DNA from: Marvania coccoides
Taxonomy: Eukaryota > Chlorophyta > Trebouxiophyceae > Chlorellales > Chlorellaceae
Assembly: GCA_963854735.1 (NCBI GenBank)
Contig: OY978101.1
Location: 558,001 to 622,000 of the forward strand
Length of the DNA: 64,000 bases
Direction of reading: 5' to 3'
Every line of letters begins with the position of its first letter. Positions within the stretch are counted from its first letter, which is position 1. The notes below the pieces were generated by a model. It was not told where the DNA came from, searched no databases, and worked only from the letters and a program-made list of their open reading frames with translations. Positions 1 through 64,000 of this stretch are shown one piece after another. Both the position numbers and the translations under genes were made by a program.

Positions 1-1148
1 GCTGTACATTTTTCGCGTGGAGGGCATTTGTGGATGGCAGGGCTGTCAGAGCGGTGCACGCAGCCGCCCAGCAAATGCAGGCGGAGATGGAGCGGCTGCG
101 GGCGGAAAATGAGCGGCTGGCGCGCGTCGTGGACAGCGGAGACTGGGGCAGAGACCGCGTGGCTGAGCTGACGCAGGTAAGGAAGAAAATATAACAAAAT
201 TGCTGCTATAAATGATTCGAAATTGCCTCTATACTGCGTGATAAAAATTTATGTTAATAATTAAGTGAACTGGAATATATTTTTTCATTAAAATGGTACT
301 TAAATTGCAGGCGGGGCAGGTGCTGTCGCAGGAGCGGGACGCGCTGCTCAAACTGGTGGAAAGCCTGCCTGGAAATCGACCCAGGCGGGGTAGCAGCATG
401 CTTAGCACGTCTAACACCCCTGCACATGTTTCTACACCCGCGCCGCTGCCTGCCCCATCCTCAAGGAGGGCGTCGCTGGCGGTCAGAGCTCCGCCAAGGG
501 AGCTGCAAGTTATCGGCTCTGCTGTAGACACTGGCTCTCCCTCCAGGCGAGGCAGCACCAACATGCAGCCATTTGCCATGCAGCACCCTCCTGCTGCCGC
601 AACTCCAGCAGCAGCAGCAGCTGCAGCGGAGCCACGGTGGCCGCCGCCTTCAGCAGCAAAGCCGCCGGCGGAGCTGCCGGCCAACGCTCGGTTGAAAATG
701 AACATCCGTGCAGGATCGTCGTTCAACGCGCTGGTGCGGGCGTTAAAGCAGGATCTGCTGACCAGCGGCGCCCTTGGGAGGAGCCCTTCAGGTGCCTTTG
801 CCGCTGACAAGGTAAAAGGGGTTTATAAATTTTAAAATCACGCCCCATAGAGTGCATTTATTTTAAATAAAAAATATGAAATTTATTCTTGTATTCCAGG
901 TGGCTTTTCACCAGGTTGAAATGACGTCTGAAGGCGGAGTGAAAATTCAGGGCATGGCCGACACCTCTGCGCCTGGATTCTCCTTCCCCAGGGCAGGCGC
1001 AAAGCCGCAGACGCAGAAAAACAGCGCGGGGGGAGAGGGGGAGGCGCCTGTGCCTCGCAGCCACCCGCCCAACGGCGCAGGAGCGATGGGCGGCAGGAGC
1101 GTGGCGTTTGGGAAGCGACTCTACGCCCGCCCTGGCTTTGAAATCTGA
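1..1148 (+). CDS. 3' end of an unrecognised coiled-coil protein gene
   Basis: Partial gene whose 5' end lies before the window. Readable exons are about 1-176, 311-811 and 900-1148, joined by GT-AG introns in consistent phase. The first exon encodes a charged helix rich in Glu, Arg and Leu (for example MQAEMERLRAENERL), which looks like a coiled coil. The middle exon is a low-complexity, Ser/Pro/Ala-rich linker with an Ala run. The last exon ends in a basic tail, SVAFGKRLYARPGFEI. I recognise no domain. The true start of the first exon is unclear; an AG near position 48 could be its acceptor. No function is assigned. Confidence 0.6.
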
Positions 1149-1219
1149 TGGATACTATTGGAATTGTATTAATGCATTTTTTTATGTTTACAAATGAAGC
1201 GAACTAAAAGGGCTTGTTT

Positions 1220-1224
1220 TTACA
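1220..1224 (-). terminator. TGTAA poly(A) signal of the HSP20 gene
   Basis: On the minus strand TGTAA lies about 240 bases past the HSP20 stop codon. TGTAA is the usual polyadenylation signal of chlorophyte genes. Confidence 0.5.
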
Positions 1225-1466
1225 ACTTGGACTATGTTTTGGAAAGTCGGTGCAATGAAAAAGGAGGCAATGAGCCTCACTAGAGAATGAAAAAGACGGG
1301 CTATTAGCTCGCAAAAATGCAAAATTCGTACGAAAACGGTTGAAGAACATGAAACAGATGTCGAAAGACCGCTCAAGCATTTTGCAAAGCGTGGCGGTAA
1401 CAAATCTTGAAGATCTTTATTATGAATGCAACGAAAAATGATTCATGTATTTTTCAGCTGGCACAC

Positions 1467-2175
1467 CTAGGCGACCTCGATGCGCGTCACTGCCTTTTCG
1501 CCGTCGGTCTTCTTCTTGCCGACCTCCAGCTGCAGGACCCCGTTTTCGTAGCGCGCCTTGATGTCGTCCATCTTGGCAGTCTCGGGCATGCGCAGCGAGC
1601 GGTTGACAAACACGGAGTGTCGCTCAATGCGGTGCCACTTGGTGCCTTCCTCCTCCTTCTCCTCTTCCTTCTCGGACTTGGAGTCGACCTGCAAATGGAG
1701 GGCGTGAATGTCAGGCTTCTAAAATGAAAGAAATAAAAAATCCTAACTCTCTGTCTTTTTTTTGCACCGCCAAAACTTGGAAATAGTTCACAGCGGGAAA
1801 AACTACTCACCCTGAGGTTGAGGACGTTTCCGTCCACGCTGATGTTGATGTCCTCCTTCTTGACGCCCGGGATGTCGGCCTGAGGGAGAAAATGAAGAAT
1901 AAGTAAGGCAAACAATTCAATTTTTCACGTAATTTCGTAATTTGCGGGGGAAATAGTTAATCATACTGTTCGACAAAGAGGTTTACCTTGACCAGGAAGT
2001 TATTGTCGGTTTCCTTGACGTCGACAGCCATCGCCCGAGGGGGGGCGAGGTCGCGGAAGGTAGGGACGGTGGTGGTCTCCAGGGGGCGGAAGAGGGGGCC
2101 AAAAAGCTCCTCAACGCCGCCGAAGGTGGGGGCGAAGAGGTCGGTGCGGCCAAAACCAAAAGGTGTGAGAGCCAT
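1467..2175 (-). CDS. HSP20 family small heat-shock protein
   Basis: Exons on the minus strand are 2175-1987, 1879-1811 and 1688-1467; all introns are GT-AG and the product is 159 residues. After a Pro/Phe-rich N-terminal arm (FGGVEELFGPLF), the alpha-crystallin domain is clear: the strand VKADIPGVKKEDINISVDGN and a C-terminal part ending in MDDIKARYENGVLQLEV, the usual A-x-x-x-NGVL signature. A short Lys/Glu-rich loop lies between them. The protein should act as an ATP-independent holdase. No targeting peptide or C-terminal ER signal is visible, so a cytosolic location is inferred. Heat-shock elements lie upstream, consistent with heat induction. Confidence 0.95.
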
Positions 2176-2267
2176 TGGATTTTAGAGGTTTTACTCTCGG
2201 TGTTGAGATGGCTGCATTGGAGGGGGGGGGGGCACGTTGAGTTGAAGAGAAAAATGGGGTGCCACAA

Positions 2268-2280
2268 GAAGTTTCAAGAA
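2268..2280 (-). promoter_or_regulatory. Heat-shock element upstream of HSP20
   Basis: A perfect three-unit HSF site, GAAgtTTCaaGAA, lies about 95 bases upstream of the HSP20 ATG. A TATA-like TATAAATT (minus strand) overlaps its distal end at about 2279-2286. Adjacent TATA and HSE sequences are unusual; a second AT-rich TATA-like block lies near 2372-2388. Confidence 0.75.
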
Positions 2281-2424
2281 TTTATAGACACCATTGCGTT
2301 GCAATCGGTGTCGTATGGCTTACCAAAGGGTGGGTTAATGCCTTGGGGGTCGCTTTGACACTTGCGCGTGAGTTTATTTAAATTTAAATTGGCGGAAACG
2401 GTGGGTGAACCGGGACGTTGTCCG

Positions 2425-2440
2425 GAAACTTCGAGCAGAA
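2425..2440 (-). promoter_or_regulatory. Second, imperfect heat-shock element
   Basis: GAAacTTCgaGCA gives two perfect HSF pentamers and a third with one mismatch, followed by another GAA. It is about 250 bases upstream of the HSP20 start, beyond the AT-rich block near 2372-2388, which is a normal arrangement of HSE, then TATA, then gene. Confidence 0.5.
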
Positions 2441-2474
2441 TGAATGCGCGAGCCTTCTTCAACTGCCACGTCAA

Positions 2475-3501
2475 CTGCTCCTGCCAGTGCTAGATTTTTA
2501 ATCACAGATAGGAGCGGTTTATAGCCCGTAATAATCGTTTAAACGCTGAAGAAGGGTTCATGAAAAAACGGGGTTCCCGAACATGGCAAGAAAAAAAAAG
2601 CGCCGCCGCCGCAATTCGCACACGCAAGACCTCTGGCAACGCAGGCTGCACGCGCAACAGGCACCGCATCGCAGTTCTCACCCGCTGTTTGCGCGGCTCA
2701 TCCCGCAGCCTGGCCTTACTTACGTCAGCGCCATTTTTTAATAACATAATAAATAGGAGACCTTTGAGTAGGAACAGTGCGCCTACTATAGGGCGTCCTC
2801 CACCTGGGGTCGCTTTAAATCTTATTTTTGTTGAGAAATAAGACTGGGCTTAATTATCCTCGGTGCTTATTGGGCATATGAAAATAAATATATTTCAGTA
2901 GCGGCGATGGAAAATTTGGCGTGCTCTGCCGTGTAACGCAAAGCTAAGGTAGGTAGCTCGCCCACTAGAGGAGTGTGTTGACATTGGAGTAGCCGCGTTG
3001 ATCAAGTAGTAGGACCGCACTGCAGCTAGGTTGTCATTTTTATTGAATTTTGGAGGACAAGTTCATTGACCTACATGGGCGGACACAGCGTTCGGTTGAT
3101 GTGCACGACATGTATCATGACCTGGGTGTTGATTTGAATCACCGAATTTGAACGGAGCTAATGTAATGTGGTCCTGGTGCAGATTGAAAAAAAATTAAAA
3201 AATGTAGTTCTTCGTAAATTCCAGCAGAAAGCCTATCATTTTCCCTTGAATCTTAGATGCCTAGCCAGTGTAATGATTTATAAAATATAAAATAAAAATA
3301 AAAAATAAATCAACGAGTGCGAAGCCTGGTGATGTTTCCTTTGTTGGAACTTGCCGACAGGTAGTTTTCTCCGGGTAAAGGCTATAATTTTAAATGGTTA
3401 AAGTAATTTGCATCTTCATTTCTCTTGATCTTAGGGTAACATATCGCATTTGAGAAGTTCTCTGCCGAACAAGTTGAATTAGTTTTTCCTCGTTTTGAAA
3501 A
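2475..3501. other. Intergenic region between HSP20 and YL1
   Basis: About 1 kb without a recognisable gene. It holds the HSP20 upstream region, one full copy of the dispersed element (2798-2883) and AT-rich DNA. Short ORFs here show no family resemblance and I see no tRNA. Confidence 0.6.
2798..2883 (-). repeat. 86-bp dispersed element, copy 1
   Basis: Read on the minus strand this begins TTTCATATGCCCAATAAG and ends CGACCCCAGGTGGAG. By eye it matches 53131-53216 with five mismatches over 86 bases. Its first 43 bases also match 41664-41706. It contains an internal palindrome, CTTATTT ... AAATAAG. Nothing in it looks coding. Confidence 0.85.
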
Positions 3502-5253
3502 ATGCCAAACAGCGAGGACCAGGAACACTTGGAAGACGGGGAGGAAGAGGTGATTAATGCATTGTATTTTGCAGATCGCCTCACAAGCCATCAACCAGAC
3601 GCATCACTGACCTACTGCTTTTTCAAATGTGTATTCTTTTGCAGGAGGAGGCCGAGGCGTCTGAGGACGTGAGCGACGACAACGACGATGCAGATGAGAG
3701 CGGATCAGAGGAGGAAGCCAGCAGCGATGAAGACGATGACGAGGAGGGCGGCTCCCGGCGGCGGCGTAAGAAAAAGGCGTTCATCCCTCTGCCGCCTCGC
3801 GACCTTCCAGTTCGCACCACCCGCGGACAGCGCATGGGCACGGTAGCCCCGGTGGGTGACGACCAGGCTGATGAGGAGTTCTGGCAGCAGGAGTTTTTCG
3901 CTGAAGAGGAAAGAGACGAGGAATATTCGACAGAGTCGGAGCCTGAAGACAAGTTTGATGCAGACTTCCTTGAATCGGTGAGTAGCAATTTGTTGCTTTC
4001 GACATCATTTTGGTACTCAGCTTCTTTTTGCCGTCATTTTGCAATGATTTTGGGGGGTATTTTCGTGCCTTCACTCACCTATTAGCAATTCTTTCTTGCT
4101 CCTGCTGCAGGAGGAGGAGGATGAGAATGCAGACGAGGCGGAGGACGAGGCTCGCGCAAAGGAGCCAAAGAAAAAGACCCTCAAGCCGCCTGGCTACAAA
4201 CGCCCTGCTCCCAAGCCAAAGAAAGATGACTCCGCCGCTGCCGCAGAGGAGAGTGCCGCAGTTGCTGCTCCTGCGGCCAAGAAGCCGCGGCGAACGAGCT
4301 CGGAGGTGGTGGCGGCGCTGGGGCTGCCTGCGGAGCGCACTGTGGCGGTGCGGGAGTCCACCAGGCGGCGAGTTGAGGTCGCAGAAGAGGAGCGCAAACT
4401 GAAGGACGAGGTCAGCCTTTTTTAATAGTTTTTTGGTCTGTCAGTCTTATTTTATTTCAATTTTAGAAATTTTCAAACACCCATTGTTCTCAGCGGGGGA
4501 AAATGGATTATTTAAACATTTTTCTCAACGGTTTCATGATTTCATTTATTTCCCCTCCTCTCTCTTCCTTTTGTGCAGCTCAAGCCCAGGCGCACCGCGC
4601 GCTCCGCCGTGCACCGCCAGCTTACCCAGGCGGAGCTCCTGGCCGAGGCAGCTCGCACTGAGATAGAAAACACTCGCTCTTTGCAGTACCTAGTGGCGAT
4701 CGAGGAAGAAACTAAAAAGAAAGCCAACTTGAAAAAAGGAAAGTACGCAGGGCCCATGGTGAGGCTGCGGTCGGCGTGCGTGGAGGGGTTGGAAAGCACG
4801 ACGGTGGAGGTTAGGAACATGCAAACACCACCAGAACTGCTCCCTCAAAAAGCACCGGGGCCACCGCAGAAGGCCACCTGCGTAGTTACCGGCCGCCCAG
4901 CGGCGTACCGTGACCCGGAATCGGGGCTTCCCTATGCGGACCTGGCGGCTTACAAGGAGCTGCAGGCGCGGAAGCGGCAGCAAGTGGAGGCGGCGGCGGC
5001 GGCGCAAGTGCAGGCCCTCGCGCAGGCGCAAGCCCAGGCGAGGGCTGAGGTTGAGGCGCAGGCCAGGGCGCAGCAGGAGCAGCAGCGGCAGCAGCTGTTG
5101 ATGCAGCAGCAGTATTTGCAGCAGCAGCAATACTTGCAGCAACAGCAACAGCAGCAGCAGGCGATGCAGTATCAGGCGCAGGCTGTGTCCCAACAGCAGC
5201 TCGCATGGCAGCAGCAGCAGCAAGGGTACCCTCCCCAGGGTGGCTATCAGTGA
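3502..5253 (+). CDS. SWC2: YL1/VPS72 (SWC2), SWR1 chromatin-remodelling subunit
   Basis: Exons are 3502-3549, 3645-3977, 4111-4410 and 4579-5253, all GT-AG, encoding 451 residues. The N-terminal third is extremely acidic and is followed by a basic RRRRKKK stretch and the YL1 signature around FIPLPPRDLPVRTTRGQR; in the family this region binds the H2A.Z-H2B dimer. The C-terminal YL1_C domain is recognisable (CVVTGRPAAYRDPESGLPYA). The product should sit in the nuclear SWR1/SRCAP complex that deposits H2A.Z. The tail beyond YL1_C is an unusually long Ala/Gln/Arg-rich helix running into polyglutamine encoded by mixed CAG/CAA codons. Confidence 0.92.
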
Positions 5254-5415
5254 TTGAGCTGCCATTCGATTTATTCGGTTGTTGGCACGGTGAAGCCTTT
5301 GCTGCACATTCTAGTTGTTTATACGTTTCTGCTGGGAGTAACGTGGATGCGCCGACTTTGCACTGCCATGGTGCAATTTTACTGCCATATTTCTCTCAAC
5401 CAGAGCAACTGAAGT

Positions 5416-5420
5416 TGTAA
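5416..5420 (+). terminator. TGTAA poly(A) signal of the YL1 gene
   Basis: TGTAA lies 163 bases past the YL1 stop codon in the sense orientation. Confidence 0.5.
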
Positions 5421-5639
5421 GTACTGAGCGCCTGAAACAATGAAGCTGTTGCTTTGAGTTATATGCCCAGCGCTGCCCAAGAGGCCAAGATTATGGCAAA
5501 TGTTAGAGCGCTTCGTTGTGAATAACTATTTCACGACTGCCAGACGAGTTGGCAGGTGTGTAAGAAAATACACCCCGACAGCCTCTCCTTTATGCTGCTC
5601 TTGCTCCACAGCTGTTTCGAACACGCTACCCATACGCTG

Positions 5640-5644
5640 TTACA
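5640..5644 (-). terminator. TGTAA poly(A) signal of the TyrRS gene
   Basis: TGTAA on the minus strand about 95 bases past the TyrRS stop codon. Confidence 0.5.
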
Positions 5645-5738
5645 CAACTTCCCCCTCTCAACAGGTAAAACCACGCCAAAATCTTGATATAAATAATTCA
5701 TCTTTCTCAATTCTTCACCACTCTCATCATTCCAGGAA

Positions 5739-7133
5739 TCACTTTGTCACCTTGTAGGATTTCACCTGCTTCAGCAGCGCCTTGGCCTCGGCGTTGCTCT
5801 CAAAGTGGTCCCGCACCGGCTGCAGGATCTGATTGAGGTGGCGGGCCAGCGCATGCTTCAAGTCCCCGGGGTGCAGCGCCCCGCTCAAATAGTCAGCCGC
5901 CAGCGCCTCGAACGCGGTGTACGTCTTGTTGCCGCCGTGGCTGTCGGGGCGCTGCACCTCAAAGCTCTGGCACCATGGCAGTACAATGTGTTTCACGTAC
6001 GACAAACAGGGGTTGCCGTCGACCTCAGCCGGCGGGCAAAACGCCTTTTTGATCTTGGTGTTGACCTCCTGCTCGGTGTCCTCCATGAAGATGGCGGAGT
6101 TAGGATCGCTCTTGCTCATCTTCTCCTGCCCTTGGAGCAGCCCCGGCATCATGGGGTGGCTCAGAATGATGGGCTTAAGGCGCTTGGGTCGGGAGTCGTC
6201 TGCGTACTCGCGCGCCAGGACGTTGACCTTGCGCTGGTCCATGCCCAGCTGGCAGATGTCCGCCTTGAGGAAGAAAATGTCGGCGCACTGCATGCATGGG
6301 TAGAAAATTTGTGCTGCTGATAAGTCATCAGTCTCTGCTCGTCCCATGATCTGGGAGCACCGCACGATGCGCTTCAGGTTGTTCCTGCGCGCCACGTCCA
6401 TGACCAGCGTCCAGTACCTTGGAAACAGGAAGGAAAAAAAAACATGTTGGTTAAAAGGGATTGAAAAAGCAACTTATGTTTTTTTTGAAAAAAAACAAAA
6501 ATATGTAATAATATGAATAGACTCACTCGTCTGGCCGCTTGTTGATCTCCTCCGAGGCGTACAAGAACTCCACTTTCTCCATGTCCATGCCCACTGCCCG
6601 CCAGATCTCCACCAGGTAGCGCCCCACCGTCTGGATCTTCTTCAGGTCACCGCCCATCTTGTTGTTCAGCTGCGCGAACCAGTCTGCCACCCAGAACCGG
6701 AAGGTAACCCCAGATTTGGTGAGTTTGTTGACGTTGAGCGCCTTGAGCACGCCCTGGGCGATGTGCATACGACCCGACGGCTCAAACCCGTCATAGGCGA
6801 CAGGGTTGGGCTTCTTGGCCAGCAGGTTCATGAGTTCCGCGTCCTGGATGCACTCTTCGCCGATGCTGCGGCACAGCGCGAACTTCTCCTCCAGCGTGAG
6901 CCTGCAAAATGCGGAGAGAGGGTGGGAACATGTTATTTTGTTGCTGAGATGTTGAAAATTCGGAGGGGGTGGCGATGTTAATATGGGCTATAATAAATAA
7001 CAGCAATGTAAACCCCGTGTATAACGCACTCTTCTTTCAGCATGAGCGCCTGCAAGTCGTATGTAATGTGTTCAGCTGCGGCTTCAGCAGGAGCGCTGGC
7101 TGCTGCTGCGGCATTATCCTCAGGTGTCGACAT
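5739..7133 (-). CDS. Tyrosyl-tRNA synthetase, eukaryotic cytosolic type
   Basis: Exons on the minus strand are 7133-7030, 6901-6527 and 6417-5739, encoding 385 residues. It ligates tyrosine to tRNA-Tyr. The class I signatures are both present: a HIGH-like HIAQG in GFEPSGRMHIAQG, and KMSKS in QGQEKMSKSDPNSAIF. The sequence around them (GVTFRFWVADWFAQLNNKMG) is of the archaeal/eukaryotic type rather than the organellar bacterial type. There is no C-terminal EMAP-II-like extension and no obvious transit peptide, so a cytosolic location is inferred. The gene is divergent from ATR, with 310 bases between the start codons. Confidence 0.95.
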
Positions 7134-7443
7134 GGTAATCAAGAAATATAAAATTTTCTGATTTCGAGCCAGTTTTGGAAGACCAATCCGGACTTGCTGC
7201 GTCCATTATTATTTTTGAAGTCCGTTTTTGTCTCCTCCCGCATTGCATTCCTCTTTTAACATTGCAAACTGTACCACAACCATGTGGTCATCGTAACAGA
7301 CAGCGCACGCACGCTCAGCGCTCGATCATAAAATGCTCGATCAGTTTCCGTTCTCAACAAACACAAAAAAAAAATCATCGCGTTCGCCCCGTCAACTCGC
7401 CCGACTATGCTGAAACACGCACACCTAGCATAACCAACCCACC
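7134..7443. promoter_or_regulatory. Bidirectional intergenic region TyrRS/ATR
   Basis: 310 bases between two divergent start codons must hold both promoters. I see no clear TATA box or other motif I can name. Confidence 0.5.
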
Positions 7444-10400
7444 ATGTCAACCGTGGGGCCACGCCCTTCCACCACCACAGGGGCTGGCCGGGCGCAGCAG
7501 CCAGCGCCTATGGCTGTCCTGGTGCAGGAGATTTGCGATATCCTGAAGAAGGGGGAGGACGGTGCCACCCCTAGCGCGCACGCAGAGCTCCAGGCGGGCC
7601 TGCGGTCGGGGCTGGTGCGGCTCCTCGACCTGGCAGCCCCCGGCCCTTCTTCTTCTTCTCGAGAGACCGGAGTCATGCTGCAGCTGTTGAAGCTCACCCT
7701 GGAGAAGGTGCCGCACTGGCTGGTGGACGGCGGCGGCAGCGGGTCCGCCGGAAACGCCCTGCTGCTGACGCTGCTGGAGCGCCTGCTGCCGATGCTGCTG
7801 TGCCCGCTCCCCGACAAAGCGTGGAGAGACCTGGTGGACGTGCTGGGCAGGATTCTCCTCAGGGTGGCGGAAACCGAGGAAGACCAGTTCGAGGCGCTGC
7901 TGCGCACCTTTAGCTGCCTCTTTGAAGGTTTGTTATGCTGATTTCGTTTTATGAGTCATTTCTACGCCTTCTTTTTATTTTCAATCCCAAAACCAGCCTT
8001 TCTAACGCCCCCCTTTTTTTTTAATAATTGCAGATGTCTACGCTGCTGCCATAGCGCTCAGTCTGGACGCTTCCACCACCGCCGTAGTCAAATGCAACCT
8101 AAACTTTCTTCGCACCGCCAACGGCAACAACGGTGCCGCCGCCGCCGCCGCCGCCGCCAATGTACAGACACCGCAGCACCGCGAACTGCAACTGCGGCTA
8201 GAGGGCCCCGCGCCCTGCGAACGCGCCCTTCAGGCGCTGCTCACCGTCATCGCAGAGGCGCTGACGCCCCACCCTGCTCTCTCGGTCACCCTGCTCCCTG
8301 CCGCGGTGCTGCAAGGCACCTGCTGCCTGCTGGGATGCTCCAGCGTCCCGCTGCAGGCCTCCTCCATGCAGCTGGCGGCGGCGGCGCTGCGGGGGCACTC
8401 CTGCCCCCGCGCTGAGCTTCGTCGGTTGCCAGAGCACATGCTGCGCATGCTGCGATCCGCGCGCGTCCACCTGGCCGCCACAGCCGCGTCCTCCAAGGAG
8501 GAGTGGCACTGGCGGCTCGTGGCGCTGCTGCAGGCCATCGCAGACTGCAGCCAAGGGGCGGCGGCGGCGGCAACGCTCCCCGGCGTTTTTACCTGCCAAA
8601 CCGTGGCCCAAATGGCGGTGGAGGCGGCGCTGAGGGTGGCCGACCCCGCCTCGGACGCCCAGACCAGGCTGTGCCTGCTGGTGGCTGAGCTGGCAGCTAG
8701 TGATATACAGGTGCTGGCAGGTCTAGCTGCCAGCGTGCTACGGCTGGTGCTGCAAGCGGCGGCCCCCGCCCGCCGCGCCCTGCTGTCCGCGATCCAGCTC
8801 TTCCTGCAGAGCGCTCCGCAGGCTCACGTGCAGGCCGCGTTTGCGGCCGCCAAAGAGCGGCTGAAAGATGAAATCGCTGGGCAGTCGCGCGGTGCCGAGC
8901 TGTTCGCCGCTCCTGCCGCTGCTGCCGCAGCGGCTGGCGCAAGAGAGGCTGCGGCGAAGCGGCAGCGCCTGGGCGAAGGCGAGACGGGCGGAGAAATCGG
9001 TATCGATCTCATGGAGACCGAGGGGTTCTTAAATGAAGAAGAAAGCAGCGGAGAGCCGAGCCCTGGGGTGAATTCGGTGACGTACGCTGTGCTAGTGGCG
9101 ATCAATGACGCGCAAGACGCGGTGGAAGAGGAAGGCGGGGGCCTTGTGCCCTCCCGCTGCCGCTGCTCGACACTTCTTGCTCTGGCGGATACTTTGGAGG
9201 TGCTGGCGCCAGTGGTGCCGGTGGAGTGCGTGACTTGGGGCTCGGATGCGCTGCGTGCATGGCCGGGGTGGGTGCAGCACGCGCAGCAGCGCGGTGGAAG
9301 CCGCGCAGCAGCTGACGACGCTTCAGGAGAGCTTTCTGCTGCGCTGTGCCTGCTGAGCGCCACCATGCAGGCCGCGGCGCAGTGTCCGGAGGGTTACCGC
9401 CTCCCTATTGATACGTTCGCCGTCGTTGGAGACCTGAACGCGCTGCTGCTAGCATGTGTGAGAGGGGAAGGCTCGAGCGCCGTTGCCGCTATGCCTGCTT
9501 CGGTGTTGGCGGCGCTGCTGGGCCTGCTGGACCCCGTGACAGATCTCCCGCCGATCCTTGACGGTGCGAGAGGGACACAAAGCGGCACGCAGGCCGTCAG
9601 GGCCGCCCTGCTGCCTGCTGCGGCGTTCCTTGCAGCACGCAAAGCGGGGGCAGACGCTGCGCGCTCCAGATCGCGGCCGCCCCCTGGAGGCCTTCCCAGC
9701 AACCCTGTCAAGGGTCTGCTGATGCGCATGGCGTGGAAGAAAGAAGATGACGTCATCAAAGCTCTCATTCGAGGCCTGCTCATCGTCGTAACCTACTCCC
9801 ACTCGCCGGCCAATCTTGTCGTGCATGCGGTGCATGCTGCGACCTCCGGCGCCTTCTCCCCACTCCAACCCTCCACGGAGTCGTCTGCGGTGCTGCCGCC
9901 ATCCACGTCCGACTGGCTGAGAGCCACTCTGGACGCTCTGCGTGCCGCAACCGAGGCCGCCAACGTCCCAGCCGCCCTGAAGTCCAGCACCGACCTGGTG
10001 GCCGTGGTGGCGGCGTATCTGGAGCTGAGCAGCGTGGGAGAGGCGGAGCAGAGCCAGAAGCTGGCGAAGTGGCTGCTGTCGCGCGCCGGCGCTTCAGGGG
10101 AGGCGGTGCGGGCGGCTGTGCTCCAGGCGCAGACGCGGCGGCTGTTTTCGCAGCCCCAGCTGCTGCTGGCGCTGCACCAAGAGGCCCCGCACCCCACGCA
10201 CTCCCGCGACCGCCGCGCCGCCGCCGATAAGATGGAGCACGAGACCATGAAAGCGCTCAAAGAGCAGCTGCGGGTGGTGAGCGCCGATGCGGCGAAAACG
10301 GAGGATCTGCTGCAGCTTGTGGCGCACCTGGGGTGGTCCATGCACTCCCCCTCTGCCCGCATGATCAGCCTGGCCATTCTGGTGCTGGCGCTGGAGCAAA

Positions 10401-13400
10401 AAGACATCGTGGTGGCCTCAATCGCAGCAGAGTGCCTGAAAGGTCAGTTTTGTTGAATCAAGCTTAAATATTTGTATCTTTAATGTCTGTGTGCTATGCA
10501 TTGGTCAGTATTATTATGTTAAAAGTGCAGGCTTTTGCTAATATTGGTTCCGCCTCGTTTTTCATGTTTTTTTTCTTCTGATAAACAAAAGCATGACTCT
10601 AACTATGTACCTCTTACACCACGTATATACTGCAGGAATCGCCGCGCTCAGTGGCTGCAGCGTGCGCGACATGCTGTTCTCCACGCCTCGTCTGCTGGAC
10701 CACGTGGCCCGCCAACTGCCCACCAAGCCAGACCTCCTCATCGAGCTTGCAGACCTCGTGGGCTCAAAACCCGAGTCCTTGGCGCTGTCTGTGCTGCCCA
10801 AGGCCCTGCCGCAGCTGTTTGCGGTGACAGCGCGCGGCGAAAAGGAGCGCGACGACGAGCGTAAGCGAAACCGCCTCGCGCTGGAGGCCCTGGCCACCCA
10901 GGCGGGGGTTTCGCTGAAGCGGCTGTTTGTGGAGCACGGGCACCACGCGCTGGCTGCGTCGCTGATGCACGGTGCGCCTGCTATGGACGATCTCATCCCT
11001 CTGGCAGAGGAGATATCGTCGGGGCAAGACTTCATCATGATGGCCCGCAGCATCCTCCCCAGGGTGGTGTCTGAGATGGTGGCGCAGGCGGGGTCGACGC
11101 CCGACATCTGGCGCAATGACGCGCTGACGCAGGAGGGCTACCTGCACGCCTGCAAGATGCTGCAGGTGCTCGTCTCGACCACCAACGGAGGCGACGCACA
11201 AGGCCACGACACAGCGTCAGCCACCGCCTGCAAAGTGAACGTGGCGGAGTTCCTGGCGGACGGCGACCACGTGACTCGCATGCTGAAGGAGTTTGGGGAC
11301 GAGCTGGAGCGGCGGCTGGGCGCTGCGGCGGCCGCCGCAGCCAGAGCTGCCGCAACGGGGACGGGGGCAGAAACACAATCCGCAGCTGCTGCTGCTGGGC
11401 CGGGGGTGACTGCCACGCTAAGCGTGCTGCGATCGGTGCTGGTGCTCATTCGCTTGACTGGGCCCTTCGTGGGTCGCTTTCTCCCGCAGTTTATGGTGCT
11501 GCTGGGCGCTGCGGTGCGTCCCGCCAACCGCCAAGACATCAAGCTGCAGGGGCTGGCGGGGTGGGAGCTGCTGGTGCAGGCGCTGGCGGCAGAGGCGCCC
11601 GTGCAGCTGGGCGGCGTGGTCAATCAGATCGTAGTTGCGCTTCTAGACCTGCTGCAAGAGGGTCCGCCGGTGGCGAGCTCTGCGGCCAAAGTTGTGGAAA
11701 GCGTGATACTCGCGTGCAGGGCGCTGTACCCCCACAAGATCCGGCTCATGCCGCCGCTGCCGCAGGACCCGCCGGAGCTGCGCCACGTGAACATGATGCT
11801 GGCAAAGCCGCAGCCGGAGGGGCGGGGGCAGCTGCTGACGGAGGACCACGTGGAGCTGCTGCTGGAGAGCCTGAACGACGAGGCGCTCAGCGTGCGCAGC
11901 ATGGCGCTGCAGGAGCTGCGCGGGGTGCTGGCCTCGCGCCGTGACTGGCTGCTGGGTTTGGAGTTGGGTACGGCAGCAGCAGCCGATGTGGACCCCACAC
12001 TGCTGGTGCGGCTACTGGGGGCGCTGCTGAAGGCGTCGGAGCCGGAGGGCAACAGTGCGGCCAGCGTGGCGGCGCAGCAGGCGGCTGCAGAGTGTCTGGG
12101 GATGCTGGGAGCGATTGATCCCGCGCGAGTGTACCTGGACCCGTCGCCGTCGCCACACCGCATCGCGTCCGACGCTGGGCTCGCGGTTGAGCTGCTCACC
12201 AAGCACCTGGTGCCGCTGCTGAAGACGGCGCACAGCCTGTCGGCGCTGGACGCCACCACGCTGGCCATCCAGGAGGTGCTCCGCTGCCAGGCGGGGTCGA
12301 CGGAGCTGCGGGAGATGCTGGCGGCCGCAAAGGCGGCGGCAGAGGAGGCGCAGGCGCCGCCCGCAAAGGGCAAGTCCCCGGCGGGACAGCAGCGGCGGGC
12401 CGCGAGAGGCGGCGGCCGGGCGGCGACGCCTCAGCCGGAACCCAACGCCATCTTTTCGGTGCTACCTGAGGAGATGCAGGCCATCGTGCGGCCGTACTTG
12501 GACTCCAAATTTTCGTACCGTGCCACGGGGCGGCGGGTGCAGGGCGTGGTGTTTGGGTCCAGCAAAGGGCTGTCGTTCCCCCGCTGGCTCACTCTGTGGC
12601 TCACCGGTCTCATCGATCAGCACGTCTCTGGTAAGCGAGAATGCGTGTATAAGAAAACAATGCACCAGTTAGCGTTTTCATCTTGATGCGTGTCAAAATT
12701 TCCTCTTCTGTCTGTGGGTAATTAAACTCCGCTAAATTTTTTGTATTTTTCTGGACTGCAGGCGAATCACTGGCGCTGTTTCAGGCGGTCAAGCCTGTTC
12801 TGCGTCACGAGATCCCCACTGCTATGTTCCTTGCGCCCTACATAGTTCTCAACGCCGTCATGAAGGGCGGCGGGCACGCCTGCGTGGCCGTCATTGACGA
12901 GTTCGCCGCCGTCCTGAGGAATACCAATCCCGCCGCCACCCGTGACAGCGTGCTGTGCACGCAAGCGGTGTTCACGCTGCTGGACGTGCTGCAGCGCTGG
13001 CTGGAGGAGGCCAAATCTGGCGCCGGCTTTGGCGGGGGTGGGTCCGGACAGTCAACCTCGTTTACAACCGACCCGGGGAACGCGGAGGAGCAGCTTGCCA
13101 GGTTCACCGCGGAGTGGGGCGACGTAGAGCGCTTGCTGAAAGCCGTTCGAAAGGACAAGGTGGCCAGCGCCGCGGCCGGGTGTGGAGCCATTGCCCGGGC
13201 GCTGCTGCACTTCGAGACGCACCTGCGCGGGGTTGAGGGGGGCGGGGCCAGCAACCCCGCGGCAGCCCCCGACCGGTCCTCTCCCAAATTCAGCGACAAA
13301 GACGTTACTTTTTTGCTGAGGGTCTACAGCCGGCTGGAGGAGCCCGACGGGCTGGACGGGCTGGTGAAGCTGCGGCAGGGTGGACCCAGGCCGGAGGACC

Positions 13401-16400
13401 AGCGCCTGGCGGCGGAGAAGGCGGGGTCGTGGTCTGAGGCGCTGACGCTGTACGAGCGGGACCTGGCGAGGGCGGAGGAGGGCACGGCTGATGGAGCTGC
13501 TGCAAGGGCGCGAGTAGGCACCCGGCAGGGGTGAGTTTACATGTCGTATCGGTTAACAAACGGTGTTGGATACCTTCCAAGCTTTTTCCAAGAGACCACA
13601 AATCGTTTTCCCTTACCTTAAGTACCCCTTCGTCTTATTCAATTAATGCTCCAATGTTCGTTCTGCCAGGTACCTCAACTGCCTGCTGCAAATGGGCCAC
13701 TGGCAAGGGCTGCTGACCCAGGTGGAAGGCATGGGCGCGCTGGCGGCGGGACCTGCCAGCGTCACCGGCGGCGGCTCCTCTGGAGCCAAGCTGGCGGCGA
13801 TGGGCGCCGCTGCAGCGTGGCGGCTGGGGCGCTGGCCGCTGTTGGAGCGCTACGTGGGCATTGCGGAGGCGGGATTCGCGCAGCTGACCGCGGCGGAGCG
13901 GTGGGAGGTGCGCATTGGGCTGCTGCTGCAGGCGGCGGCCAGCGGGGAGCCTGGCGCTCTGGAGGCTCAGCTGGAGGCCTCTCGTGCGGAAGTCATGGGC
14001 CCCTTCTCCGCTGCTGCCATGGAGTCGTACTCCCGGGCATACTCCCACCTCGTCAAGCTGCACATGCTGCAAGAAATTGCGGACGCAGCCAGTAAGTTTG
14101 AACCTTTTTTGAAATTGCTTAGCCCGCCAATATAACATCTGTTATTTCTACCGCAAAATTGCACTTTTACGCGCTATCAAAATCAAAACGTGACATCTGT
14201 ATACTGTTGTATTGTTCTGCAGGTGTGATGGGCAGGGAGCACGGTCCTTGCAACCGTAAGCGGACGCTCAAGTGGGACGATCGCCTCAAAGTGACGCAGT
14301 CCACACTGGCCACGCAGGCCCCCATTCTGGCGCTGCGCCGGCAGCTGGCGACCCTGTCCAACGACGCCGACACCGCGGGGCAGTGCTGGCTGAAGCACGC
14401 GCAGCTGTGCGTGAAAACGGGGCACCTGGACGCTGCTGGGCCGGCAGTGCTGCAGGCGGCGGCTGCGGGGGTTCCAGGCTCCAGCCTGGAGCGCGTGGAG
14501 CTGCTATACGCGCGCGGGGAGCACCACCGCGCGCTGTCCGAGCTGCACACGCTAGAAGCTGCCCTGAAGGTGGGCGGCGGTGACGGTGCTTGGCTGCCCA
14601 ATGAGGGCGAGCGGGCGCAGTACCGGTCGCGGGTGCTGCTGAAGCTGGCGCAGTGGACCGCGGAGACGGGGCAGGGCGCGCGCGAGGAGGTGTCTCAGCT
14701 GTTTGTGAGCGCTCTGGATGCCAGGAAGCCGGTGGACTGGGAGACGGGGCTGTTTTCGTGAGTGGTGTACAGTTTGTTTTTATTTCTTTATGTATTACGT
14801 ATTTGCTTTAGATGATTGAATCGGTCAAGCCTCTGTATTCCTTTTAATTTTTTGCTTGTTTTACATAAATAGAAATGGCAGTTTAGTTTTTTTTTGTGTT
14901 TTAGTGCACGGCATTTTTGTATTTCAATAAGCACCCTTTCTTTTCTGCCTTCTAATTTTCTCTCTCCCTCCCCCCTTCTTCCACCCACACCTCCAGGTAC
15001 GCCGCGTACCTGGACCAGCTGATGCAGGACGCCAAGGCGCGGCAGGAGGACGCCGCTTCTGCCGCCTACGCTGACCCCCGCATGGACCGTCTGGGTGGGA
15101 AATCCAGGATCAAACTGGGGGAGGATAGGCACCACCTCACCTTCCTGTCGGACGTGCTGCAGAACTATGGCAAGAGCATCTCTGCGGGCAGCCAGCACAT
15201 CTACCGCTCCCTGCCGCGCATGCTGACATTGTGGTTCGAGTTCGGGGCGGCTGTCCCCGCGGCCGTAGACCAGTCGCGCGAAGAGCGCGCCATCTGCGAC
15301 GAGGTGATGTTCCTGATGCGGGGCTTCTCCAAGACCATCCCGCTGCACTGCTGGCTGGTGGCGCTGCCGCAGCTCATCTCGCGCATCTGCCACAAGCACA
15401 CCGAGGTGTCGGGCATCACCAAGACCATCGTCACCGAGGCCACAAAGGTGAGATAGGTTTCGCACTGTTTTTCCTTCTAGCATTGTTTATTTTTTCTCCT
15501 TTATTGGTCGAATGTTTCACCAAGCCGTCTCACTCAAATATCAATTTCTTGCAGACCTACCCCCAGCAGGCGCTATGGGCGCTGGCGGCCGTCTCCAAGT
15601 CGCACATTTCCAGCCGCCGCTCCGCCGCCAACGCCATCATCAACAACGCCAAGCGCGCAGCCGCCTCTGAGGCTGAGAAGCGAGTCTTCACCGAGCACGG
15701 CTCCCTGTGCGAGCAGCTCATCAAGCTGTGCCACACGCAGCCCACCTCTAGCCGGCGGGTGTTGTCTGCGAAGCGCGACCTGCAGCTCACTGCCCTCATT
15801 CGGACCATGCCTCTAGGAGTGATGGTCCCCATGATGTCGGCACTTACCCCTTCGCTGCCCCCCGAAAAAGCGGCGGGGAGAGGCGCTGCCGCAGTGGGGC
15901 ACGCGGGTTGGCGACCCTTTGGCGACCCTGTGACCATCTCGGGGTTGCGGGACGAGATCGAGGTGATGTCGTCGCTGCAAAAGCCGAAGAAAATCGTGCT
16001 TGTGGGCTCTGACGGGCGGGACTATCCGTTTCTGGCCAAGCCCAAGGACGACCTGCGCAAGGACTGCCGCATGATGGAGGTGGCGGGCGTGGTGAACCGG
16101 CTGTTTCTGGAAGACCCAGGGTCGCGGCGGCGCAATCTGTACCTGCGGCGCTTTGCGGTGCTGCCCATCACGGAGGACTGCGGGCTGGTGGAGTGGGTGT
16201 GTCACACCCGTCCCATGCGGACGTGCATCAACGACATGCACGACGGCGCTGAGGTGCGCCTCACGAACAATGCCGCCAAGGTGACGTACGACCGCGCCGC
16301 CAAAGCGGGGCGCCCCGGGCTGCGCGCCTGGCTGGATGACATGCTGCGCTCCAACCCCCCGCGCTTCCACCGCTGGTTCCTGGCGAAGTGGGCGGAGCCT

Positions 16401-16994
16401 GCGGCGTGGCTGAGCGCGAGGCTGGCCTACACTCGAACCTACGCTGCTTGGTGCATGGTGGGGCACATCGTGGGGCTGGGAGATCGGCACGGGGAAAACG
16501 TGCTGATGGACATGCGCATGGGGGACGCCATGCAGATCGACTTTGGCTGCTTGTTCGATAAGGGGCTCACGCTGACGCTCCCCGAGATGGTGCCTTTCCG
16601 GCTGACTCAGAACGTTATTGACGCGTTTGGGGTGGCGGGGGTGGAGGGCGTGTACCGTCGCTCCTGCGAGGTGACCTTGGGGGTGCTGCGTAAGCACAAG
16701 GACACGATCTTGAGCGTGATGGACACGTTTGTTCACGACCCTCTGGTGGAGTGGACTCCCAGGGAGGATAGGAAGCGGGTGGGCGGTGCGGCGGGTGGGA
16801 ATGAGGCTGAGAACTCGCAGGCCAAGGATGCGCTGGCGACGATCGAGGGGCGGCTGCGTGGGACGCTGCTCGGGGTGAGTTCGCGGCCTTGCATGGCGCT
16901 GTCGGTGGAGGGCCACGTGCACCGGTTGGTGCTAGAAGCGACTTCGAAAGACAACCTTTCACTGCTTTATATATGGTGGCAGGCGTGGTGGTGA
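7444..16994 (+). CDS. ATR: ATR, PIKK-family DNA-damage checkpoint kinase
   Basis: Eight exons: 7444-7927, 8034-10442, 10636-12630, 12762-13530, 13670-14091, 14223-14757, 14997-15447 and 15555-16994. All junctions are GT-AG with consistent phase and give 2,834 residues, slightly longer than usual for ATR. The last exon holds the kinase domain: PKKIVLVGSDGRDYPFLAKP, then KDDLRKDCRMMEVAG, the ATR-specific stretch LPITEDCGLVEWV, the catalytic loop GLGDRHGENVL and the metal motif IDFG. A FATC tail ends the protein. These match ATR better than ATM, TOR or SMG1. The long N-terminal part is a helical-repeat solenoid with many Ala/Leu runs. The kinase senses RPA-coated single-stranded DNA through ATRIP in the nucleus. 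The FATC end YIWWQAWW has Trp where a Gly-Trp pair is usual. Confidence 0.96.
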
Positions 16995-17329
16995 GATACG
17001 GCGTGATGTAGCCATGCTAGCATTTGTTATCGCCAAAGTAAGCTTTTTGAAGATTAAACGGTCAGCATGCTGGAGGGATTTATGACATTTTAACTCTTAA
17101 TACCATGAGGAAAGGTAATGAGCTTGTAAGGGAACGCCCCAGCGCACTTTTGAGCGAAACTCGATTTGTAGAGGATTCTGCCCTCGGGGCTGCTGGATGG
17201 GGGGCACCACGAAGAGTTGTTCTTCACGGCATAAACCTGACTGTAAGGACCAATGCTGACCCGATGAAGGAAGCTGCGCGCCTGGGTGTTTTATCGCCGC
17301 TGCCCTCGGTGCTGCTTTGAGAGTTCCTT

Positions 17330-18300
17330 TTTTTAATGTCGCCGATGCAATTGAGAGCCTGCATGAAGCTATTATTCGCTGCGACAGGCTGAGGGAGGAG
17401 CACCATAAAGCGCAGTGCCTCTATATTGACAGCTTGAATGAGCTGTAAACCTGTGGGAGGGCTTGAGCCGCGAATTGGTGTGCTGGATTGGGCGCTGGCG
17501 GCAGAAGTGGGAAGCGAAGAGAAACTGTACGGTGGTGCCTTTGTTGTTTAGACACACGATTCTGCACAAATATTCGATGGTCAAACTCTATTGCTTGCAT
17601 GCAATTTTATGCTCGTGTGCATTATTGTCATTTTATTATATTTTATCATAGATCAAGACGCCCTTTTGGGCGTGCTCATGGTCATCCCAGTCCAGGCGGA
17701 CCGAGTGACAAAGTTCCTTCCCAGCAATTCATCGAGCAGCCGCTCATGGATCATTTTTGTGGAGGTAGATGGCAAAACCTGGCAGCAGATCAGGAGCGCC
17801 AAACGCCACCTCAGGGCTGGCAGCCAGATCTCACTCAACCTGGACACCAGCCTGGAGGAGCGGACCAAGGTGATACGTGAGCGATTGCAGCGGAAGCGGC
17901 CCCCCCCCCACCGACATAGAACCAGCCCCTGAGCAGCACGGGAGGACGCCGGAGGACGCTCCGCCACAGGTGCAGCCGCAGACGCCGCAGTTGGTAGCGC
18001 CGCAGGCGGAGCAAGCTCATGGCATACGGTCAGCGCAGCAGGTGCTGCCCACGGTGCAGGAGCAGCCGGTGACGCCAACACCGGCGCCGGCGCCGACCCC
18101 GCTGGAGGCACAGCTGCGTTGGCAGCGGCGCCAACGACGAGGAGCCTGCTGGAAATGGCGGAGGCAGACCTCACCCAGGTGGAATCCCTGGTGCGGGCGC
18201 ACCTGGAGGGCGTAGCGTACAGGCGGCGAATAAAGAGAGCACAAGGAGCGAGAGAGAGTCAAGATTACGAAGATGAAGAAATTTTACAATATGGTGATTT
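17330..18300 (+). pseudogene. Broken protein-coding remnant, possibly a non-LTR retroelement ORF1
   Basis: Protein-like stretches appear in all three plus-strand frames. Near 17335-17445 a helical, acidic segment ends in IDSLNEL and a stop. Near 17640-17930 a segment contains SWIIFVEVDGKTWQQIRSAK, followed by SLEERTKVIRERLQRK; this pattern, a putative RNA-binding fold followed by a charged helix, resembles ORF1 of L1-type elements. The frame breaks at a nine-C run at 17900-17908, continues in another frame as a Pro/Gln-rich linker, and shifts again near 18115 to a Glu-rich helix. The retroelement assignment is inference and weak; no reverse transcriptase is present here. An unusual intact gene with unrecognised introns is the alternative. 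Confidence 0.35.
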
Positions 18301-18584
18301 ATTTAATATATTATGCTTGCACATGCGGTGGTTCGCGCTCCCTACTAGTTAGCTCATTGTAGCTGCCAGTGCGTAAACTTTGGTTGTTTACTGCACTGCG
18401 ACGTCGGATGCTTCACTTCCCCGTGGTATCGTAGTCTCTATCGGACGGGTACAAATGGCGGGTGCCACATTTCCAGTGAGCACACCGGGTAGTACACCAT
18501 AAACCCTTAAGCCAGGGGTTGAGTGACCGCTGTAGATGGGAGGGGTGCTGGGCGGGCCAGCATTGCCCAAGCGCGAACCCCAAA

Positions 18585-18608
18585 CCGGACGGGCCGTTTG
18601 CCGTCCGG
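18585..18608. repeat. Perfect 8-bp inverted repeat
   Basis: CCGGACGG and CCGTCCGG are separated by eight bases, giving a GC-rich hairpin in a gene-free region. No function is evident. Confidence 0.6.
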
Positions 18609-19007
18609 AGAGTCCTGCTTTCCCCATTTTTTCCCTCTTTCTTTTATTCATGTCGGTCGCGCCGCTGGGGGACTCAGGAAGACAGGGGCCAGAGTCTTAC
18701 ATTGTGGGCGACGGTGCGGTATCGGCGTAATGCTGTATCCGTACGCCCCCAGTACCTGAGGTTGATCCCACGGATGGAAGGGGGTACTCCGCCTTACTGT
18801 GGCGGGGTGAGTGGCACGTCGGCTTGCACCAACCTTGGTAGTAGACGTTACAACCATATGTAAAACCTCCAAACCTCCAAACCATAAGATTAAATAGCCA
18901 AGTGAAAAAATACCCTCCAAGGTCAAACAAAAGTACGTTTCAGCAAAGACTTCGAAAAAAAATATACCAAATAATACTATATAATTGCATAAGTAGTAGA
19001 TTCTTCT

Positions 19008-21545
19008 TTACTTTCCGCTGCTCTGCAGGCTCGCAACGATCCCCTCCAGCTTGGCAGACAGTTGATCAAACCGCGAGGCAGCTTCCTCCAGCCGCCGCAT
19101 CGCCACATTCGCTCCCGCGATGCTGGCATCTCGTGCCATCAGGGAGGACTTTCCCGTCACATCAATCTCGAGACTTTCTTCCAGAATTTCGGGGTTGTCC
19201 TCCAGAGGCGCCCTCACACTCTTCCAGTTCCGGTCGTTCCGGGTGCGGTACCACCTCGTAACAAAAATGCTGACGATGCCAATGCACACACCGGCGCCCA
19301 GAATGACCCACAGCCCCCAAATGCCGTCGATCGTGGCGTGACCTTCTGTTTGCGATGAGAGCTACAGGGAGGGAGGGGGGGCACACGCTTAATTTGAATA
19401 TTGCCTTTCCTCTTTCACATACACAAGATTAAACACTTACTTCGCAGTAATACGCTGGGTCATCTGACATGAACTTATGCTGCACTCAATTAAGAACATA
19501 TTGAGTTGCCACAAACATCGCCGTCTCAGATTGTAAGAAGAGTCCTCCCTCAGCGGAACCTGTTTCACCCTTAAGCGATGGTACAATGGCGCAATACGAA
19601 ATGTGATTTACGTGTATTTTTCTTCTTTCTTTTCCCCTTTCCCATGCTTTCTTCAGGACTCACCTCGAAGTCTTCCATGATCCCGCTGTCTTGCATGTTC
19701 AAAATCGCTCTGGAGAACTGCTCGATGACTGTGTCATTGAACTCCTGCCAAAACACAATGCCGTAGTTAAATCTGCACGCAAGTAAACCGTTATTTTTCT
19801 ATCAGTCGGAACTCCCTGAAATCCAGCAATTGAACACAATGAATTCATAAAAAATAAAAACCCACGGCTCCAGAATTGTGCCCTGCATCAACCCCAAATC
19901 GCATTTAGTGCGCTTGGAGGCGATGTATCCGCGCAGCAGGGGCTCATCCATGATGTAGGCCGCTATCGTGCCCGCCACCAAATTTTGCGCTGCTGCTTGG
20001 ATGGACTCGTCCCCCCTAAAACCTTCGCCCGTCACCATGATGCCCTGGGCGCGCAAGCGGTCAACGTAGAGGTCTGCTGTGGTCACCAGCCTGATATATA
20101 TATTGGGGAGAACAAGATTATTATTCAAGCATGGCCGCTGCTGAAAAACTTTAAAAATGCAGGAGTGTGAATAAATTAGGCGTAAGTAAGTAAGCTGCTG
20201 CGTCGTTCCTACCGTCCATTCAGGTCCTCGATGGTTCTCACCGCGCTGCCGATGGTTTTTGCTGTGAGCGATGCGGCTAGATTTGCAGTGTAGGTGTTGA
20301 TCAATATCAGGGACATGAATGCGAAGCACAGGGACGCAAGCTTGGCACCTACGGAAATAAGATGGTTTGGTCATAATCAATGCAGGCTCAATACTGCTAA
20401 GGAATGGCAACACTACAAAATAAAAGCGAATAGTTGAAACAAAAAAAAGGATAGTTTTCTCACCGAAGCTGGAAACTTCCAGTGTCTCCAAACCCATAAG
20501 GGTCCATGAGCTACCTACCATGACGTTATGCACGCCTGGGAGGACGTCTGCCCTTTTGATGCGGCGCTTCAGCGACCCCCACTCTGCGTGCGCAAGAGAG
20601 AGAAAAAATAAGCCGAGTTACCGGAAAAGCGAGCGCTGGGACGCTTTGCACTGTTTTCCTCTACTCGCCGATGACGAAAAGAAAGAAGGGGAAGACGATG
20701 GCTGTCGAAATTGCGGCAATCCATAGACCGGGCGTGAAAGGGTCAAGCCACCCCCAACCATTGTTTACTCTGCAATCAACAAGCCAACAATCGATTGATG
20801 AAAAAAAAGATGTAAATGTAAATCGTAAAGAGTTTTTTTTTTTTTTAATACCGTGTTTTTGGCATGCTAATATGTTGTGTTGTGGAGTGGCTCACATTTC
20901 TGACGTTTGAATCATGATACTTAGTCCCGATGACCAGTAAGGCTGCAGAGATATAATGTTGGAACAGTGAGAGTATATGCTAAAACAAAGAGGCTAACGC
21001 AAGACGGAAAAAATAAATAAAAAAAATGCATGCTGACTCACGAAGGAGAACTTCAGCCCTTGCTCTTGGCGCTCCGCCGTGATGGTCACCGCCGACATTG
21101 CCATGTCACAAAATCCCGTGGAAATGGAGAGATTCTTTACAATTGCGTCGAAAGGAAGGCACTTGAAGTAAAAGTCGACGCCCTCTACCCAGTCAATCCT
21201 TCTGGCCGCCTCTCTGAACGTGTAAATGTCAAAACCGGTGTAAGACTCGGCTGGCTCCGTCTCGTTGCACTGTACCTGTAATTAGGAATTAACAATGCGA
21301 TGAATACGATGGTTATCAGAGTTACTAAGGTTGGGTGGCCGGCACAATTTGTGGAGCCTGGCTAGTTAGCTCACCATGGGGTACAGGTTTGTGACGCAAA
21401 CCTCAAATCCAGGTCCGGTTGAGTTTGAATTCGTCAATGGCGGCCCGGTGGGAGCAGGGGCTGGGGCGGGCTGGGCGATTGCAAAATTAAAAGTGGCTGC
21501 CATCAGCCAGAGGAGCACCCAAGGCATGGTTATACGCGGCTTCAT
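19008..21545 (-). CDS. Ionotropic glutamate receptor-like channel
   Basis: Ten exons on the minus strand: 21545-21375, 21275-21042, 20942-20896, 20769-20669, 20583-20464, 20348-20213, 20090-19866, 19772-19664, 19479-19441 and 19361-19008, encoding about 511 residues. The order is signal peptide, ligand-binding lobe S1 (YTGFDIYTFREAARRIDWV; DMAMSAVTITAERQEQG), first transmembrane segment, pore loop (MVGSSWTLMGLETLE), the M3 signature NTYTANLAASLT, lobe S2 with a conserved Cys pair (TKCDLG; YYCE), final transmembrane helix and a coiled-coil tail. It lacks the amino-terminal domain of animal and plant receptors. The channel should gate cations at a membrane in response to an amino acid. The fourth intron needs a GC donor. 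The start could also be the in-frame ATG at 21527. Confidence 0.88.
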
Positions 21546-21805
21546 CCACGTACGTAATTTATGACTTGAACATGGCAGTAATAAGATGGAAAAGATTACT
21601 TCTTGCGTTTCCGAAATAAATTTATTCAACTAATTCGAAAAATAAATTGCCACTTCCGAGCGTTTGCCCACGCCAGTTTCAGGATAACACGATTAAATAA
21701 ACACAAGTGACGCGCGGAGAGTTTATAATCAGTCAGTGAAGAAAAGGCCATGGACGTTGGCCAACAAATCGAAACCATTCCTGCCGCCTACTCTCAAAAG
21801 AATCA

Positions 21806-22557
21806 CTACTCCTCGCCCATCCTCGCAGCCACCAGCCGCTCCACGATCTTCCCCAGCAGCCACTCCGGTCTTCCCGAGCCGTCGCATTCCGCCACCGCCC
21901 GCCTCCACCGCTCGGGCACCGCCTCCAGACTCTCGTGAGCGCCCAGCAGGCCGCCAACCATGCATGCGTTTGTGTCCGTGTCCTCCTCCAGGAACCTTCT
22001 GTAACCACGCTTTCGCTTCTGCAATTCCTTTGGCCCGGGTGCTCTCTTCCGCTTCCAGCAACACCACGCAGCAACGCCAGCGCCGCCACGACGTACGCCG
22101 CGTTTGCGTCTTTGCAGGCCGCTTTGGGGTGGGACCTCGCAGCGTCCGCCACCGCCAATTTCGCAGCTTCAGCTGCGCTCAGGTTCCTCCCAGCAGCGGC
22201 GATGGCGATGGGGAGCACCCGCGTCACATCAGCGCGCTGTTGGCCATGGACGACTCTCCCGGGAGAAAGGGGGCTTGAAAGCGTCAAAGCACGTGGTGCC
22301 GACGTCAACAGGCTCAGATTTCAGCCATAGCGTGTAATAGGTGAAGGGGTCTGCGCTGTTGCCAGAGAAATCACGAGCTCGCTGTCGTCGCTTATTTGAC
22401 CAGGGACGAGGTCCCACACTCTGCCGTCTGTCATCGCCATTGCGACCTGCAACGACTGAGGCGTGATGCTGGAGAACTCCAGCGGTCCACCCACAGCGTC
22501 GGCGACGCACGCCCCGTAGAAGGCCCCCAGCGCTCGGATGGTTTGGGTAGGCGTCAC
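21806..22557 (-). pseudogene. Frameshifted ADP-ribosylglycohydrolase (DraG/ARH family)
   Basis: Family motifs occur in order but in different frames with no introns between them. The first frame has the start GAFYGACVADAVGGPLEF and the metal-binding ISDDSELVISLA. A one-base shift near 22375 leads to YYTLWLKSEPVDVGTT. A further shift near 22245 leads to RVLPIAIAAAGRNLSAAEAA, where a normal gene would continue from MANSALM. A last shift near 22010 leads to EEDTDTNACMVGGLLGAH, the second metal-binding motif. The final frame stops at 21806. At least three indels in about 750 bases indicate a pseudogene; assembly error is less likely at so many sites. An intact gene would hydrolyse ADP-ribose from proteins or related substrates. 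Confidence 0.75.
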
Positions 22558-22755
22558 AATTATCAGATTATTTTTGGGGTCAGGTTTTTTTCTCTCCGTT
22601 AAGGTGGGCGTCCATGTTGAAGCCCAGGGTTGAACAGTGCTTTCCTTTGCATTTCGTCAACTCTTACTACAATTCTGCCACAGTAAATTGAATAATTCAC
22701 AGTACAGTCCATCATATCAAATATCCAAATTTTAAAATACATACAAATTCCGCTG

Positions 22756-23883
22756 TCATTCCTCGTCTTTGCCAATACCAAATGGCTTGTACACAGCTTC
22801 CAGGTACTCTTCTTCAGTGTCTTGACACCCATCGTCCACCCCCATGATGATTTGAAACCGCAGCAACTCGTGGAACTGCGGGAGAGAAATTACGCGCACC
22901 CCAGGTAGCGCCGCCGCCGCCGCCCGCTCCTCTTTCGTGTTGTAACCCCACCCAGCGAGGTACAGCGAGTAACGCTGCGCCAAATCTGGCTCAGCTGCCA
23001 CTGCCGCCAAAGTCTCAAACCTGAAATCAACAAAAGTAGCACCAGAAAAAATATTAATTACGCAAACTACAATAATTACTTCCCAGTTAATTAAAGTGGG
23101 AAAAGGTTGCAGCCACCCAACTGACCTGTCGTCGACAAAGTGGAGGGTGGTGGATCGGTCTGCCGCAACGGGTCTGGCCGCCACCAGCCGCAGCGCCTCA
23201 ACTTTCTTCTCCGACGGGGGAATCAGCGAAGACATCACCCTGGGACTGCCTTCCTCCACGTCCATGCCCAGCAGCGCACGCAGCAGGGCGATCAACCGGT
23301 CCCCGCGCTTGCTGCTGCAGATGTAAAACGGCGCTGCGCAGTCGGCCAGGGCGTCAGCAACGCCTTCGTACAGCGGACACAGCGCAGCCCACGCTGCAGG
23401 GTCTTTCGCCACGCGCTCGCTGCGATACCGCTCGAATTCATCTACCAGTGGTCTCTCCACCTCCCCCCAGGCTGCCAGTGTTTCTCTCAGCAGCCCCGTC
23501 TCCCAGTCTGATTCTAAAATAGCGGCAACATTGGCTGGGTCCTCTAAAATTAGCCGGGCCATCACCATCGACTCGTAGCCTTTTACTAGTCGCGGGCGCA
23601 CAGTGGCGAGGCCAGCGAGAACGCGCTCCCGTTCGGCGGCGCTGATTTGCAGGTTAGGCCACCGCCGAGCTGCTGAATCCAAGCCAGCGCTGTTCACTTC
23701 GAATTGCGAGTCCGCGATCACGCCATCGAAATCCAGGACGAAGACATCGCCAGGCGCTGCTGCACAGGGTCTAAAAGCTCGTCGCTGAGTACGAACGTTT
23801 GGGTGAGGTTTTGATTGAAGAATATTTACAACAGGCCGGGACAGGGCCTGCGGCTGTGAACAAAAGAACCACAATGACTGCAT
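22756..23883 (-). CDS. HAD-superfamily hydrolase, probably organellar
   Basis: Exons on the minus strand are 23883-23126 and 23020-22756, encoding 340 residues. Motif I of the haloacid dehalogenase fold is VFVLDFDGVIADS, with nucleophile Asp51 and acid Asp53. FYICSSKRGDR fits motif II (Ser/Thr) and TLHFVDDR fits motif IV, the metal-binding Asp pair. Residues 1-45 are rich in Ser, Arg and Pro with few acids, consistent with a transit peptide; that is inference. The C-terminal part contains LYLAGWGYNTKEERAAAA, as in algal and plant HAD proteins of unknown substrate. Divergent from PRMT4. Confidence 0.85.
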   Translation of the reverse strand: MQSLWFFCSQPQALSRPVVNILQSKPHPNVRTQRRAFRPCAAAPGDVFVLDFDGVIADSQFEVNSAGLDSAARRWPNLQISAAERERVLAGLATVRPRLVKGYESMVMARLILEDPANVAAILESDWETGLLRETLAAWGEVERPLVDEFERYRSERVAKDPAAWAALCPLYEGVADALADCAAPFYICSSKRGDRLIALLRALLGMDVEEGSPRVMSSLIPPSEKKVEALRLVAARPVAADRSTTLHFVDDRSVGWLQPFPTLINWEVIIVVCVINIFSGATFVDFRFETLAAVAAEPDLAQRYSLYLAGWGYNTKEERAAAAALPGVRVISLPQFHELLRFQIIMGVDDGCQDTEEEYLEAVYKPFGIGKDEE

Positions 23884-24192
23884 TTAATAATACGTTTGAC
23901 AATGAGAGGAAGAGAGAAGAGAGTTAAAAATTGAATGCCACGCTGGCCTGCCAAAGCGGGCAACAAATGCAAGCAATAAACCACATGCATGCACAGAGTT
24001 TGCAGGCTAAATAAATCTATTAATATAAAATTGCCATATTGACGCGGCGATCGCTATAAAACACTCAAATATTTTCAAATTCTGTTTCATGCATGCCATT
24101 TACCCTTGCCAACTTAAATTGAATTTGAGTTCCACGCATAAAAGCAGCAATTCGGCATTTTAATCAATATATTCGATTGCAATTTGGCTGCG
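23884..24192. promoter_or_regulatory. Bidirectional intergenic region HAD/PRMT4
   Basis: 309 AT-rich bases between divergent start codons. TATA-like stretches are present (CTATAAAA near 24053; ATATATTC near 24167), but I cannot assign them to one gene. Confidence 0.45.
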
Positions 24193-25969
24193 ATGGCCAA
24201 CCGATTTGTCGTCGAGGACATCGGGCTGACTGTCCTGGCAGGCTCCCCCAGCGATGGCTTGACCGACTCCAGAAGCGATCAGAGCGAATTCACCGTGGCA
24301 GTGGAGCTGATCAAGGGTCCGCACGGCGACACCATCGTTGTCACGACCAAATCAAACCAAAATCTCGCACCCATTCCTGCAAACAAGGACAGCGTGAGTG
24401 TGACGCCTTGAGGCGCATTATGTGTGTTCGACTGAGAGCATGTAGAATCGACGTAGTACATGCATGCATGCACACACCTTCGAAATTCTCACCCAACTGC
24501 CTCCCCTTGCCTCACAGTTGTATCGAGTCCCTCAGGGCAATGCCTACATCCTCCAAGCCCCCGGACCACCCGATAAAGCGCATCCCGGCGTCCTGGTGAT
24601 GGTGCCCAAGAGCAAGGAGGCCAACGCAGGGATGCAGCGGCTGTACGAAGCTGCCACGACAGTGCCCACCACAGCACTCACAGCAGCAGGTCATTTCGAT
24701 AGCAAGACCGACAAGGGGTCGGCCGACCTGTACTTCTCATACTATGGCATGCTGCAGCACCAACAAAACATGCTGCAGGACTACATTCGCACGGGGACCT
24801 ACTTTTCCGCCATTGCCGAAAACGCCGAAGATTTCGCGGGCAAAGCGGTCATGGACGTGGGATGCGGGTCCGGCATCCTCTCGCTGTTTGCCGCGCGCGC
24901 GGGCGCCCGCGTGGTGTACGCCGTAGAGGCCTCCAACATGGCCAAATTCGCGCGGCAGCTGGCTGACGCCAATCCCTCGCTGGGACCCAGAATAAAGGTG
25001 GTTCACGGCAAAGTGGAGGAGATTGAGCTGCCGGAGAAGGTGGACGTGCTGGTCTCTGAGCCTATGGGCACGCTGCTGGTGAACGAACGTATGTTGGAAT
25101 CCTACGTCTACGCTCGTGAAAAATTCCTAAAGCCGGGCGGCAAAATGTTCCCCAGGGTGGGTCGCATCTTCGTGGCGGCCTTCTCCGATCCGGTGCTGTA
25201 CGCAGAGGTGGCCGCCAAGGCCGCATTTTGGCACCAGCCCTCGTTCTACGGCGTCGATTTGACGTGCCTTCAAGCCCCCGCCGCTGCCGGCTACTTTGCG
25301 CAGGTGGTGGTGGACCAGATCCCGCCCAACGTGCTCGTCTCCAACACCGCCGCCCACGCCTTCGACTTCTCTTCCTGCACAGAAGGCGAGCTGCAGGACT
25401 TCACGATCCCGCTGTCGCTGCAAGTGGCGGGCCCCTGCACGGTGCACGGCATTGCCTCGTGGTTTGACGTGCTGTTTGACGGCTCCCGGGTGCAGCGGTT
25501 TCTGTCCACTGCGCCGGGGCTGCCGGTGACGCACTGGTTTCAGCTGCGGTGCCTGCTGGAGCGGCCGCTGCAGCTGACGCGGGCAGGGGACACGGTGTCG
25601 GGGGAAATGAGGCTGGTGGCGCACCAGAGACAGGTAATAATAGTGACTTGGTTTTTATTTCCCCCGAATAAGAGCACGTTTAACACATTTTTCAATGCCT
25701 GGCCACAGCTTTTAAACCAAGTCGGATTGCTGTATTTCCGATACATACCGGCATTCTTAACACGCTTCCCCTCTTTAATTTGTTTGCAGAGCTACGACGT
25801 GCATTTGACGCTGCGGGCGCCGCCGATGGGCGCAGGGCAGCCCCCCCAGGAGAGCAGCGGCGTATTCGACTTGAAGGAGCCTTACTACCGGCAACTGGTG
25901 TCGGGGGGGTGGTACGGAGGTGCCGGTGGCGACTACGCTGGTGGTGGAAGCGGCCACAACGGGGCATAA
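24193..25969 (+). CDS. PRMT4: PRMT4/CARM1-type protein arginine methyltransferase
   Basis: Exons are 24193-24393, 24518-25633 and 25790-25969, all GT-AG, giving 498 residues. It transfers methyl groups from S-adenosylmethionine to arginines. The SAM-binding motif I is VMDVGCGSGILSLFAARAGA (about residues 178-197). The double-E loop is SEPMGTLLVNERMLESYVYA, whose NERMLESY is diagnostic of the CARM1 subfamily. The THW loop is VTHWFQLRCLLE. The N-terminal 110 residues are consistent with the CARM1 EVH1-like domain, including the YRVP stretch. The C-terminus is a short Gly/Tyr-rich tail instead of the animal transactivation domain. Nuclear and cytosolic action is inferred from the family. Confidence 0.94.
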
Positions 25970-26465
25970 AGCAATCGGAAGTGAGAGACGACGAAGGCGA
26001 CCACGGGAATACAGCGGGAATTGAATTTTATATAAGATATGATATATTTCTTTCTTTTGCATGGCATATATTTTTTTCCAATGTAGATAGACTCTTGACG
26101 ATGAAAACACCACAATCGATATTTTTGACGATATCTCTCTTCTTCTTTTCCCACACGATTTTTCTACTGAACTTGGTTAAATAAATAGTGATGTAATGCA
26201 TTTGGTTCGGTGGCCGCTTGGGCAATCAACGCAGAAGCAGGCGTTGGGCGGTTGTCGGCAACTGCCGCTCACAATAAAAATGATTCGCCTGAGAAGTTGA
26301 CTGTGGAAGGCTCGGGGAGGGTGGTGAGACTTCATTTTTATACTTTTCATGATTGACTGGATGTTTGTGCTGCGTTAAGCCAGCTTAACTGCAGGCGCCT
26401 TTTCAGCACCCAACTTCAAGTTGCTCTATTTCAAGATGTACTAGTTTTGATTACACAAATATAAA
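25970..26465. other. Intergenic region PRMT4/PPT1
   Basis: 496 bases: the 3' flank of PRMT4 with TGTAA at 26192-26196, then upstream DNA of PPT1. No gene is seen. Confidence 0.6.
26192..26196 (+). terminator. TGTAA poly(A) signal of the PRMT4 gene
   Basis: TGTAA about 220 bases past the stop, just after an AATAAA at about 26180. Confidence 0.5.
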
Positions 26466-27996
26466 ATGAATACTGTGTATCTAGCTGCATTTGCAGCGCT
26501 AGCTGCCATTTCGTTTGCTAGCCGGCCAAATAATAATTTGATCGCTTTGCGAACAGACCCAGAACCCGACGAATGCAAATACCTACCCGCAGTTTTGTGG
26601 CATGGCGAGTGATTGATGCACGCTGTCAACAGTGCAGCTAACGCAAATCCTCATTTTCCGCCAATTTTTGCCAGCCTTCTGCAGGAATGGGGGACAGCTG
26701 CTGCGCGGAGTACAGCATCGGCGCGATCAAGAAGCTGTTGGAGCGCACCCTGGGGCCCGGCTGCCACGTGCATTCAATAGCCACTGCCCGCTCTGAGCGT
26801 CTCGACATCTTTTCAAGCTACTTTGGAAACGTCAACAACCAGGTAATAATAATAATAAAACTGCAGCACGGGTCATTGAGAGCGAGGAAGTCAAAATTTT
26901 GGGCAGCCACGCTGTTGGGGTGGATGAGAACGCGGAACCAAGACTCTCTCTTCACCCAGCAATCTCACATCGCCCTGGCATTGCTATCTCACATCCCCAC
27001 TACTAAATATATATATATATATATATAATCTATATTTAGGTGGAAATGGTCTGCGATGAGCTGAGCTCCATACCGCAGCTGCAGAATGGCTACGTGGGGG
27101 TGGGGTTCAGCCAGGGCGGGCAGTTCATGCGAGCGGTGGTGGAGCGTTGCCAGCATAGAGGTCCGCCCATGGCGGTGCTGGTGACGATGGGCGCGCAGCA
27201 CCAAGGCGAGTGTATTCAAATGTTTTTACGGCCGTTCTTTCTTGCTTTTTTTTTTTTTTTTTCCTCACACAACCGCATAGCACATCTTTTGTTTTATCGA
27301 CATTTTAAATATTTGAAACATGAAATGCAGGCGTGATGGACATCCCTGGCTGCTGGGAGCCCTCCTTCAACTCCACGCCCTCATTTTACTGTCGCACGGT
27401 GCAGCGGCTGCTGGGCTGGGGCGCGTACATGCCCTGGATCCAGCAGAATGTGGTGCAGGCGCAGTACTTTAAAGACCCAGACGAGCTGGATCTTTACTAC
27501 CGTCAGTCCATTTTCCTCGCTGTAAGCATCGTGCCTTCTTTCTTTGTTGTTACCTCGACTTTTTTTATTTCAGAGCCCGTGCGTTGAGGATTTATCCATT
27601 TATCCATCTAATTCTTATGATAGAATAATCATTTTTTTTTTAAATATCATGCAGGACATCAACGCCGAGGCGCATTCGGGCCCACTTGGCGTCTACAAGC
27701 AGTACCGCGAAAACCTAGCGTCCCTGCGGCTTCTGGTCCTCTTCCAATTCGACAACGACGTCACCGTGGTCCCCAAAGAAAGCGCGCACTTTGCGTTCTA
27801 CGACGGCGAGCGGCTGGTGCCGTTGAACGAGAGCGACCTGTACGTTGACGACCGCATCGGGCTGAGGGCGCTGGATGAGGCGGGGAAGCTAGCGCTGGCG
27901 CACGCGCCTGGGTTCCACATGCAGTTTGAGCTGGAGTGGTTTGAGGCAGCTGTCATTAAGCCGTATCTCATGGTGGAAAACACAGCGTTCCTGTGA
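26466..27996 (+). CDS. PPT1: Palmitoyl-protein thioesterase 1
   Basis: Exons are 26466-26604, 26685-26842, 27040-27205, 27331-27521 and 27655-27996, encoding 331 residues. It removes thioester-linked fatty acids from cysteines of proteins in lysosome- or vacuole-like compartments. A signal peptide (VYLAAFAALAAISFA) is followed by the PPT1 stretch LWHGMGDSCC, the nucleophile motif GYVGVGFSQGGQFMRAVVER, the GAQHQGVMDIPGC stretch and RQSIFLADIN. The general acid Asp and His lie in the last exon (LFQFDNDVTVVP; APGFHMQF). Introns 1 and 3 both require GC donors (GCGAGT) to keep the conserved HGMGDS and QHQGVM joins in frame. Intron 2 carries an (AT)n microsatellite next to its acceptor. Confidence 0.94.
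27005..27028 (+). repeat. (AT)n microsatellite in PPT1 intron 2
   Basis: About 24 bases of alternating A and T directly upstream of the intron 2 acceptor at 27039. It probably varies in length between strains. Confidence 0.8.
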
Positions 27997-28216
27997 GAAT
28001 CCTCTTAGCTTGAGATTTAGACAAGGCAAGTGCGCTCCTATCGGTCAAAAATAAATAAATAAAAATAATAATAGAATTGCGAGCTTAAATTCATTGATGA
28101 AATGCGTAAAAACGTGGTTGCAGGTTTAAAAAATGGAAGTAGTAGTCAATACAGATCATCCTCCATAGTCGGCGAGTCAGGAAAAACAAATGAGTCATCA
28201 GCGGGGCCTTTGTCAA

Positions 28217-29974
28217 TCAGTCAAACGACGCTTTTCGGTACAGCGGCAGCCGGTCCATCGCCTCCGCTCTACTGCGCGCCACCTGCGACCAGAACAGCGC
28301 CACGCTGCAGCTGGCGCTCAGCAGGAACAAAGCGTGGAACGCCCGGTGATACAAATCGAACTCCAAGTCGCCGCCTATCGCGTCTGTCACCGCCGCGCGG
28401 TACCGCTCTGGCAGCTGCCTTCGCAGCAACAGCAGAGTGGACACGGTGTAGAACCCCAGCAGCTCTGTCAGTAACAAAACCAACGAGGCGCCACGGCCGG
28501 GGTTGGCGCTGGTGCCCAGCACGGAGAACAGCCGGCGCATGTGGTTCATAAAGCCGCGGAGAGAGGTGACGGAGATGAAGCCGATGAACGCGAGGGTGAG
28601 GTACTGAGAGAAGGCAGAGACGTCCAGGGTGACGGCTCCGCCGGAGAACAGGCGCAGAACGAAGCCTATTGAGCTGGAGACGGGGTCGGAGCGGGTGTCC
28701 TCGCCCATGACGAGCGCCTTGGTGCTGGCAAACATCCTGCGAGGTTTTTTGCAAAGAGGGTTAGTCTGAAAAATTGCATAGGTGTTTGGTGACTTCTTGG
28801 GTGATGAGTTGGGGTAAATTGTGTCCATTTTAGTAAACGAATAGCAATGATCAAAACTGAATGAAAAGAAGCAGTCTTGTTTATTTGTGCGCTGCATGCA
28901 AAAGCAGGAAACTTGAGTTTCGGCACAACACCCTAAAGAAAGAAAGAACTTGCCTGTACATGCAGTAGATGCTGAGCACGTAGCCCAGGAAGTTTTGGGC
29001 GTGGCCGTACAGCGTGCGCGCCACCAGCGCACGCTCCCGCTCCCGCCGCAGCTCCATAACGTCGGTAAACAGCGCCCCCCTCAAATTTTCAAGCGATGCC
29101 ACCTCTATCTCCAGCCCCGCTAGCGCCTGCGACGGCGACCGCCCCGCAGCAGGCACCACCACCGCCACCAGCCGCCCCAGCAGCGAGCGCCTGCTGCCGC
29201 CGGCGATAGACCGCCCCGTCGCCACCTCTGCCTTGAGCGTCGCTATGCTCTGCCGCTTGCCCGCGATCGTGTCCTGCGTCTGCTGCAGCTGCGCCTCGAT
29301 GGCATCGATCTCCGCGCGCTCCACCGGCCGAATGAACAGCGATATGTAGGAAAAAGGCACGCTTACCGAACCATAGCCTGAGAGTACCGCCACCAGAGTA
29401 ACTCCTAGAGAACCGACCCTCCCTATCGCCTCCAGCATGCCGAAGCGGCGCAGCGGGGCGGCGGCAGTGGGCACCATGGGTGCCAGCCACCGCATGTGCC
29501 AGAACGCGTAGGAGAAGCCTCCCAGGGCGAGCACGCTGGCGACGGCAGCTTTGGTGGGGCGGAGCTTGGCTGAGAGGGCGGTGTACGAGTGGTAATACGG
29601 CATGACAGCCAGCAGCATGGCCATGAGGCACAGCATGTCGATGCGCCATAGCGCACGCCGCGGCCTGCAAGGATTACGGAGAAAGATAGCACAGGGAACA
29701 ACGTTGAGCGTCGTCAAGGGGAAAATAAAATAAAAATGTTCGTGATTTGTGGCTTGAAATGAAAATCCCACCCTGGTTCCATGTAGCCCAAGATTTCAAA
29801 CACCAGGAGCTCCAGCATGAAGGAGCAGAGGGCGAAGACCAGGGCGAAGAGGAGGTGCGCTGCCGGGCTGCGGTTCTCAAAGTCTCGAAACACGCTGTGT
29901 TCCAGGAACTTCAGGCCCGCCAGAAACAGCACCGCGAGGGACACGATGGCGATGATGACGTCCGTCGCCCCCAT
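28217..29974 (-). CDS. GPHR: GPHR/GTG (Golgi pH regulator, GPR89) membrane protein
   Basis: Exons on the minus strand are 29974-29772, 29664-28954 and 28736-28217, encoding 477 residues. It belongs to the GPR89/GTG family, multi-pass proteins of the Golgi or ER described as an anion channel that regulates Golgi pH in animals and as GTG proteins in plants. About nine hydrophobic segments are visible, with a central coiled-coil region (EAQLQQTQDTIAGKRQSIAT). Family-specific stretches are FSYISLFIRPVERAEI, NFLGYVLSIYCMYR and GFISVTSLRGFMNHMRRLF. The second intron starts with GC in the context AG|GCAAGT; any GT choice breaks the frame into MFASTKALV. Divergent from CRY-DASH. Confidence 0.93.
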
Positions 29975-30243
29975 CTTATTTCAGCAAAGGAGGAAAAATA
30001 TATGTGACGATTTAATTTATTTTTTATTTTTTTTCAACCACGGAGCCATAGCTCGCTTTAGCGCCGGCGCTATTCAGTTTTCACAGACACCTGTATTTTT
30101 TTGTAAATTATTTGGAAAGAGCCACGGGGCTTCATTTTTTCAATGGAAAGCCGTTGTGCGCTGCGTGCTGCGCAGCAACTTGGGTATTCAGCGACAGCCA
30201 CATACGCCAAGACGCCGCAGTTGACATTTCTCTTTGCAATATA

Positions 30244-32202
30244 ATGCTTGGGCGTGCATCTGGGCGCGCAGGAGGGCAGGTAAGTAGTTTATTGCTGTAG
30301 TTACACCATGTTTTCATGGTGATCACTAGCCCACTCTTAATTTTCTCCTCACTGCTCGCAGGCACTCATCAGAAGCAGGAATCGGTGCTTCGTCGTCTCG
30401 ATGGCAGGTGGAGCGTCCGACAAGGCCACTACCAAGCGCGTAGTGCTGTGGTTCCGAGGGACGTGTGACCTCCGCTTGACCGATAATGCCATAGTTCACG
30501 AAGCAGAGCGCAGGGTGCGAGCAGGCACCGCCTCCGAGGTTCTCCCCGTTTTCTGCTTCGACCCTCGCTGGTTTGCCGCTACCTCCTGGCAGAATGGCCA
30601 CCTCAAGACTGGCCCCTACCGAGCGAAATTTTTGCTGGAGTCGGTATTGGACTTGAAAAGGCGGCTGCAAGGCGTGGGCAGCGACCTGATGGTGGCCATG
30701 GGACCCCCAGAGAAAGTGCTACCTTCATTTGCGGGTTCCGGCGCGCTGGTGCTGGCGCAGAGCGAAGTTACGAGCGAGGAAACGCGAGCGGAAGTGGCGG
30801 TGAAAAAAGCGCTGAAAAAAGTGGGCGCCGGCCTGGAGCTGCTTTGGGGGTCGACCATGTACCACTTGGACGACCTTCCCTTCAAAAGCGAGCAGCTCTC
30901 CGATATGTCGGACGTGTTTACTCCCTTCAAACAAAAAGTCGAAGAGCGGTGTCAAGTGCGGCCGTGCCTCCCTCCCCCCAAAGCAGGTGCCCTGCCGCTG
31001 CCGCCGCCAGAGCGGCTGGACCGCGCGGCGCTGGAGTTCTGCCCGACCACAGTGCTCAGTTTGCAGGCGGTGGCGCCCACGGAGTGGAAAGAATTGAAGG
31101 AACCAGCTGTTGATGCTCGGGCGGCGCTAGCCTTCGAGGGAGGCGAAACCGCGGCGCTGGCGCGGCTGAGGTACTACCTGTGGGACTCCAAGCTGGCGTC
31201 CACGTACTTTGAGATTCGAAACGGCATGAAGGGGGGGGACTATAGCACCAAGTTGGCCCCGGCGCTGGCCCACGGCTGCATCTCCCCTCGGACCATTTAT
31301 GACGAAGTGAAACGATACGAGGCAGTGCATGGCGGCAACAAATCCACGTATTGGATCATTTTTGAGCTCACCTGGCGCGATTTCTTCAAGTTTTACGCGC
31401 TGAAACACGGCGACGCAATTTTTCGCGCCGAGGGGCCTGCCGGGGCGGCCAACAAGCGGTGGGCGGACGCGCCGGAGCTGCTGACGCGGTGGAAAGAGGG
31501 GCGCACCGGGTGGCCGCTGGTGGACGCCAATATGCGTGAGCTCGCGGCTTCAGGCTTCATGAGCAACCGGGGGCGGCAAAACGTAGCCTCATTTTTAGCG
31601 TTGGATTTGGGGCTGGATTGGCGGGCGGGGGCGGACTGGTTTGAGAGCCTGTTGCTTGATTACGACCCTGCCAGCAACTGGGGCAACTGGGCGGCAGCAG
31701 CGGGCGTGACGGGTGGGCGGGTGAATAAGTTCAACATCACCAAGCAGTCAAAGGACTACGACCCTGCCGTGAGTAATCGTGACATCTTCTTTCTGTTTTT
31801 TTATTTCGTCGTATGATTTATTTCTCTCAGTTTTTTCATGTGCTCAAACTTGTGCTAGTTCTGTTTGCTCATGGGCCACTTTTCCCTCTCCTACAAAACT
31901 TTCAGGGAGAGTACATCAAGCACTGGGTCCCGGAGCTGGCCAGGGTATCCCCCGCCCGCATCCACGAGCCGTGGCAGATGAGCAAGGCGGAGCAGGAGGC
32001 GGCCAGCGTTTGCATTGGCGTTGACTACCCTGTGCCCATCCCCTCATCTGCGTTTGCAGGGCGTAGCAACGGAGGTAGTCGGGGTGGTGGCGGTGGAAAC
32101 AGCAGCAGCAGGAGAGGAGGAAGGGGAGGAGGTAGAGGTAATAGCAGCAGGGGTAGCAGGCAGGATTTCCGCCCTCGCAGCGCTTTTGATATGTATGGTT
32201 GA
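30244..32202 (+). CDS. CRY-DASH: DASH-type cryptochrome with an RGG-rich tail
   Basis: Exons are 30244-30279, 30362-31768 and 31906-32202, giving 579 residues. The photolyase alpha/beta domain starts at RVVLWFRGTCDLRLTDNAIV, and the FAD domain contains YWIIFELTWRDFFKFY, WPLVDANMRELAASGFMSNR, GRQNVASFLA and the DASH signature DYDPASNWGNWAAAAGV. The family binds FAD and an antenna folate; it repairs cyclobutane dimers in single-stranded DNA and may signal blue light. The first 50 residues are rich in Arg, Ser and Gly and look like a transit peptide, so plastid or mitochondrial import is inferred; ATG at 30401 is an in-frame internal alternative. The C-terminus is a Gly/Arg/Ser run with several RGG units, as in some other DASH proteins. 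Confidence 0.96.
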
Positions 32203-32227
32203 ATAAATCCGCGGCACGTTGATTTAT

Positions 32228-32232
32228 TGTAA
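32228..32232 (+). terminator. TGTAA signal of CRY-DASH, at the foot of a hairpin
   Basis: TGTAA lies 26 bases past the stop and forms part of the first stem of the hairpin array. Confidence 0.45.
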
Positions 32233-32414
32233 CTCGTTTTTGCAACCCAAAACACATAGGTACTTGGTTTGGGTTGCAAAAAAGAGTTACAAAAAAATAA
32301 AACCACGGCCCAAAACAATGACCCATTTGATTTGGGCTGTGGAAGAGTTACAAAAAAAATAAAACCACAACCCAAAACAAGTACCCCCATTGTTTTGGGT
32401 TGTTGAAGGGTTAC
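32229..32414. repeat. Array of three covarying hairpins between convergent genes
   Basis: Three inverted repeats follow one another. Hairpin 1 spans 32229-32290 with arms of about 23 bases and one mismatch (GTAACTC... and ...GAGTTAC). Hairpin 2 has arms CCACGGCCCAAA (32303-32314) and TTTGGGCTGTGG (32331-32342), with one G-T pair. Hairpin 3 has perfect arms at 32368-32380 and 32390-32402 (CAACCCAAAACAA and its complement). Units are joined by GTTACAAAAAAA-TAAAACCA. Base changes in one arm are largely matched in the other. The array lies between the CRY-DASH stop and the ClpP stop. Confidence 0.85.
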
Positions 32415-32436
32415 AAAAAAAAACCCACCACTACTA

Positions 32437-33213
32437 CTACTCATCTCCCGCTTTTGGCCGCTCCTTGATCACCTCATCGACGATCCCAAACGCCTGCGCC
32501 TCGTCCGCGGTCATGAAAAAATCGCGCTCCAGCGCCCTGCTGATCTTTTCCATCGGCTGCTTGGTGTGCCTCTCGTACAGACCGTTCAACGTGTCCCTCG
32601 TTTTCAAAATCTCTCTAGCGTGGATTTCAATGTCTGTGGCTTGCCCCTGGGTCCCCCCAGAGGGCTGGTGCAGCATCACACGCGCGTGAGGTAGGCAGCG
32701 CCGCTGCCCAGGGGAACCTGCGGCTAGGAGAAGTGAAGCCATGCTTGCCGCTTGTCCTATGGCCAGTGTTGAAACGGGGCAGCGGATGTACTGCATGGTG
32801 TCGTAAATGGCCATGCCTGCGGTGACCACGCCGCCTGGGGAGTTGATGTACATAGAAACCTGCAGATATATATAGTTGGAGGGTGACCGTTGGTGGAAGA
32901 GAAAAAAGGGCTTAAATATTAGATGGCTGCTCTAGACAGGCTGGCGTACCGGCTTCTCAGGGTTTTCAGACTCCAGGAACAACAGCTGGGCGACCACCAG
33001 GTTGCTGGTGGTGTCGTCAATGGCGCCCGACAGGCAAATGATCCTCTCCCTCAAAAGCCTGCTGTAGATGTCGAGCCCCCGTTCACCTCCTCTTCCAGTG
33101 TTCTCTATGACCATGGGCACCAAGCCAGAGAAGGACCGGCTGTATTGCTGTAGCAAAGAGGAGAGCGAGATTCCTGTCCCGGCTTTGCGGACTGCGGGAA
33201 GGAGCCCCGCCAT
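32437..33213 (-). CDS. CLPP: ClpP protease subunit, mitochondrial type
   Basis: Exons on the minus strand are 33213-32950 and 32859-32437, giving 228 residues. It forms the tetradecameric serine protease chamber that degrades unfolded substrates fed by ClpX. The triad is visible: Ser in [15 protein letters not shown], His in [11 protein letters not shown] and Asp in [28 protein letters not shown] is the usual substrate-binding strand. The first 30 residues are Ser/Arg-rich without acids, a likely mitochondrial presequence before [20 protein letters not shown], which resembles mitochondrial ClpP. Its start is only 95 bases from the M1 peptidase start on the other strand. Confidence 0.95.
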
Positions 33214-33220
33214 CTGAGCA

Positions 33221-33240
33221 GGCTGGCTGGCTGGCTGGCT
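33221..33240 (+). repeat. (GGCT)5 tetranucleotide repeat in the ClpP/M1 promoter
   Basis: Five perfect GGCT units immediately upstream of the ClpP start, inside the 95-base bidirectional spacer. Confidence 0.8.
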
Positions 33241-33308
33241 GGAAATTTACGATATTTATTTAAAAATAAGACTAGGCGAGCGCGAGGGAAATTCAAGAGG
33301 CCGCGGCC

Positions 33309-36300
33309 ATGTTCAGTTCGTTCAAGCAGCTCCAACAAATGCCTCCCCTCGGTATGCACCACTTTTTTATTTAATTTTTGCACAAGTACGTCAGAATTGA
33401 AAAAGGCGTTTAAATAGGGAGCGCGCGTACGATGCGCACGTTCGATGTGGAGAAGCTGGAGGACCAGCCCTTGAATTTGGCTGCACCTAGCTCCACATAC
33501 GTCCCGCCTGAGGTTGGGGGAGCTGGAGCGAATGGGGCCAGCTATAAAGGGCAAGTACCACGCCCAATTGGCCACCCTGGTGCACGCGGCAAAAAGACTC
33601 GCTGCCACATCACTGATTGTGAATTTTCCGCGGCCTGACGAGTGTGTATGCCCGTTCTCTTGCAGGGAATCAACTCTACGATCGTTTGGATCTAAGAAAG
33701 TACTCGTTATTGTAGCAGCAGTCGCCGGAGTTCTGGTAGTTGCCTTGGCAATCGGCCTGGGAGTAGGCCTGACCTCCTCCGATTCCGACTCAAAGGGCGT
33801 CGAATCCTCCTCCCTCACCAAGGGATGCCAGGAGGTCGAAGGTCAGCCCCTCGAATGCCTTAATTTGCCTTCACTGCCCCCCTTCTCATCGCTCCCGCCC
33901 CAAGCACACCATTCAAACCCCCCTCAACACCTCTCCTGCAGACAAATTCTGGACGCACCTGCAGCCCGAGCAGTACGATATCGCGCTGCAGCTGGACGGT
34001 GCCCACTTCGCCTTCCCGGCCCTCAACCCAGCTCAGACTTTCCAGGGCAGGGCGGCCATCACCTTCAACGTCTCCAACCCCGTCTCCTGCGTCATTATGC
34101 ACGCGGATAATCTCAACTTCAGCTCCATCGCCATCGACACTGAAGCGGACGGCGTCAAGGAGCTCTGCGGCTCGTTGGAGGCCTGCAAAGAGGTGGCGGT
34201 GAAAATCAACCGCCAGGTGGCGGTGCCCACCTCGGTGGACCTCAACCTCATCGCCATCGACCTCAGCGGGGTGTCCATCGAGCTGGAGCCGGGCACCGCC
34301 CCCGTTTTATTCTTCAATTACACTGGAGCGCTCGGCCAATACCCGGCTGGCGCTGGCGGCCTGGGACTCCACCGCTCCACGCCCTTCACGGTGTGCGCCA
34401 ACCCGGAGACGCAGGAGGGGTGCAAAGGGCGCGTGCTGGTGTCCACACAGCTGGAGCGGGTGGGCGCTCGGCGCGTTTTCCCCGCCTATGACATGCCCAA
34501 CGTCCGGTCGGTGTTCAACCTCAAAGTGACGGCGCCCTCCGCGGATGCGCCTGTGGTGCTGAGCAATATGCCCGAATCCTCCCGCGAAGACGCCCCCGGG
34601 CTGCCTGATTTCGTCACCGTGAGCTTCGAGCCAACGCCCCGCATGCCTGCCTACCTGCTGGGCCTCACTGCGGGCGAGCTGGAGTCCCCCGTGTCCGCCG
34701 CCGTGAAGACCGCGAGCGGCTTCACCGTGAAGACGTGGGCTCCGGCGGGGCTGGAGGCGCAGATGGCCGACGCCCAAGGGCTGGCAGAAGCGGCGCTGGA
34801 GCACTACAGCGATTTCTACACCGGCGTCGAGCAGCCGATCAAGAAGGTGAGGGCGTTTGGCAGTATACATTAGCATTGGTCGTGAGAATTTCCGAAACAT
34901 TTGGCGCATACATTTCGTATTTTTTTGAACCCGCCACCAAGTGTTACTACTTTCTTTAAGGTTCTTTGAAGGATGTCAAGTCCTCTCATGCTGTTTCCCC
35001 TTCTTCCTCTCCTACACTGATTCTGGGTGTACTGTACCATGCTGTTCATATCACTTTCTTTACTGATTTTGTATCGCATTTATTTTTCTCTGGCAGTACG
35101 ACGTTGTGGCCGTCCCGGGTCGCACCAACGCCATGGAGAACTGGGGGCTGCTCATCATGGACGCCGCCCGCGTGCTCTACACCGCCGAAAACTCGGGCGG
35201 CTACGCCCGCGTGCGCCTGGTGTCAGTCGTGTGCCATGAAGTCGGCCACCAATGGGTCGGGAACTTAATGGGCATCGCGCAGTGGAACTTGCTGGGCACC
35301 AAAGAGGGCCTTGTGACCGAAGAGGAGTACGCCTGCATGTCCAAGGTCGATCCTCAGCTCCCTGGCGATATTTTGCGGTACCGTGTGGTCCCTCCCACCA
35401 ATGAGATCCCAGACGCTCACCTGGGCCCCCTCAACCTGGCGATGGCCATCTCGAGCGACCCGCTGCTGCCCGCGGCGTGCCCTGCCTCCGATCTGGAGTT
35501 CTCCGCTAGCTCCCGCTCCTCCCGGCTGGTGTATTCCAAGGCTGCCATCAATTTCTACATGCTCAAGGCGGCGCAGTTGCTGCTGACCGCGCTTTACCCC
35601 GGGGATCTGTATCGGGACACCCTGGTGAACGTGATGAAGGCAAAGAGCTTCTCCACCTTCACCCTGGGCGATCTGTTCACTGAATCTGTGGTGCTGGTGG
35701 AGCCGGTGATTGATGAAAAAGTGGGACCGGGAAAGCAGGTCGAGGAGTTCCCCTGGGCGATGCTCTACCTGATGCGCGCCAAACAGGTGGCCGCCGCTGG
35801 GGGTGACCCTGACGTGGAGCGGGAGATGGGATTCAACGGCTCTGCCCCCGGTAAGAGAAAAAACCGGAAATAAATTATGGCATCGCCGGGAGAAATTTTC
35901 CCTTTGATAGAAACTGTGGTTGCTGTGTCTGTCGTAATTATTTTGGACACCATCATCAAGAACACTATTTTTCATTCTATTCGCTTTCTGTGTTTGAGTA
36001 TATATCTTAATTTTCCACTTCTTTCCTATTTTTTTTTCTTCTCAGCCGCTGCGTTCCTGTACGCGCCCCTTTACGCCGTCCTGGACGCCCGCAACCCCGA
36101 AGCCATGGTCCCCAACAACGTCTCCCAGACCCTGCTCAACATTGGCGGCACCCAGACCCGCTACTGCGCCTGGACGCTGACCCAAGAGCAGGGCAACGGC
36201 TTTGGCGTCGACCAAAAGCTGATCGATCTGGCGATTTCCACCTGCTCCGCCCCTTCCAAGGTCACCAACATCATCAACCTCGTCAACCTCACGGACTGCG

Positions 36301-38372
36301 AGGCCGGCAAAGAAGGCGCCGCCATTTCTACGGTGTCGGGGCCGATCAATTTCGGCGACGTGGCTCAGGACAAGTGGGTGCTCAACAGGGAGGCCATTCG
36401 CATGTGGCGCACCCAGTACACCGAGACCCACTTCAACAACCTGGTGTTTGAGACTGCTGGGATGGCGACCTGCCCCGCTGAGCTGAACACCACGGCGGTG
36501 AAGAAGGAGACCAACGTGTGCTGCGCCGGCGCTGGAGACATGCTGGAGGCTACCGGTGTGCTCAATGACGCCTTAACGTTTGCTCAGGACGGTGAGCTGC
36601 TAGATTTTTAGCATCATACATGTTGAAAAATATTAAATTAAATAAATACTCGATTATCGCAGAATTTTGTTTGCGTCTCTAATTACTGATAGACAGTTTC
36701 ACAATTTTTTTCAAAGCAAAGTGTGCTAAACTCTAATTTTTTTCGGTTCATATGGTTTTCATGCAGGCACCTATCCTGCCAACTGGGCAATGGCCATGAT
36801 CAATGCCTCTGGCTCCGCTCCTGTCACCGACTCTGCCCTCGGCCAGTACCTCATGCTCTACCCCGCCATCGAGGCCATCCAGACGCTGTACCCCTACGTC
36901 GCGGCGGACTCCGCCTGCTCCGCCAAGATGGCCTCCTTCGCGGCCACCCTGGTGAAGCCCCGCACTACCGCCATTTTTGACAAGGCAGTGAACGCCACCA
37001 AAGGCGAGCTGGTGGGCGACGAGCTGCACGAGGCCTTCCTGCAGCGCATGATCATGTCCCCGCTGCTGCTGTTCGCCGCGCTGGGCGTGGGCGAGTACGT
37101 ACCGCCGGCTAATGGGGCTGCTGCTGCAGCGCCGGCCGGATCTCCCACTGAAGCGCCCACTCCCGGCGGCCGGCGCCGCCTGCTGCAGGACGCGCCCCCT
37201 CCCCCGCCTGGTGCGGCAGGAAACGACACTGAGGTGCCCACTGGTGCGCCCCCGCCGCCGCCGGTTGACACCGAAGCCCCTGCGCCCGGCCCCGACGCTG
37301 ACGCCGCCACGCCGCCTCCGCCCCAGGATGCCGCTCCTGGGGGAGCGCCGCCCCCTCCTCCGGCCACTGACGGAGAGGCTCCCGCTCCTACTCCCGCTCC
37401 TACTCCCGAGCCGGCCCCGGCGCCGGTCACGCCCGCGTCGGCCGGCGGGGCCGTGGAGCTGCAGCGTCAGCTGTGCGAGCTGCTGCCTTCCACACCGCTG
37501 TGGACGGATTTCATCGGGGGCGTCGCTCCTGTCGGGGGGAAGCCCATTGCTCTGGAAGTGAGGGCCGCTGTTTACAGCGTGGCTGCGGCGATGCCTGAGG
37601 CGTGCAGTGCCGTGTTGGAAGAGGAGTTCGCAAAGACGAATTCCGCCAAAACAGCCTCTAGCGTTGCGGTGGGCGTGCGGCTGGCGCTGAGGCAGTGCTG
37701 GGAGGAGGCCACGACCCACAACGAAGCATCCAGATGCCTGGTGAGCCAGTAGCCTGCTTCTCTCTCTCTCTATTTATCTATTTATCTATTTATCTATTTA
37801 TCTATTTATCTATCTATTTACCTATTCATCTATTGCATCTACTTGTTTCGGCTGCTGTTTATTTTATTTTTAATTGCATTTCAAAGCGGCAACCTTACTC
37901 CCCCCCCCCCCCCCCCCCGCCCTCTTGTTGTCTCCAACAGTACGCCCTCCCGTACGCCCAGAACGCCACCTACTTTCTCACCCAGCCCACCGACCTGTCC
38001 AAGCCCCTGGCGCTGCTGGCTCGCGCGGTGGACCGGGGTGTGTGGATGCAGACGATGCGACCCTGGCTGATCACGCTGATCGGCCGCATGTCGCCGCAGG
38101 CATGGATGGGCATAGTAAAGGAGTTCTCAGAGGGCGCTCTGTGGGACCAGCTGGGAGCGCAAACGTCGTGCGTGACCATGGACGTGCTCCGGCCGCCTGT
38201 GACTGAGGAGGAACGAGAGGCGATGAAGCAGTTTGTGTGGGGGCGAGGCGCGGCATGCGCGACGGCGCCAGGGGCCACCGACATGAGCGCGCGCGCCTTT
38301 GGGCGCATCGTGCAAGCGGAGGCGGTGCAGGAGAAGAACGCGGCAGCCATCTGCGAGTTCTTGGGCGCTTAA
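33309..38372 (+). CDS. Large M1-family zinc metallopeptidase, type II membrane protein
   Basis: Eight exons: 33309-33351, 33418-33550, 33666-33841, 33942-34846, 35097-35850, 36046-36591, 36767-37740 and 37941-38372, encoding 1,320 residues. A cytosolic N-terminus precedes one transmembrane anchor (VLVIVAAVAGVLVVALAIGL), then an M1 aminopeptidase ectodomain. NAMENWG (residues 430-436) stands for GAMEN. HEVGHQW has zinc ligands His466 and His470 with Glu467, and the third ligand Glu489 is exactly 18 residues further. A candidate catalytic Tyr is in LVYSKAA. The usual WLNEGFA around the third ligand is changed to LGTKEGL. A Pro/Ala/Glu-rich insertion of over 100 residues beginning with GRRRLLQD interrupts the C-terminal part. 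Intron 2 needs a GC donor; intron 7 contains (TATC)n and poly-C tracts. Substrate unknown. Confidence 0.88.
37771..37835 (+). repeat. TATT/TATC microsatellite in M1 peptidase intron 7
   Basis: Repeated TATTTATC units run through the intron after exon 7, followed at about 37901-37918 by an 18-base run of C. Confidence 0.8.
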
Positions 38373-39197
38373 AAGCCTGGCGAGAGCGGTTCATTCATCT
38401 TCTGTATTTCTTTCTTTCTCTTTTCTTCCGACACTATATCAAGGGATGAAGTGGAAGTCTTTGTCTCTGATAGATTAACTATGCAGCACCTATCCCCGAT
38501 CTATATTTTGTGTTGTGAGGCAACCCCGTTTTTGCCCCCTCAAGGCGTCTCCTTAAGAATGGTTTTTTTTCTTTTCTTGTCCGAGATGCTACGTTCTGTC
38601 TCTCTACCCTTTTTCGTTTTACTTAAAATTGTTCGAGTTCTAGTTTGTTATGTTATGCTGAATGTCCTTTTTTCACAACCCCCCTTCTTTTCATCTGGCG
38701 TGCCACTAAAGGTGCCCATCATTTACTTTTGCTTTTTTGCCTTCTCCTCCCCCCTCCCTCCCCAGCATTTCTTGGCGAGAGTGCTTAATTTTTTCTGCGT
38801 CTATACGTTCCTGTTCCTGTTCGTACTCGGTGAAAAACTCCAAGGAGTTTCATTATTAAATTAAAGTGCTATCCTCTTTAAGACACGCGCGAGAAAACTT
38901 TAGCATCCCTGAGAGAGAGAGAGAGTGAAGAGAGAACAGCGAGAGGAAAACTAGGAGCAGCTGCACGCACAATTTCAAACTTTCAAAAGGCCTTGTTAAT
39001 CTGCTCCTCGTGCTTCATTCGAACTTTTGAATTTGCTCGCCGCAGCATTCGGTAAATAATATTATTTACACTGTGAGCTCGCACAGATGCTGACGAGGAC
39101 TGTATAATTTTTAGAAACAAAACTATTTTTTTTTCAAATTGTGTTTTTTTTTTCTCTTCCGGCGATCCTCAATCCCGTTCAGAGTAGGCCACACACC
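38373..39197. other. Intergenic, pyrimidine-rich
   Basis: 825 bases after the M1 peptidase. The plus strand is strongly T- and C-rich up to about 38860, then a short (GA)n tract at 38911-38926. A hydrophobic 137-codon open frame at 38451-38864 has pyrimidine-driven composition and no family resemblance. Confidence 0.55.
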
Positions 39198-40499
39198 ATG
39201 GCGGCGACCACAGCGGCTTTCCCGCAGAGCCACGTTCACGATCAAGCAGCCCCTCGTGCGACGAAGAGGGCCAAACTATCGCTGGCAAGCGACACCCTGC
39301 TCTGTGACTATTTCGGCGTGCAAGACGCCCTCTTCCGAAAGGAACAAGAGGTCTTGGCCGCCAAGGTACACGCCGATTCCACCCCACCCATCAATTGCTA
39401 TTTTCCTTTTAATTTTCTTCATCCCGCCCATGAATGCCGCACACCAGCCGCCTTCCAAAACTCTCGCTTCTTTTTGCAGGCGAATTGCGACGAAGCCGAC
39501 GTGAAGAACGCATTTAAATCGATGCGGAAGCGGGTCAACGCGCTGTCTAAAGCCTCGCTGCAGCACGTCCCTGAGTTCCACGCTCCTGCAGAAGACCACC
39601 CCGCTGCTGCCGTCGCCCTGCCAACTGCCCTGCCATCAACCATCGATAACACCTACGGCGCTGCCGCTGCAGCCGAGCAGCAGCAACCTGACGACCCCGA
39701 GGTGCTGGATGGCCAGGAAGCGGAGCGCGTTGCCGCTGGCATCCTCAAAAAAATCTCCGAGGTGCAGGCGGCGGCCCGTGCTTCCCTGGTTGCCCTCCTA
39801 AACCCCTCTGGCAGCAGCGTGCGCGACGGGGTGGGGTTCTGCCGCTTCCTGGCCTCGGAGCCCCCCGTTTCGGTGCGGCTGGAGGCGTTGGCGGTGCTGG
39901 AAGCGGCTGCGGACGACATTGAGTGGCTTGAGACGGCAGAAGACATCGGGCTGCAGCCCGCCAGAACGCTGGACGGGTGGCTGACGGCGGGCGTGCGGGA
40001 GCAGCACGTGTCTTTGCTGGTTCGCACCATGCGGGCGCTCGCGAAGACGCAAAATGGCGCGCTGGCTGGTCGGTTGGCCCGCCCCCGCCTGAGGCGGTTG
40101 ACCGAGCACAGCAGCCCTCACGTGCAGGCGGCGGCCAAGGAGCTTCTGAAGGTGCACGACATGAAGGTCGCGTCAGGGGTGAAGGACGACCGCGGGATGT
40201 GGCCTCCTCCCGATAATTTGACGGCAAAGGCGGTGGATAACTACGCCACCTACCCCTTGGACCGGGCCCCGCAGTACGCTCAACTCTCGGGGCGGCTGGA
40301 GGGGGAGGCGACTCTGGAGGATGTGGCGCAGAAGCAGCTGCAGGAGCAGCGCAGATGCCTGGCGATGGCGCCGCCGCCCAGGATGCCGTTTTTTCCCGTT
40401 GACCTCCACGAATTTGAGGACCAAAACGAACACATGCTGGCCTCGGGGGTGACCCTGCCGGCGTACGTCCAGCCCATGCCCTTTCGGCAGCAATTTTGA
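39198..40499 (+). CDS. LUMINIDEPENDENS-like nuclear protein (homeobox-like and TFIIS-N-like regions)
   Basis: Exons are 39198-39365 and 39480-40499, giving 395 residues. After a basic PRATKRAKLS stretch (likely nuclear localisation), residues 30-85 hold a helix-turn-helix-like segment ending in VKNAFKSMRKRVNALSKAS, comparable with the third helix of the plant LUMINIDEPENDENS homeodomain. Residues about 225-315 (LDGWLTAGVREQHVSLLVRT ... VQAAAKELLKVHD) have the length and pattern of the TFIIS N-terminal (LW/TND) helical bundle, also found in LUMINIDEPENDENS and PNUTS. That order of domains supports the call, but similarity is weak. The C-terminus is Pro-rich. A role in transcription or RNA processing is inference. 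Confidence 0.5.
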   Translation: MAATTAAFPQSHVHDQAAPRATKRAKLSLASDTLLCDYFGVQDALFRKEQEVLAAKVHADSTPPINCYFPFNFLHPAHECRTPAAFQNSRFFLQANCDEADVKNAFKSMRKRVNALSKASLQHVPEFHAPAEDHPAAAVALPTALPSTIDNTYGAAAAAEQQQPDDPEVLDGQEAERVAAGILKKISEVQAAARASLVALLNPSGSSVRDGVGFCRFLASEPPVSVRLEALAVLEAAADDIEWLETAEDIGLQPARTLDGWLTAGVREQHVSLLVRTMRALAKTQNGALAGRLARPRLRRLTEHSSPHVQAAAKELLKVHDMKVASGVKDDRGMWPPPDNLTAKAVDNYATYPLDRAPQYAQLSGRLEGEATLEDVAQKQLQEQRRCLAMAPPPRMPFFPVDLHEFEDQNEHMLASGVTLPAYVQPMPFRQQF

Positions 40500-40673
40500 A
40501 GGGAAGGGGATGGAAAGGCAGCGGTCAAAGGGGGGAGTTGGTCAACTCCCCCCTTCAGATTGGGCGCCAGCGCTCTCCCACCAATTCCCCGCGTGGGGTT
40601 TTCGGTTGATGTCGGCGGTTCCGGGAGGATGGGAACGCTAATTAATACTTGTTGAAGATTGTAGACTAAAGGC

Positions 40674-40678
40674 TGTAA
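40674..40678 (+). terminator. TGTAA poly(A) signal of the LD-like gene
   Basis: TGTAA 175 bases past the stop codon at 40499 and just upstream of the next gene. Confidence 0.45.
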
Positions 40679-40733
40679 GATTGAGGGTTTGAAGCCTCCA
40701 TCGACAATTGAAATTCAACTGATTTGAGCCCCG

Positions 40734-43221
40734 ATGCCGCCTCAGCCGGCGCCGGCCGTGTCCACCTGGATCTGGGCCGCCACCCTCCTCCTCAGTATTT
40801 CATTCGCCAACGTGAGGCGCCAATGATTTGTTGTTGGCAAAGAATAAAGTGAAACCGTTCCATCTGCTTTATAAGATTTCAAACGCTGCCGGCAGAGATT
40901 TTCTAGGTATTACGAGAGATATAAAACTGAACCCCTCTTTACATTTACTTATAGGGATCTCGGGATCTTCTGTTAACCAACTCTGACAGGTAAATTTGAT
41001 GTTTCCATTCAGCCCCTAATAAATTTCCCCGTCTCCTCGACTGCCTTTATGAACATTGCCCCACCTTCTTTTACACGCCTGCAGCAACTACAAGTGCAGC
41101 ACCAACCACGACATCAAGCTCACGGGGGCCACGCTGAGCGTCAAGCGCGCCCCTTCACTCGCCGCCTGCTGCGCGCTTTGCTCAAAAACCGACGGCTGCG
41201 CTCGGTGGACTTTCTACAAAAGCAAGCGCTGCTACCTGAAGCGCGCAAGCGGATGGAGCCGCATTTCCCACAAAGGCGCCATTTCTGGCAAGGTCACGCA
41301 GCAGTCAAACAGCGAAGGGGGAAGCTCTGCCACTTCCAGCGCGAGCAACTCTCCCTCTTCTTCTTCTTCGATCAAACCGACTGCCTCTGAGTACGCCACA
41401 GTTCTGGGCCTCAGCTGGCTGTTTTACGAGGCGCAGCGCAGCGGCTCCATGCCCAGCAACAACCGCGTGGCGTGGCGGCGGGCTGCGCACACCGACGACG
41501 TAGTCCCCGGCGGCTGGTGAGTTGCATGCAAATTCACATGAATGGCATTAACTTAGATTCGTTGATATCTTCAACTAGCGATGGTAATTATTTGAACTTC
41601 ACATTTTGCATCATAGGGGCCTTAGTTGCCCTTGTGCGGACTTTAAACCCTGTGATGTATTTTTTTCATATGCCCGATAAGCACCGAGGATAATTAAGCT
41701 CAGTCTGATGTATGTATGTATGTATCACCACCCCTATTAGGTACGACGCTGGCGACTACCTGAAGCTCAACTTCCCGCTGGCCAGCGCAGTGAGCTTCCT
41801 CTCCTGGGGCCTGCTGGAGTTCGAAGACGGCTACCTCAAAGCGGAACAGAAGCAGCATGCTATGCGAAACTTGTTTGCGGCCGTTGATTACCTGAAACGG
41901 AGCCACGTCGCCAAGAGACGCTACATTGGCCAAATTGGCCATCCAGGTATATCTATTTAATTTAAGCAAATCAGTTTTCTTTCTTTCTTTCGTTTTTTTT
42001 TTGCTCGTCTTTCTTTTTACTAGAAATTCGAATTGTTTGCTTCCCTGCCCACGGCAGATTCTGACCACAGCTTCTGGGGCCGGCCAGAGGAGCAAAAGGG
42101 CTCCCGCCCGCACTACGCCTACGATTCCTCCACCCCCGCAGCCGACCTTTTTGGCAAGGTCGCCGCAGCGCTGGCCTCCTCCTCCCTGGTGTGGCGCAGC
42201 TCCAACGCCACCTATGCTGCAGAGCTGCTAGAGCACGCCCAAGAGCTGTACGAATGGGGCACAGAAAAGGATGGAAAGTACTCCAGCTACCACAAGAGCG
42301 CCACCGCATCAATCTACCCTTCCAGCGACTCAGCTGACGACATGGCGTGGGGCGCTTACTGGCTGTACCGCGCTACCAGCAACCGCAACTACCTGGAGGA
42401 CTGCGTGAAGTACTGGAAGAAAAAGCACTGGGACGTAACCGTCGACTGGGACAACAGCGGCGCCGCGGTGGGCGTGGCGTTGGCTAATTTGGTGGAAGAC
42501 GGTGTCAGCGTGCCATCGGGTGCTGATGCCAAAGAATTTACTGTGAACGAGTTCCTCAAAGCCTGGACAAAAGGAAACGGCACGTTTTTTTGGTTTGTCG
42601 ATGGTTTCTTTTTCTTTTTAAACTGAATTTTGGCGTCGATTTCATCTGTGCAGGATTCCTCGAGATTGTGAAGACGCCCAAAGGAATGACCTACCCCGAG
42701 TGGAGCAAATGGGGGAACCTTCAACTCAGCACTACCGCTGCGTTCGTTGCTCTCACCCACGCCAAGCACACAAAATCCGCGTCAACTCGCAACTCCGCCA
42801 TCGAGTGGGCACGCTCCCAGGTGGATTACGCCATGGGCAGCAGCGGACGGAGCTTTGTGGTGGGATACGGCAAGAACTACCCTGAGAAAACTCACCACGC
42901 TGGCTCATCCTGCCCTGACCGCCCGGCCAGCTGCGACTGGAAGAGCTTCAAGAGTGACAAAGCCAACCCGCAGGTGCTTTACGGCGCGCTGGTGGCGGGG
43001 CCAAATGGCCCAGGGGATGACAGCTACCGCGACGCTAGGAACGATTACATCTCGAACGAAGTCTCAATAGGGTTAGTGGCGGTGCCGGTGATGTTTTAGC
43101 GGCGGTGTCCAGAAGCAATTCCCATATTTTATCGCCTCTCACCGCACATTTCTTGATTGCATGCTGCAGATACAACTCAGGATTCACCTCTGCGCTCGCT
43201 GGGTTGGTTGATTTGCTCTGA
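40734..43221 (+). CDS. Secreted GH9 endoglucanase with N-terminal PAN/Apple-like domain
   Basis: Seven exons: 40734-40811, 40955-40989, 41085-41516, 41741-41946, 42058-42579, 42654-43071 and 43170-43221, giving 580 residues. A signal peptide (WIWAATLLLSISFA) leads to a six-Cys region (CCALCSKTDGCARWTFYKSK) resembling PAN/Apple domains, then a Ser-rich linker. The GH9 (alpha/alpha)6 catalytic domain follows: GGWYDAGDYLKLNFP with the nucleophilic-water Asp pair, VDYAMG, VVGYGKNYPEKTHH, and the acid Glu in YISNEVSIGYNSGF. GH9 enzymes hydrolyse beta-1,4-glucans by inversion. The donor after TKGNG is modelled as GC (GCACGT); a GT alternative nearby would insert seven residues. Intron 3 carries a truncated copy of the dispersed element. 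Confidence 0.9.
41664..41706 (+). repeat. Dispersed element, copy 2 (left half only)
   Basis: Matches the first 43 bases of the 86-base element (TTTCATATGCCC ... CAGTCT) with one or two differences from each full copy, then ends abruptly and runs into a TATG repeat. It lies in intron 3 of the GH9 gene, in the sense orientation. Confidence 0.8.
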
Positions 43222-43573
43222 TGTTCAATCTTAGATCACTTTTTTATTATTACAACCTAACTCCTCAAGCCCACCACCTTTATCCATTCGCACTGCGTTT
43301 TGCATTTTATTATGCTTTTTGTAGTTATAAAATAGTGACGGGATGAAGCAAAGATTGAGTCTTTAGCGTGATTCTGATCTTGTTTGCATGCAATTTAGCG
43401 TTATTGTTAAGGTTTTATGTCTTACCTTAGTTTTATCACCCATAATTTAATACATACATCGCAATAGTCCCCCATTTCCACCGTCCATCACAAGTTTGCT
43501 TTTTCCAGGTTAAAAAAACACCCAATTTTTAAACCAACACCACCCTTGAAACGCACGCTGATATAAAAAATCG
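43222..43573. other. Intergenic region GH9/lipase
   Basis: 352 bases, AT-rich, holding the GH9 3' flank and lipase upstream DNA. Nothing further is recognised. Confidence 0.6.
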
Positions 43574-45438
43574 ATGGCAGCACTCATTAACTTCACAGCG
43601 GGCGCCGTCCACACCCTCGCCGTTCGCCTCTTCTTCAGTGCTGTCGATGGTTCGGTGTTTCTCTTCAGCCGACGCGGGGCAGCCGTCGTGATGGGCGCCG
43701 AAGCCCTCGTCCTGCTTCGCACCGCAGGCTTCAAATACGCGGCCTCCGCCGGCCTGAAGACGGCCCTTGCCTGCATTCTTTCTCGGGCCACGTGGACTTT
43801 CCTCAACACCACTGCCAGATCAGCAGCAGAGCACGCCAGGGGCGACGCTCACGGAGAAGGCGGCGGCGAAGATGGAAGTAGCAACGCAGACGCAAATGGC
43901 GGAGCGACCGCTGCGCAGGGGATCGTCACAGCGGCGGCAGCGATGGAAAGCATGTGGAATTGGGAGCCCCCTGACGACCCTCTGGCTGCAGGCGTGTGGC
44001 ACGTGCTGCGAGAGCTCGCGGTCACTACCAACAAGGTCAAAATTGACCACCCAAAGATAGGGCAGCTCATGTCTCTGCCAGAATTAATCCCCGCTGAGCT
44101 GGCTTCCAGAATGTTTTACCTCAACGCCGTGCACGAGAAGGAGAGCGACGTGCCCGCGGACGGCGCCCCTGTGCCGGAAGCCACCCTGAAGCTGCTGCAG
44201 GAGTTCCTGCCGCTGGCAAATATGGCGTACGAGTGCACAACCGACGCTGTGCTGTGTGCTGCGCTGCTGCCGCGGGGGTTCCGCCTGCTGGGGGCGCGCT
44301 ATGAGGCCGAGATCGTGGCGTCGGGGTGCCCAGCGTACTACATCGCGCTTTCTACCGAGGAGTCGAAGAAGAAAGAGGTGGTGATGTGCGTGCGGGGCAC
44401 CTACTCAGCTGAAGACGTGAGCTAACCCAATCTCTTGAGCGGTCTCAAATCATCTAAACTAATTTTTCCTTTGTTTAAAACTGAAAGATAGCTAATGCAG
44501 CTGTCCTATAGATCTCTTCAGCCGCCTGTCCTTTGGTCCTCGCCCATGCATACACTCAACTATCCTATCTTTCTTTTCAGGTTTTCACCGACCTCCTGGC
44601 CGCGGGCGTGGCCTTCAGCAGCGGCGGCGGGGGCACCGCTCACTCCGGAATGGCCAAGGCCGCCCTGTTTCTCGCCGACCGCTTCTCAGTCCTCCTCCGC
44701 TCGCTGCAGGACGCAGGCTTCACCGTGTCGCTCGTGGGGCACTCTCTGGGTGCCGGGGTCACCTCCCTCCTCTCCCTGGTCCTCTTAAACGCCGGCCTTG
44801 ACCCCCAGAAGCTGCGCTGTGTGGCTTATGAACCCCCCGCTTGCATGGATCTGCACCTCTCAGAAGCCTGCGCCGCGGTGGTCACCTCTGTGGTGCACGC
44901 GGACGACGTCGTGCCGCGCATGTCGGCGCAGCTGTACATTGCGCTGCTGGAGGAGCTGGCTGCCTTTGACTTGGAGGCAGCCGAGGCGGCTGGCGGGCCC
45001 CCGCTGCCCACCTCTCTGGCCCTCATGCGCCACCTCACAGGGCTCTTCACCAGCTCCAATCCCACCGATGAAAAGGCAGGGACGTCTGCTGATGAAGATG
45101 GAGAAGCAGCAGCAGGTGAAAAGGCGGATGAAGCAGCAACGGAGCTGACTGAAGGGTCAGCATCGCAAGAGACGAGCGGCAGCGACAAGGACGCAGGTGC
45201 CGGCAGCTCACTGCCCAGTAAATATGACCCGTACGTGCCTGGCACAGTGGTTTACGCGTGCTTTCCGCCTGGAGAGGAGGCGAGCACGGCGACTGTGGTG
45301 CGGAGAATTATTTCGCCGGCAGACCCGGTGCTGCGGCACATTCGGGTCACTTCAAGCATGGTGTCTGACCACTACATCGACAGGCCCAAGATGGCCACAG
45401 CCCTGGGCATCGAAGACCCCAGCACTGTTGTTGCCTAG
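43574..45438 (+). CDS. Class 3 lipase, sn1-specific diacylglycerol lipase-like
   Basis: Exons are 43574-44416 and 44581-45438, giving 566 residues. The lipase_3 fold is marked by VVMCVRGTYSAEDV, HSGMAKAALFLADRF, the nucleophile elbow VSLVGHSLGAGVTSLLSLVL, and TSVVHADDVVPRMS carrying the catalytic Asp; a late SSMVSDHYIDRPKM supplies a candidate His. The order and spacing resemble DAG lipase beta and plant DAGL-like proteins, which cleave diacylglycerol at sn-1. The N-terminal 80 residues are hydrophobic and may associate with membrane. Two acidic low-complexity insertions (Gly/Glu/Asp-rich near residue 100; Asp/Glu/Ala-rich near 440) interrupt the fold. The donor GTGAGC and acceptor TTTTCAG are canonical. 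Confidence 0.9.
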
Positions 45439-45861
45439 TCTGGGCATTGATTTTAGTGTTTGCACGTATTCACCATGCCCAGTGAACCCCCCCCTTCCCT
45501 GCGGATAATTGAAGCTCTCTTTGCAAATTATGTGCTAGTTAAATTTATTGTATAAAGCAAAAAATTCTCTGAAAACGAAGTACCACAGTCAATAGCAGCA
45601 AACAGAAAAGAAGTAAACGCGTTGTCGTTATTATTATGCAGTATGTCGGTCTCGGAGCAAAGTCAGTCAAGGTCAAAACAAGTATTCAAAAAAGGCGAGT
45701 AAAGTTTTGACGTCAAAAGAAATTTGTGGAGAGAGGGCAGGAGGGGTAAAAAGCTGTTAGTCAACAATGTCAGGCATAGGAAACCCTGTCTTTCGTTATT
45801 GGGGAATTAAGGGGGTACAGAGCACTGAAATAACTAAAGAGAGCTCTCCCAGCGTTGATTT
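45439..45861. other. Convergent 3' flanks of lipase and TBL1
   Basis: 423 bases between two stop codons, no gene seen. Confidence 0.6.
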
Positions 45862-47478
45862 TCACGGTCGTTTTCCTTTGCTGCCGGCTGCCTTTTGATG
45901 CTGCGGCACCCCTGCCATGTACACCACGGCGCTGCCCGCATACGCCACGATCACTGCGCTGCCGTCTGCAACCCACTGCAGGTCCACTACCTGGCCCGTG
46001 CAGCCCTGCTGACCAGCAGGCACAGCGCACGTCATGACCCCGCTCGCGGCATTCCACACCGTCACGTTGCCGTCCAGATCCCCCGCGGCGATGGAGCCAC
46101 CCTCAGGGTCCCACGCCACGCAGGTAATGCCGCCTTTGTGCTGGTCCAGCACAATGCTGCACTCCTGCCGCTCACAGTCCCACACCCGGACGCTGCCGTC
46201 CTGGCTACCGCTGGCCAGCAGCGCCGCAGCCTCGTTGCCGCTCCACGCCAGCCAGGAGACCTCGCGTTTGTGGCCCGGGAGGAGCTGCGGCACTGCCCCT
46301 GGATCTGCGGACCAAAGCCCTACCGTCATGTCGTTGGACGCCGAGGCGAGGGTTGAGCCTGAAGGGTCCCAGCGCACCATGTTGACGGTCTCAGGGCGCA
46401 TAGCGCCGGGGAAGGGCGCGGCCATGCCGTCGGCGCCGTGCGCTTTGGCCGTTCGCACCGCTTCGGCCTGCCCCATGCGGAAGACGACCACGCTGCCGTC
46501 TTCGCCCGCCACCGTCAGCTCCGCGTCGTCCCGCCAGTGCAGGTCGAACACGGGGGCGCCGCTGCGCAGCGCCCAGCGCTGCCGCTGCGCCGCGGAGGCA
46601 GAATCCCACACTGAGATGCTGCCGTCCGCAAACCCGCATGCCAGGTAGCTCCCGCCGCGGCTCCACTGCAGCGCCAGCGCGGACGCACCCGCGGAGGGCA
46701 GCACGTGGCGCAGGGAACCGTCGGAGCGCCACACAAGCACCCCTCCGCCGCCAGTAGCTGCAGCCAGCAGCTTCCCGTTTGGGGCCCATTCCACGGCCAC
46801 AATCATGTCGTTAGCGGGGTCGCTGGCGCCGCCAGACGCGCACAGCACGCTGCCTTTCGCGCCCTGCCCGCCCAGACGCCATATTCGCGCGGAGCCGTCT
46901 GCTGCGCCGGTAGCTAGCAGCCCCGATGCCATTGAATAGGACATGCTGTGCACCTCTGCTGTGTGGCCAAATAGCCCCTGGTGGAAGGCGGGTTCGGAGG
47001 GGGTCTGGCCCACAGGGCTTGCGGAGGACGGGCCTGCGGCGTCTGCTGCTGTTGTTGCTGGGCCCGCCGCTGCTCGGCCGTTTTCGGCATCGTGCAGCTT
47101 CAGCTCCCGGGCCGCCTCCCGCAGCTCCTTGATGTCCTTGGTGAGGATGTCGCGGGCGGAGAGGGAGGTGTACTTGCCGTAGACGTCGGTGCCCTCCTCG
47201 TTGAGGTTGGCCTCCAGCTCCATGAATTGAAATCCCTTTTGGATGAACGACACCAGCGCGCCGATGGGCACGTCTTTGCCGTCCACATTCACCTTGTTTA
47301 CAGTGCTCTCGCAGCCAAACACAAAGGCGGAGTGCGTGAAGCCTGGGAAGGAAGATTGATGTTAAAAAAATAAAACTGGAGAGCGTAAAAAAATTATGAG
47401 CACCTCACCTGCTTCCAGCAAGTATCTATATATCAAGAAGTTTACTTCGTCGCTCGACAAAGCGCCGTCCGGCCCCAT
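45862..47478 (-). CDS. TBL1: TBL1-type LisH/WD40 protein
   Basis: Exons on the minus strand are 47478-47409 and 47342-45862, giving 516 residues. The N-terminal LisH motif (LSSDEVNFLIYRYLLEAGFT) and the following stretch ALVSFIQKGFQFMELEANLN are specific to TBL1/TBLR1, the F-box-like WD40 subunits of nuclear-receptor corepressor complexes (HOS15 in plants). The rest is a run of about eight WD40 repeats, for example GHTAEVHSMSYSMASGLLAT, MVRWDPSGSTLASASNDMTV and GGITCVAWDPEGGSIAAGDL. The product should act in the nucleus as a histone-binding scaffold or ubiquitin-ligase adaptor. The intron falls inside the LisH region. Confidence 0.95.
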
Positions 47479-48025
47479 TTTATTTTTGCTACTTCAAATA
47501 TATTAATTAATTTCAAAGTGGAGCGGGTCCTGTGGCTGCCCGCGCAGCTCAGAGCCGATGTTGTATGATTGAACGACGAAATTAATAGCTGGGAGGCCAT
47601 CAACGGAACAGCAGAGTGAAAAAAGAAAAATTCTGGGTCGAACACGCATGTTTTTTTGGCCGAAATTTTAGGTGAAAACTGAATGCGCAGCGGTTAACGG
47701 CCTCTTCAAATATTCAGGGAATCGGCCTCATTAAGGTGAGAGCTCTGGGACGGATGAACACAAATAGCAGCCGACGGCGGCCTGCAATGAGTCTAAATAT
47801 AAATGGAGGCTGCGGCTGGATGGGACTCGGCGATGGGCATTGCATAATTAAGCAACAAATTATAATGATCTGCGGGCGCAGCTGGACCGGCTTGAGGAGG
47901 GCAGCGGACTGTCGGGATGGGCCATCCAAACTTTTTTGGAATTTTATGGCTTCGTCAGGCGTGGCTGACGCGTGTTAGCATCCATTTGCTTGTAGGTACA
48001 AAAGGGTCATACCTGAAGAGCCAAT
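47479..48025. promoter_or_regulatory. Bidirectional intergenic region TBL1/RPL12
   Basis: 547 bases between divergent genes. No TATA box or known algal motif is clear to me. Short ORFs here lack any family resemblance. Confidence 0.45.
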
Positions 48026-48635
48026 ATGCCTCCCAAGTTTGATCCCTCAGATGTGATTGAGGTGAGTTTTTTTTAGTTTTTTTTTTCTCCCCAGTATTTC
48101 TATGCTGAGATTGCCCGCAACAGCTGTTTTCCAATGCAACTTAATACTTCTAACACCGCGAATCCCCCAGGTGTACGTGCGCGCCACCGGTGGAGAGGTG
48201 GGTGCTGCGTCTTCGCTCGCCCCCAAGATTGGTCCTCTCGGTCTCTCCCCCAAGAAGATCGGTGAGGACATCGCCAAGGAGACCGCCAAGGAATGGAAGG
48301 GCCTGCGCGTGACCGTGAAGCTCACGGTGCAGAACCGTCAGGCCAAGGTGTCTGTCATCCCCTCCGCTGCCGCCCTTGTCATCAAGGCGCTCAAGGAGCC
48401 CATCCGCGACCGCAAGAAGGACAAGAACATCCAGCACAACGGCAATATCAGCTTGGAGGACATCAAGGAGATCGCTCGCATCATGAGGGACCGCAGCTGC
48501 GCAGCCACGTTCTCAGGAACGTGCAAAGAGATGTTGGGCACCGCCGTGTCGGTGGGCTGCACCGTGGACGGCGAGGACCCGCGGGACATCCAGGCGAAGA
48601 TCGACGAGGGGGAGATCGTCATTGCGGACGAGTGA
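48026..48635 (+). CDS. RPL12: 60S ribosomal protein L12 (uL11)
   Basis: Exons are 48026-48061 and 48171-48635, giving 166 residues, the normal length. The start [20 protein letters not shown] and [20 protein letters not shown], then [20 protein letters not shown], are typical eukaryotic uL11. It forms the base of the ribosomal stalk and contributes to the GTPase-associated centre. The intron lies after codon 12. Confidence 0.98.
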
Positions 48636-49146
48636 TGTAGCATAAAACTGATTTGTTAAAGAAATAAAATGTAAATTGGAAAAAGTCGGCAATTGTTTTC
48701 TGGAGAGGGACAGTTGGTTTTAGAGGGCGGTGCAGAGGAAGGGAGGTGGAGCTATGTTGGAAAGCTACTGGTAAAGAGAGAGAGATATGGGCAGGGGAAA
48801 AAAACAGCTCTCAGGCGGGGAAATCAAATTGAAGCACTGGCCGCCACGAAGCTTCATGCTGGTGTACCTGACCAGGGTGCGGGAGGTATGCGAGGTGCTT
48901 TGCATGCGCCACGATGCAATCGCATGAAGAAAGCTTATTGCAGGTGGAAGAAATTTCAGAGATGGGAGGAAGAAAGATTTAGATTCAATTAAAGTGCGTG
49001 AGTGGGCTGAATAGATATTTTATTTTGATTCAGATTTGCAATCCTCTTAATTTTATCGCTTTTGTCAGCTGGTTTCACTTAGGCAGCTCCTACATCCGAA
49101 ACCTTCTCGTTCCGCGCTTGTTCCAAACCAGATATTTGAAGCATCG
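48636..49146. other. RPL12 3' flank and possible 5' exon region of the AGPase-like gene
   Basis: TGTAA at 48670-48674 is the likely RPL12 poly(A) signal. Further on, an acceptor-like CACTTAG at 49081 opens a frame that runs into the AGPase-like ORF at 49147, so a 5' exon or a longer transit peptide may lie here; I could not identify its start codon. Confidence 0.5.
48670..48674 (+). terminator. TGTAA poly(A) signal of RPL12
   Basis: TGTAA 35 bases past the stop codon, directly after AATAAAA. Confidence 0.55.
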
Positions 49147-51516
49147 ATGCAAGTGGTCCACCAACGACCCCTGGGGGTTGCGGCTAGCCTCCGCGGGGCC
49201 CCTCAGATCAACAAAACGATCATGTGCAACATTGGTGGCACTCCCGAGGACCGGCGGGGTCGCAATCAGATGCCCAAGGCCTTGGCACCCACCAGTGTAG
49301 AAGCTCCATTTTCCCAGTGGCGCGTGGACTCGGGTGGCAAGCTGATGGAGACGTGGCAACGCGATAATGTGAGTTTATGTAACCTCCCGGCCCTAACAGG
49401 GTATTCAGCCTCTTTTCCTTTGCTTTGCGATTTTCAAGATGACATTTTTTTTTCCTTCTACAACCCACGCTGCCAGGAGAAGGAGGAGGGTTCGCTGCCT
49501 GACTACCTTTTCGAAGCGTGAGTGATCGCCGCGGCGCCTGGCTCTGCCGGAACTTCTACAACCCGTTGAGTCCTCCTCCCTCTTAACTAATGCTCCGCTC
49601 CGCTTCCCTTTTTTTCAAACCTCCCAACAGGCCCCTGACCCCCATCGACCCTCGCGAGGTGGGTAAAACTACCCGCGCGATTATCCTGGCCGGCGGTGAA
49701 ACTAACAACCCCCTCACTCGCTACCGTGCGCTCCCCGCCGTCCCCTTTGGCTCGTCGCTGCGCCTGGTCGACATTCCGCTCAATAATTGCCTCAAGGCCG
49801 GCATCAACAAAATGTAAGACACACACGTGCAATTCAATCACCTCATTTCTCCCTTTTGTGTTCTTACGAGAAAAATTCAACTCGTTCTGACCATTCTCGA
49901 ATTACTCCTCGACTTGTTTTTTTTGGCGGAATTTTCATTTTATCCCACAATCTGACTACTTTTCCCTCCCTACTCCAACCCTTTGTGTACTCCCCGCAGC
50001 TACGTGCTCACGCAGTTCCAGAGCCACGCCCTCAACTCCCACATCACCAGCAGCTACCCTCCGGTGAGGTTTGCGGGGCCCGACGGCGCCGGCTGGGTGG
50101 ACCTGCTGGCAGCGCAGCAGACCACCTCCGACCGGGAGTGGTACCGCGGCAGCGCGGACGCCCTGCGCCGCAACATTGAGGAGTTTAAGGACGAAGACAG
50201 GGGCGTGGCTAATGCCGACGACTACTTCATCCTGTCAGGTCCGCCATTTATTTATACAGTTTTTAGTTCAACTTGCTTTTAATTCATGGAAGCTGGGGAA
50301 AACATTCTCCCTCTCTCTTTTATTCTTACATTTCTAGATTATACGCTCGATTTCACCCCGCTATATCAACCACCCCCTTGTTTCTCTCTTCCTTTTCCAA
50401 TCAGCTTTTTAACTCCCCCCCTCTTTTCTCCCCCCATTTTCTCCAACCAGGCGCTGGCGTGTACAACATCGATTTTGGCCGCGTGCTGGCCTACCATCGC
50501 TCCTCGGGCGCCGACCTCACCATCTGCACCCATCTCGTCGACGAAACCACCGCACCTACCAAAGGCATCGCGACCATCGACCCCATCTCCCACCGCGTGA
50601 CCCGCTTCGACGAAAAGCCTGCCGCCAAGAACCTGGAGCGGATGCGCCACGCGGACAGCAGCCGTGTAGGAAAATCCCACTACCTCGCAAACATGGGCAT
50701 CTACGTGTTCTCCAAGGAAGCGCTGTTCGAGCTGCTGGCGCCCTCGGGAGCCGGAGATCACATCGGGCATCATGTCATCCCCGGCGCCATCGCCCAGGGC
50801 ATGCGGGTGCAGGCGTACCGCCACGAGGGCTCTTGGCGAGATGTGTCCATGCTGAAGGACTACATGGAGGCGAACCTGGCGCTGGCGCGCGACGAGTGCC
50901 CTCAGGCGCAGCTACAGGTGCAGGCGGCGGTGGCGGCGGCGAAAGGGCGCATCCTGCCCCCCGTGCGGTGCTTTGGCAGCGTGAACGTGAGCCAGAGCTT
51001 AGTGGACGACGGCTCTGTGCTGGTGGATTGCACCGTGAGGGACTCGGTGGTGGGGGAGTGCATGTATGTGGGCGAAGGCAGCGTGGTGGAGCACTCGCTG
51101 TTGCTGGGTAGCCCCATGTTCTCGGGCAACATCGCCGCACGGACGGCGGCAGAGGCAGCGGGCGAGCGCGTGTTTGGTGAGTTGAAAATAATAATATTTA
51201 ATATTAACATGTTAAAATGTGTTTTCATAAGATCAAGTTATGGGTTGGGAAGGAAGTGGGAGGGAGGAATAGTTTGAGGACCGTTATTAAACCACAATGT
51301 GTTGTTTTTCTTCTTTCATTTTCTGCAGGCGTGGGTCGCAACTGCATTCTGAAGAACTGCATCCTGGATAAGAACGCCTCCATCGGCGACGGCTGCGTCA
51401 TCACCAACTCTTCCGGCGTGAAGGAAGCGGATCACTCGGCTGAGGGGTGGCAGATCCAGGACGGCATCGTCGTGGTGCTGCGCAACGCTGTGATTCCTCC
51501 CGGCACCGTCATTTAG
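49147..51516 (+). CDS. ADP-glucose pyrophosphorylase-like subunit, probably non-catalytic
   Basis: Exons are 49147-49368, 49477-49517, 49631-49813, 50000-50238, 50451-51176 and 51329-51516, giving 532 residues from this ATG; the frame is open upstream to about 49082, so the start is uncertain. The protein follows AGPase throughout: [53 protein letters not shown], and the left-handed helix end [15 protein letters not shown]. AGPase makes ADP-glucose, the starch precursor, in plastids as a heterotetramer. Active-site motifs are changed: the glycine-rich GxGTRL loop reads [15 protein letters not shown] reads RALPAV, and the metal-binding Asp of GDxLY is Ala (GAGVY). A regulatory large-subunit-like role is inferred. 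Confidence 0.85.
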
Positions 51517-52339
51517 AGTGACGGTGCAAATTTTTGAATAAGTCCCTCCATTCCTGTCTTTCTTTCTTTTTCTCAGAGCCTCCCCTCCCAACTTTTTCAG
51601 GCAAATTTTTTTCTTTATCTCTTTTTCGCGGAAAGACAAATCTATCTACTCTCCTCTACACAACACAATACAAATGCGCCGTTTCGCCAATTTTGCTATT
51701 ACCACCTGTTTTTTTCGGTGCAGCTTAAAGAATGCACGTGGTTTAATGTCTTATCCTCACCCCCCAGATGATGCAGCCCAGCAGGGCAAATTTTTGATCC
51801 ATTTTTTTCTCCTCCTCCTCTTCTTGATGATGATCTTTCATGGCTGATCCCTCTTTGAAGGGGGAGTGTATTATTTTTTTATGCTCCCCTTTTTCAATGC
51901 AAACAAACAAATGCGGTTTACTCTCCTCTCATTTTGGTGTACAAATTCGTGGTGCATTCCCCCCATTTTTCTCCCCTCCCTCCCTTTGTTACAAATTTTC
52001 TCACTTTCATCTAGCATAGCTGTAAAGCCCCTCAACTGACACAGCGGGTGGCGGGCAGAGGGCTGGCAGGAAAAAAGTGGTGTCTTAAGCCAGCGACGGA
52101 GCTTGCAGATACTCCCTTGTAGTTCTACTACAATAAAGAATGCATATTAGAGTTTAGAGGGAGTTCTGTCAACCATGTTGAGAGAGAGTTGGAGAGCAGT
52201 GTTGGCGTCGGCGCGCCAGCGACGGGCTCGCCTGAATGCATTCATTTAATGAACATCAAGGCCAACAGCAAAATATTTCCAAAGAGTCATGGGTTGCTGG
52301 TCTACAGGTTTGTGTATAAATGGCCTAGCTTAATGAAAA
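51517..52339. other. Gene-free region after the AGPase-like gene
   Basis: About 820 bases, T- and C-rich in the first half. A TGTAA at 52021-52025 could be the poly(A) signal, but it is 500 bases past the stop. No gene is seen. Confidence 0.55.
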
Positions 52340-52735
52340 TTTCAAAAAATAAAAAATAAAAAACTTGTAGAGCAAGGTGAACGTGGAGCAGGGGTCCATT
52401 AGCCACCCGGGAACCCCCTGCAGCAGCTCAAGCCGCCCGCTGTCGAGCTCGCCGCGCGTGCTTCTTGTGTGCTTGAGGAAGTTGAAGGCCCGCAGCGCAG
52501 GCGAGCCGTCGCCTGCCTTGAAGTCGGTTGTTTTGGGCATCCTGCCAAGCTCTGAGTAGACCTCCTTCAAGTTCTGAAGGCCAGCGTTGAACGCGGCGTC
52601 GGAGTCGCCGCGGTCGCGCTGCTGCCACTCCTTCGTGGCCAGCACTGGGGTTAGCCACTGGATGCGTTGTCCAGAGCCTCCACGAAATCCCTGATGTAGG
52701 GGTGACGCCGCTGGGTATCTGCGGGAATGGGGGGG
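52340..52735 (-). pseudogene. Remnant with a helicase-associated (HA) domain
   Basis: On the minus strand the frame at about 52645-52380 reads FNAGLQNLKEVYSELGRMPK ... LRAFNFLKHTRSTRGELDSG ... LLQGVPGWLMDP. This has the Trp/Leu/Tyr-Gly spacing of the helicase-associated domain (PF03457 family), a short helical repeat common in some algal and bacterial proteins. Just upstream, RHPYIRDFVEALDNASSG is read in another frame and ends at a stop near 52656, so the frame is broken. An acceptor-like CCCGCAG precedes it at about 52724. It is probably a fragment of a decayed gene; an undetected intron is the alternative. Confidence 0.4.
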
Positions 52736-53130
52736 TTAGGCGCGGTCCTCGATGCGCGCGCCTGCCAGGGAGCCCGAGAGTCCGTGGGATCCCGAGAGGC
52801 AGCACACCACAGACTTCGCCACCTTCGTGTCGTCCTTCGCCGCCTGGATCGAGACCCCCCAGCACGCTCGCCCTATGAGTATTCTGACAACGAAGTAGAG
52901 TGGGTGCTCGGCATGACCCTGCGCACAGCCCGTGTAGCGGCCAACCGCTACGAGGCCATCGACGCTGCCTGTTCAATTTTCGCGATTCTTCACTCTGCAA
53001 ATTGGAGTGACCTGAATCTCAACTTATCTGAAATACAATCCTCTCCTCTGTGTCCGCAGCCTGCCCATACGTGCTTTGGGGCGTGTGACTAATAGTCATT
53101 TGCACAACGCTGTGCCTCACACCTCTCTGA
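52736..53130. other. Unassigned DNA between the HA remnant and the dispersed element
   Basis: Both strands have protein-like but short frames; the plus strand around 52875-52980 reads NEVEWVLGMTLRTARVAANR and continues about 15 residues. I do not recognise a family and cannot decide the coding strand. Confidence 0.3.
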
Positions 53131-53216
53131 TTTCATATGCCCAATAAGCACCGAGGATAATTGAGCTCAGTCTTATTTCTCAACAGAAATAAGATTTAAA
53201 GAGACCCCAGGGGGAG
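53131..53216 (+). repeat. 86-bp dispersed element, copy 3
   Basis: Full-length plus-strand copy, about 94% identical by eye to copy 1. It contains the palindrome CTTATTT/AAATAAG, and its right end (AGAGACCCC ... GGGGAGTCTCT) can fold into a second stem with a one-base bulge. Confidence 0.85.
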
Positions 53217-53388
53217 TCTCTCTGATTGTATGCATGTAGTGTACTTCTTACTAACAAAAATGATACCCTTGTGTTTGATCCATTGCTATCAACGACTTGG
53301 AAACGTAAATCCAAATACAAAAAGAGCAACTCAACAAATCAAGGTCGGTCAGAATAAAAAAATAAAAGAAAGAAAGAAAAAAAGGGAA

Positions 53389-56300
53389 TTAAACTTTCAC
53401 ACTCAGTCCAGCATAGTTCGGTGCTGCAGCTGATTCTGCTGCTGCTGCCGGCAGTGGTACTCCGCCTGCCGCCTGCTGCCCATCACCCGCAGCCGCGCCG
53501 TTGAAGGCAGCGCCCGTCACAACCAAGGGCGTTCCTGGCGGGGAAATGAGCCCAGAGAAGTGGCAGAGGTGCACGTCGTTGGCCACCAGGTCGCACAGCA
53601 CGCTCCACACGTGGGGGTGCGCCGCAGCCATGGCTGCAACCCTCGTTGTGTCACCGACCAGCAACGCCAAAGCAGCGGCGTTGTTCACGCAACCCGCAGC
53701 CTCGCAAGTCGCCAGCAGGCTCTCGACGGCTGCCGCCGCCTCAGGGTCGCTTTCGGAGGCGGCAAACTCGTTGGAAGCGACAAACAGCGCCGAGGCGATG
53801 GCGGCAGCGGAAGGGGTGGTGTGGCTCAGAGAGAGCGGCACGTCGCGCGCTGTGGTGGCCAGCAGGGCTGGAAGCCCGCCGTGCAGCGCGTTGGTGGCGG
53901 TGCCAAAGGCCGCCAGCTCCCGCAGCGCCCCGGAATCCAGCAGCTTCCAGGCGTGGCGGCCCATCGCCCGCCAGGCGCTCACCGCGGTGCTGAGCTCGCC
54001 CCCCTTCGGTGCCGCTGCGGGGTCCTCCCCAGCGATCGTCGCCTGCGAGGCGGCGCGGTGCAGCCGGACTGTGGCGCTCTCCCGCTCTTTCTTGGGGTTG
54101 CCATCGTCGTCTGGGTGCTGCTCTGCGTCGGCATCTGCAAGAGCTGCCGCTGCCGCTTCTGCTGCCGCGGTGGCAGCGGCCGCTGCAGCAGCTCTATCTG
54201 CGCCGGAGAAGTAGGACCACAGCCACCCCACGCCACTGCCTTTCTTGGGGGATGCAGGAGGGGTCTCAGGATGAAGCTGCTCCGAAGCTGCTTCCTCCGC
54301 CTTTTCTGCGTCTCCTGCTCTTGGCGAGGTGCTGACCAACTCCGCCAGCTCGTCCTCTCCTCGCGGCATCAAAAAGCGCAGCAGGTCAGCAGCTAGCGCG
54401 TACGCGGACGCAGCAAGCGCAGCATGCAGCAGCCGCAGCGCCAGCCGGTGCGCTTTCACCGAACCCTCCATTTGGTCGACGATCAGCAGGCAGCACGCCG
54501 CCGGCTGCAGCGCGCCGCCGCTCAGCAGCCCCTCGCACAGCCCCGCGGGGGACCCCGCCGCCGCGAACAGCGCCGGCCAGAGCTGCGCGTCGGTTTTTCG
54601 GGCCACCGAAACAATGATCTCTGCCGCCTGCGGAAACTGCTGCACCAGGCGGGCTGCCGCCACCAGCAGCGGCCCCGCGGTGTCGCGCAGCTGCACGCGG
54701 CGTGGGCTCGGCGATGGCGCCCTGGCGGTGGTTCCCGCTGCCCCTGGCTGAGGGTCTAGGGCCACCGCCTTTCCGCCGCTGCCGGCAGGGGCCCGTAAAG
54801 CGGGAGAAGCGAACCTCACGCGGCGCACCGCCACCGGGGCGTCTGCATCCGCCTCCAGGGTGGTGAAAAGCAGCCACTCCAGCGACCGCGCAAAGTGGGG
54901 CCCCCTTGAGTGACGTGTGGCCAGCTCGAGAGCATCTGCCGCCCTGCCCTGCTCCAACAGCCGCCGCAGCAGGCACGGCAACACGGGCTGGCTCTCGGGG
55001 TGGGGGTGGAGCCCCAGCGCGGGCGGGGCGGTGGGGGAGAATGCGGCGGAGCGGGCGGCGCGCTGCGTGATACCGACGATTGAGACTTCTCGCAAGGAAA
55101 CGCCCACCGGGTAGACTTCGCGGTCAAACTCTAGCTCAGGGTCGGTGGCGTTGGAGTTTGCGGCGTTGGCGGCACTGGGGAGGCGGGTCTGGGCTTTATA
55201 AGGGGAGGCGCGCTCCCAGGCTGCGCCGCCGCTGCTGTTTTCGTAAATTGTGGAAGGGAACCACCTGTGAAAGAGAAAGAAAGAATGAAGCGATGGAAAT
55301 TTAGATGGGATTATGTTTATGGTTGTTGCAGGGAAGACACAGGAATGACAAAAAAAGAAGAACACGAAAATAAAGCAATGCAACTACTATTCATGTTGCA
55401 GAAAAATATACTTACAGCTGCATGCCGCGGGCGCCGTACGTCCACCACGGCATCTCGACCGCGCTTCCTGATGCGCCAGCCTCCTCCTCGCCGCTGGTGG
55501 TCTCCGTCGAACCACCGCCACCTTCAGAGATGCCACCAGACGATGGTTGGCCTCTCAGTGCCGCTGTCACGTCGCTGGTGTGCCTCTCCAGCCACACCGC
55601 GCTCTTCGCAACGGGAGAGTCGTCCAGCGAGTCCTCAAGGGAGATGCGCCGGCCCGTGCGGCCGCCGACGCCATTTGCTGCGTCTCTGGCAGGCGGCTGC
55701 AGCGCTGGGCGGGCCCCAGGGGAGGCTGGCAGCCAGTAGGACTCGATGCAGTCGGACAGCGGGTGTTCACTGCCCTCCTGCATGTCCAGCACGCTCAGCA
55801 TGCCTCCCCCGCGCAGAATCACGCAATGAGAGGGACCATCATCGACCGATGTCGCCGAAGTAGTTTTCCCCAGTTTTTGCTGCTGTTCCTGCTGTTTCTG
55901 GTGCTGGAAAGGCGACAGGAGGGTGGGCGGCACCAGCAGCGTGAGATCTGCCAACGCCCCTCCCAGCCCCAAAATAGAAAGTTCTCGGACCGGGGTCAGC
56001 GTGACCGCCCCTGACGCCCCAAACTCGGCGCGCAGCAGCCGAATCTCCAGCGGCGCGAACGCCAGCGCAATGTAGTGCCCCACGGAGTCCATCGCCGCGG
56101 GGAGCTGGGCCAGGGGATACCTGGCCAGCAGCGATGAAAAATCAAGGTGGTCTCGGGGGAACAGCAGCAGCGCAGGAGCAGCTGAGGAGCTGGCCCCCGC
56201 GTTGGCGGCGCTGCCTACTGCCAGTCCCGCTGCCGCCACGCTGGCGGGGTCATCCACGGCGGCTGCAGCTGCCACGGTGCCTCGAGGCAACCACGCGAGT

Positions 56301-58710
56301 GCGTGCATCTTCACACGCCGCTCCTGCATGGCGTCGCCAAACAGGCGCCACCGTCGCGTGCGGAAGTTGAGCACCGCCAGTCCGCGTGCGCCTGCCACCG
56401 CAATGTCCCTCCCCCCGCCCTCTTGTGCCAGCGCCACATGTTGGACTGGGTAGGCGGAGTCTAGGTACTGCTGCGGCAGGCGAACGTGCTCCAGTGCTAA
56501 GTCAGGCAGGCACCGCAGCGAGGCCTCGGCGTCCTCCGCGCCCAGCAGCCCTGCGTGCACTGCAGCGGCGCTGGAGGGGCGAGGCTCCGACACCACGAGA
56601 AGCCGGTCTGCCGCTTGCAGGACGAACAAGCCTTCGGGGACGGAGATGGCGACTGCTTTGGCGGCTTCTGCTGCCACAGCAGCCGCAGCTGTGGTATACG
56701 CTGCGCCATCACCGCCACCACTGCTGCCGTTGAGCAGCGGCATTTCTGGCTGCCCTGCTTTGGGGGGCTCAATAACGCGGTGCCCCGCTTGCACGGCGCG
56801 CGCAAACGAGATTTCCAACAGCTGCTGCTGCGCCTGCTGCGCGTACTCCGCCTCTACGGCGCTCAGCACGTAGCCGTGCTGTGACCACGCCAACACCGCC
56901 ACTCCTCGCTCCAAAATGCCGCCCTCAGGCGCTGGTTTGCCCAGCGGCGGGTTCAGCCCGCTGGGGGAGCACAGCACGAGCTCCGCCTCCAGGATGGGGT
57001 TGCGCGCAGACTCCCCAGGGGTGCCTACCGAGTCGTTTGCATCGCCCGACAGCATCGGCTCCGCAGGCGTTGATATTCCTTGCGCTGCCTGCCGCAGGGT
57101 GCACATCACGCGGCACCCAGAGGGCGTCCACACCGCCAGGCCCCGCTGGGAGTACCCCACGGCCACCACTTTGCCGTCGGGCGACCATTGAACCGCCCGT
57201 GCAGTGCCCACCATGGAAGAGCTGTAACCCCACTCCGCCAGCGATAGAATGCGCTCCGGCTCGGGCTGGCCGGCGGTCGCGCCGCCGGCGAGGCCGTTCC
57301 CGGTGCTGCATTTGCGGAATGACATAACGGAGGCCATAGAGTAGATGGCCAGACGGCCGTGAGCTAAGCCGACGGCAATGAAGTGGCCACTGGGCTGCAC
57401 AGCGACGGAGACCGCGGCAGTGGAGGGCGCCGCGGGTTTGTAGATCCACCGCAGCAGGCGCGCCTGCTCCAGCGCCGCCAGGCCGCTGCCTTGGGGCAGA
57501 GAAACGATGGCGACCCGGCCGTCCAGGAGAACAGCCGCAATGAGGCGCACCGCGGGGGCGTAGCACGCGCAGCGCACGGCGACTCGCGGGTCTTGCGGCT
57601 CCCTGGGCGTAGGTAGCGGCAAGGAGTCTTGCGGGGGCAGGGCAGAGGGGGTGGCAGCAGCGGAAGCGTTGTTACTGCCGGCACCGCTGATTGCAAGCTC
57701 GCCCAGCGTCGATTCCGAATCGATGCGAGGGCTGAGGGCGGCGACGGCGCTGTCTAGAACGTCAGAGGTTGCGGAGGAGGCGGAGGAAGGGCGGGCGGCG
57801 GAAGAGGAGCGCCAGAGTCTGTTGCGGGAGCGGCTGCCGGCCTCCGGGCCCTGGGGGGGCGCTAGAGGGGACGCAGAGCACCGCAGCTGCGCACAAATAA
57901 CATGGAAAGTTATTTAATGCGAGGTGTTTATATTTCAGCCAAAAATTAAGCCAATAAAAGGGGAATCAGGCCAAAATGAAAGGGGGGTCAAATATTAAAA
58001 AATTGCTTTATTTTCTGTGCTTCGGCTGTCGCTCTCACCTTTGCAGACCACGAGTAAGCCAGCATGGTCCCATTCTCCAACACAACCAGAAGCGATCGCG
58101 TGTCTCCAGACAGGTCAGCCACCCTTTCTCCTTCAGCCACGATGCTGTCAATGCTGTCGTTGCCGTTGCTGGCACCGCCACTGCTGCTGGCGCTCAGCTG
58201 TACCACGTTCTGCAGGTAAATCGACATCTTGCGGGCCTCTTGGCCGTCGGGACAGTGCCACAGCACCTCTTTGAGCGGCTGAATGCCGTAAAACAGCAAG
58301 TAGCCTAGGCTCGTCTGCAAAAAATATCAAAGAGGAAAAAACCGAATATTAGAACAAGCTCCCTACCAGTTGGTCTGACTAAAACCGGACAAAACTGTGT
58401 AAATTGCTATGGTGTTTCTTGCTACCCCTTTCTTTCTATAAGCTGCTCCACTCACCGCCACAGCTATGACCCTCCGCTGGGGGCACCACCAGGCGCGAAC
58501 GTTGCGGCCCTCATTCTGAATCGAGGCGGCGTCGCGCACGAGCTCGCCCAGCTTCAGCCGCTGCTGCGCCCCCGCCCACAGCTGCACCCCCTGGGAGGTG
58601 GCCACGAGCAGCAGGTCGCTGCCGCCGAATGAGGCGTGAACAACATCTCCTGCGGGGTCTCCCTCACCAAAGATGCGGTAAGACTTGGGGAAACCGTATG
58701 CAAAGTACAT
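53389..58710 (-). CDS. RIC1: RIC1, Rab6 guanine-nucleotide-exchange subunit
   Basis: Four exons on the minus strand: 58710-58456, 58314-58039, 57886-55416 and 55264-53389, giving 1,625 residues. The start MYFAYGFPKSYR is typical of RIC1, and TSLGYLLFYGIQ, VAVRCACYAPAVRLIAAVLL, and SSSMVGTARAVQWSPDGKVV followed by GYSQRGLAVWTPSGCRVMCT mark the N-terminal WD40-like part. The C-terminal RIC1 domain includes SQPVLPCLLRRLLEQGRAAD. RIC1 with RGP1 activates Rab6/Ypt6 at the Golgi for retrograde transport. Many Ala/Ser/Gly insertions lengthen the protein compared with animal RIC1. All introns are GT-AG. Confidence 0.92.
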
Positions 58711-59071
58711 GGCTTATATGGACATCGAGGAATGAGGGGAGATCACGAGCAAGAGGGGACCGACGAGCGGCAGAGATTAAAATGATTTTAAAACGAAAAA
58801 TATTAGTGTATGGCCTGGGAACGCGACGCTGCGGCCTCCTTTCATGTGATCATGTTGAATGCAGTCGTGTGAATGCGCTATCGTAAAATAAAAATGGAGA
58901 TACATTTCAGACTGTCATATAAAGGGAAATATTTTGGAGAAAAGAAAAGAGCGTGCAAACCTATGCTACTGGATTAATTTTATAATTTTTAGTTTGTCTG
59001 CATCGTTCAAAGACGATAGCGCGCCGTGCAGAACTCTGTCATAGGAATTATTCAATTCTCAAATCGAAAAA
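58711..59071. promoter_or_regulatory. Bidirectional intergenic region RIC1/VMA16
   Basis: 361 bases between divergent start codons, AT-rich on the VMA16 side. No motif is assigned. Confidence 0.45.
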
Positions 59072-59804
59072 ATGAAGGTTTGGTTTGTGGACACAGAATG
59101 GCTGTCGTTTCTATTTAAAAACATATCGCCATACTACTGGAGTGCGCTCGGGATCTACCTTTGCGTAGGGCTGTCAGTGATCGGCGCTGCATGGTGAGGG
59201 TTCAATGATTTCTCGCTGAAACCCTGCCCTCGATGCCTGGTTTTTGCACACACCAATCAATGCAATTCCTCATCCACACCCCACCATCTCCGCAGGGGAA
59301 TATTCATCACGGGAAGCAGCCTGGTCGGAGGAGCCATTAGAGAGCCAAGGATCACCTCCAAGAACTTGATCAGGTGCGCAGCGCTCCTGTCCCCCCCCCA
59401 CCCCCCATTGATTCCATGCCCATCGCCCTCACCAGCCCCGCCCCGCTTTCTTTCATTGCAGCGTTATCTTCTGCGAGGCGGTGGCCATCTATGGGGTTAT
59501 CGTCGCCATCATTCTGCAGACTAAAGTGGAGGCTGTGCCCCCCAACGCGGACGGCTCGTACTCTATCGCGGCAGCCAACAGCGGGTACGCCATTCTGGGC
59601 GCTGGTTCGGTCACTGGCTGGTCAAACCTGGCCTGCGGTCTGAGTGTTGGAATCGTGGGCAGCGCTGCAGCTCTGGCAGACGCAGCCAACCCCACCCTCT
59701 TCGTGAAGATTCTGGTGGTAGAGATTTTTGCCAGCGCGCTGGGGCTGTTTGGCGTGATCATTGGAATAATTTTGGCAGGAAACGCAAACTTCAAAGGAGC
59801 ATAG
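59072..59804 (+). CDS. VMA16: V-ATPase proteolipid subunit c'' (VMA16)
   Basis: Exons are 59072-59193, 59296-59373 and 59462-59804, giving 180 residues. Five hydrophobic helices are visible: [20 protein letters not shown], the segment around [16 protein letters not shown], the helix [18 protein letters not shown] with the proton-carrying Glu, [20 protein letters not shown], and [20 protein letters not shown] with a second Glu. The longer N-terminus and the Glu in the FCEAVAIYG helix distinguish c'' from the c subunit. It is part of the rotating Vo ring of the vacuolar proton pump. Confidence 0.96.
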
Positions 59805-60208
59805 AATTGTTAGTAGTTGATTTCTAGTAAAAATTGTACAATAGCTCGCTTTAAAAATTGATTTTGTTTTTATTTCTGTTTTGTTAAAGTTTGTTTCGGT
59901 GGCGCCTTTTATAGCTGGTGCTGGTGCTGCCTGTGTGGAAGGCGTGTATGCTTGTTGCCGAAGCGGTCGTTCGCAGAGAGGTCGCAGGCGGGCTAGAGTA
60001 ATGATGGCCTGCAGAAATCAGTACACCGGCGCCATCCACAGCGGATTCTAGTTCCCATTGAAGACCATAAGAGCGGAACAGCCCCTCTATTCAAGTATGG
60101 AGAGGGGGCATGATGGGGACTGCTATGTGTCCTGCTATTTTTGAAAAAATCGATCAAATTAGTTATTGTAATTGTGTACATTAGAATTGAAGTTAAAGTC
60201 ATCTAAAA
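59805..60208. other. Intergenic region VMA16/HPAT
   Basis: 404 bases. It contains a structured stretch at 60050-60121 (annotated separately) and a short inverted repeat near 59985-60013 (GCAGGC and GCCTGC). No coding gene is seen. Confidence 0.55.
60050..60121 (+). other. 72-base segment with nested stems, possible structured RNA
   Basis: AGTTCCCAT (60050-60058) can pair with ATGGGGACT (60113-60121), with one G-T pair. Inside, CCCCTCT (60082-60088) pairs perfectly with AGAGGGG (60101-60107). The size is near that of a tRNA and the outer stem resembles an acceptor stem, but no proper D, anticodon or T arms can be drawn, so I do not call it a tRNA. It may be a 3'-end hairpin of VMA16 or an unknown RNA. 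Confidence 0.35.
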
Positions 60209-62084
60209 ATGGGGCGAACTGCCGCCCATCGCCGATTTTCGCCAGCCCAGCTGGCTCTCTTGAAAGTTTCAATCGTCTTGGGAGCTGGGGTGATCGTGGG
60301 AGCTGCTCTAGGCCTTATCCTCATGGGTATGCATTGCTACAGAATCTGCTACCTGCCGGATCCCAGCCCACGTCAAAATACAGAACATTTTAATCTTGTA
60401 TTTTTCCTGCAGGGACAATCCACTCTATTATGGAGGTTAACGCCAACAGTGCACACTTTGGAAGGAAACAGCCCAGCACGGTCGTCAAAGCAGTGCCAGA
60501 GGCGCGTTCGGTAGAGGTGAAGGAGCAGCCAGCAGCAAAAGCTGCCGACAGCAGCGGTGTTGAAGAGGAGGTCTCTTATAAAATTCATACTCTGGCCACA
60601 TCTAATGGCTCTCCATATCAAAGTACGTAAAACTACACAATTCGCACTGAATTGTGGGATTCTTCTTGGCCGAAATACCGCTAATTTAGCTTACTGTTTG
60701 CTCACCCATCCTCCGCCCACTCCCTTCTCGCAGACTATCAGATGCGCATCGCCTTTGGCACCTACCAAATTATGACCCAAATGGAGGGAGGGGATCGGCA
60801 TGTGGCTTTCACGCGCATTCTGCACCGCACCAAGCCAGATGAGCTCATGGACGAGGTAGAAAGGAACAATTATTTAGACATTACCGCTGTCGTAGCTTCC
60901 TTTTTTTTTCTCGTGTGTACAATACGTCTGGCAACTGAATGCGCACAAAATTACTTCCCTTACTATTATTCAATTTTCTCCTTACGAACATGCCCCCCTT
61001 TTCCCCCTTGCAGATCCCAACGTTCCGCGCCGACCCAGTGCAGCCTGCCTGCGACGTCTACTGCGACTACCCGGTGTCTGACCGCGGCAACGCCGTGCGG
61101 CAGTTTTTCGATGCCGCAGAGGCCGACCCCTCCATGCTGAAAGCCCCCTGGGTTTACATGATTGAGAGCGACTACGTTTTTATGAAACCGCTGGATCTGC
61201 CGCCCCCAGGCTCAAAATCGAGCGACCCGCAGGCCTGGGGATTCCCTTTCGACTACATCCGGCCCGCCAACAACCCCATCCAGATGGCGAAGCTGTGGCC
61301 TGAGGGCAAAGCAGCTGATATTCCTAACACTGGCCCCGCTCCGCTGCTGATGTCTGCGGCGAACTGGAAGAAGGTGACGCCCGAGTGGGAGCGGCTATCG
61401 GCGGCGATTGAGGCGGACGAGGAGATGAAGAAGAAGCTGGGGTGGGTGAGGGAAATGTACGGCTTTTCGGTGGCACTGGCCAGCAACGGCGTGAAGACCG
61501 ATTTGACCCCGGTAGGAAAGAACAAGTTCATAGTGCAGCTGCCCATTGACTCGGGGCTGGGAGACGCACACGCCTACCACTACACACAGGTGGGAAGAAG
61601 GGATACAGAAGAAGAAGAGCATGTTTTGGGGGGAACGGAGCAAGAAGCAGCTGTTAAAGAAGCAGCCAAAACACGTGAATTTGGTACTTTTACTAAGCTA
61701 CGTTTCTGTGCAGCATGGTACTTGTACTGCTATTTTACTCTCTCTGATTAATGAACCTGTTGAATATTCAATTCGTTCTCTTTCCCTTTGGTGCTCAAAT
61801 TGATGGCTACTAATGCAAATTCGTTGCTGTTGCAGTGCACGATTTACAAAACGATTGAGGGCGAGGAGGACGTGTGGAAGTACGACAAGCGGTTCCACGT
61901 GGCGGCAGAGGAGGCGCTCAAGGTGCCTGCCATCCCGGAGCTGCCGGAGTTCCAGCCTGGCAAGTGGAAGTTCATCGAGGGGGAGCCGGTGACGGCTGAT
62001 AAGCACGCGGCCATTGTGATGATGGTGGGGCAGATGAACAAAGCTATAGCCACGCTGAAAGACCTGAGCACAAGCAGACGATGA
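60209..62084 (+). CDS. Hydroxyproline O-arabinosyltransferase-like protein (GT95/HPAT family)
   Basis: Exons are 60209-60326, 60413-60622, 60734-60855, 61014-61589 and 61836-62084, giving 424 residues. A short cytosolic tail and one anchor helix (VSIVLGAGVIVGAALGLILM) suggest a type II Golgi protein. The lumenal domain follows the HPAT family: QMRIAFGTYQIMTQMEGG, FTRILHRTKPDELMDEIPTF, VYMIESDYVFMKPL with an acidic metal-binding candidate, WGFPFDYIRPANNPI, GWVREMYGFSVALASNGV, and DAHAYHYTQCTIY. The family adds arabinofuranose to hydroxyproline of cell-wall and secreted glycoproteins; the related algal peptidyl-serine galactosyltransferases are an alternative. All introns are GT-AG. Confidence 0.87.
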
Positions 62085-62315
62085 TGCTGATTACATTTAT
62101 ATAAATTAATGACTTTGTATTTTTACCTGTCGACTATTGAAGTCCCCATGCGACACCACACGCGCATGCGAACATGGAGGGTAGCATCGACGTAATTTGA
62201 GAGAGTTCAGAGGCAGCAGCTGACTGGACAAGTTTTGAAAAATGAATTGGCGCCTCGGCTTTGCTGCGGCTCTCTTTCTCTCTCGCCCCAAAAAACATTA
62301 AAAAAATTGTTGAAA

Positions 62316-64000
62316 ATGGCAGACAAGAAGCCTCCGCCCAAGCGTCTTGGCACGCTGAGTTCAGGCATAGGATCGAAAACCGGCGATGAGAAGCGGGCAG
62401 GCGAGTGCTATGGCATGGAATTTTCGCTTAATTTATACATTCGTGTATATTTCATTTATATATAGATATAGTCGCGTTGCACCCAAGACGGGCCCAAAGA
62501 CTATTATTTATCAAATTCGCATGAAATTTTTCCCGCAGGTTCTTCAGCAGGTGCTGGCCCCTCATCAGGCCCCACTGGCGGCAGCCTGGCATCAAAGGTA
62601 AGCGACCGCACCTCCTAATGTCCTTTACGCCAATCCCTCCGCTCACAAATTTTCCACCGCCGCTGCAGTTCCGTCCCAAAAATTTCACCAAGCTAGAGGC
62701 CGCAGCCCCTGAGCCGGCGCCCCCGACCGCGGCGCAGCAAGCCGCCGTACAGCCGCAGGCCCGAGACTTCAGGCGCATGCACAAGGGCAGCAGGGGGGGC
62801 CCGCAGCAGATGCAGCAGCAGGTCATGTTTGGTGGCGGTATTGGCGGTGAGTAGATTCACACAGCATTGACGCGTAGAAAGAGACATTGCCCTTTCTACC
62901 GCTCTAATTTATACATACATAGCTACGTCAAATAAATATGCATGCGCTCTTTTGATTCTCAACAGAAATTACTGTGTATACATTTTTTTAACTGAAAATT
63001 TGACGTGTTTTTTTGACACGCTGCAGCGGGAGCGTCCCATGCGAATGGTGGAGCAGCAGAAGTGGCGGGGACGAGCGGGCGCGGTGGCGGTGGAGGTGCA
63101 GGAGGAGGGGGCAGTGGAGGCAGTGGTGGAAAGTCCGGTGGTGCCAGCAGCAGTGGCAGGAAAAAGAGCGAACCAGAGAGCCCCATCTACAAAGTTACTA
63201 AAATTAAGAATAAAGAGGGGAAGACCGCGGATGGGGGCATGCAAAGCGACAGCAGCATGAGCAGCCTGAGCGACACAGATGACGAGGGATTCACCGAAGG
63301 GTCAGTCGGAAAAAAAAAACTGTAATTATTTTATCACAAGAATCCTTGTCTCTTCCTCCCTCATTCTCTCTCTCTTCACGAACCCTCTCCTTAATTTCTC
63401 AATCGGAACCTCCATCCTCTTGCCCTTATCATCACCAAGTTCCCCCCCTTTCGTTTTAGGTACTGGCCCAACGTCATTCCCCGCATGGAGCTCAATGCCG
63501 ACGACGGCGTCGTCCCCGAGGAACTCATGGCGCGCCCGCCCGAAGATTTTGCCTCCCTCATGTCGGAGATCGACTTCCTGGGGCAGCCCGACGACGGCGA
63601 CTGCGGGCTGATGCTGTTTCAGCTGCCCTCGGTGCTGCCGATCCCCGCACCAATGATCAACGCCAACGGTGCCCTCACAGAGGAGGGCCCCGGCCCCTCC
63701 AACGCGCCCACCACCGCCGAGGGCCGCCCCGCCTCCATTGCAGAGCTCCCGCCCACCAAAATCGGCAAGATTCTAGTGCTGGCGAGCGGGGCGGTGAAGC
63801 TGCAGATCGGAGAGACGCTGTTTGACGTGGCACCCGGCGTGCCTTGCACGATGCGGCAGGAGCTGGCGGTGGTGGACCCTGTTTCGAAGGAGTGCACGAT
63901 GCTGGGGGACGTCACCCGGCGGCTGGTGGTGACCCCGGACATCGAGCAGCTGCTGAGCAACGCCCCGCTGCCGCAGTGGAAGAAAGTAGGACGAAAGTCG
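62316..64000 (+). CDS. RPC4: RNA polymerase III subunit RPC4 (RPC53/POLR3D), 3' end cut by the window
   Basis: Exons are 62316-62400, 62539-62597, 62669-62846, 63027-63300 and 63460 to at least 64000. The N-terminal half is disordered and Gly/Ser-rich with FRPKNFTKLE, a conserved RPC4 stretch. The C-terminal RPC4 domain is clear: CGLMLFQLPSVLPIP, TKIGKILVLASGAVKLQIGE, LFDVAPGVPCTMRQELAVVD and MLGDVTRRLVVTPDIEQLL. With RPC5 it forms the TFIIF-like part of Pol III, needed for termination and reinitiation on tRNA and 5S genes. The first intron must use a GC donor (GCAG|GCGAGT) to reach GSSAGAG in frame. The frame is still open at the window edge; a donor GTAGGA at about 63988 is possible. Confidence 0.92.

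Follow-up and report, generated by a model that had tools for sequence, protein, structure and literature searches.

Introns of the alga Marvania coccoides CCAP 251/1B (Chlorellaceae) seem, from their sequence, to carry a GC donor in about one case in eight (plausible range 9–20%), roughly ten times the usual share. GT is among the most constrained signals of eukaryotic genes, and GC donors are a known minority class. A GC–AG share of 1.2% is usual (PMC6310983). In the window—the whole 64,000-nucleotide stretch of contig OY978101.1 analysed here—7 of about 72 modelled introns had a GC donor (9.7%, CI 4–19%; P = 2.7e-5 against 1.2%), and 28 of 218 did in a wider sample of 342 kb, bearing out the first-pass annotation, which had put GC donors at about 10% against about 1% in typical eukaryotes. 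As far as sequence can tell, the high rate is real and reaches past the window. We consider it very probable that these are ordinary introns of the major spliceosome in which C takes the place of U at donor position +2.

The wider count drew its 342 kb from 10 chromosomes of the 22.5 Mb genome and used an unsupervised gene model in which acceptors were restricted to AG, donor base +2 was kept neutral among A, C, and G, and non-GT donors were charged a penalty. GC/(GT + GC) came to 10.2–14.0% depending on the support threshold for modelled introns—42/300 (14.0%) at a gain of at least 2, 28/218 (12.8%, 95% CI 8.7–18.0%; 190 GT) at a gain of at least 4, and 13/127 (10.2%) at a gain of at least 6. 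From a uniform start at +2, the model converged on GT 258, GC 69, GA 22, GG 1, and TT 1 (n = 351); with C, A, and G set equal, the 80 kb kept out of training, on eight further chromosomes, held 39 GT, 8 GC, and 1 GA.

Such calls could be artefacts, with GC picked to bridge reading frames close to a true GT donor, an error, or a pseudogene. Several GC calls do look false (for example, those at window positions 21996, 23760, 23848, and 59988), and because Pfam matches spanned the junction less often for GC (8 of 40) than for GT introns (6 of 20), the data suggest, on small numbers, that about one in three GC calls made at a gain of at least 2 may be false, pulling the rate towards 9%, the rough homology-scaled estimate. 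In this test, GC was represented by 39 pieces, comprising 40 of the 42 junctions at a gain of at least 2 (numbers 22 and 23 were left out), GT by 20 junctions chosen at random from 258, and GA/GG by 11 of 13 (numbers 44 and 54 were left out); no Pfam domain was matched by 18 of the 39 pieces with a GC junction or by 10 of the 20 with a GT junction, and a single GA/GG call of the 11 spanned a match, to a reverse transcriptase. Against an artefact, GA and GG, allowed equally with GC, dwindled from 13 calls at a gain of at least 2 to 2 and 0 at gains of at least 4 and 6 (at 4, 2 GA and no GG, against 28 GC). Moreover, the GC version scored above the GT-only version in all nine direct Pfam comparisons—the junctions being preselected such that the GC version spans a domain in each, and the GT-only pieces trimmed to the same flanks—and in 49 of 49 homologues of the GPHR gene, and the assembly, for which PacBio DNA and Hi-C data are listed, has a quality of QV 66.5 (PMC11833223), which speaks in the same direction. 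We regard an artefact as very unlikely. GA as a second donor class is rejected, with 11 of 313 introns at a gain of at least 2 and none at a gain of at least 6. Donors of the dinoflagellate type comprise GT, GC, and GA, with many GC and frequent GA; many GC donors are common to both systems, whereas GA is unsupported in Marvania (2 beside 28 GC and 190 GT at a gain of at least 4).

Within the window, all seven GC donors lie where the first-pass annotation had placed them (Table 1), six reading GCRAGT and the GH9 site GCACGT. Its claim that they keep conserved protein sequence in frame is firm for the two PPT1 junctions and GPHR, good for GH9 and the glutamate-receptor-like gene, and weak for RPC4 and M1, where the GC junctions fall in poorly conserved N-termini. 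The reference for PPT1 was the PPT1 of PDB entry 1eh5, and intron 1 was assembled by hand, the gene model having skipped the first exon. In GPHR, the GC junction yields IYCMYRMFAST, in which two residues, an R preceded by Y or F, recur in all 28 displayed homologues; the best GT-only model is without both. The GH9 alignment runs on at both sides of intron 5, with a gap nearby, and the glutamate-receptor-like junction is crossed by a weak GluN1 alignment (E ~1e-6). For RPC4, a first exon MxDxKPPxxRLG is in frame in two of seven homologues, both from Nannochloris desiccata, and missing from the other five. The M1 intron was predicted by the first gene model and is absent from the introns of the later model at a gain of at least 2; its N-terminus, MR..D.E..QPLN plus a membrane segment, is in frame and clearly common to one of three homologues (P0057). 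A further claim, that nearby downstream GTs are out of frame, holds for the GT within GCRAGT, but some sites do have in-frame GT alternatives, which are disfavoured by protein homology and not by frame; in PPT1 intron 3 the alternative lies 6 nt downstream, whereas in GPHR and GH9 it lies upstream, by 6 and 60 nt respectively.

Table 1. GC–AG introns of the window. A slash marks the exon–intron junction or its place in the protein; Pfam scores are in bits, GC version then GT-only version.
Gene and intron	Position	Strand	Donor	Pfam (GC; GT-only)	Evidence
Glutamate-receptor-like gene	20584..20668	-	TCG/GCGAGT	42.4; 38.1	Lig_chan Pfam match spans junction
PPT1 (palmitoyl-protein thioesterase 1), intron 1	26605..26684	+	ATG/GCGAGT		Gapless alignment WHG/MGDSCC to 1eh5
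PPT1, intron 3	27206..27330	+	AAG/GCGAGT	153.5; 145.1	Gapless alignment QHQG/V to 1eh5
GPHR/ABA_GPCR gene, intron 2	28737..28953	-	CAG/GCAAGT	62.5; 48.3	Homologues and Pfam
M1 peptidase gene, near 5' end	33551..33665	+	AGG/GCAAGT		N-terminus homology
GH9 endoglucanase gene, intron 5	42580..42653	+	ACG/GCACGT (weaker donor)	128.7; 112.7	Pfam
RPC4 (RNA polymerase III subunit), intron 1	62401..62538	+	CAG/GCGAGT		Gene-model gain 5.0

Around the variable +2 base, the GC donors adhere closely to consensus. G occupies −1 in 40 of 41 GC donors against 151 of 190 GT donors and +5 in 40 of 41 against 161 of 190, and over the other donor positions the mean number of matches out of seven is 5.39 for GC and 4.60 for GT (P = 5.9e-7), an effect that owes part of its strength to the gene model's penalty on non-GT donors. 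Counting AGGNRAGY without reference to gene models put C at the variable base 65 times, A 38, G 41, and T 31, which is no proof, GC being a common dinucleotide. U12-type (minor) introns have donors of the RTATCC type, and were rejected on the GC intron donor matrix, AG/GCRAGY. Among branch-point motifs, TAACT and ACTAA were weakly enriched and runs of C more so, without a clear shift matching U2 GUAGUU.

In their GC donor, AG acceptor, and strong two-sided consensus, these introns resemble the U2-type GC–AG introns that make up about 1% in most genomes, and they follow the familiar rule that strong flanking pairing compensates the +2 mismatch. The A–C mismatch with U1 would be offset by near-complete pairing on both sides, the AG before the junction pairing with U1 and with loop 1 of U5, and the RAG of positions +3 to +5 with U1 and then with ACAGA of U6. 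What sets Marvania apart from the ordinary subclass is the roughly tenfold share, together with the make-up of the AG/GNRAG donors, which at a gain of at least 4 comprise 22 GC and 31 GT (22 of 53 GC). The predicted GC sites are probably spliced as modelled, and the spliceosome of this lineage probably applies a less strict check at +2, which would let strong donors drift between U and C. GC donors could alternatively be a sign of introns whose splicing is regulated or inefficient and which selection retains for alternative splicing, a process to which such donors have been tied in human, nematode, and Arabidopsis (PMC2490688); those of Marvania, however, are strong rather than weak at their other positions, and we think this quite unlikely.

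The numbers can fairly be read as an unusually frequent tolerance of C at +2 in this lineage, and to this extent the suggestion of a relaxed or specialised recognition by U1 and U6 stands. An altered donor code in these RNAs is not supported, because the U1 donor box and the U6 ACAGAGA box are canonical: the sole U1 gene found carries ACUUACCUG intact, with A opposite donor +2, and the ACAGAGA of the U6 gene is likewise intact. By base-pairing logic alone, a U1 variant carrying G opposite +2 could recognise GC donors directly. Neither a covariance model nor a DNA search found a second U1 copy, although a strongly diverged one could escape them, and we hold such a variant to be extremely improbable. 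Changes do occur just outside the donor boxes of both U1 and U6, and those that U6 and U2 carry beside ACAGAGA are unusual. In U6 the triplet preceding ACAGAGA is AUA instead of GAU, and in U2/U6 helix Ia a G–C pair has become A–U by matching changes in U6 and U2, apparently a compensatory pair. Domains of the U1-C and METTL16 types are present. A search of viral contigs for the snRNA patterns found no other algal snRNAs; one canonical U6 turned up in a contig assigned to a bacterial MAG. Candidate causes of the tolerance would be differences in the proteins or RNA modifications of the U1 or U6 particles, or the changes in the U6/U2 core. A specific version of the latter, in which these changes, co-evolved around the donor-binding part of U6, loosen the +2 check and well-matched donors carry C or U almost interchangeably, strikes us as rather unlikely; if true, Marvania would offer a natural example of a spliceosome that reads the second donor letter loosely.

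High GC–AG rates in algae are already published, with shares of 39.6% in Aureococcus, 22.2% in Micromonas, and 7.7% in Chlorella sp. (PMC3033335). The last belongs to the same family as Marvania, whose rate may be higher still (P = 0.0055 at a gain of at least 4, P = 0.18 at a gain of at least 6). Micromonas pusilla and Aureococcus anophagefferens share with Marvania a very high GC–AG rate and a canonical U1 5' end; in contrast, they combine 66–70% G+C with introners, whereas the introns of Marvania are AT-rich and its sample showed no introners. The two published causes, high G+C and introners, seem to fit Marvania poorly, because G+C makes up 41% of its introns and the sample revealed no intron family.

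On the first of these causes, Iwata and Gotoh proposed for the species with the highest shares that a GC-rich genome mutates the T of +2 to C. Of 61 species, the three richest in G+C did have the highest GC–AG shares (PMC3033335), Marvania chromosomes are 54–56% G+C (PMC11833223), and its modelled coding sequence reaches 63%. A composition-driven excess would nevertheless go with high G+C around the donor, and the 41% of introns in the 342 kb is low; GC and GT introns are moreover equal in G+C (40.2%), and Chlorella sp., second-highest in genomic G+C among the 61 species, does not exceed Marvania (~55% G+C) in GC–AG share (PMC3033335). We judge this explanation improbable. The second cause would be a transposon-like intron family with GC donors that spread through the genome, as in Micromonas CCMP1545, in which GC donors occur in 53% of one class of introners (PMC3879977); introners are likewise present in the other extreme case, Aureococcus (PMC9860276). 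Among 404 modelled introns, however, there were only 12 similar pairs, the sole GC–GC pair lying within one duplicated segment, and only 13 (2 of them GC) recurred elsewhere in the 342 kb. In a genome-wide search, by a method that skips very common words, the GPHR and RPC4 GC introns matched only themselves. GC introns thus do not fall into repeated families in the 342 kb sample, on which we reject an introner-driven excess; that introners are responsible is barely credible.

The cause of GC–AG-rich genomes has been called an enigma (PMC3033335), and the excess in Micromonas was later linked to introners (PMC3879977). Marvania is a compact, well-assembled, and culturable alga in which a GC–AG excess goes together with introns that are AT-rich and with no sign of introners in the sample, and it would separate these causes. 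Should the U2/U6 changes prove common to GC-donor-rich relatives, a link between the core snRNAs and donor tolerance would become testable by comparison. For the annotation of Marvania itself, gene finders that accept only GT would lose or misplace about one donor in eight.

Gene structure was modelled with an annotation-free hidden Markov model in which donor base +2 started uniform. After convergence on 302 kb, its 351 introns comprised GT 258, GC 69, GA 22, GG 1 and TT 1, and in the window this uniform-start model gave GT 70, GC 13 and GA 3 (86 introns); among the GC and GA calls, to which no filter was applied at this stage, many appear spurious. In a second run, trained on contigs C5 and C1 only, an equal low weight was fixed for C, A and G at +2, and each intron was assigned a gain, the log-likelihood lost once its donor is forbidden. 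This run covered 342 kb (C5, 162 kb; C1, 100 kb; 10 kb each of C2, C3, C4, C6, C7, C8, C9 and C10) of the 22.46 Mb, 15-contig assembly.

Donor classes by gain threshold in the 342 kb sample, with confidence intervals (CI) on the GC share
Gain	GT	GC	GA	GG	GC/(GT+GC)	CI
at least 2	258	42	11	2	14.0%	10.3-18.4
at least 4	190	28	2	0	12.8%	8.7-18.0
at least 6	114	13	0	0	10.2%	5.6-16.9

The 80 kb outside that training yielded GT 39, GC 8 and GA 1 at a gain of at least 4. With the penalty removed, placing GC on the same footing as GT, GC donors numbered 41/231, 28/142 and 12/68 at thresholds 4, 6 and 8 (18-20%), and GA plus GG fell from 13 to 2 to 0. We also scanned pieces of up to 100 residues either side of junctions against Pfam, counting a junction as spanned where a single match extended at least 10 residues beyond both sides. 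Matches spanned 8 of 40 GC junctions tested (42 in total), 6 of 20 GT junctions picked at random (258 in total) and one of 11 GA or GG junctions (13 in total), a reverse transcriptase; validation was somewhat rarer for GC than for GT calls. Scaled, these counts (8 GC versus about 77 GT) correspond to about 9% GC, with wide error. Direct comparison at the eight spanned GC junctions and one reaching 7 residues, all nine chosen because the GC version spans a domain, placed the best GT-only version lower at 9/9 (GC/GT-only bits: 66.6/60.9, 94.1/61.8, 72.4/61.2, 153.5/145.1, 62.5/48.3, 38.5/30.5, 26.0/23.0, 42.4/38.1 and 128.7/112.7). The first-pass view that the GC share is well above normal is borne out by these estimates, which run from about 9% to 20%, against an average of 1.2% given for plants (PMC6310983). 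Separately, an RVT_1 match on C5 adjoins a doubtful GA intron call, and this region is possibly a decayed retroelement.

Within the window (C5:558001-622000), 62 GT and 7 GC introns reached a gain of at least 2. Five of the seven GC introns had been named by the first-pass annotation (those of the glutamate-receptor-like gene, GPHR, GH9 and RPC4, and PPT1 intron 3), and the other two calls are doubtful. Two proposed introns are not in this set: the model passed over the first exon of PPT1 and with it intron 1, while the M1 peptidase intron is absent at this threshold. All seven donors originally proposed were nevertheless found in place with the hexamers claimed, GCRAGT at six and GCACGT at one. 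The accompanying claim that at most of these donors a GT a few bases downstream is out of frame stood in part; at PPT1 intron 3, GPHR and GH9 an in-frame GT lies close by, so that homology decides the donor there and frame alone cannot.

Both PPT1 junctions fall in a gapless alignment with PPT1 of PDB entry 1eh5, the bovine protein. The GPHR junction yields IYCMYRMFAST, and two residues missing from the best GT-only model are present in all 28 homologues displayed; the GC version scores higher with 49/49 homologues (mean difference 9.3 bits). The best homologue of the gene is from Nannochloris desiccata (70% identity), and a search of solved structures for GPHR returned no match. For the glutamate-receptor-like gene and GH9, the Pfam match is better for the GC version and an alignment to a solved structure crosses the junction, weakly in the former (E about 1e-6) and with a gap close by in the latter. 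The RPC4 and M1 junctions are N-terminal and poorly conserved, residues on both sides being shared in frame by 2/7 and by 1/3 of the homologues compared, respectively.

Elsewhere in the window, two modelled introns of one segment are about 98% identical to two modelled on chromosome 1, which points to recent duplication or to mobile DNA. GC "introns" called within it are doubtful. Another, coding-like segment is joined to its neighbour by the model only via poor GC and GA donors; it has the appearance of a disrupted gene, or of one whose frame was missed.

Coordinates of snRNA and LUC7 genes and of further segments (G000, whole assembly; C, its contigs; L, separate sequence stretches)
Feature	Location	Stretch	Strand	Remark
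U1	G000:C1:2148218-2148369	L023:1501-1652	minus	one gene found
U6	G000:C2:1511042-1511142	L001:1501-1601
U2	G000:C2:1275898-1276084	L034:1501-1687
LUC7	G000:C8:694072-694996	L028		only one gene found
Duplicated segment, chromosome 5	window 17877-18362
Duplicated segment, chromosome 1		L013:4361-4841
Coding-like segment	window 21810-22550		minus
Doubtful GC calls	window 23760 and 32002
RVT_1 match	G000:C5 near 649600	L011
U6 in JAIYDP010000129.1		L035, about 2292-2323

The GC donors follow the consensus AG/GCRAGY. G occupies -1 in 40/41 GC and 151/190 GT donors, and +5 in 40/41 and 161/190; over the seven other positions, U1 matches came to 5.39 versus 4.60 (P = 5.9e-7), a difference to which the model penalty contributes. 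At a gain of at least 4, AG/GNRAG donors comprised 22 GC and 31 GT, the non-GT penalty again contributing, and other donors 6 GC, 159 GT and 2 GA. Positions +7 to +9, the first of five stretches tested, are U-rich after GC donors (T 0.49 versus 0.30 in GT introns, P = 2.4e-4, 342 kb), the difference fading past +16. Pairing that extends to A2 of U1, or to the A preceding ACAGAGA in U6, is one possible reading, and a U-binding protein another. Median length was 96 for GC and 115.5 for GT introns, with equal G+C (40.2%). Parker et al. (PMC9803359) describe donor classes AG//GU and //GURAG with compensating U5 and U6 contacts; Marvania GC donors combine a strong match upstream of the junction with a strong one downstream, as a +2 mismatch would require.

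The first-pass suggestion of relaxed or specialised U1/U6 recognition is not borne out at the boxes that pair with the donor, which are unaltered in the U1 and U6 genes found. U1 positions 3-11 (ACUUACCUG) are canonical; positions 1-2 are CA, not AU, taking the RNA end as predicted from the gene. The U1 Rfam score of 58.8 bits is under the cut-off of 69.5, yet the match is full-length, and a search of the genome found no second copy. The two U6 genes, identical over the stretch compared, keep ACAGAGA intact, preceded by AUA versus gAU in the Rfam consensus, and carry AGAAAAUUAGC in place of AGAAGAUUAGC, from which a matching U2 change would be expected (an expectation unrecorded beforehand). 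U2 has GAUU versus consensus GAUC (GCUAAGAUU in place of GCUAAGAUC), and GUAGUU in its branch-site region (consensus GUAGUA). By extension from the described pairing of U6 A56-U57 with U2 A27-U28 (PMC4081067), the changed pair, terminal in U2/U6 helix Ia, would be U6 55-U2 29 (G-C to A-U). Domains of U1-C and METTL16 type are present. The LUC7 gene is presumably of LUC7L3 type and, being the single one found, suggests that the LUC7L/LUC7L2 type may be missing. A canonical eukaryotic U6 also occurs in JAIYDP010000129.1, filed under a Verrucomicrobiaceae MAG; that contig is probably eukaryotic contamination.

High GC-AG shares have been reported in Aureococcus (39.6%), Micromonas pusilla (22.2%) and Chlorella sp. 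(7.7%) by Iwata and Gotoh (2011, PMC3033335), whose account gives canonical U1 5' ends for Aureococcus and two Micromonas and points to G+C content, leaving the cause open; the Micromonas excess has been tied to introners (PMC3879977). The genome of M. coccoides CCAP 251/1B (GCA_963854735.1), a trebouxiophyte of the Chlorellaceae sequenced with PacBio and Hi-C, is described as 13 chromosomes of 54-56% G+C plus two organelle genomes (PMC11833223). Its introns are 41% G+C, and simple base composition was rejected, as were introners (12 similar pairs among 404 introns in the sample). Two GC introns searched against the genome each matched only themselves. Both published explanations are disfavoured here; U12-type and dinoflagellate-type donors were also rejected. 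Across 240 species, including 230 Saccharomycotina yeasts, U6 ACAGA is reported as invariant and U1 ACUUACC as present wherever U1 was found (227/230 yeasts, 9/10 outgroups), with donor +4 varying with METTL16 and SNRNP27K (PMC10581693); variation at +4 while the boxes stay constant makes it plausible that donors shift through protein or modification changes. Among the best-ranked 12 to 30 papers listed per literature search, none dealt with splicing in Marvania. The Marvania snRNA changes accompany the GC excess as a set that is as yet unexplained, and the alga is well supported as a new case of a known phenomenon.
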